Shown here in pieces: positions 1-64,000 of a DNA stretch of 64,000 bases. Source of the DNA: Ectocarpus siliculosus. Lineage: Eukaryota > Sar > Phaeophyceae > Ectocarpales > Ectocarpaceae. The stretch's first letter is position 1. The number at the start of each line of letters is the position of its first letter. The notes below the pieces were generated by a model. That model was not told where the DNA came from, ran no database searches, and saw only the letters and a list, made by a program, of their open reading frames with translations. A program made the translations under genes and the position numbers. The stretch spans positions 3,227,378 to 3,291,377 of the forward strand of contig FN649751.1 in the NCBI GenBank assembly GCA_000310025.1, in the 5' to 3' direction.

Positions 1-3000
1 GGAGACCGAGGGGATGTCGGGACGAGGCTATGGCACTTGCACGACTTCGCCACCTCCGAGCTGAGACGCTTTAGGCAGGAGGGGAAGGGAGCGGTTGCCC
101 TGCTGGCGCTGATCGGCCCTCTGATGGGGGTCCAGATACGGCTCGGTCGCCTGGACGGCATCCTCGCCACGGCGGAGCTTGCCTCCTCTTTGATCCGGAA
201 ATGTCCCGGGTTGGTTAGGTGAGAAAGTAGCTAGCAGATGGAGGTTTTTTTCTGACGTGGGCTGACTGTTCGTGCGATCGGTATGTGGACCGTCCGCCTA
301 GTGGCTGTCGCATGCAGGCATACAGAGACTGCTACACGATTAAGTACATGAAAGCTGCACACGCGGACCCTCTGAGAGGCTGAGAGGTGCGAGGGCGAAA
401 CAATCGCCCTGAGCAACGAACCGTTCGTCTATTGCTGACGTTGCCCACAGCGGTATCCACATACACATGCACGATGCAATCGTGCCTTGTTGTTGCCTGC
501 GATGTGAAACGAAAACAGCACCATCTTTCTCCTTGCTCACGAAATGAGAGCATGGTTTCGTGGGCGTCGTCGACCATTGCGTTGTATTTTGATCGGTTGG
601 CTTCGCAGCCAACCTCACTGGAGTGGTCGTACAAGATGTTGGGAGAACTTCCCGTATAAGAACGACTCTATTCTACTGCTGTGTGAAGTGTGAAATATAT
701 CGGGCGACCCGACTCTTGCCAATAGAGACACTTTTATGGGTCCCTTCGCACATTTCGCCGCTACATATCCACAGACACGTTTTTTTTTTTATATGTTCGT
801 TGGTCGTTCGAGTCCAGGACCTCATTGGTTGGGTTGGGTCTTGAAGTCTATGCAAGACCGGCCTCGACGCTGTTGATCACATCTCAAGAACGGAGTTGAT
901 CTCGTGAAGATTCATGATCGTTTGAACCGGTAGTTTCACATTTTGCCAAAGCATGCTATGCACCAAGTGGGGCTGCTGGTCACGTACTGCTACGTATCAT
1001 ACACATGACAAGGGCGGGTAACGGTCTACGTGTTGAGCGACCCATTTGGTACAATGAGGGTTTGTTTCTAACCTGCAACCATCCAAACAAATATTCGAAA
1101 GTTTTCCCTATATGCTGTCTGGGAAATCGTAGACATACAGGTACTTTCTGACGCTATGAATCCATTGCTAATCTGTCTCAGACTCTTTTCTATGATAGAG
1201 ATGGTTTCGTTGTGTCATATTAAGAAAAATAAAAAAAAGCATTGGTGTTTTCGTGGTTAATACCAGCTGACAGGCGTTGGAAGTCCACATAAATCACTAC
1301 ACCTTGCGTGTATCAGTCGCTGTGTGTGTAGGGAGTGTGGAAATCGATACGGCTGGAAGAAGACCCACCGGTAATGCAAAGACACAAGAACAATTTGCTT
1401 TCGAGCAACACAAGGATTTTGGAAGACATTGACCTCTGTTCTTATTTCTACCTGGTGCGTTCCAATCGGCATTTCTCTAAAAACAAGAAAACAACCCCTG
1501 AAAGACTACCCGTTCGAGATATCTCACCACAGCAGTCGGACTGATGTGTTGAAATCGTTGTATTACTTGTAGTGAGTGGGGAACAAAGCCTGCTGGACAC
1601 CGGGCATATTTTGATTCTGGGTTAAGCCTGGTCATACATACCAAGGCCGAAGCGGGTAGGCCATCCACGTCAGCCTTGCCGGTGAGGGTGAGGCTGAAGC
1701 CCTTGTTCGCGTTGAGGACGTTGTTGCAGCACTTGGTGGATTCCCTCTTTTCACACTTTGGCACCGTCGCGGTGAGATGTCTGATTTGCGTGGCAAACAG
1801 AACCGAGTTCGATTCCGATCCCACCTACAAATCGTTGCAGGACCATCAATACACAAGTTTCAGCCTTGTGTATTGATGGTCCTCACCGCAATTATATCAG
1901 ACACCTCACCGCGACGTTGCCAATGCGAAGAGAGGGATTCGTTCCTTGACAGACTTTCGGGAGAGACGACCCCTTGTGGAGGTCATCCCCCCCCCCCGCC
2001 CCCCCTGCCGGTGTTTGCCATCGGGGTTTGGGTTTTCGTCGCTTGGCAACGACGTTGTAAAACAAGCCCCCCACTCGGTGTTTGCCATCGGGATTGGGTT
2101 TTCGTCGCTTGGCAACGACGTTGTAAAACAAGCCAATCCACTTCGTGAACTCGGCAACCAGGTTACCGTTTTTTTTTTTTTTACCTCTGTTTTTTTTTTT
2201 GGCGGTAACCATAATGGTAGTCGAGTAGATCATGTTGTGCGGGGTCGAGAAACCTCACTCCGCGCAACGGGGGATGATCGCACCACGTTGTGTTAAAATG
2301 GTCAAGCACCCTCGAGGCAGTTACACAGTGCTTACAACTGTCTCTGGAAGTGAAAGCACCAGAAAATAAATTAAGTCATACGTAGCTGTCATCCGTACGC
2401 AAGGAAGTAAGCACAAGATGCCGAACACCCTTAGCAGGATGCAGCTCACCCTTCATGCGACTCGCCAAATACCTCACGGTGCTTCGCGCTTGGCGATGCG
2501 AGCGCCTGGTCCGGTGAGAACCCGGCGTGCTCCGTCCCGGCTTTGTAGGGATGCGAGGTCAATGGTCAAACGACTACGGCATGCACGACTATGAGTACAC
2601 CCCCCCGCCCCCCCTGCTAGAGTACGCCGGAGAAGTATGGGAAGGAAATAAGAAGGTAGTGAAAGAACTCGAGGGGGCGCAGATGAAAGCAGCGAAAATC
2701 ATCCTAGGATGGTCCAAGCGCGCAAGTAATTCAGCCGTAAGGGCAGAATTGGGGATCCAATCCCTACGGTCGGGAAGAGACGCAAGGAAGCTGACTTGGC
2801 AGTATCGCATGTGCGGGATGGGAGAGAAGAGGTTGCCGAGAATAGTCTGGGAGGCGAAGTGGGCAAACAAAACGAGGGGTAGACAACCCACGGAATGGGT
2901 CAAGGTTGTAGAGGACGTATGGAAGGGGTTAGACATCGCCGATATGAAACGCTGGAAACGGAGGGTCTACAGGGGTTCAAGGAGAAGATATCTGTTGCTT

Positions 3001-4964
3001 GTGCCGAGAGAGAAGAACAGAATCTAAGGAAAGAAACCAAGGATAAGGAGGGTCTAGAAGTGTACGGAATGTTGAAAGAAGGAACAGGGTTCAAGGGTTA
3101 CCTACATGGACTAATGGATGCAGGGACAAAGCTTGCGGTCAAATTCAGGACCGGGGACATGGACCTTCGAGAACGTCGACGAAGACAGAGGACGGTAGAC
3201 GACGAAGACGACAAGTTCAGATGTGATTGCGGCTTCGAATGCGAAGACCGTGTTCATGTAGTCGCGGAATGTCCGTGGTACGAAAAGGAGAGGGTAGTGT
3301 ACATGACTGAGCTGGGAAAAATACAAGGGACGTACAGGGAGATGTTTGAGGCATGGGATAGAGAGGAGAGGACGGTAGCTGTGCTGGGGAGCAGGAAGTG
3401 GTTTGAAAAGGCGGGAAGGGATATCGTTAGGATAGATGAGACGACATTTTGAGCCACCTTTGGCAAAGTAGGAAGGAACGATTGGCCATCGGTGATCGGT
3501 CCTGTGGGAACAATGCTCCGTCCTCTCGAGGACGCGTGGTCAATGGTCTAGCCGCTAAGGCATGCCAAACATAAGAGTACGCCCTGCTTTGAATTGTTAG
3601 CCTCGTGTCGTTTGCTAGTAGGGAAAGACACCGTGCAGTTCGTCTTCCTCGTAGTACGGATGACCTTCACTTTTGCGGTGAACAAAGCGTTGATCTTCGA
3701 TAGTTTCGGGCGCAGGCCACGAGTACGTGCTGTCCGGGCGTCGCCTAGACTCCGCTGACGCAAGGCTTAATAACGCTATTTAGCCTTGGTCAGAGCAACG
3801 TAGGATTGGAGTTGTGCCATGTCCGCCGCGTGCGACGCGATAGTAGGGTATTCTTCGCCGTTTGAGTCTGGTTACCGCTAAACAGCAGTTATCACCATAC
3901 ATGCAGGAATACCGACATGAGAGGAGCGATGGGCAGGGCATTTCAAACCACCATTGGCTCTTTTTCGCGGTTTAACCAACAGCAAATGTTTGTAGCATAT
4001 TGGCGTGCACTTCGTTTAGTTTTACGGAGCGTAGTTTAGTTAGGGATGAACCGACAGCGTTACCTCATGCCCCCCCGTCTCTTCCCTCTTGCTCCATCTC
4101 AAACAGGATCTATCACCGCCACGTGGCTCATCTGTCCATGGCGGTTTTTCGACTGTACGGACGCAGAGATGCTTACGACGCCCTCAGAGACCTGCTCGCC
4201 AAGACGATCCAGCAGGACACGCCGGCGTTCGAGGACATGTCGCCGTCGACCTCGCGATTCTGCGACCTCCCCATGTGCGCGTCGCACCTCCGCAAGCTCC
4301 TCAAGATGCGAGCGCCGCGTTCAGCAGACGGCAGCGGCGGCGGCACCGCGACGACCGGCGCCGGGAGCAGCGGTGGTCACAACGACAGCCGCGGCAGCTA
4401 CCCCGTTGTAAGCGTCGCTCATGGTGGCGTTGGCAGCGGTGCTGGTGCTGGTGCCGCGCCACGCCAACACAGTGAGGGCGATTTCCTGGTGCCTCCCTCT
4501 GCCCCCCCTTTCCGAGATCGAGGGCAGCAAGTCGAGCAGCTGACGAGGAGGAGATATTCCCAGGGCGTCGGCACCGCCGTCGCCGACGTCCGGCCCGGCT
4601 TGCCCCTGCCCGCGGCTGGTTGGAGCTACCTCGACCACAACAAGGGGGCGGTTTCACGGCCGGCATCAGCATCGGCATCGACGTCGGGGGCCCCGCGAAC
4701 TGCTCCGCACGAAGCGAGCGGCTCTAGCTTTCATGGAGCACCGCCGCCGCCGTTCGGCGCTCTCCCGCCGCTGCCGCCACCGTCGCAGCCGCGCGGGGGG
4801 GCGGAGGGGCTTTGCGGCCCGCCGGGTCCGGCCCCCGCCGCTAGCTCGTACGAGCTTGGCGCGGCGACAGCGTACGGGGGGGCGAATGCGGTCGGGTCTG
4901 CCGCTGCACCCTCAAGCGAGTTGTTCGACACCGTAGGCTTTGAAGAGGCGGCGAGGAGAGACCA

Positions 4965-4998
<34 letters not shown>

Positions 4999-5394
4999 GC
5001 CTGGGGGACGGTGTCACAGGCATGGCGCGGCGGGAGGTTTCAAAGCCCCGCCGCGGGGGAGCAGCTTCGCGGGGGCGGTGATGGTGGTGGCGGGGGCGGG
5101 GGCGGGGGCGGTGGGGGTGGCGGCGGACCGTGGGGGCTGTCGACCCACGGAGGGAAAGGGCAGCATGGTCGCGATGGCCGTGGCCTTGCCCCCGGTGCCC
5201 CGCCCCCCTCTTCGGCTGCACACGCGACCACCAGCGGCGCAGAGCTCTCCGCCGCGCTTGGCCAGAAAAATGTTGACCATCAATCCGCCATCACGGCTGC
5301 TGATCTGCAGAGCGTGAGTCACGCCATGGCGGGCGCGGATGGCGACACCAGTAGTAGTTCCAACACCGGTAGACCGCGACTTCCCGATCTGTAG
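1..5394 (+). CDS. Paralog of the downstream Zn2Cys6 regulator (3' part; 5' end outside window)
   Basis: Two exons are visible: 1..218 (ends AG|GTGAGA, phase 2) and 4107..5394 (acceptor after AAACAG, stop TAG), which join in frame. The first encodes an alpha-helical stretch ending KCPGLVR. The second opens with IYHRHVAHLSMAVFRLYGRR and then becomes a long Ser/Gly/Ala/Pro-rich tail with poly-Ala and poly-Gly runs. Both pieces align residue by residue with the last three exons of the gene at 8569-16950 (KCPGLLR, then HYSLHNAHLALTAFKLYDRR), so the two are tandem duplicates. Any Zn2Cys6 domain would lie upstream of base 1. The 3.9-kb intron carries repeats and a LINE remnant. The copies differ in structure: the intron at 14169-14384 of the downstream gene is absent here. 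The role as a transcription regulator is inferred from the paralog only. Confidence 0.7.
1642..1746 (-). pseudogene. Isolated exon fragment resembling M3 oligopeptidase
   Basis: This lies antisense inside the large intron of the first gene. Read on the minus strand it gives a short segment containing CCNNVLNANKGFSLTLTGKA followed by DVDGLPASAL. That resembles the N-terminal 'NVLDAT.....LTDKADLAGLP.SAL' stretch of oligopeptidase A/M3 peptidases. The segment is bounded by what look like real splice signals: an AG before the start and GTATGT directly after the Leu codon. No neighbouring exons of such a peptidase were found, so it is best read as a captured or relocated exon. The family assignment is from memory of the motif and needs a search. 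Confidence 0.4.
1736..1940. repeat. Imperfect foldback (inverted repeat) with a perfect 19-bp inner stem
   Basis: The inner arms 1839..1857 and 1865..1883 are exact reverse complements around a 7-base loop. Outer arms 1765..1785 and 1896..1916 pair over 21 bases with one mismatch, and weaker pairing continues outward. The left arm contains extra sequence that the right arm lacks. It resembles a small foldback element. It partly overlaps the oligopeptidase-like exon fragment. Confidence 0.75.
2009..2134. repeat. Two-copy direct tandem repeat, about 60-bp unit
   Basis: Copies at 2009..2068 and 2076..2134 are nearly identical. Both run from CGGTGTTTGCCATCGG to GTTGTAAAACAAGCC and are separated by a 7-base spacer. 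The repeat is intronic and has no coding signal. Confidence 0.85.
2509..3585 (+). mobile_element. 5'-truncated LINE (non-LTR retrotransposon) remnant
   Basis: The interior encodes the C-terminal part of a LINE-type polyprotein (see the pseudogene entry at 2605-3452). It is flanked by diverged direct repeats of about 80 bp, roughly 2509..2590 and 3500..3585. Both flanks share TGCTCCGTCC, GGTCAATGGTC and GGCATGC in the same order. The endonuclease and catalytic reverse transcriptase core are absent. The element sits in sense orientation in the intron of the first gene. The flanking repeats are too long and too diverged for ordinary target-site duplications and may be element-specific ends. Confidence 0.7.
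2605..3452 (+). pseudogene. LINE reverse transcriptase C-terminal region, frameshifted
   Basis: The first frame (to about 2960) carries the usual post-RT segment of LINE proteins: LEYAGEVWEG, then an E.AQMKAAKIILGWS stretch and RAELGIQSL. The reading then continues in another frame (to the stop at 3450-3452) with a Cys/His motif of the form C-x-C-x4-C-x4-H-x4-C (CDCGFECEDRVHVVAEC). This is the type of zinc knuckle found near LINE ORF2 C-termini. One frameshift near 2950-2990 is needed to join the parts, and no start codon or RT catalytic motif is present, so the copy is dead. Confidence 0.75.
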
Positions 5395-8300
5395 CGAGCG
5401 CGGTTGGGGGCCCGTGGTAAAAGAAGGTGCGGGTCGGGGCTCAGTTTGTCACGTCGCTGCCATCGAGCGTGGGGCCTACATGTACTGTATGCCTGGAGCG
5501 TGAAGTGTAGAGGATCTTCATTTTTTTACGGATGTTTTTCTATTCGTGACTATTTTGAGTCGGCCTCTCTTGACAGACAAAGATTTTTTTCTTTGTCGCG
5601 GGCCCGAACGGCTCTTGGCAATGGAATATTAATGTTCGGAGTGGTCAGGGGCGGAACGACGGGTCGTGTAATCGTGCGAAACGCTTGTTGCTGCTCTGTT
5701 TTTGACATTGACCACTTGTAAAGAGGCAACCAGTGGAACTATTTGTGATGTCGTTAGTGTTTTTAAAATCTTGTTTTGGGGCGTGCTTTCTATCGTATTT
5801 TGCCACGCGCCTTTCCATTTGTTTGCGGAAAGCCAACCCCAATACAATTGTAGGATAGTTTGTTTCTTGTTTCCTTTCTTTGTGGGATTACCCAATATGG
5901 ACATGGGAGCATACAGGTTTTTGGTATGGGACTCATTATTGCCTGAGCGCATGTTCTTTCGGTCGCGTTCCTGAGGAGTGTGTCCTGCATTGTAGGCTCA
6001 AGTTCTTGACTTCCTCACTCTCAGGTTCTTCAGCGAGTGATGGTGACGCTTTCTGTACGAATACCTGACTGAGAAAAAGCAATTTGCGACGGCGGTGGTG
6101 GTCACCAGCTGCTAGAGCGGTGGGGACGTTATACCCCTCATCATGTCCCCGCCTATCTATCCTACCCTATTGTTAGTCTTTGCCGTCTTCCATCTTCGTT
6201 CGGGTAAAAATGTTTGTTGTACAAATATCGCCGTCCCCTTTTTTTTCTTGTGGGGGTGAGAATCCACCAATTCGGAGCCGCTGGTAGGGCGGCCATCCGC
6301 GTGAGGTGCTACTTCATTACTTACCAGACGTAGTGTAGTCTGGATGATGAACCGCCGAGCGTACGGATTCCGGTCGTTGCGGCGTAGTACATGTGTCTTG
6401 TGAGTTTGTCTAATACTACAGCGGTTGCATGTTTGTGTGACTGCGAGCGGGTTATGAACGAACGGGCTTTTTCATATGTTGATATCGTATGACCGCGGTA
6501 GTAGGCAGACAGACGTACGTACGTGGTAAACTACTGCTGCTGCTGTTGTCGATGTTGTTGTCCCCGACTCTGGAGCAAGGTTTTCGCATGTCGAACTCTG
6601 GAAAGAGTTATCGGAAAGTTTTGCAGTCTTCCTGCTCGGTTTGTGGTTCTAGTATAAATCGTAATCTTCGCAGTGGTTTTAGCGTGCTTCTACGTACTAC
6701 GTACGTGTAGTTGTCACCGCGCCCCGCCCCCCCCGTGTAATGTAAGACGTAGTAGTAAGTAGTAAAAGTGCTTTGTGGCGCATATATTTGTACACATGGA
6801 TTAATATTTAAACACAAGTGATGGGTCGCATGTAGCACACAGCAATGAATGTTAGGTCAACGCACTGACTGGGCAGTCCTGCTCTCTGTGTATTATCGCA
6901 AACCCGATCAGATTTGGGCCTGCTCCGTCGTATGTAGTCTATATATGTCGCAACAGTCGTGCTACTTCGATGACAGAGGTGGTGCATAATAATATGCACA
7001 CTATACTTACTTATCCAGCCTGTTTTTTTTAGGGGGGGTCATCCTATCCGTTTTTCTGGGGGCCAGCCTCTCTATATAATAATACACCTACTAGATGTAT
7101 GCATTTACCGGGATGTGTTGCCGCTTCGGCGCACACAGCCAGAGTCTACGGCAGTGTACTTTTTTGCTCCCCTTTCCCGCTGCTTGCTTGTTGCTGCGGC
7201 GCGGTGCTTTCGGGGTGCTTTCCTTCATACGCATATTGTAAGGTTGGTTTTGTTGTTGTTTGAATAGTCTTGAAACTCGAAAGCTGGCTGATGCAAAAGT
7301 TTACCATTATACACACACATTTTAGTATTCATCATCCTCAAAGGCCGTGTATAGATTTTGCGTCATCAGAAGAAGACCTGTCGGGGATCTACTACTACAC
7401 TACTGCCTGCTGTACAACATTCGGAGCCTTCCCACAAATCAGATAAATAAACAGATACAGTACTATAATATATATATGTAGATAAAGGAAGTACAAGGCT
7501 CTGTAGCCTAGATAGTGAGAGAGTCAGTGCACGCTGAACCCGCGTCCAAGAGTTGAGTGTGGCTGAGTGACCTACCTACAGCAAGCAGTGTTTCAGCAGC
7601 GAAGAAGGTTAATTAATTAAGGGTAGTTCTTATCGACCAATAACTCTCCTCTTTTGTGAGTGTGAGTGAGACCGCAATAAAATTAACCCGCGACCAACCA
7701 GAGGACAAAAACCTACAGCAGTACCTATCTATGCATAGCTCCTCCTCTATGCAAGACAACCAACCATGATGATGAGCAGTGAGGATGTACAGCAGTCTTA
7801 TATTCATGTCCTTACCTACTGCTGTGCGCGGATGGATGCTGTGAGCTGTACGATGTCGTATCCATACAAAACGAATTTTGTACATTACATACTCCTCATC
7901 ATCATCATCATCATCATCATCAATCATGATTGATTATTATTATGGTCTGCTGCTGATGTTTGTTGCGATTTCTTGCGCGTCATTTATTTCTTGCTGGTGG
8001 AGCTCGCTTTAGGATGCAGGTCGCCTGTTGTTCGATCTATCTTCTATCAATCAATCTACAGCAGCGGCGGACCTATCCGTCCCTACGGGCAGACCGGCAG
8101 ACAGATCGTGCGGAAGAGTTTCGCAGATGGATGTATACTGCTTGTACATATAGATGTTGTGAGATGTGAGATCTGATAACAACGTTGTTGCGCGTTGCGC
8201 GTTTGTGTCTGTTCTAGTTCGTTTGTCTCAGTTAGACTATCTCAACTCCCGCTCTTTTTTCCACTGCTGCGACAAGAATAATAGAGTGTAACTGCTCGCG

Positions 8301-8568
8301 GTGCTGCCGCTGCGGAACAGACAGAGACAGAGTCACATATTTCATGCCTATGGGCAGAGACATGGTGATCTTGTGGCAAAAGCACCCTCGACGTGTGTGT
8401 ATGCACACATACGGCCTACGGGGGGGGTTCGCAGCTCGAAAAGAAAAGAAGAAAAGGCACCACCACGAACTTAGATGTTGTTTTCACGGACACCACAAAG
8501 CACTAGGTTGCCCAATCGCGGCCGAAGCGCACCTATACTCTCGGACTGCCTGCGTCTTGCCCACGCCT
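5395..8568. other. Intergenic region between the tandem paralogs
   Basis: AT-richer than the exons, with short low-complexity stretches, including an ATC-trinucleotide run near 7890-7920. I see no convincing exon, RNA gene or transposon. The 5' UTR and promoter of the downstream Zn2Cys6 gene should lie at its right end. Confidence 0.5.
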
Positions 8569-8906
8569 ATGCCGATGTCCAAAAAGAAGTGCCCGACCTT
8601 GGTAGTTGACGACGCTGCACCACCATCCCAAGGGAAGGAGGACGAAGGGGTATACGCCGTCAACCAGGGGAACAACAGGGGCGAGCTCCGCAGCTCTTGT
8701 GATCGGTGCTGGGTGAAGAAGCGTCGTTGTCCTGGTGGGCAGCCCTGCCTTCGCTGCAGGCGTGGGTCCCATTCATGTTCGTACTCGGCGAAGAGGAAGC
8801 TAGGGCGGCCGCCCGCTCTTGCTTCCCCTATCAATGCGGGTGCCGTGCGAAGAGCCGGTGACAACGGCGTCAGCAGCATCAGCAGCAGCAGCAGCAGCAG
8901 GCAGAC

Positions 8907-8944
<38 letters not shown>

Positions 8945-9021
8945 GCCGCCTGCGGGTATTGCCGTCCTCGTCAGCCAAGGGCGTCGATAAGAAGACACCA
9001 ATACCGTCCCCCAAGAAGCGG

Positions 9022-9075
<54 letters not shown>

Positions 9076-12000
9076 AGCGGGAACGTGAAAAGAGAGCAGC
9101 GGCAGCAGCACGGTCCAGTGACGGAGAAACATTGCTCGGAAATTGTGGGTCCATCGTTTTCGTCCTCTTCCGCAACCGGGCTCGGTGGGCTTCAGGAGTC
9201 CAGCTTCCTGGAGTGCTTCCTGAAGCACTGCAGCCCCATGTGAGCTCGTCCTCGGTTTGTCTCATTTTCTGCCTCGCCCTCCCTGCTCTCCTAGGCGATG
9301 GGACGCTACGCGCGCATGCCCCGAGCTCTTTGAAAATTGAAACTTGCTCTTTTCTCTGCTGTCGGAAAGAGAGAAGCACGCACATTCACATGATGTATTT
9401 TGCCCGCGGGTGAAGAAGTCGACCTGGTGCACAACGAGCGTTTTTGGCAAGTACATGCAAAACCAAGACTACCCGCGTTCGAGATACAACCACAGGATGT
9501 TGATTCTTCGCCCCCACACCTACGGCGGGAGTCAGCACGGGGATCCGTCCGCATCCCGGTAGGAGGCACTCTAGACCAGTGTCTGGTTGATGTTGCGTAT
9601 ATTCTGCGCAGCAAGCTGTGCTTTTCTGTGTTGCCAAAAACAGCGACTAAAAAGTACTCATGTACCTGGTGCTAAATACCGACGGACACAAGAACAGATT
9701 ATTCTCCTCCACAGCTGTTCCACGCGCGCGCATGGATTGCATATTTATTCAGACAGAGCAAGGAGGGCGTGAGTTTGGGTGAGAGAGTGGGGTACCAAAG
9801 CTGAAGCTACCTATGTGGCAGGTGGCTGCGTTGACCTCGAGTGCGCCGTCTGCTTCCCCTGCAACGACCCGACCCGGGGGGGACGCCCCTGCGCAGGGAA
9901 GGAGCGCCTCGATATTTTTGTGTAGGAGGTCGAAAGGGTTCAATTCAACTCCTGGGAACCACAGCTTGCACGGCGCAGCCTGGGTGGATGGGTTGGCGCC
10001 GGAATTTTCCGAGGCGCTGAGCCTCTGCGCTCTGGTTGTCTCTTGCTGGCCATCTATCTATCTATGCATATCTGGCACCGTCCATCAGGCTCAGACTGAG
10101 AAGCCGTCAGTATTGGCGAGACAAGCACGTCGAAATAGTCCTCCCGCACTAAAGTTTAACAATACAGCCGGTGTGTTTGTGCATGTCATGTATAAGATGT
10201 TGTGTGCGATTGTTGGATGACTATGTGGACTATTTGGCTAAACCCATGTATACTGTACTGACTGTAGGGTGACAGAAGCATTAGGCCGAAGCAATACGTT
10301 TACATAGTCCAGGGGGGATCGGTGTTTTTTTTAGCTGTTTTTTTTCCTTTCCCCTCACCGCTTCTTACACGGCACGACCAAAGGAAGGAACGGTACACAC
10401 TGTCGCCGAGTTGTTAGGCACTTCGCTGCTTGTTGGGTAAAACGTTGCTGGCCAAAGTCGACACCAACGAGATTCTAAGTTCTGAGTCGAGGCGGCGTGA
10501 ATTACTTGCGCCTGTCTCAACTGCTTCTGGGTGCTTGAGCTCCTTCCTGCCCGCAGGTTTTGATGTGCCTTTTTGCAATAGGCATATGCATACATCCGTC
10601 ACGCGTGATGTCATTCGGATTTTGATAACCATAGGCTATGTCGATCAAACTCCTTTTTTTCCTTCGGCAGGAAAACTTATGTAGCTTCGCGTTGACAGAC
10701 AACCTGTGCGGTGAAGTATTTGCACACCTTGTACAACTACTTTAGTTGGCAGTTGTTCGCCAAACAACTACTCTTCCAGGAGCGTGCGCACCTAGTTGCC
10801 TGAAGACAACTACTCTTCCTGGAGCGTGCGCACCTAGTTGCCTGCAGACAACTACTTTTCCAGAATCGTGCGCACCTAGTTGCCTGTAGACAACTACTCT
10901 TCCAGGAGCGTGCGCAACTATTAGGTGTGACGAGCAACTAGCCGGTAGTTAGTTATTAGTTAAAGTTGTACAGGGTGTGAAGTATTGTACTTCGAGATAA
11001 GTGACACCCCGATGCAGCAGTGACGCGTGACGAAAGGCCCCCCTTGTGACCAGGGCGGATTGTCACTGAATCGCGCGCGTACCGCCATCGGCTGCTCCGA
11101 CGTTTTTGTATGATTTTCCTGCAAAGCGATCGATTACTTACAGCGATACAGAAGGAAATGAACCTCATGCCAGCACGCCCGGAGCCTCACGGAAGGCTCT
11201 CAGGCAGGCAGCCGAAGAATGGCTGCCCCGCAAGCCCAACAAAGAGAGATTCAATTTTGCCTGCCATGCGGGAAAAGCGTGCTCGTTGTTGTTGTTGTGA
11301 AGGTTAAGGTTAGGTTTTGCCGAATTCCGCACGTTTAAGCTTAAAGTGTTCTGTACGACTGGGCAGGGAAAACGAAACGCTGCATGTGCTAGAGAGAACA
11401 GAGAATTGATCGCGTTGCACGACGCTCCGCGTTGTACACAAGAAAATAAAAATAGTAATGATGCCGCCTTCGTAAATACGTAAATACCTACCGTGCATTG
11501 TCTATACATATATCTATGCATCTGATGTGAAGCACAAGTTTTTCTGTCGACAACGGGATTTCCAGCGCGCTGTCTCTCTTGGCTGATCTTTTCTCCCTCT
11601 CCCTCGTTTGTTTTTTAGCTTTGCCCAATTACCTTATTCGTTCGCCTACATACCTACCTGCTTGTCGCGCGCGTGTTTTTCTTGTATCGCGCCACCGCGC
11701 CGCCTACAAATACCCATGCATGCATGCATGCAAAAAAAAAGTCATTTGTATATTTCTTGTATTTTTGTTCGACCTCGCGCCGACCGGCCGGCCGGCGGCA
11801 GGTGCGCCGTCGCGGACGAGAGATCGGTGCGGCAGGGCCTAGTCCACGCCTTCGTGAGCCGGTGGACAACGACGGCGTCGGCGTCGGAGGCCTCGCCGAT
11901 CGACAAGCTCGAGGTCATGCGAGGCAGCGCGGTCGAGTGCACGCTCTTCTCGGCGATGGCCATAGGCGGCCTCATGCTGGGGTGCCCCACGGTGACCGTG

Positions 12001-15000
12001 GCCCGCCACCTCGCGGCGGCGCGGCAGTGCCTGGGCAGGTTCCGCAGCGGGCTCTGCGAGCAGAGCGCCGTCGCCGCCCTCATCCTGTACGGGCTGGCGA
12101 ACGCGCTGCTGCCGCCGTGCGACGGCGACGGGCAGAGGGAGTACCGGTCGAGCATGGACGACGCCCAGGAGATGTTCGGGTCCCTGGAGCCGCAGGACCC
12201 CTTCGTCAACGCCTTCATGACGTACCGGGGCACGTGCGACAACCTCGTGGCCTTCATGCCCGACTCCTTGTACTCGGTGAACCCCGTCAACATCTCGGGG
12301 AGGCGAGGAGGCGTGACGGCACCGGCCCATGCCTCCACCAGTGGTGGCGCCGACGGCGGAGAGGGGGGCGGCGACCAGGTGTGGAAGACGCCGGGGGGTG
12401 CTATGACGGCGGGGGCCAAGCAGGGAGCGGACGCGATGCGCGTGTCCTCGGCAAAGCCCGCTCATCCCGCGTACGTCGTCGCAGACTGTGAGTTTTCAAG
12501 TGTGAAGATTTGTTTTTTCTTTGTGGGAGGCCGAAAAAATGGAGGAGTGGGGAAGGGAGTTCTTTGTTGACGTGCGGACTGAAGCAAGCGTGCGCAGCGC
12601 AGAGGCAGTCAAGTGAAAAGCGTCCCTCTACTTTTTTTAGGATCGTGTAGAGGTTGCTTACATGCATGTGTGCCGCCGCTGTAGGTCATCACTGCGCGAA
12701 CGGTGCTCGAAAGCGCGGTCGCGAGTGGACGTACATGTGCTCCTCCCTTTTCAAGCCTGTAGAGACGTTGATGTCGAGCCACGAGTAAATGAACTCAACA
12801 GCAGTGTACACAAGGTTCTGTGCCGTGCCCCCTGTGGCTCATGCTCGACTCTGATGAGCGTGCACACGTGCCGCATCACGACAAAGCTGTGTCCACGCAC
12901 ACACCCGGTGGCCCAGGTATATGGGGGTGGTAGGTTTCGAAGCTCGAAACTGTTGTGCTTTACAGGAGCCCGTCTGCACGCGCAAGCTTGGACGGGGGGA
13001 GCCTCTTTCCCTTTCTTCTTCATGGTTAGCTAGCTAGCTTTCGATCTTGTAGAGAAACCTAAAAACACGCCTCTGCATTTTTTCCGGGAAGGGGTACCCT
13101 CTTGCCGGCAACATTCTCCAGCGCCGAGGGGCCCTCCCAGCCGAAGCAATTGAACACCCTGACCCCGCCCCGCCCCGCGTCGGACCAAGACTCCAACGTA
13201 GGATCAGCATCAATAATCTACTTGGTTGAATTTGTCTTGAGAGGCCCGCTTGCCAACGCTCGGATTTGCAACGTGGTTCTCATTCGTTTCTATGTGCGCG
13301 AGATGTAGTGAACTGCTGTGCGATTGGATTGCAGCAAACGCGCGCGGCTCGTCTCTCGCTCATCCCGGGATCTGTCTCGTTTTCTTGGCACCAAGAGCGA
13401 AAGCTCGTTACATGACGTGTGTTGGACGACCCTTCGCTGACAGAGTGAAAGGGGTGTAGTTTCTATAGTCGAGATGGCAAGTTTTCATTGACCATTTGTA
13501 TGCTAATACTCCGTGTAGGATACATGTCGTGTGAGGAAACAGTTCCGATGGAAAATCTGTACTTGTCGTATGAAACGATTGAAACGGTTGGTTGGCATCA
13601 ATAGCGAAAGCTCGTGACATGTATTGAACGACCTTGGCTGCATGTGGTTTGAAAACGGTTCCGTTTCAAACGGTTCCGTTTCAAACTCCATTGCGGAGCT
13701 TGGAAAATAACTGCTTTCGCCCATGGACCAAGTTACCACCACCCGCACGGCCTAAGAGCGCGAGCGCGAGGGTGAACCTGTTTTTGCCGTCGAACCCGCA
13801 AGATGAGGTGTTGGTTTTTGATGTGGCCCCAGGGAGCAAGTGAGTGCAGTGGTTTCGCATCCTGGCTGCCCTTTGGCCCATGCTCGACTCGAGGAGTAGG
13901 CGCTTTCGCATACTGCTGTACAATGTACGATACGGAGTATTAATTTTATCGTTTTTTTTGTTTGTCCGCCTTGTCCGCCCGCCCAATCATTGTCGACGTT
14001 TTTTTGCTATTGTACTTGGGTACCATTGTGTGTCTACACACGGCAGCGATGACGCTTGTCTTGCGCTTCGTGTGCATGGAAGGGGATGTGAGGACGGGCT
14101 GGGCCAACGTCCACGACTTGATCAGCTCGGAGTTGAACCGTCTTTTCAAGGAGCAAGCGGGCGCGCTGGTGAGCAGCTAGGAATCATGCGTGAGAAAACT
14201 GTTCTGTTTTAACCTCTCGCCCGCCCGCTCGCCTGTCCGTCCGTCCGTCCGTCCGTCCGTTCTTCCCACCGAAGCCAGTCAGGCAGTCACTCCTTTGGGC
14301 ATTCAGTTTTTATCCAGCCGCTGAAATCTAATATGTTGTTTGTGGATTTTACGCTGCGCCGCTCATTATTGTGTTCCTTTTCAGGTGCTAACCACCCTGG
14401 CGGGAAACCTGATAGCAGCCAAGTCTAGGATCGGCACGTCTGAAGGCATGCTTCCGGTGGCTGAGATAGTGCTTGCGATGTTCTGCAAGTGCCCCGGCTT
14501 GTTGAGGTGAGGGGGGGGGGAGGGGAAAAACGACGGGCTAGACGGGTTGTGACGGAGTTGTGTTAATTTATTCCAGACGATGAAAATGCTGCTGTGAGCT
14601 TTTTCGGAACCTCCCGCCACGCCGGAATATCCCCAAACTCCCTTTCTCACTATCTTCCTGCCCCCGCCCCCCCCCCCTGCTCGTTTTGCTGCCCCCGTGG
14701 TTCTCGCCTCGTCGTGTGTTGCCGTTGTACGGCTTGGCTTTTTTTCCTTCCGCCGCCTGGGACAAAAAAAGACACTATTCACTCCACAACGCCCACCTGG
14801 CGCTGACGGCGTTCAAGCTGTACGATCGCAGGAAGTCGTTCGATGCCCTCAGGGCTCTGGTTGTGGCGGCCACGGAGCAGGCGATGGTCACGTTCGACGA
14901 GTTCGGCGTGGGCGTCGCCATCTGCAGCACCGACGTGTGCTGGATGTGCTCCGATACGATCTTCACGACGGGAATTTCGCCGAGTAGCGGCGGCGGCGGC

Positions 15001-16666
15001 GGCGGCGGCGGGCGTAGCGTTAGTAGCATCAGCAGCGTCAGCAGCGTCGGCAGCACCGGTGGGGGTTGCGGCGAATCGGCGGCCCCGAGCTTGCCTGGTA
15101 GCGTGAAAGAGCTCGGCGGCGAGGCAGGAGAAGCTGCTACTCGAGGTCCGGGGCGACGGCAGCGCCCTCACCCTCACCCCCATCCTCCTCCCGTGAGGCA
15201 GGCGTCGAGCCAGGGCAAAGGCCACGACTTCGCCGCCCGCCCCCCGTTCTCCCCTTACGTGAGTGACAACAGCAGTGGGGGCGGCGGATTTTCTGAGGCG
15301 ACGGCGGGGGCGGCGGCGATGACCGGGCCGGGCTCCCGGCTGCAGGAAGCGTGCCGAGGGCTTGCCGTCGCTACCACCAAGGAGGAGGTTTCGTACACGC
15401 CCAGGGCCGCTGTGTCGTCGCCGTCCGACGATTCCGCCGTGGACGCGGCGACTTGGCGGACGGACGTTTGGGAGGACCCCGCCGTCGCGGCGTCGGGGAA
15501 AGACCCGGCGGGCGTCTTGGACTGCTTCGCGGAGCCGCCGTCGACGTCGCCGTTCGGAGCAGCGGCGACGGCGGCGGCAGCGGCAGCGACGGCGGCGGCG
15601 GGGTTGGCGTTCCCCCTTGGGCAGGAAGAGAGAGTCGGTGGCGGGGGCAGGCAGCGGCTGCTGCTGCACCCGCAACAACAACAGCAGCAGCAGCAACAGC
15701 AGCAGCAACAGCAGCAACAGCGGGCCTTAAAGGAACAAGGCCTGCAGACGGACCAAGGCGGAGGGCATTTCCGTGGCCTCACCACCGTCGCTGGGTGGGG
15801 CGGGGGCGGGGGCGGGGGCCGCCGACTGCAGCAAGGGCGAGGAGGGAGCGGCAACGACTCGCTGCCGGTGGCGGCGGCCATGGGCTTGTCTTCCGGCGCC
15901 GTGGGCCTCGGGGTGACGGTAGAAGCCTCCGCCGCGGCTCCTCCCCGCCGCCGCCGGCCCTTGTCGCCAAGGCACGGTGGCACCAGTGGTACGCCCAAGT
16001 TCATGGCGGCGGCGGCGGCGGCGGCACCAGTTCCGTCGTATGGCGGCGGCGTGGCGTCGTCCGATTCGAGACCGGGTTGGGAGCAGTTTGGCGCGGGCGG
16101 CGGCAGCGGCAGCGGCAGCGGCGGCGGCGGCGGCGGCGGCAGCCGTTGGACCCGTCGGCGAGATGGCGAGCTCTTTGACGATTCGACCCCTCGGGAACCG
16201 TGGACGCTTGCCTCCGGAACAGCGGGAGGAAGGAGCCAAGCAGGAGGCGGAGGAAGGAGGGACAAAAGCGACGGCGGGAATGTGTACGGATATCCCCCTC
16301 TCGCCCCGGGCCCTCACCACCCATACGTCCAAGGCCGCCTCCCGGTCTCCTCGCCGGCTGCCGGTGGTTGGGCGGGCTCCGCCCGGGCGTCTCGAACCGA
16401 GGCAACCGCGGAACAGCAGCATGGCTTCTTGGACGCGTCGTCTTCGTGTGCCCCGGTCGGCGTGGACCAGAAGATGCTGCAGAGCGTGCTACCGCCGTCG
16501 GCGGCGTCGGCGTCGGCAGCGGCGGCGTCGGCGGGTGGCAATGGTGGGCGTGATTTCGTGAAGGAGCCCCCCCAGCAGTCCCTGTGGAAACAGGAAGGCT
16601 GCCCCCGCGGTAGTGAATCGGACGAAGCAATGGCGATCAGAATCGGGGGTGGCAGTGGCAGTGGCA

Positions 16667-16698
<32 letters not shown>

Positions 16699-16950
16699 CC
16701 TCAACATTATCACCAGCTTCAGCTGGACGAGGCAGTGAACGTAGGTATTGGCGGCGGCGACAGCTGGGGGGCTGCTGTGCGTGGCGATGATGCCGGCGGC
16801 GGGGGGCGGGTAGTCGGCGATGGGACAGACCGAAACCGACACGTGGGGGGCGGCGGTGGCCGCGGCGGTGGCGGTAGCGGCGACGGTGGCGGCGGCGAGG
16901 CGGGAGGGGCAGTGTGCGCTGACCTTGTCGGCATGCTGCTGGATGACTAG
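8569..16950 (+). CDS. Zn(II)2Cys6 fungal-type transcription factor, poly-Gln rich
   Basis: Five exons close in frame to about 1259 aa: 8569..9239, 11802..12487, 14047..14168, 14385..14506 and 14772..16950. The DNA-binding domain is near the N-terminus. Cysteines 44, 47, 54, 60, 63 and 70 give CX2CX6CX5CX2CX6C with the basic KKRR loop, exactly the binuclear zinc cluster of fungal regulators. A basic GRPP stretch, Ser runs and two poly-Gln tracts (12 and 17 residues) follow. Exon 2 is mostly helical (EVMRGSAVECTLFSAMAIGG) and may be the counterpart of the fungal middle homology region. Exons 3-5 match the upstream paralog. The C-terminal 600 residues are Gly/Ala/Ser/Gln low complexity, likely an activation region. 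The start could instead be the in-frame ATG at 8344. Introns 1 and 2 (2.6 and 1.6 kb) could hide further exons. Targets are unknown. Confidence 0.75.
8908..9075 (+). repeat. Two pure CAG tracts inside the Zn2Cys6 gene
   Basis: (CAG)12 lies at 8908-8943. At about 9025-9075 there are (CAG)16 plus one CAA. They encode poly-Gln runs between the zinc cluster and exon 1's end. The near absence of CAA interruptions makes them likely to be length-polymorphic. Confidence 0.9.
10764..10931. repeat. 42-bp minisatellite, four copies
   Basis: The unit begins ACAACTACTCTTCCAGGAGC and continues GTGCGCACCTAGTTGCCTG. It recurs four times in direct orientation with a few substitutions, the last copy being truncated. 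It lies in intron 1 of the Zn2Cys6 gene. The unit is divisible by three, which makes an open frame on the minus strand, but nothing else suggests coding. Confidence 0.9.
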
Positions 16951-18160
16951 GTTTTTATTGAAATCTAGCAAAAAAGGGGGGGGGGCTTGTCCGCTTGTCG
17001 TGTGTCGCGATAGCTTAGCTAATCTGCCGCGGAGACCACCTGCCAGTGGTGTTCGAAGCCGAGCGCTGCTGTTGCGCTCGCCGCATGATTCATACAAAGG
17101 GAAGGCTAGGCGCGAGCGCCATAATATATCCATGTTGGGCCTGGGTGGAGCCTGTCGTGTGTCTTGTTCACCAGCCCTCAAAACATAAAATTGGTTTTAA
17201 TTGTATTCTTGTTTCTTCCGTGTTCCTGTCTGTGCTCACGTTTTATTTGTTGGCGATGCCGACGATTTCGGCGCTACGCGGTTTATTATCAAGGTTCGGC
17301 CGATAGGGGCGGTAGCCCAAAGAGGCCCGATTGTTGAGGTATAGCTGTCAAGCTTGTGACATTTAAAGCTTACGAGCAAGCGTCCAGCTTCGACGCAGGC
17401 AAATTTAGCGGGTGTGGTTCATGGGGAGGTTCAGTGGTCGTTTGGGGACGTTTCGCGCTTAAACACCCCTTCCCCCCCCCCCCCCCGGGGATAAGTATCG
17501 TGGGTCTCGGCACGTATGTACGTTTTTGATGCGGGCGCTCGATTGTTGAATGTTTTGACTTTTAGACGGACATGTGTCACCCCCTCACAATCATTAATCT
17601 TGGTTGCTTTTACTACGGTATATGATAGTTTGGTTCGGGCTCCACACAGCTAGGACGGCGCCCGGATTCTTGTGAGACTTCCGTGCTTTCCACGCACACG
17701 GAGCGATATTTAGGAGGCTAAATAGCCTTCCCGGTACGATAATGGCCGTACTACGATAAAGCAGCCTTCTTTTTGTCAGCGTTGTGGCGAACGGGGTGGG
17801 CAGGCAGCCTTGGCCAGTAGTACCCTCTAGCTCGATGCAGCCGGGTGTAAACGGACTTATAGAGTTTCTTGAGTTAATGTTAGTTGTTGCACGCCTCGGC
17901 TCGTCAGTACTTTACAGGTGTTTCGAGTGTCCTGGGGATTGGTTCCGGGCGTAGTCATGAGCGTCTGTCTTTTCTTGAGAGGGCGGTAGGTGTTTTCAGT
18001 CTCCTCGCGGTGCGACTACTGGAGGAGGCTTAGGGGTGAGTGAGTGTGTGGTCAGACAGCAGGCCGTTTGTGTCTTTTTTATCTTTGAATGTACTGTACC
18101 TGCTTTCCCCGCCGAAACATCCTTGTGTACGTGAACGGTATGGCCATGTTTCTGTTCGGT

Positions 18161-18515
18161 NNNNNNNNNNNNNNNNNNNNNNNNNNNNNNNNNNNNNNNN
18201 NNNNNNNNNNNNNNNNNNNNNNNNNNNNNNNNNNNNNNNNNNNNNNNNNNNNNNNNNNNNNNNNNNNNNNNNNNNNNNNNNNNNNNNNNNNNNNNNNNNN
18301 NNNNNNNNNNNNNNNNNNNNNNNNNNNNNNNNNNNNNNNNNNNNNNNNNNNNNNNNNNNNNNNNNNNNNNNNNNNNNNNNNNNNNNNNNNNNNNNNNNNN
18401 NNNNNNNNNNNNNNNNNNNNNNNNNNNNNNNNNNNNNNNNNNNNNNNNNNNNNNNNNNNNNNNNNNNNNNNNNNNNNNNNNNNNNNNNNNNNNNNNNNNN
18501 NNNNNNNNNNNNNNN
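18161..18515. other. Assembly gap (355 N)
   Basis: Run of N, with unknown sequence. The size is not a standard placeholder, so it is probably an estimated scaffold gap. Confidence 0.98.
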
Positions 18516-19698
18516 CTCATGCAAGCGCATATGCCGTAGTCGGTAGACCGTAGACCTCGCACCCCTGTATTGCCGGGACGAAGCGAACTGCCGGGTTTTC
18601 GCCTGCCCAGGCTACGTTGACAAGGATGAATCAGGAGCTGGCAGTCATCCTTGAGCTTGCTGTGCCAAACCAGATACATACCTGGTACATATGGGATATC
18701 GGTTGCTTGGGCATCCCGGCTAGCCAAACGTTTCGCATTCGGCAGGCAATTACCATACAGTACTTCCAAGTGCCGCAAGCGACTTTGGTTGGATCTTTTG
18801 CGCGCTCGTACGAAGCAGGCGCGCCACACACGCGCGCGAACTCGTCGCTTGGTGTGTGATGGTGTGTGATGGATACACTTGGGAGAGAGTGCAGTCTGGC
18901 TGGCGGGGGGGCAGCATCGGTCTCCTCTCGATCTCGGTGCCACAAGGGGCGGCCGGGGGGGGGGGGGAGGCAAAACAAGTTGTCAGGACTGTGTTTTGTC
19001 ATTTGCTACTGCTGTAGTTGTCAGGAAATAAATATACACCCTCAAACAATGGACAAAGAGAGGAACCACCCGCGGTGGAGGCGGAACTCGTCAAGAGGGA
19101 CGGGTGCTTCGAAGCCCTTGCGAGCCAAGAAAATTTGAACGCCGCCACCTGAAAAGAAAAGCCTGCTGCCTGCGCTCCATCTACTTGCATCCTTCTCCTT
19201 ATGTATGTGTGGAAGAGGAGGACTGACGGTAGGGAACTTGCCTATTTGTTATGAACGCCAAGCAACAACAGTAAATAGTAAACCGCACACAACCGACCGT
19301 CAGCTGCAACAGGTTGGTTCAAGGATCACATACACTTCTTCTATCCCACCGCCTTCAAAAGTATAGCCAAGGAAAGATATCACTCAGAGCTACAAAGTGC
19401 AGTGTGGTTATTTTCTACGTCCCTCACTAGCCGAGCAGTTTTTCCCCCTTGACACCCCTCTGTCATTTCTGCTTTCGGACATATACATCAGCTTTGAATC
19501 CGCAAGTGTGTGTTCAGAACGGTAGGCATCATGTACGGATGGCATTGGCCAAGAGATTCAATTGGAACGAACCGAGACCAGGTTCAGGTGTCGTTGAAGC
19601 ACGTTGGGAAATAAAGCGCGTCAACAATTACTTTTGACGCTACGGCGCCCTAAAACAACAAAACAAAAAATAAACAACCCCCCCGTGATGTTAAGGTG

Positions 19699-20036
19699 GA
19701 CCCGATTCGCAGGGTATGCGTCCATTGACTTTCGCCAGAATCGGTACGCCTTCGCATATGGCGTCAGCGACGGGATGCTGGTCCGATCCTTGGTTGGGTG
19801 CACATTTTTCTCCTGACTTGGACATCCCCATCGACATACTGTATGTGTGTCAGTCCTGAGAGCACCTCTTCTTTGAAGTCGATCCTACAAAGAACCTTGT
19901 GACACTTCTTCCATCGAATTACCCGTCCTCGCCACAAGAAGAGGTTCCCAGTTTAGGGTGAATTCTGTGGCGGAGAGACCCGATTCGCAGGGTATCCGTC
20001 GATTGACTTTACCAGAATCGGTAGGCCTTCTTCGCA
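19699..20036. repeat. Dispersed pair of 60-bp direct repeats
   Basis: Copies at 19699..19756 and 19977..20036 share GACCCGATTCGCAGGGTAT, ATTGACTTT and CCAGAATCGGTA in order with about ten differences. They lie just beyond the 3' end of the kinesin gene. No coding sense was found. Confidence 0.75.
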
Positions 20037-20202
20037 TTAAACTACATCGACTACATTATTTATTAAAAACCCAAAAAATACATTTTTTTGGAAGACTAGC
20101 GTCTTCTTGCCGTTATTCTTTCTATCGCAGTTTTTCAGCCTTTTGAATAACAGTAGTGTAGTAGTACTGCAGTTCGGGCAATCGGATACATCTCCTTTGT
20201 TT

Positions 20203-23200
20203 TCAAAAGGAAGCCGCGCGCGGCTGCTGGAGAACAACTGCCTTAGCCCTCGCCGCCGACGGCGACGCCACTGACGACGACGCAACGAGATGCCTGCCCC
20301 CAACATCGCCAGCCCCGTCACCGCTCATACTGCCACCACCACCACCGCCATCGCCACGATTTTCTTCACCGCAACGGGCTGTCGTTGTCGCCGCCGCACA
20401 ACCACCACCGGCCAAGGACATGGCGGCTGTGGGGCGGAGGGCAGGAAGGAAGGAGGCGCTGGTGTCAGTGCTGCGATTATTGCTATTGCTGCTGCTTCGG
20501 CTTCGGAAGGATTTTTCCTGTTGACACTCGAAATCAGCCGCCAATTGTGCCAGTTCCTGTGTACACAAGGGAGGGAGCGTGTGGGGAAAGAGTGTGTTTA
20601 GTTTGTTTTGGTGTGTCCATGGATGGGGTGAGCGGTGTGTTGTGCATTTTGGTTGCGACGGTTCGTTGGAACGCGACGGCAACACACACGGACTGCGGAG
20701 ATCACTCCCGCCCCCGCATCGCGCATGTGTCTTGTAGCCACGGGCGTGGCGGTGTAGCATGGTCAGGAGGCGGCAGGCAGTGTTCGCAGTCAACAACAGC
20801 GGAGGAGGCGGGGACGGGAAGGGGGGCTGCGAATATCACACTGGCTCATACAAGCGGGGAACCCCTTTCCGAGAACCTAAGAGAGCCGATCGATCGTCTA
20901 CGTAGAGGTTTGAGACCGACCTAAACGTCGAATGTTCTATAAACAACCTTCGATTCGCGTCTACTTGAAGGGTTGAGGCCGAGCTAGGCGTCTAATGTAC
21001 GACATATAAACAACGATTGGCGAATACGATGCTACGCATTCTCCAGTGGAAGGCACAAAAGAATCAATGCACGTTGTACACGGCAGAAGTCGCAGTTTCA
21101 GACGGCCACGGTTAAGGTCTTTCTTCCGGTCGATATACGGATGCATCCACCGATGGATGCCTGCCTATCACCTTCTGTTTGTCCTGTCGCAGTTTTCGGA
21201 GCTCAGCCTTAGCACCGGCAAGCTTCTCGAACAAGACGCGGTACTCCCTTTTTCGACTCTTGAGCTGTGCCGTCAGCGCGAGCGTAGCACTGCTGATGTG
21301 CTCTTCCCGCTCTTTCTCCTCCTCGCACTCGTCTCCGTCTCCTTGGCTCCCTTTCCGCTGTTGGTGCTGCCGCAGCTGGGCCCTTGCGACATCAATCCCC
21401 CCCTTGGCGTCGTTAACGCGGCCCGTGAGATCGCTTGCCAGCGAGCGGACTCGCTGCACAGCCGCCTTTGCGTCCTGCAAGCGGAGAGGAACCGGAGACA
21501 GATGATAGAAGATATCGGCAACAACAACAACGACGACGACGACGACGACGACAACAGCCACGAACATTGAACACCACAGGCGACGGTTGGAGAAACAATC
21601 ACCACCGGCGGCAAGAAACACGAAGTAGTCGGCATTACACTGCCTGCGGCGTCGATATAGACGCTTTCTTCCCGCGCCTCAGGCCATGGCCTGCGTGCAC
21701 GAAGCGTCTCCTTACAAGAAGAAGGGTACCCCCTCGTGCTTTGGCCGCTACAGAAAGATTTTCAAACGGGGGTGATGTCCGCGGTGCTACCAGGCTCTGT
21801 TCTATTGCCTGAAGACGGGAATTGCTTTGTTTCCCCTCGCTAATCTTGAACAGCTCGAACGCTCCGCCCAAATGATGACGACGACGACAACGACGGCGAC
21901 GGCGACGGCGACTTGTCTCTTCGATCTCGCCCCCCGTCCCGTGTGACTCTGTCACTCCCGTCCAATCGTCCTCGGTGACGGCGGTGGATTCGGCGTTCGA
22001 CACGTCTTCGTCACCGCCATAACCGGGCACGGAACGGCGGCGCGACGCACCGCCCTCCTTGTTGTCCGCCTTTTTTGCTGCTGACCCACCGCCGGCACCA
22101 CCACTCTTGTTCGACAAAGTAGTACAAATACCTCCCCCGAGCCGCTCGCTCGGTCGGCTGCCGTCAGGCCCATCGCCATCGCCGTCCCCCCCAAACTCCT
22201 CACTGCAGCTCGCTCCGCCCGGTGCTCTTGCGACGATCCAGGTGTCCGTGGACGGATCACTCCGAGAGCCAATGAAAGGGAGTCGATCTCCTTCGTAGCG
22301 CCTTGTTCCTTCTCGCCGACCGTCTTCCTGACGCGACCCTCCTCGCGATGATTCCGGGCTGTCGATGTCTCTGTTGCTACGCCCCACCACGGCATCGACG
22401 GCGGATCTCACGGCGGCGGCTACTGCCAACTTGCCTCCCCCCTGTTGCATTGGTCCAGTCCGCGGATCGGCGGCTAACGCGGTCAACTCGTTGCCACTCC
22501 TACCGCCGTATTTGCTATCGTGTGCCGCTGCGGAGGTCGACGCTGCCGCCGTGCTCGCCGTCGCCGCCGCCGCCGCTTCCCAGACGAGCTCTCGGAGAGC
22601 TCGGACAAAGTCGCCCGCGTACCCGGCTGCGCGCAAGGAACGCAGTGGTCGGCGAGGGTCGTTGCTGTGCGCCGTCAAGAACGGGGATGAAATAACGCGG
22701 CGCCCTCTCCCGCTCGCGACACGTCCTTTCCTTTCCTCTTGTTCGCCGGCGCTCACCGTCTTCGCTTCGGCCATCTTGTTGCTCCGTCCGCGATGCCCGG
22801 CGTCATCTCCAGCTTCACCCTCCGCCATCTCCTCTTCCTCTTCTTCTTCCTCCTCCTCCTCGTCATCATCTCCCTCCTCCGACGGCACCGTCGTCAAGCT
22901 GTCGCTTTTTCGCCCGTCGCCATCCTCCCGACTGCCACATGCCGCCGTTGCCTGCAACCCGCTGCTTCTTTTTCCCCGCCGCCGCCGCCCCCCCGTCGCC
23001 TCGGCGGTCGCTCGGCGGCGGCCGCCGCAGTTGTTGTTGCTTCTTCCCTCCAGAACGAACCGGCCGGCTTCCTCCCAGACACGACGACGACGACGACGGT
23101 CGTGCTGCGGGACATTGTCGGCGTACGCTGGGGACTCGCACCCTGCTCGGCCGCCGCCTCCGGCGGCTTGCTGTGCCGCCAGCTGTGTCTCGAGCAGATC

Positions 23201-26200
23201 CACCTGACTTCGCAGCCTTGCGCATGCGTATGTGTATGTGTGTGTGTGTGGTCGGCACGGCACGACGAGACCGACAGATGAGAGGATTCATGGGTAGGTT
23301 ATGCGCAAAAGTAGCAACGGGCCGAAAAAATAACACAAACGTTGTTCTTGTTTCACCATTGGTCCACCTTTTCTTCTTTGAACATCGGGCACACAGCAGC
23401 ATGCATAGTGGGGTGGGGATCCTCGCGGGCCGGTGTGAGCAGATTAAGTACAATCCGCGTATACTCCGCGCGCAGAGTGATGGGGCGAAGCATGCACATC
23501 GTAGAATGAGATGATGCGCACCGCATGGGAGACAAAAAAACAAACGTAAGGTTTTGTGTGTGTGTGTGTGTTGCGAACTCAGCAACATACCGTACCTCGC
23601 TATCTCGTCGTCGGCCGACCAGGACCGCTCGTTCACGATCGGGGAGTTCTTCACACAGCGCATGCGGGCGGCAAACTTCAAGGTGGCGAGGCTCTGCTGC
23701 AACAGGTCCGGGCGCGGCCAAATACACGCGACCATGAGAGTCTGGCAGTTTCCACCTAGTGAATCCTGCCAACAACACAGACAGATTATCAAGTCGTGGT
23801 GGCAACGATCACGAGGGTCGCCGGTGATCATCAGTCGAAGCTAAAAAACGCATGCACAAGAGAACCGTGTTCCTAAGAAGCGTAATTTGGATGGTCAGGT
23901 TCCGGTGCAAGGCCATCGTGTAGTAAAGGCGGGATGGCCTGGGAGAAATTAGTCGTGGGTAACCCCATGCCCGTTTCGTCGGCGGTCAAAACAGCAAGAC
24001 TAGGTACGGGACAGACGGAGGAAGATGTGCAGAAGAATAAGCAAATAGGAAACCAATTCTTCTTAACACCCCCGACAAAACAAGCCCGTGTCGATGCAGC
24101 CAGTTCCATAGGGAGCGTCTTGGTCTCACTTACGACTTTATTATATTTCTTGGCGAGGTGAATCGACCGGAATTCCGGAGGGGCGTTTGCCGGATCGTGT
24201 CGAAAACGTCTCGACGGAGCAGCAGCAGGTGGTGCATTGACAAAGAGGGCGCAAGGATAACTGTCCCCGCACAACAGACACGAAGAAGGCCCGAGCAACC
24301 CAAGGAAGGAGCAGAACGTACAGTTGGCCTGTCCGAGAGGAGAGCAGAGGCTTACTCTAGTGGGCCGGCGGCCTTGTGCACCTTCAAGAAGTGAGTCAGC
24401 TTCGAGCTTCGGAACGGCACGTGCTCCCTTGTCTGGTCCGCCAACGCCATCGTGACCTGTGGGAACACCAAAAAAAGATATACGGGATAAAAAAAGTGCA
24501 AGAACAAGCGGGACACGGGCGACACGCCCCCAACAGCACGAGGGGAATAAATGACGGGCTGAGAGGGGGGCGGAACTCGAGCTACAACCGTCGTAGCCGC
24601 ACGGCGTTGCCAGAAGTAAATGCCTGGGAAGGGAAGGACGTCATCACCACCTTGGCGGCTGGCGGCACATAGGGGGGGCAAAGGGATGAATCGCTACCCC
24701 AGACGGCAGCAAGATTGGGGACATGTGCTGGATACAGTAGTGAATGTAGCTCTCGACATGGCCTCAGCTAAAGCTCGACCGCACCAGACACACCCACCTG
24801 CTCCAGAAACGTGAGGGATTTGTTGATGAAGCGACCCTCGCGGTGAAGCACCGCGTTCGCGCCTGTCGCTCCGGTCGCGCTCTTTTCACTCCCGGCCAAA
24901 TCCACCAGGTTTAGCTTTGAGGTCGTCGCTACGCCTCCTCCCCCTCCTCCTCCTCCTCCTCCTCCTCCTATCCACCGTCCCGGTCCTTTTGCAACTCCTC
25001 GTCCGGCGTTCTGCTCGTCTGTGGTCTTCCCCTCGTCGCCGCCAGACATGGCGAGGTGGACGGTCAGGACGGCGTGTGACCTGCCGGTTTGGCCGATCGC
25101 GACGCACGTTCGAGCTCAGCACACAGCAAGCAGCACGAGCGACGGCCGACGGCACATGAACCCGGGGAGGTGCGGCTGGTAGTACGTGCTTCTGCGTTGC
25201 CACCAGAGATCCCGACGTGTTCTACGGGGTTCTTATCCTTTTCCTCGCGGTGAAAGCCTGGCCCGCACTCGTGCCTGAAGTGGGAACCAGATCGTTCTTC
25301 GGACTAGTTGGAAGGGACACCAAGGCGCTTTTCTGCTACAATACGCAGACGACAAGCCCTCTTCTGGCAGTAGAACACTACCACCATGTCTACCGTACTG
25401 TGCTCATTCGTTGTCCAAGTTCTTCGTCGTCTACTTGTTTTCCTGCAGCATCACCCTTTCTCGCCTGGAAGAAACGCGGTTGAACTGATGCTCGGCGACC
25501 TCTCTTGCCACCTGGCCGCATCGCAAGTATCTCAACGCTTCGCCTTCGGTCGACACCGTATGTACGCGAAGCCCCTGCACCCATTCAACCGCCGCCACCA
25601 ATCACCAAACGTCCAAGCACAAACAAGTGGAGGAGGTTTTTCGACGAGCTTGGTTGACCGATGGCCATGGTACGTGCGTTCATACAGCCCACGCGACATT
25701 GTGGACTTACATAGTGCGGGTTGAGTACTGCTACGTTTCCAATAGGTTGTTCGCACCAAGGAGCCTACTTGGGGCTGTTCCAGGAGTCAGGCCAAATATC
25801 AAATTCGTCGTTTGACACCGATGCTCTTCTCTTCTACCTTGACGTATGTGGAGCCGTCAGGTCGCTCATAGATTGCCAGGTCCGCCATCTGCTGACGGGC
25901 ACCCGGTGTTGTTGTCAGAGGAGCGTGCAGGCCGCTGCCGCTGCCGCCAGCGCTCCCGACTTCAAGTTCTCCCACCAACCTTTGGATGGAAGACAAGGGT
26001 GTGTTTCTCTTTCCACCCACGGCGCTCTCTTTTCCGCCGTAAACACTAAACCGCCGCTGCTGCTGGTTGGCCGATGAGTAGGCCTCGGGCGGGAGCAAAA
26101 GGTCGAACAGCTGCTCGTTGTAGATTTCCACGAAAGACATCTAACACACACAACAAGTGTAGGCCGAACCAGGAAAAAGGAGACGTAGGCGGTAGCGGTG

Positions 26201-28747
26201 TGGGAAGCACACACGGGGCACGGCCGGCAGAGGGTATGGCGTTGTCGCGTACACGACGGCAACGAGAGTGTTGACAATTTTTCATACCTGGACGACCCAT
26301 TGTGAGGCTTTAGTCTGGTTGTAGAGGCGCGATGTGGTGAGTAGACGCGCCCATTCACGTCCATGACGTTAGACAGGAATCACACGAGGCGCGTGCTACT
26401 TTCTGGGTGATCACCCAGTAACGTATCCTTTGAGGACGTTGTGTAGAGGGCGGCAAACATATGGGACATATGTGTACCTACAGAGAACCAACGTCGTCGT
26501 GCTGTTCACGACACGAAACCTACCGTAGGTTGCCCGTTCGTTCATGCCATCATTGATTGTACGCACCTGGATCGTGATAGCGGGCTTGTCATTTCCTCTA
26601 CGGCGGCGGGCGGCTTCTCGGAAGACGTCCCGCAGCGCCCTCGCGCATATCCCGCTCCTATTGGCGTCGTCTACCCCATCTCGATCGCTCCCCATCATCG
26701 TGTACGATTTACCTGCCCCCGTACACCCATCTGCCGACGACGCCCCGATGGGGACATGGAAGGGTGGAAACAGTGTGAAATGGGTGGGCGCACGTCATAA
26801 ACGATCGAAACTGCATGCTATCTACGGAAGAGGTACAGAGGATGCAGCGTCATGCCTTATTTACTATACCAATGGTGTATAGAAGCCGACATCAAACCAT
26901 CAGACTAGGTAGCGCTGACTTGTTCTACCAGTCTATCTAATGGTTTGAAATCGACTAGGTGTAGGTGTCAGGATTCGTTCGGTGTCACATTCTCGGAAAT
27001 AGAGACACGACGAGTGAACAATCCTCGTGTCGAGTATATATATTGGGTAGCGGGTGCTTTGCGTTAGAGGTTGCCGAGTTAAGGTAATCTCAAGACGCTG
27101 AGATTAACGAGATTAAAGAGTTCACAGGACATGCTGGCGCATGCAAGGCAGAAGGGAGATCGCGCGTCAACAAACACATGCTGTAGCAAGATGATAAACT
27201 AGATCTCCGTAGATCCGTATCTAGCGTTGAGTCTGCTGAGTACACCCTAACAAGTACGCCTACTCCCCTCAGTGCTCTTGTACACTGATTTCCTTGCGTT
27301 TTGAAGAATTCAATAACCACTGAAGGCTTAACCCCTTTGGGTCTAGCTGTTTCTTTTTTCGGCAAAAAAAAAAAAGGAGGAAAGAGTGCGGGGAGAGAGA
27401 CAGAAGTACAGCAGAAAGAGACGAGTGTACTTGACGCAACAGCTATCTCCACCCATAGGCCATGAGGGCTGCCCGCGACAGGACGTTTGGCACAGACAGG
27501 GTCGTAGAAGGGTTGATGCGTGGTCGCGGTGCGGCCGCTAGGGCAGGTTAGGCTTGTAGACCTCGACAAGATCAGTCGTCAAGCCACCCAAACTACTCTA
27601 TTTTCAGTATATTCAAATGATCAGTGAGAGGACTTGTAGACCCATAGCTGGTTCTTGTACTCCGGTACTTCTCTGTCCCCTCCCCGATGCGAGCCCTGCC
27701 GGCTCACTACAGTTCCTGTGATTTTCCCACAATTCCCACAAGCACGCAAGCACACCAGAACACACCTACCTTTGCATCAGTGGCTCTCTAGGTTCGGGCG
27801 AGGGTATGTGTGGGGCTATGATGATGATGGTGTATGTGTTACTACAGTACTGCTGTATGTTGGACTCGTCTACATATACTGCTGCTGCTGTGTAGTATAG
27901 CTGCTGACATGATGACTGCTGGATGTTGAGAGTGTACGATTTTCAATTTTGGAGGATATGCAGCATACATGTACCACGATATCCTGGCCTGGTTGAGCTT
28001 GAAGTGCTCCTTTTTGCTGTCCTCCTGTCTTTTCTTTGTGTTGCTTGCTAGATTCGGGCGAAGGCATGTATGTATGTGGAGCTATTGATGTGTGTCTCTG
28101 TGAAAGGATATGGGGAGAGATTCATGGTGGCATTCTCATTTAGAGCAGTGTGCATTTTTCGAATTTTGGCCGTTCCAGGGACCTTGATATACCCGCCGGC
28201 ACTAACGTCTTTTCATTTGTCACGGGGTACGTACGCGGTCGATGCGAATAATATGGACACATAGACACACCTACCTATTGACTTGCCAACACCTGGCGTG
28301 GAGGGATACAGGACGGCAACTCCATGGCATGTCACAACACCAGCATGTACAAATGATCAATCAATGATCTGTCAGGACACCTGTAGACCCAGTTAACTCA
28401 CACGCCATGATTGTACCGTTGACGCCGTTGAGCGCCGACTCCAGGATGTCTTTCGCGCATTTTCGGTACACCTCCTCCTGGGAGCATCCGGCCTCTAGCA
28501 CATCGTCGAAAGTGAAACCCCACCGATCATTCCTCGCGCCGCCCCTTACTGTCCTCGCTCCCCACCTGGCGGTACTGCTACTGCTACTGCCGGATTGTCC
28601 CGCTAGCACCGAAGAAGGCTCAGCTGAATGTACCCATAAACATCGATGGTTGGTACCGATCGGAACTCTCTCTGTTGAGGTGCCGAGCGGACGAATCCTA
28701 CAGCACACAGTGATCCTACCGCCGCCGTGTTCCGCTGACGTGCCCAT
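20203..28747 (-). CDS. KIF9: Kinesin-9 family motor protein (KIF9/KIF6-like)
   Basis: Ten exons, in transcript order: 28747-28402, 26730-26567, 26140-25838, 25574-25465, 25080-24798, 24456-24382, 23765-23596, 23216-21716, 21474-21172, 20556-20203. They close in frame to 1202 aa. The N-terminal motor has the P-loop GCTGAGKS (117-124), switch I SSRSH (306-310) and switch II DLAGSE (368-373). The following INKSLTFLEQ, HVPFRSSKLTHFLKDSLGGN and LATLKFAARM match kinesin-9 more closely than other classes. A poly-Gly insertion precedes switch II. The roughly 500-residue exon 8 is mostly disordered, with an acidic run and an AFELFK element like that of KIF9/KIF6. Exons 9-10 are coiled coil plus a low-complexity tail. 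Kinesin-9 proteins are axonemal motors of the central pair or doublets. Intron 4 must be GC-AG to give SSRSH. The start is well placed, just before the first motor strand RITVCCRIRPL. Confidence 0.88.
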
Positions 28748-29130
28748 AGGACGAGATTAGGTGCTGCATTCGGTCGCTACAAGGCAAGGTTGGGTTAGCT
28801 CAGCAATGATTCGGGAACGATTGCTGCTTTTATCCACAGATCTACGTATCTACGTTCTACGTATTGTATCTGAAATCTCCGAAAAAACGCGAAAGATCTT
28901 GTACAGTCATCTCCGATAGACATCTGTATCTCCGGAGATCGACGGTTTCGTTTCAGAAGGACACACACCGCTCTCTCTCTCTCTCTCGCTTGCTCTCGTT
29001 AGCGTGTTGGAGTGCAACCACCGACAGCCTTACCCACCAGTGCTGCTGTGATACGGCCCTTCATAACGCTATCTCAGATCGGCTCGTAACGAACAAAAGG
29101 AACAAATACGCAGCGGAGGCAACGGCGAGC
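28748..29130. promoter_or_regulatory. Putative shared promoter between kinesin-9 and p28
   Basis: Only 383 bp separate the divergent start codons of two flagellar genes, so 5' UTRs and both promoters must fit here. A CT microsatellite lies near 28973-28988. I looked for an RFX X-box-like palindrome and saw no clear one. Bidirectional control is inferred from the arrangement. Confidence 0.5.
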
Positions 29131-32100
29131 ATGATCCCCCCGCACAACTCCCTCGTGAAGTATGACAATCCGATACTCGTGAGCACGACCGGCAACCGAG
29201 GCGGGAAGGGAGCAAAGAAGAAAGGGCAGGCGCCAACTGTCGAGCGACCATCCTCGCAAACGGAGGATATCCTCAACTCTATCTTGCCGCCGAGGTGCGT
29301 CCCTCGCGCGCTCAACCTTTTTCACACCCGGTCGTACCCGTGCTCGTGGTGTGGCTTGGGTCATAGTGTCGAGTACTGCGCAATTCGCGAGTGCTTGTCG
29401 TTGGGTATTTGTTTCAGAGCACAAGGTAGGCTATCTTCCACTGCCACTGCTCATGTTTACAGTCCGAGCAAAACACGGAGGCACCCAAATAAATTCACAG
29501 CAGTGTACATACCGTAGGTGACACAAGATACCACACCCCCTGAGCCTATTGTCAAAGCTCGAGTACTCAACCAAGCTCGAGTACTCAACGACGAAGAGAA
29601 TGCATAAATGAAAAATAAAGATCCGATACATTTTGTTTCGGAAAGCTCTCTCGACGAGAAGGCTTGAACGCGGCGCTTCGAATCTTCTCGACGCTTCGAT
29701 TCTTTGTGCTGTGGCGATATCAAGCTTTGAAAATTGGTCCAAGGGGGGTGATATCTTGCATCATGTCCACCGACGGCACAGGTAGTGTAGACTACATACA
29801 TATGCTTGTAAGGGTAAACGTAAGGAATCTACTGTAGACTACCCCTAGCATATGCACAGGTTTGGGGCACAACGGAATAAGACCGTCTCGATCGACAACA
29901 TTTCCATCTTCAGTTACGGAGGCAAGGCCGTAGGGAAGTTGGGAACAACGAGCGACCGTTTGAAAAATGGGATGACGACAGAACAGAATCTTCGTGGACG
30001 GATTGACGGGGCGAAGCCTCCTCCCTGTGTTTCTACTATCCCTCGGAGTACCCACAGCACTTAGTGGCAGCCCTGTATACAGCAGACTCAACGTGGCAGA
30101 CCTGGTGTTCATCTCATGTACTTCATACCTTGTTTTCTAAACATCAGCATATATCTGTGTCTTGTTTTTCAAGGAACCCTGTCAATCGCAATATATTTGC
30201 ACCGGCCTTTTTTGACCGACACTACTGTACGTGTAAGGAGCTACAGCCCGGAGGTCGTGCAGAAGGCTTCGGTGTATTGTATCAACCAGCAATTGAATGT
30301 GTCGAGAAGGGTTCATTTGTCCTCAAGCCCGCTTTGTATCCTCACTCGCGAAGAAGAACTTTCTAAATCGCCGGGATTTGAACCCGCGGGGTTGACCGTC
30401 CCAAAGTTTCGAGGATACTTGTAGACGGAGGCCTCGTGCCGTGCTTGTTGAGAACTGCGGCCATGTCACGTGTAGCTTGAGCCCGACGAAGGCCGAGTCG
30501 AGGTCACAGAAGAAGTACGCGTACAAAGTGAGAGCCTGCGATATGTGGCACACGCCATCCGTCCTTCTTCTCCTTTTTCTCTTTGTCACGACGATGACAG
30601 GGAATGGACTGACGACGGGCAGCTCTGGGTGCAGTATGTGTCGAGCACGCCGGCGACCCGACTAGACGTTACTAACCTTCAGGAACAGCTAGACCAGAAG
30701 CTACAACAGAGACAAGCGAGGGAAACAGGGATCTGCCCCGTTAGAGAGGAGTTGTATTCGCAGTGCTTTGGTGAGTGAGCGTAGGTTGGGGCGCCGAGGG
30801 TATGTATGCGTCTCAACAACCACGTACTACGAACAGACAGGTGGTGGTAGAGCGATTTACCTTCGACATGCACACGGTCGCAAGATTCTAATTGATTCGT
30901 TTACGAATACTGGTCAATGGTGGCCAAGCAACAGGTAAATTGACAAGAAGGGCCCGTGTTTATGCGTGGAGGAACAAGCAATGGACCGTTCTTGATTCCT
31001 GTGAAGGGTGGCGGAGATTGTTCGTACGAATGACAACTCAGAACACAATTCGACGTGTTGTTTCCGAGGGCACAAAACGACTGAGGAGGAGACACACGTG
31101 TCGAACGTTGTCCAGCAATTCGAGAAGAAGGTTTCGCTCTTGTTGACTCACACGACAAGCGCACAGAGTGTGATAGCGGAAGGTCCACGACGTTGTTGTT
31201 GTTGCTGTATATTTGTCAAACGGGTACAGATTGAGAGACGACTACATCTGGGCAATCACTAAAGCTTACGATAACCAGTCGGCACCAAGCTCACGCGCAG
31301 TCACTGCCTTGCCATCAAAATCACACCTTGGGCACTCGGTGCCCTATAACAAGTTACTAAGAATATTCTCGACTCTTGCTTGACCGCATGTTCGCCCCCC
31401 GGTCCCCCCCCCCGACTCCGCTGCCTGTGCGCCCGAACGACTAGACGAGCTGATTAGACAGGTGACAATAAACTGTGCTGAACGAGGGTTGCTGCTACTC
31501 CGCGTGCGGGACGAGATCCATATGACCATAGCCGCGTATCAGACGATGTACGAGTCGAGCATTGCCTTCGGCATCCGGAAGGCGCTCATCGCTGAGCAGC
31601 GCAAAGCAGAAATGGAGGCAAAGGTACTGTACGTACGAGTTACTGCATCCACAGCCTAGGATATTTGGATTCATTTCTTCCTTTTTTGTTTGGCTCATTT
31701 TGATCAGTCGTGCTAACCGCTCGCAGTACGTAAGGTCTGACGATAGTAACCACGGATGGATGGAGTACATCGAAGAGTATTGCGCAAGTTGTTGAGATGT
31801 TTGTTGAGAGGTTTCTTGTGACTGCGTGAACGCAATTGTGTAGGTTCCCAAACCTTCGAGCAAGATCATGCGTTATGGAACACATACGCAAGGAATATGC
31901 AGGAAAGATTCTTGAAAATAATGTGAACCCAAGAGAGGGGACACAAAGATTCGGCCGCTGTGAGGAAAATGCACCAGATGCATGACCAATTGTTTCCATT
32001 CCGGACCAATTTTTTCCATTCCAACTGTGGTGCGTGCTGCAATTTTCGTTTCAAAGCCGTTTGATGGTATCTATCTGTGTATCCCTTGAAAGAGTTAACC

Positions 32101-33264
32101 TGACGGGTGTCCGATCTACTTATTGTGGTTGCAGATCCGGCAGTTGCAGGAAGACAAAGCCGACCTAGAGCGCCAGGTGACAGAGCTCAGCGCCAAGTGC
32201 GAGCAGGTCAAACCACGGGAGGCGGAAAGGTACGAAGAAGACACACGAAGTCGCTTCAGTAGTTATGCGGTAGAGGTCTAGCAGCTGGCGCCGGCAGAAA
32301 CGAAAAAATGTTGACGTTGTGGGTTCGAGTATCACTCACTCTATTCGATAGATATTGGCGCCAACCCAACCTGACACGTAGAGTCTTTGTTTTGTTCTGT
32401 TCGCCGTGGGCGCCGACCAACTGCGGTTGTTTGGAGAGGAGCACTCTCTGGTTGGTTCTTGAACACAATTCCGGCACCCCGGCCAACCGACCGAGTAAAT
32501 CGAGGATCGATGTTGTCTTTTATCCCGTTACGGCAGTACGACCTTGAGGGAGAGTGTTTTCGCATCTTCAACAACCTCCCGATGAGTAAACTATGGTGGA
32601 TGAATTCCCCCCCCAAAAAAATGCCCGTTTGATCTCTCCTTCATCTACCACAGCGAACGTATGGCGTGATGGGTCGGCACCATCGGTCAGCGCAATTTAT
32701 ATTGTTATTGTTGTTTCTCTCACATTAGCTCTATAGTCCACAAAAATGGGGGGGCCGTGGTCGCAAAACCCGGCACATACATACGACGCCGCGGGAAACA
32801 AAACAAGAATAGAGTACAAACCACTCGGAAAAAGAAAACAAAATGATGGAAAGAAAAGAACAGCTACCGCACCGACCGGTCGAGAAAAGGAGCAATTTAT
32901 ACGTTCCGAGTCGATTCGGGTCGTCTCCCGTGTTGTGCAGAAACGCCAAGGAACTCTCACGAACGAGCTCACCTACCTTCTTTCTTAGTTAAAACCATAA
33001 CGCAGAAAAGACCTAGGCGATGCTTTCACGGTAGCAGTCCAGTCCCCCCGCCCCTCAATCAATCTGCTTTCGGACTGTCAACCTTGCACCCCCCCTCGCT
33101 CCGCGATGGCACTGCCGTTCTGCGTTCGTTCCCAACACGGTGACGGCACGTCCAGACGCGCGGCCGACGAGAAGAAGCACAGCGCGGAGGTGGATCAGCT
33201 CAAGCGCACGAACGAGCAGCTCAAGACAACCCTGGAGCAAATGCTCTCGGCTCCCAAGAAGTAG
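29131..33264 (+). CDS. DNALI1: Axonemal inner-arm dynein light chain p28
   Basis: Five exons (29131..29294, 30601..30770, 31445..31623, 32135..32229, 33156..33264) close in frame to 238 aa. The protein starts MIPPHNSLVKYDNPILVS and has DILNSILPPREWTDDGQLW, LDVTNLQEQLDQKLQQRQAR, CPVREELYSQCFDELIRQV and DEIHMTIAAYQTMYESSIAF. These are hallmark stretches of the p28/DNALI1 family (Chlamydomonas IDA4). The C-terminal third is a charged coiled coil (DKADLERQVTELSAKCEQ and onward). The length is slightly shorter than the usual 250-260 aa. p28 binds monomeric inner-arm dynein heavy chains together with centrin or actin and is needed for their assembly on the doublets. The ATG fits the conserved N-terminus exactly. 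The gene is divergent from kinesin-9 and convergent with the RING gene. Exon boundaries are all GT-AG with matching phases. Confidence 0.95.
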
Positions 33265-34534
33265 AGACAGCAGCTACCCTGGTCATCTCATGACCTTCAT
33301 TCTTTCGCTCGAGGTTTCTCTCCCACAATCAGCAGCGGCGACTTCCTTGTGCGTACGGCGTACATGCATGCCCACAATGCTGTGTACTCTGCGGGAGCGC
33401 TATTGTTTATGACTATGTCTTAGAGTCGTTTGTGTAGGTGTGGCTCGGTTAGTCAAGTCGTTCGGTTGCAGCTCGGCGCAGACGGAGGCCGGTGGGTGTG
33501 GACCACGTTGTGCTGAACAACTGTCCCGTTTTCAGTCTTGTACTCCCAAGATCGACGGGATGACGACGCGGCCTCTGTAACAATGTACGGCCCCCTCGAA
33601 ACAACCAAAGCAAAATGCTTAAAAAAAGACATTTCATGATGCTCACCAAGAGAACACGACGAAAGGGACAACGGCGACGCCGCAAACTCGCATCTGTTTG
33701 GTCCACAAAGCAAAAGTAGGACCTGGTTTTCTCAACTCAATCCCGCACCACCACCACCACCGTAGCCTGCCCTGTCAGCTACATGCATCGTCGGGACGAT
33801 GGAACTCTTTTCAGAAACACGTCCGACCGACATCTGCCGCGCGCGGCAAGTAACCGCACGGCAGCACCTAGTGTGTTCCCCAGACCAGACCACCTCCCCC
33901 CTGCTCTGTTTCAGGTACGCTCTCTTCATCAGAAACTACACCCCACACGCGAGAGGGAGTCGTGGCACCCACGTTCGTGCTTTCCTGATGCATACAGCAG
34001 TCGCACCCGCGCTCCTCTCTCAATCTTGTCCAGAGAAGAAACATCACCCCCCAAGGGGAATAAAACGTGGAACGGCACCCCTCGCACTCACCCAACATGT
34101 ACCCTCCTCAAGGTGACCGCACGCACTATTCGAGGCTAGACGAACACCGTAACGCGCTCGAAATAATACACACCCTCCGATATAGCACAGGTCCATGACC
34201 ACAAGGGGCCCAACGGCAAGTGGAGGGCCGGGCCTCGCCGGGGGTCGACCTCCCGGTGCTGCACAAGGTCGTGCGTGCCAGCACGATCACCAAAACCAAG
34301 CCGCGGCAACCGCACCCCGCACGCGCGCCATGCTTCAAGAACCCTTCAGTCTTTTGGCACTTCCACGCACGGCGCCACCCATGTACGTACGCCGGGCCAC
34401 CCACACAACAGGGCCCTTCTTGTACACGCAAGGACGCGAGCATCGGGTGTGTGGCTTCCGGGACACCTGACCTCCTTTAACAAACGTGCAAGACACACGT
34501 GTGCCGTCAATCGTCCCCCGCCTGTCTGCCACCG
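33265..34534. other. Convergent intergenic region
   Basis: This lies between the 3' ends of p28 and the RING/SAP gene. There are short C-rich runs but no convincing exon or RNA. It presumably contains both 3' UTRs and poly(A) sites. Confidence 0.5.
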
Positions 34535-37500
34535 TCATGGTCTTCCAACCCCTGCCGCCTCCCGATACCTCCCGCAACTTCTGATCCGCTCGACCATATC
34601 TCGCTTCTCCAGGCACCCCGCCGTGCTGACGCCTAGCCTGCTCGTGATCTCCCTCAATTCCTTCACCGACATGCTCTCTAGGGGCCTCCCAGCCGCCGCC
34701 CCCGACGCCGCCCCCGCCCCTGCCGCAGCTGCGGCTGCTCCCGCTTGTGGTGGCGGTGGTGGCGGCGGCGAAGCCGCCCCCGCCCCCGCCTGGGTCGCCG
34801 CCCTTTCCGCACTGCCGCCTCCACCCCCACCCCTCCGCCCGGCCCGCCACCACCATGGTCTTATCCCGGCCCGGGAAAAAGAGTTGGAGTTTGGTTCTGC
34901 CCATCTCCTCTCCTCTACTCCTCCCTGTCCTCTTGCCGGTGCTGCTGCTGCCGCCGCCCCGGCGCCCGCCGTCGCCCCTCGTTCAGGTGCTTGTCGCGCT
35001 GCGGAGCCCCCACCACTACCCCCCCCGTAGGCGAAGGACGGCGGGGCCGGCGGCGGAACTGCCTCACCGTGCGTGACGGTTACGAGGCGGGAGGAAGCGA
35101 TGCGGTCCAGCAGGTCGGCCTTCTCCAGGCAGCCTTCGGTACCGATGCCGGCTTGCAGCATGAGAGACCGGAGCTGTCTCAGCCCCATGTTGGACAGCTC
35201 TTCCGCGTCGTAGCTCGGTATCTCGGAATTCACGACTTCGATCTGTCATTGATATTTTGTGTGGTGTTCACCAACGAGAGGGCGTTTTTTCGTTGGACCG
35301 TCGGGTTCATCGGTCGGTCGGTCGGACGTACGTGAATAGAAGTACAACAGAAGGGGGTGAGAGAAAAGGGGCGACAAGGAACAACCCCTCAAAAAAAAAA
35401 GACGATGCTGCAAATCACGGAGTCATCATGTTCAGGACACAAGCGAGTTTGGCCTCAGGTGCTCTTCCCGCCGCGGAAAAAATGAGCAAGACGCATCCTT
35501 TCCGGGCGTGGGTGGGCGGGGTCAGGCGGAACATAACGGACCAGCTTTTCGTCTCCAGGGACACACGAGCCACGTCGTCGTCTCGCAAAACGGAGGTGGC
35601 AAAAAAAAAGCATCTCGAGAAGCCTCTTCGGTACATGTTTTCGGATCAATATTAGGTGTTCACAAATTCCAGTTGTAGCTGGGGATGGTCCCAGCTCCCA
35701 GGTATGAGTAACATGTAAAATACAGGGGGCGCGTCGGCAGCCAACACCTGCTGCGGCGTCGAGCGCGTAGCGACTGACTCGCTCTCTCTCCTTCTCTGTC
35801 TCTCCTTCTCTCTCCCCCCCCCCCCTCTCTCTCTCACCGTTCCGGAGTCGAGGAGGCACCGCACGATGTCCGCCTTCTCGAGGCAGCCCGCGATGTTCAC
35901 GTTCTGCCCTCGGGCGAGGTTGCGGACCTGGGGGATGCTGAGGCCCTCCAGCTCCTGCCGCCGGTACCGCGGCCGCCGCCCCCGCATCCTCACCCTCCTC
36001 TCCCTCTCGTACCCGGCGTCCTCCGTCTCCAGCTCGAAGCGGCACACGGGACACGTGCAGTGCAGCTCCAGCCACTCCCACACGCACTCTGCAGCAAGCG
36101 TGACGCGGGGAAGGACGGGCGACGGCAAATTTTCGACAGAAAAAGAGACGGAAACGATTGCCTGATGACGCTGGTACGTGCCTCAAGCCGCGTTATCGCA
36201 GGAACTGTCTCTACTTTACGGTCGACGTAGCGCAGCCGCTCTCTGCGACGCGACCTGAGAGCAACATCTAGAGAAAGGGCATCCATCGTCTCATATATAT
36301 ACATCGAACCCTAACATCCGTCCCGTCTGATTCCCCTTTCCTCCCCCCCAGGGGCTCCGCGTTTATTCCCGCGCTGTCCGCAGCAGTGCCCAGCTACGCA
36401 GTGCATTGGAGAGCGGGACGGAAGAAGAGAGTGTGCGTCGCGTGCATGTGTCTTCCACCAACACCGACACGAGCACAAGCACACCTCCTCACGGGGTCCC
36501 AGAGCATGGCGTCAAGAACTATCTTCGTTTTCAGCTGCACCGAGACTGACGTCTTCTCATTGTTAGTGCGATCGATGCGAATAATAACACAACACACCTC
36601 GGTGGAAGATGTGCGCGCACGGAAGCTTGACCACCGTCTCCCCTAGCTCGTGGTCCTCGAGGCAGACGCTGCAGGATCGGTTCGTCTCCTCTGCCAAGTC
36701 GAGCGCTGCGATCTGCCGCGCGCGGCCCGTTTCAAAGCGACAAAAAAAAAAAAAGTGCGTAAAAAAAAAAATACCACACCGACAAAAAGAGAGCCAATAC
36801 GAGACTACCCCATCAACACAGCAAGCTGCGTGCGAGCAAAACAAACGCGAACGCAAGCATCAACGAACACGGACACGGGATGCGATGATGAGTCAAGACT
36901 AAGCCCAAAAGCACGGGCGACTGACTTTTACTCACTATACGCGCACTCCCTCGTGGGCCCTCGCTCGACCAAAGGTCGGGACAAATCGACCTCGGGTCCG
37001 CGCAAGCGAAAGACACGTAAAAAGACACATCGGATCACTCATTCCGTTGGCTTGCGCTTCTTGCCAGAGACTTCGCAACGAGCCGGAGAGAACAACGCCA
37101 AACGAAACTCGTAGAATGCGGATTGGCGGCAAGTCATCATTATCGGCCCGCGAGAGCCGTCCCAGCTGAGCGTGCACCCACAACAGCAGCAACACCGAAC
37201 GCAGGAGGCGTCATAACAAAAGGCGCCGCCGTAGACATTTGTTGCAATGGGGCTTCTACTGCGCCCTCGGTGTCGATTTTCATTCTTGAATTGCTTCCGC
37301 TTTTCATCGTTTTTCGTGTGGCTTGTTATTTCTGCTTCCGCATATCGGATTCTGGCGGCTTGCCTTGAGCCAGCCCCCCTGCCCTTTCCCTTCCGCCCGT
37401 TTCCTCCGTCCAGCCCCCCCCCCCAAAAAAAAAAAAAGGGTACACGCTCACCTTGACTTCCGGTATGTTCTTGAGAGCCGTCCGGCTGGCTGGCGGAGGG

Positions 37501-38506
37501 CCCCGCTGTCTTCGCTCCTCTTCCTGTTCTCTGTTGGTGTTGGTGTGGGGCGATGTTGTTGTTTTTTTTGGTCATCCAGGTTGGACGTGAAGAAGCGGGG
37601 AACGGATGCGTGCGCGTGCGTGCGGGGGCGGGGGCAAGAAGGGTAGAGATAAGTCTACTACCATAAATACCTGCAACACGCCGGCGATTGGTCTCTTGGT
37701 ACCCTCGCCTTTGTTATCTCTCTTTCCCCCGCGTCCTCTCTTCGCCACGCTCGCCATGAATCGCTACCACGCCCTCTCTCTGTCTCTCCTCTCTCGATCT
37801 CTCTTTCCCTCTTCACCATGATCGACGGTAGTGTGGCTAACGGGCGCCCACCCACTGTTCCGGCCTCTTCCGTTGGGCGCTACTCCGCCGATAGCACCAT
37901 TACCTCGCCAGCTGTACTGCGTGGGCTACGTGGGGTCAGAAACCTCTCAGGGCCGGCAAGTAAACCCCATGCTTTACGTCCTAGGTGGCCAAGTTTGGTA
38001 ACGCCAACATGCCACGAGTAGGCCTTACAAGCCCTTGAAACCTTCCCTTCCAACAACCTGTTGAAGGAGCGGCTGCTGCTGTACACCACCGGTAGAGCAG
38101 GGTGATCACCACCAGGTTGACGATACATCAACTATCAGGCGAGAAACTGCTACCACAAAAAACGGTCCGGCAATCAATCAGACTGCGCGCGGACAAAGAA
38201 AACGTCCAAGACGGTAGCAGCCCCTGCGGACATTCCAGTACACGGGAACGACTTGCCCCACCAAGCAGGTCTCAAGGCAGGGGACGAACATAAAGACGAA
38301 CGTAGGCTAGGTAGGCTAAGCAACCAAAGCAGAGAAGGAGAGAGTCTTTTTACCCACCGTCGGCGTTGCTCCTCCACGGCGGCCGCGTGCGCTCGCATGT
38401 CCTGAGGCGAAGCACCGTTGCCCGGCGGGGGGTGGTGGAGGTTAACCTGCTGTTGATGCTGCTGCTGATGCTGCTGATGATGCAAACCGTGTTGCATGCT
38501 GTCCAT
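34535..38506 (-). CDS. RING-H2 protein with three SAP-like modules (probable E3 ubiquitin ligase)
   Basis: Five exons in transcript order (38506-38358, 37530-37452, 36712-36598, 36088-35838, 35242-34535) close in frame to 433 aa. After a His/Gln-rich start and a charged helix comes RGPPPASRTALKNIPEVK, the linker seen before many RING-H2 domains. The RING residues are C90, C93, C108, H110, H113, C116, C127 and C130 (C-x2-C-x14-C-x-H-x2-H-x2-C-x10-C-x2-C). Three related modules of about 38 residues follow at 161-198, about 210-249 and 386-433. Each carries a GCLEK(A/R)D core and resembles the SAP-like motif of CARP/RFFL ligases. A Pro/Ala/Gly linker separates modules two and three. RING-H2 domains recruit E2 enzymes, but the substrate is unknown. 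The ATG used is the first Met in an open frame, and an upstream exon is possible because the frame stays open beyond it. Confidence 0.8.
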
Positions 38507-41500
38507 GAAATTGGAGAAGAACTTGGGGGCATTTTTTTTTGCAGATAAATGCGTTCGGCAGATGGAAGCAGCAGGGGCGGGGGGGGGGGGGGGGAAATTT
38601 GCTCCCGTAACACTGAGAGGACAGTGAGGGACCGGGGGGTACACAGTGCTAGCGCTTGCACCATCTCGACCAACACTTGCCCATCGCCACGGCGCGGTGC
38701 TGGTCTACCTCAACACATCTAACTGTCCCTCACATTTCCATTCCAGCCGCCGGCTGCAGGCTGCTGGTGCGTCGCGGGGGGGTTCGACCTGTACAAGGCG
38801 GGAATCGGGCGTAAATAAGCGCTTTTTCCCCCCTCAAAAACAGGCGTGAAACTCGGGACTCTTGTTTAGCTGTACGATGGTTTTGCCCAGCCTGTGGCGA
38901 GCGTTTCAAAGAGGTGCGATGTACTGACGCTGCTGCAACCAGAACTGGCGCGGGTGCAACGATGCAAAAACCACAAATTGTGCAGGACGACAGTTAAGAC
39001 AGTTAAGAACCGCCAGGGAATGCCCAGCCTGCAGAGCTTTACTTAACTTGATCATTTCAGGAAAATGTGTCCTACACAGACTTGCGCAAAAAACCTTGCC
39101 AGCAGCATTGCTCATTTTCACGCATGTACATAAACCCGGGTCTCTAACCCGCGGGTCTTTTTTTGATACTTTATGGGGTGGCGTTTTTCGTGGAAGAACA
39201 ATTGACCTTTATAAAGTTCGTTTTTATTGGGGGGGGGGGGGGGGGGTGCGATCACTCGCGCAACTAACTTTTCCATTTCCATTGGATGTTTCACTTGTTC
39301 GCTCCCAACGACAATGATCGACACAAGCAAGAGGAGGGTAACCCTANNNNNNNNNNNNNNNNNNNNNNNNNNNNNNNNNNNNNNNNNNNNNNNNNNNNNN
39401 NNNNNNNNNNNNNNNNNNNNNNNNNNNNNNNNNNNNNNNNNNNNNNTTTTAACCCGGGGTTTTTTTTTTATTATTGTAGGGGGGGGCCTTTTTGGGGGAA
39501 AAAAAATTAACTTTTATAAAGTTTGTTTTTAGGGGGGGGGGGGGGGGGGGGTGCGATCACTCGCGCAACTAACTTTTCCATTTCCATTGGATGTTTCACT
39601 TGTTCGCTCCCAACGACAATGATCGACACAAGCAAGAGGAGGGTAACCCTACATATACGCGAGTAGACCCGGCTTCCGAGAGTGCGAAGGACCAACGTAT
39701 CTACGGAGACGGAACAGGGTAGATGGACGAAAGGGTGGGACACCACAGAAACACGGCATCGTGCTTGTCCCGCATGATGCCGCTGCAGCACACGGTGCGC
39801 ATCGGAGAGCTCGGTGAATGGGTAGTCTTTCTGTGTTAATATTTATGTTCCAAAGATACACAAATGCAGAAGACGGCGTTTCGAGAAGTTAAAATTACTT
39901 TGTTGACAAGGAAAGATCCGCACACTACCGTCTCTCTCGCTCGATATTGGTAGCCTTAGATCCAGAAGGAAATGTTTGTGATGACAAGATCAACGTATCT
40001 CAAGCGCGAAGCATTAAGAAGACGGCAACAACATGTACATTGCTTCTATGGCGTCGGCCAGTACATTTGAAGAGTCGTACAAGCGATATTCACACAGGGC
40101 AATCCGTTGCGTGCTACAAGTACTTCTTTGCATCTCCGCATCTCCACAAGCACGCCTGCATTTTCAGGCTAATTGCGGTTGTGTGATCGTTGGGCGACAC
40201 GGGCCGGGAATTGGTAATCTAGCGGCGAAAATAAGACTCCCCCTTCTAGCTTTGAATAGAGGATGGAGGAGAAGCCCCGGGAAGCGCCTTAACACAGCAG
40301 TGGGCACGGGGTAACAGGTAGGATTAACCCGGCGCTACACATGGGGGCACACAGGACGAGATGAGTACACTTCATTTCCCAGTCATGCACAAGCAAGCTG
40401 CCGTCGCAACATTCAAAGGGCGCGATTTGATCCCGTGCGGGTGACAAAAGACAGACGAACTTTAGAGCAAAAACGCCCGGAGTGAGCAGGGAACTGAGGG
40501 TACGCGTGAGAGGGGTTGCACCCTCACGCGTTTCATTGCGGTGCTCAAAGTGTGCCATGTGGCCTCCTACTTTGGGGGAGGTTGATTGTTGATGTACCAG
40601 AGCACGGAAGAAGAAAGTGGGCGAGTTATACCGTGGACCCGCGTGGGAAAGGGTTGAGCCAAAAACGGAGGAAATTGTCCGCACACAGGACATTTGCACC
40701 TACTTCTCTCCTCACCTTCTACCGGCCATTATCGTTGTCGTATTTGGTTGGCTGTATGCCTATTTGCACTGCGGGTTCCCTGCCTTCCCTGGGCACTGCA
40801 CTTGAGTAATCCTCTGTGACTCTCTGTACACTCTACACACTCTACTAACGAGGGTACACGGATTGTATTCCGCCAGCCCCCTGACCTCTGATCCGCGGAG
40901 CCCCTCAAACAAAAAAAAAGCGGAAGCGGATACACCACGTGTATGCGCACAAGGAGGGTTGCCTGCTACGCAGGGAACATGGGATGGCAACCACACCAAC
41001 CGTCCCCAAATCCATGACATCTTCGTTTTTTCTCTTGTTGGCATTTTGGGTTGTGTTGGAACAGCGGGCGAGTTGTTGGTTATGGAGTGCTGGGAGCATA
41101 CTAAAAAAAAATGTTGGTTGCATAAGATATATTAGTCTACGTCATTGGATACCACACACATTGATTGCTATCTTCTGCTTGCCTCGGGCAACCGTGCTGG
41201 TCCGCTACGAGATTTTCGTTTTTGCTGAGATGGTCTCTCGTTTCCACCGGGCGTTGCAACCGCGGAAATTCAGTTGAGGTCGTTACTATGGCTCGATGCT
41301 GCTGAGTCGTGTTGCAGTTGTGAGGACGAACGAGGTGGTATGAAACTCGGTGCGGTAAGGAGAAAAAGCAGTCACATGGCGACGGCGATGATTAGACTCC
41401 CAAAGGTACCACACACCCTGCTGGACCGATTTCAGAGCTGGACTACTGTACTGTACCTTCACGAGGCGAAGAGGATCTCAAAATCAATTGATAGAGCATT

Positions 41501-42362
41501 TTTGGCGCGTCATCTTTTCTTTTCTTTCTGCGGGAAAATCGTGACTTCGGCGCAGGGGGGTCGTATGTGGGCCCTACCAGACAGATATGGTCCTCCTCCT
41601 AGCATGCAAGTCTTGACTGATCCCGCCAGCGACGAGGAGCAAATTAATCGGTCATTTATAACGACGGTGAACGTTGTGAGGTGATGCAACGTGATGTGAC
41701 ACATACATACAGAGAGTTGCAGCTGCGCAAAATGATAAAATAGGCTATCGCGCGTCGCACGTTGTACAGAGTACTGCGCGTGTTCCTGGCAGCAATCAAT
41801 CTGATTCGCGGCATTCATTTTTGACAGAGACGCGCGGTTTGGCGTTATAGCAAGCAAGCTTACGACAGAAGGCGAGTAACGCGCTGCATACGAGAAACCA
41901 TTCGATTTCAATACCGATTATTCCCACCGCTCGTGAGGCCCAGTCCCTCAAAAGGACATCGGTCGCCCGGGTCCTGGCACACATCAAAACACTAAACTTC
42001 GTGCTATCGTACCAGGTTTGGACATCCCCCACTTGTCGTGCACATATACACAACCGTAAACAATAGGCTGTAAACTCCACGGCTGATTTCCCCTGCAGGC
42101 CGCAGACCCTTCGTTGCGTACACGTACCCCCTGTTGCACTTTGACAAACATCAAATAACTTCAAACAGACTCTGGTGTAGAAAGGGATACCAGCACTGCT
42201 TTTGTGACAGTTACAGGAAGACACATCACAAAGTGAACTCGCGCGTACATAGTTGTCAACCCATAGCTCGTTGGGTAATAAAAGCGTGACGTTTAACAGA
42301 AAGGTGTGACACCAATTGACACACTCACCCCCGACTTTCTACCACATCTTTCTCAGATATCG
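38507..42362. other. Intergenic region with a 100-bp assembly gap
   Basis: No supported gene was found on either strand. It contains poly-G runs (38580, 39230, 39532), the N gap at 39347-39446 and the gap-flanking duplication. A first exon of the RING gene could lie at its left end. Confidence 0.45.
39247..39651. repeat. Exact 100-bp duplication flanking a 100-N gap (probable assembly artefact)
   Basis: 39247..39346 and 39552..39651 are identical and begin right after long G homopolymers. Between them lies the N gap (39347..39446). The sequence just after the gap (39447-39551) is a degraded version of the bases before the first copy, with collapsed homopolymers, as expected of poor read ends. 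The two copies are most simply one locus assembled twice. Confidence 0.85.
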
Positions 42363-43235
42363 TTAACCTTCCTCGTCGTCGAAATCGTCGTCGAAGTCAT
42401 CTCCATACTCGCTAGGTGCAGCGTCATTTTCACTTCCCAGCTGCTCGTTTTCCTCCTCCCCATCTCCATCGAAAAGAAGCCTATCTGTGTCTGCCTCGCC
42501 AAATGTTTCACCCTGATCGAGGCCATCTTCCATGATGGCTTGAGAGGAAGAAGAGTGAGCATCACTGGTGTTGTTGTTGGTGGTGATGTCTCCATCGACT
42601 TGGGGTGGAGGCGCTGTTGCACCGCCGTCAATGCTGCTACGGGGAACCTCTGCCACTGGTTCTGCCTCATCACTGCGAAGGTCGCCACTCCTGCCGCTGT
42701 TGGATGCGGTTGGGGACAGCTCAACGTCTGCTTTTCTGGCAATCACTTGCTCTTCTTGTTCTTGTTCCAGTTGTTCCTCCTCTCCTATGCTGATGCCATG
42801 GTTGCTGTTGTGACCTACGGTGATGCTAGTTTTCGTTGCACCATTCTCGCCGGTTGTGGTCTCAACGTCATCAGACCATCGTCCAGCATCAGAACTGTTT
42901 GAGGATGTTCCCGTCCTCACGACCCCTTCCCTTTCCGCGTTTGTTGCTGCTGCTGCTTCGATGTTCTCGCTCGATTTTCCACCGATGATCTCCTCGTCCG
43001 AGACCCCCCACGAGGAAGCCGATCCGGCGAGCTGATGGCCTGACTTGTCGCCGCCCTGTTGAGCCCCGCTTTGTTCGCTGCTGTAACTGTCTCGCGGGCC
43101 ATCTTCACCATTGCAGCTATTTTCGATATTCTCCTCTGCTTGCTGATGATAACGTTTTGCGGTTAGGCTCGTGTCGTCTTCACGTTTATTTGCCGCCGGT
43201 GCTGGGGGTGTAACGGTGTATGCTGCCGCCGCTGT

Positions 43236-43266
<31 letters not shown>

Positions 43267-46030
43267 TCTGTGAGCGATCCACGGGGCGACGACGACGAGA
43301 CCCGTTTCGCATCGTATACGGCGTCGCTTTCGTCTCCAGGTGCTACTAAAGGGCCTGATACGTCATTCTGAGGTGGCCGCGCTGCAGTGAGGCTAGCTGG
43401 CGAACGACCGTACCGACGGCCAACTCCATCGCGACCATCACCGTTCTCCTCGCCACCTCCATTGTCGTGCCTCGCGGCTGAACCATGCCCACCGACTTTC
43501 ACATCACTCATGGGGACAAAACTAACGTCGCTACCCTTTTTCTCCCTGCTGGTAAAGGAACCAGAGCGCGGCGAGGAAGAATGAGAGCGCACGCTTGGTC
43601 TCCGACTTCCTCGTCCGGCCTGTTCTCGGCGTGGAGGCTCAGCTGAGACAACTGGAACGGTGAACGCGGCGTGGTTGTCATGCTCGCGGTTTGAAGAGCG
43701 AAGAGAAGAGGAAGAAGGGGTTCGTGCTGTACGCGGCTGGCGAGCGCCGTCGCCACCAACGCCGCCGCTGCTTCCACCGGCAGCCCGGCCGGAAGAAGGC
43801 GACGTCAAACCCACCCTCTTTTCCTCGTCAATGAGTTTTGTTCTAAACTCACCGCTTCTCCGGGGTGCGGATAGCGGTCGGCGACCTCGAAGACCAGCCG
43901 CCGCTGTTCGAGAATCGGATCCACGCCTAGTTGTGGCCGATGCCGCCCGTATCATGCCTTGGCTCCGTGAGCCTCCCGCCCTGTGGACAACCGTCGAAGC
44001 CCCCCCAAACCATCTGCCGCAAGAGCGCTGTTTCGTTCTTTGCGAGATATGCTGATCTCGGGGTCTACCATGAGCGCTGATATTGAGTTTTTCTCCCCCC
44101 GCTCTTGACACCATCTGGGCACGACGGGGGGGGCTGACCCTCCGCTTCGGAGAAAGAGGTCTTTGGTACCGATCTCTTCCTGTCGGTGAAACCCTCGGAT
44201 CATGCAGCACCATGCCGTCATTTTCTTGGTGTAGTATGGTCGGGGAAAACTCGTCAACTGCTGCTGCTCCCCAGGTGTGCTGGTGGTTGTTCCGAAGCTT
44301 GTCGCCGGCGCTCCGGACGATCGTTTCGACATCCTGAGCGTCCTGTTCGAAACGAACGGGGTTTGCAACTGACGTCGCGCCGTCGAAGGCCTCCGGCCTT
44401 GCACGCCAGAGGACGCTGTCTACTCCCGAGCTTCTTCTTCGAGTCTGGTCTCGTCGATTCGGGGTGTACTCCTCTCTCGTAGTATTCCGTTCTTCGTTGT
44501 GAAAGCAATTGCTGGGTGATGTGGCTTGCTGCTGTTGGTGCTGCTGAACAATCAGCTTCTGAAGTCGCTGGATTTCGAGAAAGTATTCCTCAGTTACCGC
44601 AGTCATCTCCATCACGGCCGACCATTCCTGCCGTGAAAATATGGGAAGCGCACGCGTCGAAGAGAGCAGTGCTTCAGAGTATATTATATACGTTGCAAGC
44701 TATACAAATCTCGAAAATATCAATGTTTGTCACGTTATCGCAGCGAGAAGCTCTCTTTCGCTCTCGGTCTCTCTTTCTAATCCTTCTTCCTCGCTTTCTC
44801 AGGTGCTCAACACAAACCAGAATTCCACTAAACCCAGGGGAAGCTACAGGACCCTCAGTGTCGACGCTACGGCGATGGGATGTGCTTCCACACCACCACA
44901 GACGGAAACGGAATGATGCCTAACTGCTCATACGTACGACGGTTCGGCAACGTATTCCAACGCAAACCTTTGTTCGCTTGATCGTGTCCAGCTCTCGCTC
45001 TTGGCGAGCTAGCAATTGCTGTAGGTGTGTTTTTTGCTTTGCCAGCGTTCTCACAACTGCACATTTTTCTACCTCGCTGCGCGCGGCGTGTAGCAGCCGC
45101 TGATCCCTGATGTAAAACCCGGGGGAGAGCAGGAAAAACGGCGGTGAATAAGTTAGCCAACAGCTTGCCGTCTCTTGTTCCTGTGTCTTTAACTCAAAGT
45201 GGTGGCGTTGTACGGAAGTTACTCGCGGATTACAGAAAGCAAGCAAGGCGTGTTCATGCCAGCGTGTCATGTACTTCTTTACAAGGAGAGTATAGTCTAT
45301 GTACTAAGTAGTCTACAACTCTATTGCTAGGCTACTCGATGATGCAGAGACGGACGGATTGACTGCTCCGCGTGCCTATCCGCTAACATCTACTTTATAA
45401 AACGTGGGAGGAGACGACAGCAGTGCACTTGTTCCATGTCCTACAGAGATCGTATGTGATCGGGGACAACAACACTATGCACTGACACAACGACGGAGTC
45501 TAGGTAACAAGAGCCGCGTATTTGCAGCGTGCTTACACGCACCTTTTTCCGGGCGTCTGCTCAAGCTCGAAGAGGAGAATCTCAATCTTGTCGTCAGCTC
45601 GCAAGAGCTCCCCCTCCAAGCGCGCCTTGTTGACCCGATAGCGCCTGTTCTCTTCGGTGGCTCTACTCAATGCGACCTTAAGTTTGTGATTGTCGTCCTC
45701 CAGGGTTTCGATGTCGTTTACAGGGTTGTTGTCGTCCAACACCATCCTCCTTCTCCGAGCCGTTCCTTCCCGACGCCGTCGAAAGTCGATATCGAGAGAA
45801 AGCGGCTCTTCTACTACCCCCTCTGCCCAGCTACGCCCCGAGCGTGCCGAGGATGCCATTGCGCTTCGTCCAACCGTGCATCTTCTAGAACTGGAGCTCC
45901 TTGCGCTCATTGGTCTCCAAGAAGGGGCGCCGCCCCGCTTAGGTACTACAGCAGTAGATGGAGGGCTGGCATATGCAGAAGCGAGTTCAAAGGCCGCGCG
46001 ATTTCGTTCTTCCCGCTGTTGTGCCCTCAT
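42363..46030 (-). CDS. Coiled-coil protein with long acidic low-complexity tail
   Basis: Three exons in transcript order (46030-45543, 45106-44968, 44627-42363) close in frame to 963 aa. Residues from about 100 to 240 form a nearly continuous coiled coil across the two exon joints. It contains ETLEDDNHKLKVALSRATEE, KIEILLFELEQ, LQQLLARQERELDTIKR and YFLEIQRLQKLI. The pattern of charged heptads followed by an 'E.Y..E..RLQ' segment is reminiscent of IQCE-type ciliary proteins, but this is only a weak resemblance. The rest is Ser/Arg-rich, then Glu/Asp-rich, ending DDFDDDFDDEEG. Function is unknown. Divergent arrangement with DNAI4 suggests a flagellar role. The start at the ATG before RAQQREERNR is my choice; the frame is open upstream. 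Confidence 0.65.
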
Positions 46031-46242
46031 CCCCTCCGATGTCGGGCGCGTTTGTGATTGTACGTGGTGTACATGTGGTGTGCACTTCCAAGGGAGTCTG
46101 TGTGGTTCGTGGTTGGCGCTTACCGCGTAATTTAGCGAGTTCCGTTTGCGGCATGATTGCGAAATGCGGCGTAATTCGAGTGGCTGTACCGCGACGGTTT
46201 CATGTGACGGTTCGACAACACGAATAGGTTCTGACTGATGAG

Positions 46243-46299
<57 letters not shown>

Positions 46300-46425
46300 A
46301 ATGCAGTCTTTTGAGAAAGAGGGAAAGGGTTAGGGGGCGCGCGCGATCTTTCCTAGAGTAGAACCGTGTACCTGTACTGATCATCAGTGATCAACAGCGA
46401 AGGCAGGGAAACCAACCGCTGCAGC
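46031..46425. promoter_or_regulatory. Putative shared promoter of the coiled-coil gene and DNAI4, with a GA microsatellite
   Basis: 395 bp lie between the divergent start codons. A pure (GA)n tract of about 52 bases lies at 46247-46298. GA tracts are common near plant and algal promoters, but a role here is only inferred. No other motif could be assigned. Confidence 0.45.
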
Positions 46426-49400
46426 ATGACGTCCCGCGCCAGCGTCAACCGCGTCAGGGGGACCGGTCAAAGTCGGTGAGTTGCCATTACGCCCGTTTAT
46501 CCTGCGGACAGCTTGGGCGTGAGATGCGGCTTCTCTTCTGAGATCTAATGGAGTAGCTAATCCAGATAAAGCTTTCAATACTCGTCAGGTCTACATACTT
46601 TACGTTGTATGTGTAGAAACACAAACATCTCAAAGCAACCTCGCTCGTTCATGCAGATCAAAGATCGGTGTTTCGCGAGCCGGAGGCTCGAGGAGTAGAG
46701 CCGGGGTGTCGGCAGGTGCAAGCGGAACTCACGGGGGCGGGGTGGGAGGGGTGAGAGTGTTTTTAAATGGAGTCAACGTCACGCCGCAGAGTTTGCTCAC
46801 CTCAGCATCGCGATCATCAGCGGGGAACACCTCGGCCGCGGCGGAAGCTGCCGCCGCCGCCACAAGAAGAAAGGCGTCAGGGGATGCACCAATCAAGCGA
46901 CCTTCTGGAGGTGGCGTGGCGCCCCGAAAGAAGCCCAGCTTATCGGTGGAAGCCCAGCAGAGCGCCCCGGCCGCTGCAAGATCGGAAGGCGGGCATGGTA
47001 GTGGTGGTGGCGGTGGGGCAAAGTCACCTGCAGGGCGTCGAAAGCGGGCGGGGGAAGGGGCCGGCGAGGAAAGTGGACTCACGGAGGAGGATCTCAGCGC
47101 ACCGATTACGATCGGATTATGCGAAACACCGACGATGATGTTGTTGGAGATCCGGGGCTCGGCCGTTGCAACCGACCTCCGAGACTTTGGCAGGTGGAAC
47201 CTCCGCAATGTGTCAGTCTTTCCTATTTCCCCCCAGAAAATCCACGGTGGTTGGTCATTGGTATCGGTACCCATTTGTTGTGAATTGCCATTACCAACTA
47301 CGAAGTAGTCTACACAGATACCAAGGCAATCACAATACCACGCAGAATGTCGATTCCCGTGTATAGGTTGCCACTGTTATTGATGGAACCATTACAGAAA
47401 GTCGCTCCTGGCTTGATGACACTCACAAAGTTGTTGCATTTCTTGATTTATCCTTTTTGTAACAGGCTCGCTCTCGTTCCGCGCTCAATGGTGGAGAACG
47501 AGGACAGGGGTTTGAATCCTGATCACCGTTACCGACTAAAATACCCAACATCCATGTAGCGCTCATACAACGCCCACATGTATTGTGCTCAAACACTATT
47601 AAATAGTTGCTCCAGGACACCATCCAACGAAATACAGTACAATACCCCGCCAACAAATGTTCAATTTCCACTACCGGACAGGAATGTCTATTTCATCCGC
47701 ATTCGACCGAACCATCTAATCACCTCGGGTAGCCTAGGGCGCTAGCCACTTGTGCCGTGGAAGATTGTCGGGGGTTCGTTCTCCACCCGACGCTTCCCGG
47801 CATGTACGCACATTGCGGTGTTTGGCTCGATATGCAAGTTGCGTTATCGTGGCCGGTAGTTCTGTTTCTTTATCGTTGTTCCTAAGGACAGCTGGCTGCG
47901 GCATCCGGCCACTGGGATAGGTGATTTGTCTAAGTGGTTGATATGTCTGGGAGTAGCTCTGGAAATGTTTCGTCTGCTCTTTTCTCTAGTTGCCAGTCAT
48001 TGCCTGGAACACCTGACAACAAGCTAGTAGACTTGGGACTGAATCTTGGCGCATGTGATATTTGGTTTGGAAAATTGAATATCGCGAGCAGTCAACAATA
48101 GTTTCATCACGCATTAGGTGTTTTCCTGTTCTTTGTGTGCTATACACTGCAAAAATATCTGAGCAGCGCCGCGATGGTAAGTGATCATCCAAGGTGCACT
48201 ACCGCGGTGGATGGTTACCGTACCAAACAGGACCAACCCGAAATGTCGTTACCCAAGAAGGCCCTGAGTCTTTCAAATCGACTCACGCCCATTTGCACAC
48301 GGTGCAAGTTAAACACAGGCGCCGGCTACTTTTAACAATCTTCGATTTCATCGCTGATAACCGTGATACAACTACACAGAGTGACCCCTCCAGTGTAAAA
48401 GGCTTCAGCGTCTTGATGCTCTTTTGTCTCGGTGTGGTCTTGGGCAAAATACAATCGAAAATCACCGACGTCGCCGGCACCACCCCCACCATTTCGAAAA
48501 CGTGGAAGAGAGAGAGAGAGAGCCGATCCACGAAACGACCAAAGTCTGATGTATGGAACAAACAGCGCTCCACTATCAGCTCTACTGCTTGCATGGTGTG
48601 GACAAGCGCTCAACCCGCACTGAGGATACCACAGACCGAAGAGCGGCAAGCACCAAACTAATCAATCGTGGGGTTCTCTCTCTACTGCACCCAGGTACCA
48701 ACAAGAGAAGCAGGACTACGAAAAACGGGTGCAGGAAAAGATAGGAAGTGACAGGTTTGCTTCCAGACACGCACAGACTGTGAACTGGGCGCTGAAGACG
48801 AAAGAGGTGGGCAACGAACCAAATCATTTGAACAATGTTGACACCTGTAACGCCTCGGACAGAAGTTCGACCTGCCAGTGGCCATGTGGCCAGATGCCTT
48901 ACTGGATGTACGTTACTGGGGCGACCAACTATGTGCTGTCACGCAGTTGCTGTCTCGCAGACAAGACTCGGGATGGTTGTACTATTATTTTGGCAACTCT
49001 TTGGAAGCCCATGCGGTTGAGCATATCTTCATTGGTTCAACGTGCAAGCGTGGCGCTGTAGACACAGAGAGGTGTATTCTAGCTGTTGTTTTCATGCCCT
49101 ACGTGTTGGGTGGCGGCCTCCCCTTCTTGACAGCGAGAATCGCGGCCTAGGTACACGGCCTGCCGGTTCACTTACCATCGCGAGTTGCTGCTGTCATCCT
49201 CGCTCTACTGCTGCCCACACGCGTCCACCCCACCTTCGATCCGCCTTATTTGCGACGTAAATACAAAAACTGACAAAAAAAAACACCAAAAGGTTACGGC
49301 GGCTGCGGCGGCCACCAAAGACGCTTCGTGCGCCGCGACCACCTGGGAGATCTTCGACGAGCAGTCCAAGGCAACGGACCAGGGCGTAGCAGACGATGGG

Positions 49401-52400
49401 GTGTACGGGGGGGCGGGCAGCAAAGCGGAGGTCGGGGGAGAGGAAACAGCGGTGCAGCGGCAGGCCGGGGAGCTTGCGACGGTGACGCTCGCCAGGTACG
49501 AATGATGTAGATCAACAGCTGGGAAACAAGCGAGACCACGCTGAGCTGTTATCCGACGATGGCGCAATGAAGTGAAAACATACCTTGGTACACGGCCGGC
49601 CTTCGATCAATCCCCCCGCCATCCCGTTCTTCCTCGCTGTCGCCCTCAAAACAGCGACGGTTGCCTCCTCGAGACAGCAAGCACCGTGGCGCCCGCCCCG
49701 CTGCCATCAGAGGCCACCGCCGACACCGGTAAGAGCGGCGGCGGCGGCGGTGGTGTCAGCACCAATGCCGTCAACCCGAACGCTAGCCGAGCCCGCGGCA
49801 TCAGCGGCACGGGCGTCACAGGGCCGATTGGTGGTGGTGGTGGTGGCGGCGGCGGCGGCGGAGCCGGGCGTGCCAAGGCCAACCCGAAAAACTCGAGCGT
49901 CGGCACGGTCGGAACTGCCGGGGGCGGTGGGGCAAGCAAGGTCAACCTGGACGGCGGTGGTGGGGAACTCGCGGAGGCGGTGGAATTGCCCATGGATTCC
50001 AGGTTTGGCACACGATAGAATTTTGATGAAAGTGTCGATGCACAACGGCGGTGAGTCGGCAAAGCAGCTCGAACAGGAAGAGACGAAAAGCGGGGTACAG
50101 ACGCACGAACAAGTATTCCTTTAGCGCACAGAGGCATAGATACATGTGTGGGTTGCAAAGCCAATGAGGTTGAGTTTCCGAGACGTGCATTCGTCTCTCG
50201 GTGTGTGTGACGAGTATGCCAGCGAGAGACACCGACGACGGCGCACGTGCTACACTGTGTGCGTGAGTTACCACTTCCATGGCCCCGTCCTCGCTCATAA
50301 ACAAACGTACCCGCCAGAGGCTATCAGTTGCCGCTCTCAAAAGTTCATTGTGCTATTGTACAGTGATGGTGACATTGACGTTGTTGAGTGGAGTCTCATC
50401 GCCGTTGCTGCTGCTGCTGCTGCTGCTGCTATTTTCACGTCTATTGGGCACTTGTTGACGACGTTGTTCGTTTTCGGCGTCGGGCCCTCAGGGGAGTCGC
50501 AGAGGTGCTGGCGGCGCAACAGGCGGAGAAAATCATGGTGTCGAAGCAGCTTCTCGATTCCCTCGAGCTGGTGAGTTGCTGCTGTCTCCGCGTTAGCTGT
50601 CGTCCTTCTACCCGGGTCATTTTACCCTCCCTTGAATGCCCTGACTAGAACACAAAAGCTCGGGCATATACACCACAGAACAAATGATCAACATTAACGG
50701 GACTAAACGGAGTGTATCGTTCACCAAGCTCCGGCCGGAGCTCAGAAGCGAGGCTATCATGCTCGCTTGGCCATCCGCCCCTACTTGTTTATGTGGCCTC
50801 CAAGACGTCCATCAACATCCACAAGCCCAACGTCATCTGCGTCATGTACATGCTGTTTTAGGTGGAGCGGAGCTTGTTCCAGAACTTCCTCCACAGCAAG
50901 CAGCTCGAGTACCGCAACTACCCTCCCGTCGAGATGCCCGCCGAGGAGGACTTGTTCGGCGGTGTGCCGGGAGGCACGGGTGGCAGCTCGATCGGAGGAG
51001 GATCGGAGAACCGCCAATCCGACGCGTGGGAGAACATGTCAACGAGCAACAAGGTTTGTTTGTCTGCGCGTGGAGTGAGAGCCTGAGAGAAAATCCTTCA
51101 TCAGATCTACCGCCGTGGAGGGGGAGGGCAAATGCCCCCTGACACTGCCGTCGAAAAAGCTCCCCCTGACGACCCAAAAGTATTGAACCGGAAGCGCAGT
51201 CGATGGTGCAACAAAGTACAGAAGGAGACGCAAAGAAAACAAATGTGAAAGGCTCGTTCCCTTTCACAGCCGAGCTGTTTCGGCGCCAATGATCCGCATT
51301 TCCCGAACAAGAAGGGTGTCGACGCTTGCAATGCCCTGGCGGCGTTGAGGGGCATGAGGTCACGACATTTCCGAACACCAATCATTCGGGTTGGGTAGCC
51401 CTCTCCCGCCGCGGATCAAGTGGGTCTTGGGACTCATCCACGGGGAGGGAAGGAGGGGTGGGTGCAATACTCCAAATGCGAACACCAGAACAAGGATGAA
51501 CAGAAACATCACGACGCACGTGATGACTCTCTGTACGTATCACACCCCCGCTTAATGAAATCACTGTGCCTGAGACGGAACACTCTACCTTCACGATCGT
51601 ATCTTGGAGGCTCGGCACGGACACGAATAACAACGGTGCATCAGGCCACCCTCCCACCGAAAAAAATACTTGCAGGGGGGACGGTGTGTACAAGCAGATT
51701 GTGCTGTTCCTCATTAAGTATTTCCGTTCCGGGTGGCATCATCATCATCCCTTTCTTTCTCAGTGTTCGGACTCAATCAAACATAAAACCAATAACCTAT
51801 CATCCACCAGGTGTCCCTCCATCCTTAGCGTAAAAGACTTCAACGCGTCTTCATCCAAGAGCCATCTCGAGCGGGTGTATTCTGTTGATAAAAACGAAAT
51901 ACTGTTGTCGTCATTGTCTCCTCCCTTTGTGACCTATCACCCTCTATCCGTTGGCACTCACGCGCCCTCCTTGCTCTCACATCGAACCCTTCCACGAACC
52001 CGCCGCCTCCAGCAAGACGGAGGGGGCCCGAAAAACACCAGTCTCGAGCTTTTGTGGACTCACCGATACCCCTTCGCGGAGAGGGTAGGAGGCGGTGGTA
52101 CGGCGGTCGATTCCAGCGTCAACGGCGGGGCTCAGCACGGGGCAGGTGCGGCGCCAAGCGGTGGCGGCGGCGGTGGCGGCGGCGGTGGCGGCGGCGGCGG
52201 TGGAAGACCCCACCAGGCCGGAGCGAACCGTGCTCCCCGCAGCGGCGGCGTAGAGGCCGGCGGTGTTGGGGCCATGGGCGGGGGGGGCGGGGGGGGCCCT
52301 GCCGCGGGTGCAACTGCCGCTGCTGCTGCTGCTTCGGCGGCGGCAGCCGCTGCCGAGCACGCTAGACGAGATCGCACCGTGACTGCCCTTTGCTTCCACC

Positions 52401-55400
52401 ACTACAACGGAGACGTCTTGGCGGTGGGGTACGGCGCTTTCTTCTTCTCGCCGAGCGTCCACAAGGGGGGTGCGGTGCTGTTTTGGTCGGTGAGACGAGA
52501 GGGCACAGATATATGACGACACACACGGGTTTGGAGGGGAAACGATGGGTTTCGACTCACTGAAAGTAACAGGGCATGTTGGCTACCATGGGTCGTTCGC
52601 GTGCGTGGCATGGGTGGTGCTCAACGACAAAGTGTGCCCATCAGCACACCCATCAAACACCCAGTACACAGCTTCGACACAATCTTACTTCCGGAACCAC
52701 TCGACCTGACATCAGGCATCTACCTGCTGGCGGCTGTTTGGGTGAATATCAAAGTTCGCAAAGGCGTATCTGAAATTCTTTTTTTCCACGTTCTGTTCTA
52801 CTGAAATACATAGGTCCGCAATCCCGAGTACCCGGAGCGCACAATCCACACCCACAGCAGTGTGACCAGCCTGGACTTTGCCGAGAGACACCCGACTCTC
52901 CTCGCCGTCGGCATGTACGACGGCACGATCGCGATCTACGACACCGCGAGGGAGGGCGAGGTCGGTCAACACGCTTTCTTGTGTCTCCCTACAGATCGCG
53001 CCGCCACAACTCGGCTGCTGTGAGCGCTTGTCTCTGCTACTCTTGAACTACACGCCGTATACATGAGAGGAATTAGGGTACTGGATTAATCCCCGAGATT
53101 TGCTATGGTTCACAGGTATATCTCCGGGAAGAAAAGGGTCCCTCTGCAACAGCCCGGTTCCCTACGTGACATTCCAGACACACAAACACACACGTGGAAT
53201 AGACGCGTATCTATACGACCAAATTACTACAAAAGATAAATGCAGAGCCGAACAAAGACGAACATAACACACGTTTCGGTTGTGTTGAACAGTGTTCCGG
53301 ATCTATCCGGGGTAGGGAAATAGATAGCCCCCATCCAGGATACACCTACAGAACGCAAGCATTTCCTTCTTGTAGGAAGGGAGGGAGGAGCGAAGAGTGA
53401 TGAGTGTTGGTAAGGCATTTGAGTTTCCATGTCATTGTCGGTTGGACGTTGACTGTGTACCCCTTTCGAGACGGAGCGCGAGGGGGCGAGGGGGGAGAGG
53501 GGGAGGCGGCGGCGCCAGGTTTCGGCGGATTCGGTGCTTACGCCACCCACAACATATCGAGAACGTGCTTACGAGGACGCCGCATGGCAGTAGGGTAGCT
53601 CACGTCCTTTCGCTTTCCCTGACACACCACCACCGCTGCCACCGCTGCTACCACATATCCTACGCACACCACCACCGGCGGGCGCTTTTGCTCTTAACGG
53701 CAGCATTCTTCGGTGGCCGTGGCGGAGAGCAGCACTTCCTCCGGCAAACACACTGACCCTGTCTGGCAGGTGACTGAAACGCCCAACTGGGTTACTCAGA
53801 GAGTCGGTCACGCAATTTGTTTTCAGAGCGAACAGAGCACGGGCTGCATGGGGATGGGGGGGGGGCGCAGGGGTTCAGGGGTGCACGAACGGGGTGAGGA
53901 CGGGGAGGAAGACGGCGGTTAAGCTTTCAGCACCGTACAACGGTCGAAGGCAATCGATTCGTATGATGAGGGCCGAAACAGGATCTCGTGAACCCCGATA
54001 CCGATGTCCCTTTAATGAGCGTTGACCCCGATGATGACACTAACGAACGAACAAACCTGTAAGTCCCTCTTAAAAGGTATAATTGTTGTTCGCATCCATC
54101 ATCTTTTCCGTAGACCAATGCCTGCAACCGAGCAAGTTTTCTTCACGTCTCGACACAAATTCCTACGTGTAAAAAGCAAGACATCGAGGACGTTTCATGC
54201 TACACGTGCCGTTAATGGCGCCAGCTGGCGCTTGCGAGTAGGATTCCAGTTGGTAGTGAAATCGTACATGCGTTCAACTGCGTAACGACCAGGGTTTCGG
54301 TATGTTTTGTGCCGAACTTGACCAGTTGCAGCACACGCATGCAACCACCAAACGTAACTGATACAGGTCAAGTGGGTTAACAAAGGTGTGGAGCGAGGCG
54401 AGACCCTAGTGTCCATCAGCACCGACGGCCGGGTGGTGGAGTGGTCTATGAAGAAGGGCCTTAGCTTCAGCCCTCTCATGGTGCTCAAACGCATCGGTGA
54501 GAGACTGAGCGTGCTCATCGCGTTGTAACGATAAAAGTGGGCTTGTGGTAGTGGGACGTGAGGCTGAGGCCCATCCTGTCGTCTCCCCTAGACTCGTTGT
54601 TTCCCTCGAAATTTTAACTTGATCGACGGGTACGACACCATCCGAGGGGAACACATGGTAGCCGTTCGTCCCTCTCCCGGCTCCGCCGAACCAACCTAAC
54701 GAACTACCACAACCCAGTCACACACACACGCACGCGGGGGTATCGCTCCTTCCAGGCAATACGGAAGGCGTGATATCTCGGCAGGCCAGCGGCCTATCGT
54801 TCGACTTCCCTCCCGGCGACGGAGCTACGTACTTCGCCGGCACCGAGGACGGCCTGATCCACAAGTGCTCCGTCAGCTACAACGAGCAGTACCTTGAGAC
54901 GTACCACGGCCACAAGGGCCCCGTCTACCGCATCCGGTGCTCGCCCTTCTGCGACCGTCTGTTCCTGTCCGCTAGGTGTGCGTGGGGGGTTCATCGGGCG
55001 TAGGTGTCGCAAGATGTGGTACGAACGCTGTTGCATACAAGGGGCATCTACACGGGGAACTCTTAGCTATCAGGGATGAACTACTATGTACGTAGTAGGT
55101 CCTAACCACAACAAGTTCTCCGAAGCTTCATAACACAAGCTGTCTTCTCCACCACTCTTGCTCTCCCGGAATCCCCCCCCCCCCCCCCCCTCTATCCAAC
55201 CCTCCCCTATCCAGAACGACACGCTCACTGCACTTCTGTCGCGTATCCCTCGAACCTTCTTCCAAATCAATGCGCCCCCCCCAACAAACAGTGCCGACTG
55301 GACGGTGCGGTTATGGGAAGAGCGGCAGACAACCCCGTTGCATACCCTTCGGTCGGTGGATCTATGGGACGTGGTCAACGACGTGGCGTGGTCCCCGACG

Positions 55401-56934
55401 TGCTCCACGGTCTTCGCTTCCGTCGCAGGGGACGGGCGAGTCCAACTCTGGGACCTGGCGCACTCCACCCTGGACCCTATCGTGTCCACTGACCCCAACG
55501 CGAAGAGGAACGACAGGTGAGCTGTCCCTGGTGGTGGTGCTGCTGCTGCTACAGTATGTAGGGCCGGTGTAAGCCAACGCCAGGCAGAGTACAGTGGAGG
55601 TTTCTCCGTGTGGAAAAGATGTTCGCACGACAATTGTTTGAACTTCGGATAATGACTTCCGTCGGCTGACGACTCGCACAAACCTCGGGCACAAAAGAGA
55701 TGGTGGTTATTGTCCGGTGGGGGGTTGCACCGTAGGAGCACAACTCTCCCACTTGTTGCAGAAAAGTCTTTTGGGCTGTCTTCGCCTTGATACTGATTTT
55801 CACGTTCCTCTTCCCCCACAAACTCCACAACGGCATATCGGTACCCCTTCTCACAACTCTTAAACTGAAACGAAACCCGTCTGTCCATTAAAAATGCATG
55901 AACAGCTCACCTGGGGCTAGGTCGATGGACAACGGCAGTGGCAGCGGTACCTCTACGCTCGACGGGGGAGCGTCCGTAACGGGAGGAAACGGACTCTCCC
56001 CGCGACCGCGGGACACAAACAACGCTGGGGACGCGGGGCGGTCTGAGCTGGGCGGTCTGTCCCCGAGGAACGTGCCGGCTAGGTCTCAGGGCTTGCCAAG
56101 CGGCGGCGGCGGCGGCGGCGTTGGAGGGTTGGGTGGCCAGCCGAGGGTACGGCCACGAGGGGTGCAGCTTACGGCAGTCACGTTCGCCGCGAACGCTCCT
56201 GTCATGGCCGTGGGTAAGAGACCGATGTTGAGTTTTTCTCCAGTGACTTGTGCCCCCTTTCCAGTGAAACGGGAAGACGTTTCCTCGGGTTTAGCTAAGG
56301 AAGAGAGGGTACCCTTAACGTCATATCACACACTTTACGTTTATTTGTGCAATGTTTCGCATGGGGAGAATAACAGAACAGAGAGGCGCCTTGTCTGTAG
56401 AAAAGACTTTGCAAGAGCGGCCGGCCGTGGCAGCCGGAGCCGACGTTGGCTGATTGGGTTAGTCACGTGCGCGTTGTGTGTTGACTGTATTCACATTGCA
56501 AGCTCGGTGATGCTGCCGTGGTTAAAGGTTTGCCTACATAGGCAGTGCTTTGTTTGACGTGAATGTCGTCGACTCGACCGACGTCAGGCGGTAAGTGTTA
56601 CAGATATGTGCCATATCATCGACAAAAGTTGTGTGTGACTCCCATCCGCTATTTAGTACGAATTGCTTCACTAGGAAGTTGACAAGTCTCGGTTGGTGGT
56701 CGTTTCATCAAAAGAGATTAGGACAAAGAGTTGCCCTCCCTCCGACAAGTTCATGAACCATCAACGCTCAGCCTACATGCAACCCGCCTGTTGCGCGCCA
56801 CACACGCAGGAGATTCTCAAGGTTGCGTAGACGTTTACAAGATTGTCGGGCTGGACCTAACGCCGGACGTGACCCGTGAGGAGCAGGTGGAACGCCTTCG
56901 CAAAGCAGTCATAACCGCCGACGCGGAAAGATGA
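46426..56934 (+). CDS. DNAI4: Axonemal dynein intermediate chain, IC138/WDR78 type
   Basis: Fifteen exons close in frame to 1053 aa: 46426-46475, 46699-47193, 48695-48806, 49293-49495, 49655-50002, 50492-50570, 50862-51053, 52013-52489, 52814-52960, 53704-53769, 54367-54496, 54756-54975, 55292-55516, 55921-56213, 56810-56934. The N-terminus has VRVFLNGVNVTPQSLL, the WDR78-type 'VFD..G.DVTP' motif. The WD40 propeller follows from about residue 610: DVLAVGYGAF, NPEYPERTIHTHSSVTSLDF, LLAVGMYDGTIAIYD, LVSISTDGRVVEWSMKKGL, VISRQASGLSFDF, IHKCSVSYNEQYLETYHGHK, ADWTVRLWEE, GDGRVQLWDLA and GDSQGCVDVYK. The combination of ISRQA, the HKCS.SYNEQ motif and the KKGL pattern favours WDR78 over DNAI1 or DNAI2. 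IC138 is the regulatory intermediate chain of the I1/f two-headed inner arm. Poly-Gly/Ala insertions lie in exons 5, 8 and 14. The first intron's acceptor could be 46696 instead of 46699; both stay in frame. Confidence 0.92.
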
Positions 56935-58186
56935 TGAAGTCAATATTTGCGCACACTGTTGGGAAGGAACACTCTGTCGTGTGTGGATGGGTGGACGAAT
57001 GTACATGGACAATCTGAGCTCGTGATGCTACCCCCGCAGCAAGCTTGCAGCCTGCTTTGTGCCCAATGGTCGCCGACGTAGGTATACTCGGTCGCATGAT
57101 GGTGGGGCGTGTGACAAGCCGGTGTTTGGGGGAGATTCGTTCAGTATACTGTGTATATATGTTCAGACACCGGCAACCGCCGGGTTTTGACAACAGCGGC
57201 TTCGGCGGGTGCTTCGTCCTGCATAACACCCAAATTGTACCAATGAAGCCCAGGGATGTTGTCGTTGTTGCCATATCACTATTTATTAGATTGTTCGTCC
57301 GACACGGATGAAATGATGGAAAGGTTACACGGGTCAGCCACAACGCCGTGTCAAGCCCCAATATGCCGATCGGGGGAGAAGTCAACACCCATGCGCAAGG
57401 GAAGCACGGTGCACGTGCATGATACGGGCTCGTTGAGTACTTTTGTCCACGTGCTGGACCTAACGAGCGCCAGTGTGTACTTGACCGTTGCTGGGAGATA
57501 TGCCGCAACAAGCATTAAGGAGCAACGTCGACGAAAGGGCCACGGCGTCTCAACAGATTGCAGAGAAATCAGGCAACGCCGGCAACCGTGTGTGTGTGCC
57601 GTCTCTGCTTTCGTCCTAATCTATTCTGGGCGCCATTCTATACCTTTCGGCGCGTGTTTGACCGGCTAGCTGGGGCCACACAGGAGTACGGAAGCAGTCA
57701 GATTTTTTTCCCCTGTGCGTTTTTTTGCTGCAGCAGCGCCGTGGCTCGCGGCCCCATCTCTTAACGCGAGAAGGGTTCAGCAATCCCTTCCCTCTAGGTG
57801 GTGCGTACCACCCACGACTAGGCGCTTTTCACTTTATAAATTGCGGCTGTTCTCATCCAGTTTGGTACGAAGTACAGGCAGATTCCCCAGAGAACCACCA
57901 ACCTGACCGCTACCACCACGTCCTCCGTGCACGCAGTCGTCTCATACAACCTTTCATGACGATCGGGCCGCCGCTTGCCCAAGGCACACATTCGCGTACG
58001 AAAAAGTGGTCAAACCCAGAAAAAATAGTCAAAACAACGCGAGCAAGCAAGGCAGCCCTGAGACCCGCCTACCTACTGCCACGCAACACCGACAAATGGA
58101 TCGAAAGTCTATGGCAACAAGGTACAAACGCGTCACACCCTGTCTGACCAGGCCTACAGTGCAAAATATCATGACTGGAATTCTGC
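56935..58186. other. Convergent intergenic region
   Basis: This lies between the DNAI4 stop and the stop of the hypothetical gene on the other strand. No supported gene or element was seen. Confidence 0.5.
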
Positions 58187-60397
58187 CTACACTTGCCACG
58201 CTTTTTTCTCATGAAGGTTCAGCAGCAGCCTGTTGTACGATCGCGTCAGCACCGCTTCGTTCAGGGGCAGACCAGGGAGCCTCTCGTTCACGACCACCAC
58301 CGACCCATCGCTCGAGTCTCCTCCCCCTCCCCACACTGCTCTCTCTATCGCTTCTCGTCCTGGAACTCCTTCCCTGCCATCTGTTTTTCCCCCCTTTCCT
58401 CCATTATTTGCTCCTCCTCCTCCTCCTCCTCCTCCTATGCGGCCTGCCCCGCGAGCTTCCGCAGCTTTCGAGCGAAACGCGGCTGCTGTGGCCACCGGCG
58501 GCCGAGTGCCTCGAGCGCCTTCCGAACAGCTTTCCATCGCCCTCAAGACGTCCTGCCAGTCTGCCGTCTCTAGAGGAGGCGGCGGCGAGTTTTTCTGCTT
58601 GTCGTCGTCTTCTGCCAACGACGACGAAGACCGCGCTCTGAGACGCCGGAGCCGGTCGCCCAGAACAACGTGTAGCGCGGCGTCGATTATCCCCTCGCAC
58701 TCCCTTCCGAGGCAAGACAACAGGCCAGGGTCGAGCTCCTCGCGCGGTGTCCCGCAGCCAGCTGCGGAAGTGGCGGTTGTGCCGGCGGCAGGTGAAGCAG
58801 CTCCGTCCTCTGCACCGTTGTCGACCGCCGCTTCAGGCGCACGGTTCCTCGGTTCGAAGCTGTCACGGGCGCGTCTCCTCGCCCTGTTCCACACCCGTCT
58901 GACTGTCTCCTTCGCCGGTTCGGACACAGTCCAGCCTTGCCGATGGCAGCCACTACTGTCGCCGTGATCATCGTCACTTCTCTCCGCGTCGACACCGCTG
59001 CGCGCGGTGTCCCAGCTCCGCTTTCTCCGCCTCCCTTCGGCACCCGCCGTCGCTACCCCACCACCGCCTTGGTCGCCTTCTTCCGCTAGACTCGCGAGCA
59101 CGCCGTGTTGATGCTGTGTGCCTTCCTCTCCTTGTTGTCGCCCCGTCTTCCTTGTTGTCGTAGACGCCACCATCCGACGAACGTACTCCTCCTCTTCTTG
59201 GTACGACGACGGCAGGGCGGCGTCAGGGACGACGCCCGCGTTCTTTTCATCACCACCGCCGTCCGGTCCGAACCTGGCAGCCATCGCAACGGCGGCACGT
59301 CGTTTCTTTGTGGCGGCGGTAGCGCTGCCCTTCTCGTCCATCTGGAACTCGACCCAGCCCCCGTACCGGGCAGGAAGCATGGCCTTGACAACCTCCCCCT
59401 CCGCCGTGCTAGGCGGCATAGACGAGGGCGCGGCGTGGGGCGGCGGCGGCGGCTCCGGAGGCGGCGGGCCAACGGGGTTGGAAGCAGGATCGTAGCCAGA
59501 GGCAGGGGCTGCTGCTGCCGCTGTAGCAGCAGCAAGAGTCAGCGGCGGTCTTCTTGGCCTTGCTTCGACCCATCGGCCCCGCTTGTCAGGTACCAGTCGT
59601 TTCACGGGAGCCTCCTCGTGATGCTGGTGCCCGTAGGAAGAAGAGGGAAACTCTCGCTTGAGAAGCTCGTCGTGGATCGAGCCTTCGCTAACGGCGCCGA
59701 CTCCACCGACGCCGCCGTTGCGACCAACACCACCCCCGCCGACCCAGTAGCGCGAACCAGGACTGGAACGGCCGATATCGCCACCACTGCTATTACCGCT
59801 ACTGCCCTCCCCGATAGGGTCTCGGTAGAAGCTCTGACCCTCGTGGTGCCGAAGCCTAACGGGCCAAGTGCCCCACGGCAGCACATCGCCGCCGCGGATG
59901 ACTCGTTCAGGCCTCATGTGTCCAGCCGTACAATTTCCGGTTGAATAGTTCAAGGTGCTGTGGACGGCGGCGCGGATCCCGATGTCCCCTGGCCAGCGCT
60001 CCTGTCTCTCGCTGTGCGGCAGGTGGTAGGGCGGGCGAGGGACGAAAAGCTGCAGGTCCTTCTGTGCCTGCGCGCGGAGCCTCGCGGAACTGGCGGCGTC
60101 GTGGCAAAGCCACTCCACGGGCGCCGGAATATCGACCTTGTCCACCTCTCGCTGGTGCCAATTCCTCGAGAAATACGCGCGCCTGAGGTACCTTGAGGTG
60201 GCTCGGTTGTTGTCGACCTCTACGCGGCCGTTCCACCCCTCGTCGGGCGCTGGACCTACTTCGTAGCGGAAGTACTGCTGCTGCTCTTGTCGAGGTGGTT
60301 CTGGCGGCGGCATTGCGGTAGACGGAGGTGGTGGTTCTATCGAGGACGTGGCGGCCTCCTTGACCTCCGCCTTCACCCGCGGTCGCTTACGCCCCAT
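58187..60397 (-). CDS. Hypothetical protein, probably nuclear, single large exon
   Basis: One open frame of 736 aa runs from the ATG at 60397, which is followed at once by GRKRPRVKAE, a classic basic nuclear localisation pattern. The frame is also open upstream, so an earlier start or exon is possible. Residues about 40-190 look folded (WNGRVEVDNNRATSRYLRRA, ERWPGDIGIRAAVHSTLNYS, RVIRGGDVLPWGTWPV). The middle is Gly/Pro/Ala-rich. The C-terminal third has helical stretches (LLSCLGRECEGIIDAALHVV, WQDVLRAMESC, AVLTRSYNRLLLNLHEKKAW) that could be a small histone-fold-like or adaptor region, but I cannot assign a family. It is divergent from pantothenate synthetase, 243 bp apart. Confidence 0.6.
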   Translation of the reverse strand: MGRKRPRVKAEVKEAATSSIEPPPPSTAMPPPEPPRQEQQQYFRYEVGPAPDEGWNGRVEVDNNRATSRYLRRAYFSRNWHQREVDKVDIPAPVEWLCHDAASSARLRAQAQKDLQLFVPRPPYHLPHSERQERWPGDIGIRAAVHSTLNYSTGNCTAGHMRPERVIRGGDVLPWGTWPVRLRHHEGQSFYRDPIGEGSSGNSSGGDIGRSSPGSRYWVGGGGVGRNGGVGGVGAVSEGSIHDELLKREFPSSSYGHQHHEEAPVKRLVPDKRGRWVEARPRRPPLTLAAATAAAAAPASGYDPASNPVGPPPPEPPPPPHAAPSSMPPSTAEGEVVKAMLPARYGGWVEFQMDEKGSATAATKKRRAAVAMAARFGPDGGGDEKNAGVVPDAALPSSYQEEEEYVRRMVASTTTRKTGRQQGEEGTQHQHGVLASLAEEGDQGGGGVATAGAEGRRRKRSWDTARSGVDAERSDDDHGDSSGCHRQGWTVSEPAKETVRRVWNRARRRARDSFEPRNRAPEAAVDNGAEDGAASPAAGTTATSAAGCGTPREELDPGLLSCLGRECEGIIDAALHVVLGDRLRRLRARSSSSLAEDDDKQKNSPPPPLETADWQDVLRAMESCSEGARGTRPPVATAAAFRSKAAEARGAGRIGGGGGGGGANNGGKGGKTDGREGVPGREAIERAVWGGGGDSSDGSVVVVNERLPGLPLNEAVLTRSYNRLLLNLHEKKAWQV

Positions 60398-60640
60398 CAC
60401 GAACGGCGGTGTTGTTGTTGGAGGTGTCCGGGAGGTCTGGTCGTCCGTTATGCGGCGCAATTGGCTTATGCCGGGGGCTTCGTAGATCATACACCCCCTC
60501 CAACGAATTCGCCATACAAGTACATGTCCGGAGTCCGGAGTCCGGAGGCGCCCTACGGCGCCATGTCGGTAGAGCAGTGCCAGGCACACAGCAGTACTGC
60601 AGTAGAGAGACGCCACTCGCGCAGGCGCCTGGAACAATAG
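60398..60640. promoter_or_regulatory. Short divergent intergenic region (hypothetical gene / panC)
   Basis: 243 bp separate the two start codons. A short tandem GTCCGGAGTCCGGAGTCCGGA near 60527-60547 is the only structured sequence seen. Shared promoter function is inferred from spacing. Confidence 0.4.
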
Positions 60641-63532
<2,892 letters not shown>

Positions 63533-64000
63533 GTACATGCGAATATTTACCGTTAATTAACACCCCCCACAAATGTCAGGTGAATATGTTTGTACAGGCC
63601 GACTTGATCCAAACTCTGCGAGGTCTATGGTTTTACGGCTACGGCATTGTGTTTACACGAAAACACCCCCTCTCCCCCCGATGACACACCCGGTGGTCAA
63701 TTTGGTAGCGGCCAAGATGCTACCGCCCAGGTGTGTTTTATTGTCGCATACGGCGGGTGTTGTTCCTGTCCATGTATGTTAGTGAATCCGTTGATACAAC
63801 AAGCAGGCGTCTTTCTCGAACTTCACGCCCAGCGCGATGACTGCATGCAATGGGCATGCAGGAAGACGAGGTCGTTCGGAGAGAATGTGACAACAGGGTT
63901 GATTGGTGTGTTCCTTTGGGGGTATCCCGGGGTATGGATGGATGAGAAAGTGCCCAACACACCCCTTCTGCCAAGTTCTTGGATACGCTCATGTGCCTTG
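63533..64000. other. Intron or downstream sequence after the last visible panC exon
   Basis: No exon matching the C-terminal end of pantothenate synthetase was recognised. Either the intron extends past the window or a short terminal exon was missed. Confidence 0.4.

Follow-up and report, generated by a model that had tools for sequence, protein, structure and literature searches.

Two pairs of head-to-head genes lie in succession on one contig of Ectocarpus siliculosus, and the question they raise is whether they form a flagellar gene cluster expressed from shared promoters, as an initial annotation proposed, or merely the usual layout of a brown algal chromosome. The window, meaning the whole stretch of 64,000 nucleotides that was analysed, spans positions 3227378-3291377 of contig C26 in a genome of 189 Mb and 492 contigs. 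The favoured answer, with a probability of roughly 0.78, is that this is ordinary divergent brown-alga architecture in which the genes for KIF9, p28 and IC138 stand near one another mainly by chance. No report of a cluster of these genes was recognised in the open-licence literature searched. Gene models were built by hand on splice sites, and all spacer lengths run from ATG to ATG, not from transcription starts. The features concerned are:

20203..28747, minus strand: kinesin-9 (KIF9) gene, hand-built on splice sites with Pfam and PDB matches
28402-28747, 26567-26730, 25838-26140, 25465-25574 (GC donor), 24798-25080, 24382-24456 and 23596-23765, minus strand: exons of the KIF9 motor
Within open frames 21635-23287, 21112-21678 and 20203-20835, minus strand: KIF9 tail, exon borders by eye
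28748..29130: divergent spacer between the KIF9 and p28 start codons, 383 bp, ATG to ATG
29131..33264, plus strand: p28/DNALI1, axonemal inner-arm dynein light chain, five exons, with Pfam and PDB matches
34535..38500, minus strand: gene with RING-H2 and SAP domains (RNF34/ARMET_C-like), borders approximate, RING by eye
42363..46030, minus strand: coiled-coil gene (ATG at 46030), three exons, 963 aa
46031..46425: divergent spacer between the coiled-coil gene and IC138, 395 bp, ATG to ATG
46426..56934, plus strand: IC138/DNAI4, I1 dynein intermediate chain, 15 exons, 1072 aa

These models, together with Pfam and PDB matches, uphold the gene identities, coordinates and 383 and 395 bp spacings first proposed. 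Within the printed models the inner exons are bordered by GT-AG throughout, with the exception of one GC donor in KIF9 (at 25464-25465), which makes the intron after exon 25465-25574 on the minus strand GC-AG. The seven motor exons of KIF9, read on the minus strand from the ATG at 28747, match the Pfam Kinesin family (E = 2.7e-85), and the solved structures nearest to the motor are those of KIF9 (E = 2.9e-65 and 1.7e-64); a kinesin-like chain of 7n61 matches at E = 6.7e-55. The tail carries the KIF9-type domain PF23735 (E = 7.2e-12), for which this locus is the sole match genome-wide at E <= 0.001, such that motor and tail both place the protein in kinesin-9.

The p28 protein is matched by PF10211 over domain positions 1-187 of 187 (E = 5.6e-89), and by the 28 kDa inner dynein arm light chain of 7ju4 over residues 1-237 of 238 (E = 7.2e-101); with an axonemal dynein light chain domain across most of its length, it is assigned to p28/DNALI1. 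The first intron of this gene (window 29500-29800) holds a diverged dispersed repeat, with matches in both orientations; further copies stand in front of a p28 paralogue and at another place on contig C26. The best IC138/DNAI4 chains matching the IC138 model are DNAI4 of 8j07 (E = 2.5e-86) and IC138 of 8glv (E = 1.7e-83), against which DNAI1 is weaker (1.9e-62), and these best matches set it with IC138/DNAI4 among the dynein intermediate chains. The top PDB entry, 9fqr_Hx (5e-88), was deposited under the name Cilia and flagella associated protein 100, while a further two chains labelled DNAI4 score more weakly (1.5e-61 and 1.6e-45). KIF9, p28 and IC138 hence match solved axoneme proteins, in agreement with the view that three of the four genes are axonemal. 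It is also reasonable to assign two of them to inner arms, although the arms differ: p28 is a subunit of the single-headed inner arms, and IC138 belongs to the two-headed I1 arm.

The divergent layout of both pairs does not stand out from what is usual in Ectocarpus, and a reading of it as unusual is not supported. Among the genes flanking the intergenic regions studied in this species, 61.7% belong to divergent pairs, and the median spacer is 409 bp in divergent as opposed to 2293 bp in tandem arrangements (PMC7784034); the two window spacers, as measured between start codons, come close to the divergent median. The same layout recurs in the window at a third, non-flagellar pair:

58187..60490, minus strand: gene without recognised family, start by eye
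60491..60640: divergent spacer of the third pair, 150 bp
60641..63681, plus strand: panC (pantoate-beta-alanine ligase), start by eye; the 3' end may exceed the window

The minus-strand open frame head to head with panC extends over 58187-60655 (822 aa), and returned no Pfam match and, for the 153-residue part tried, no PDB match.

Nor does back-to-back layout alone show joint control of the genes, as had been supposed when co-regulation from shared promoters was read from it. If transcription starts less than 1 kb apart are taken as the mark of a bidirectional promoter, the two pairs may qualify: their start codons are 383 and 395 bp apart, and transcription would begin inside the spacer unless the 5' ends extend further. 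Ectocarpus divergent partners less than about 600 bp apart are reported to have a common nucleosome-depleted region, and yet the same source finds that partners, even at under 600 bp, are not co-expressed (Pearson 0.054), and terms them independently regulated (PMC7784034). This lack of correlation argues against the proposal that both spacers are true bidirectional flagellar promoters, in which one element drives both genes and selection keeps flagellar genes together. We consider that proposal unlikely, even with the axonemal nature of three of the four genes in its favour, along with the tendency toward related function ascribed to conserved divergent pairs in metazoa and fungi (PMC2871058).

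The extent to which the grouping of three flagellar genes could arise by chance was estimated by simulation, in which flagellar genes were placed at random among 17,400 genes (the Ectocarpus gene count). At least three fell within five consecutive genes with P = 0.06, 0.24, 0.69 and 0.98 for 150, 250, 400 and 600 flagellar genes, and with P = 0.06, 0.22, 0.68 and 0.96 when physical span was used instead; the estimate consequently hinges on the flagellar gene number assumed, being 0.06 with 150. With 250 such genes, 3.6 adjacent flagellar pairs are expected, and 1.8 divergent ones on the assumption that this orientation accounts for half. In Phytophthora infestans, a survey of 257 flagellar genes described them as 'not clustered' (PMC3471859). 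Since the simulation produces it often and the flagellar genes of P. infestans are not clustered, the presence of three flagellar genes in five is not remarkable. Four would be, and would need the coiled-coil gene to be flagellar: four in five genes were obtained with P = 0.000, 0.002, 0.024 and 0.080 for the same series of flagellar gene numbers, and by physical span in 0%, 0.2%, 2.7% and 15.5% of cases.

The surroundings of the genes likewise fail to bear out the description of one cluster built of two pairs. The RING/SAP gene sits between the KIF9/p28 and coiled-coil/IC138 pairs, and no flagellar family was found in the scanned flanks. This latter result comes from a Pfam scan by single exon of 76 ORFs. 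The window, excluding the four genes, contributed 17 chosen ORFs, and the flanks contributed 59 out of 75; the flanks were covered for 60 kb to the left and about 20 kb to the right, a further 40 kb on the right reading N. The 12 families matched, including pantoate ligase, mitochondrial carrier, Na/H exchanger, protein kinase, Zn cluster and SAP, contained none that is flagellar; scanning exon by exon can miss genes, and the same method did detect a p28 paralogue (in 2 of 12 ORFs). Searching the window for Rfam families and tRNAs gave no matches. A 100-base N gap within window 39145-39651 is bordered by two copies of a 202-base stretch, 90.6% identical, which look as if the assembly had doubled the gap's edge. 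The genome also contains at least 150 EsV-1-7 repeats (150 of 880 candidates were scored), an abundance that fits a brown alga because this family is reported to have expanded in the group (PMC7457493).

The fourth gene was put forward as a flagellar candidate, a suggestion that its position adjoining IC138 favours weakly, and that protein matches do not. Two Pfam scans matched no ciliary family, the first 238 residues matched nothing in a PDB set that includes axoneme structures, and the protein was not placed in any known ciliary coiled-coil family. The one Pfam match below threshold, to SUIM_assoc (E = 0.0044), was rejected, as it falls on a glutamine run. An alternative upstream ATG exists at 46154, and the frame from it did not join the gene with the one acceptor tried. 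That this gene nevertheless encodes a flagellar component, making the four a real flagellar cluster, is a tentative and rather doubtful possibility. It would be in keeping with the coiled-coil-like core of the protein (recognised by eye), its long low-complexity acidic tail and the lack of a second copy of the core in the genome (E <= 1), as well as with the rarity of four flagellar genes in five by chance. Set against this are the missing ciliary matches and the weakness of position as evidence, which the panC pair illustrates.

Sequence common to the two spacers also bears on the proposal of bidirectional promoters. The decamer CGACGGTTTC is present once per flagellar spacer on the same strand (window 28940 and 46192), and nowhere else in the window or in the flanking and paralogue loci scanned; its core, GACGGTT, occurs a second time at window 46206, and both spacers contain a CT/GA tract. 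Such features would suit an element common to both pairs, although about 0.3 common decamers are expected between two such spacers by a simple count (383 x 395 x 2 / 4^10). The KIF9/p28 and coiled-coil/IC138 spacers have 16 8-mers, 12 9-mers and 10 10-mers in common, for which the 95% limits among random piece pairs are 16, 7 and 4, respectively. The excess of 9- and 10-mers is largely due to the CT/GA tract, outside which only two 9-mers and one 10-mer are held in common. No X-box-like pattern was found in the window flagellar spacers.

Other loci speak both for and against the proposal of bidirectional promoters. Nine other flagellar loci were inspected, with starts and most partner labels assigned by eye; DM10 matches on C457 and C47 stood outside this sample. 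The gene for RSP3 (RSP3a, PF06098, plus strand of C10) faces an ARL6/BBS3-like gene on the minus strand, with 375 bp (C10:2485484-2485858) between ATGs chosen by eye, and so constitutes another head-to-head pair in support of such promoters; the best solved match of the ARL6-like gene is ARL6 (E = 1e-19), by a small margin over ARF1 (1.2e-18). Against them, IFT20 faces at 438 bp a gene that reads as unrelated, an MDHAR-like oxidoreductase, and neither the decamer, nor its GACGGTT core, nor the CT/GA tract is present in the RSP3/ARL6-like or IFT20 spacers. As a general promoter motif CGACGGTTTC was rejected, being absent from these two spacers and from that of panC. The decamer turns up once more at about 3 kb upstream from the likely start of a second RSP3 locus (RSP3b), at a site where no adjoining gene start was recognised, which also tells against a promoter function. 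In at least three of the four flagellar spacers a single 8-mer recurs (GAGAGAGC), compared with a mean of 1.4 in random pieces.

Two additional p28-family loci are present in the genome, on C11 and C2, and by eye neither faces a kinesin-9. The first (p28-2, C11:3862000-3881999) is head to head, across more than 1 kb, with a gene judged by eye to be phosducin-like, and a GRIP domain was found at this locus in one of the 12 ORFs scanned; the second (p28-3) faces a gene of unrecognised kind with CUE/PDZ-like stretches, again by eye. No p28 relatives were confirmed among nine stretches of viral contigs. A DM10 gene on C2 tentatively faces a gene without recognised kind, while no divergent partner was recognised within about 3 kb of RSP3b or within 1.5 kb of IFT81, and partners were unsettled for the remaining two loci, RIB43A and an NYD-SP28 gene (itself a weak match, E = 2.1e-4). 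A ciliary-looking pairing in one of nine loci is compatible both with chance and with mild enrichment.

A bolder version of the argument would hold that flagellar genes in brown algae stand head to head more often than chance allows, with one element, whose core in some cases might be GACGGTT, switching on both partners in flagellated cells, and that the coiled-coil protein is an axonemal or basal-body component. KIF9/p28, RSP3/ARL6-like and perhaps coiled-coil/IC138 would be the candidate pairs. We regard this as very unlikely. The points that do count against the chance account are its dependence on the flagellar gene number assumed, the derivation of its base rates and gene count from Ectocarpus, the limits of a flank scan by single exon with 40 kb on the right reading N, the existence of the RSP3/ARL6-like pair and the excess of common 9- and 10-mers in the window spacers.

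Ordinary divergent architecture remains the preferred explanation, and would operate as follows. Neighbouring genes would tend to alternate strands and divergent genes to lie on either side of one short spacer. Each spacer of about 390 bp most likely houses a core promoter for either partner, the two standing back to back within a single nucleosome-free region. The adjacency of KIF9, p28 and IC138 would then be mainly a matter of chance. The three are probably co-expressed in flagellated cells as part of a wide flagellar programme, rather than by way of shared promoters; as an Ectocarpus co-expression module is reported to be enriched in flagellar terms (PMC12629598), flagellar co-expression need not stem from neighbourhood. 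The systems behind co-expressed life-cycle modules are, according to one life-cycle study, currently unknown (PMC12629598). If flagellar genes were truly paired at shared promoters, these spacers would be the place to seek the control element. The locus also illustrates how easily a common gene layout passes for a functional cluster.

The individual proteins can be compared with known axonemal counterparts. KLP1 is a kinesin-9 located at the central pair, and the window kinesin has the motor and KIF9-type tail of KIF9/KLP1, from which it differs in the long low-complexity inserts of both parts. The window p28 resembles the inner-arm light chain p28/DNALI1 over nearly its full length, with nothing notable differing. 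In the IC138/DNAI4 homologue it is the WD-repeat half that matches, and glycine- and alanine-rich insertions set the window protein apart. At the level of gene order, the two pairs resemble the close divergent pairs described in Ectocarpus, which are likewise head to head across spacers near 400 bp and need no functional link (PMC7784034). The difference is that KIF9/p28 joins two axonemal genes.
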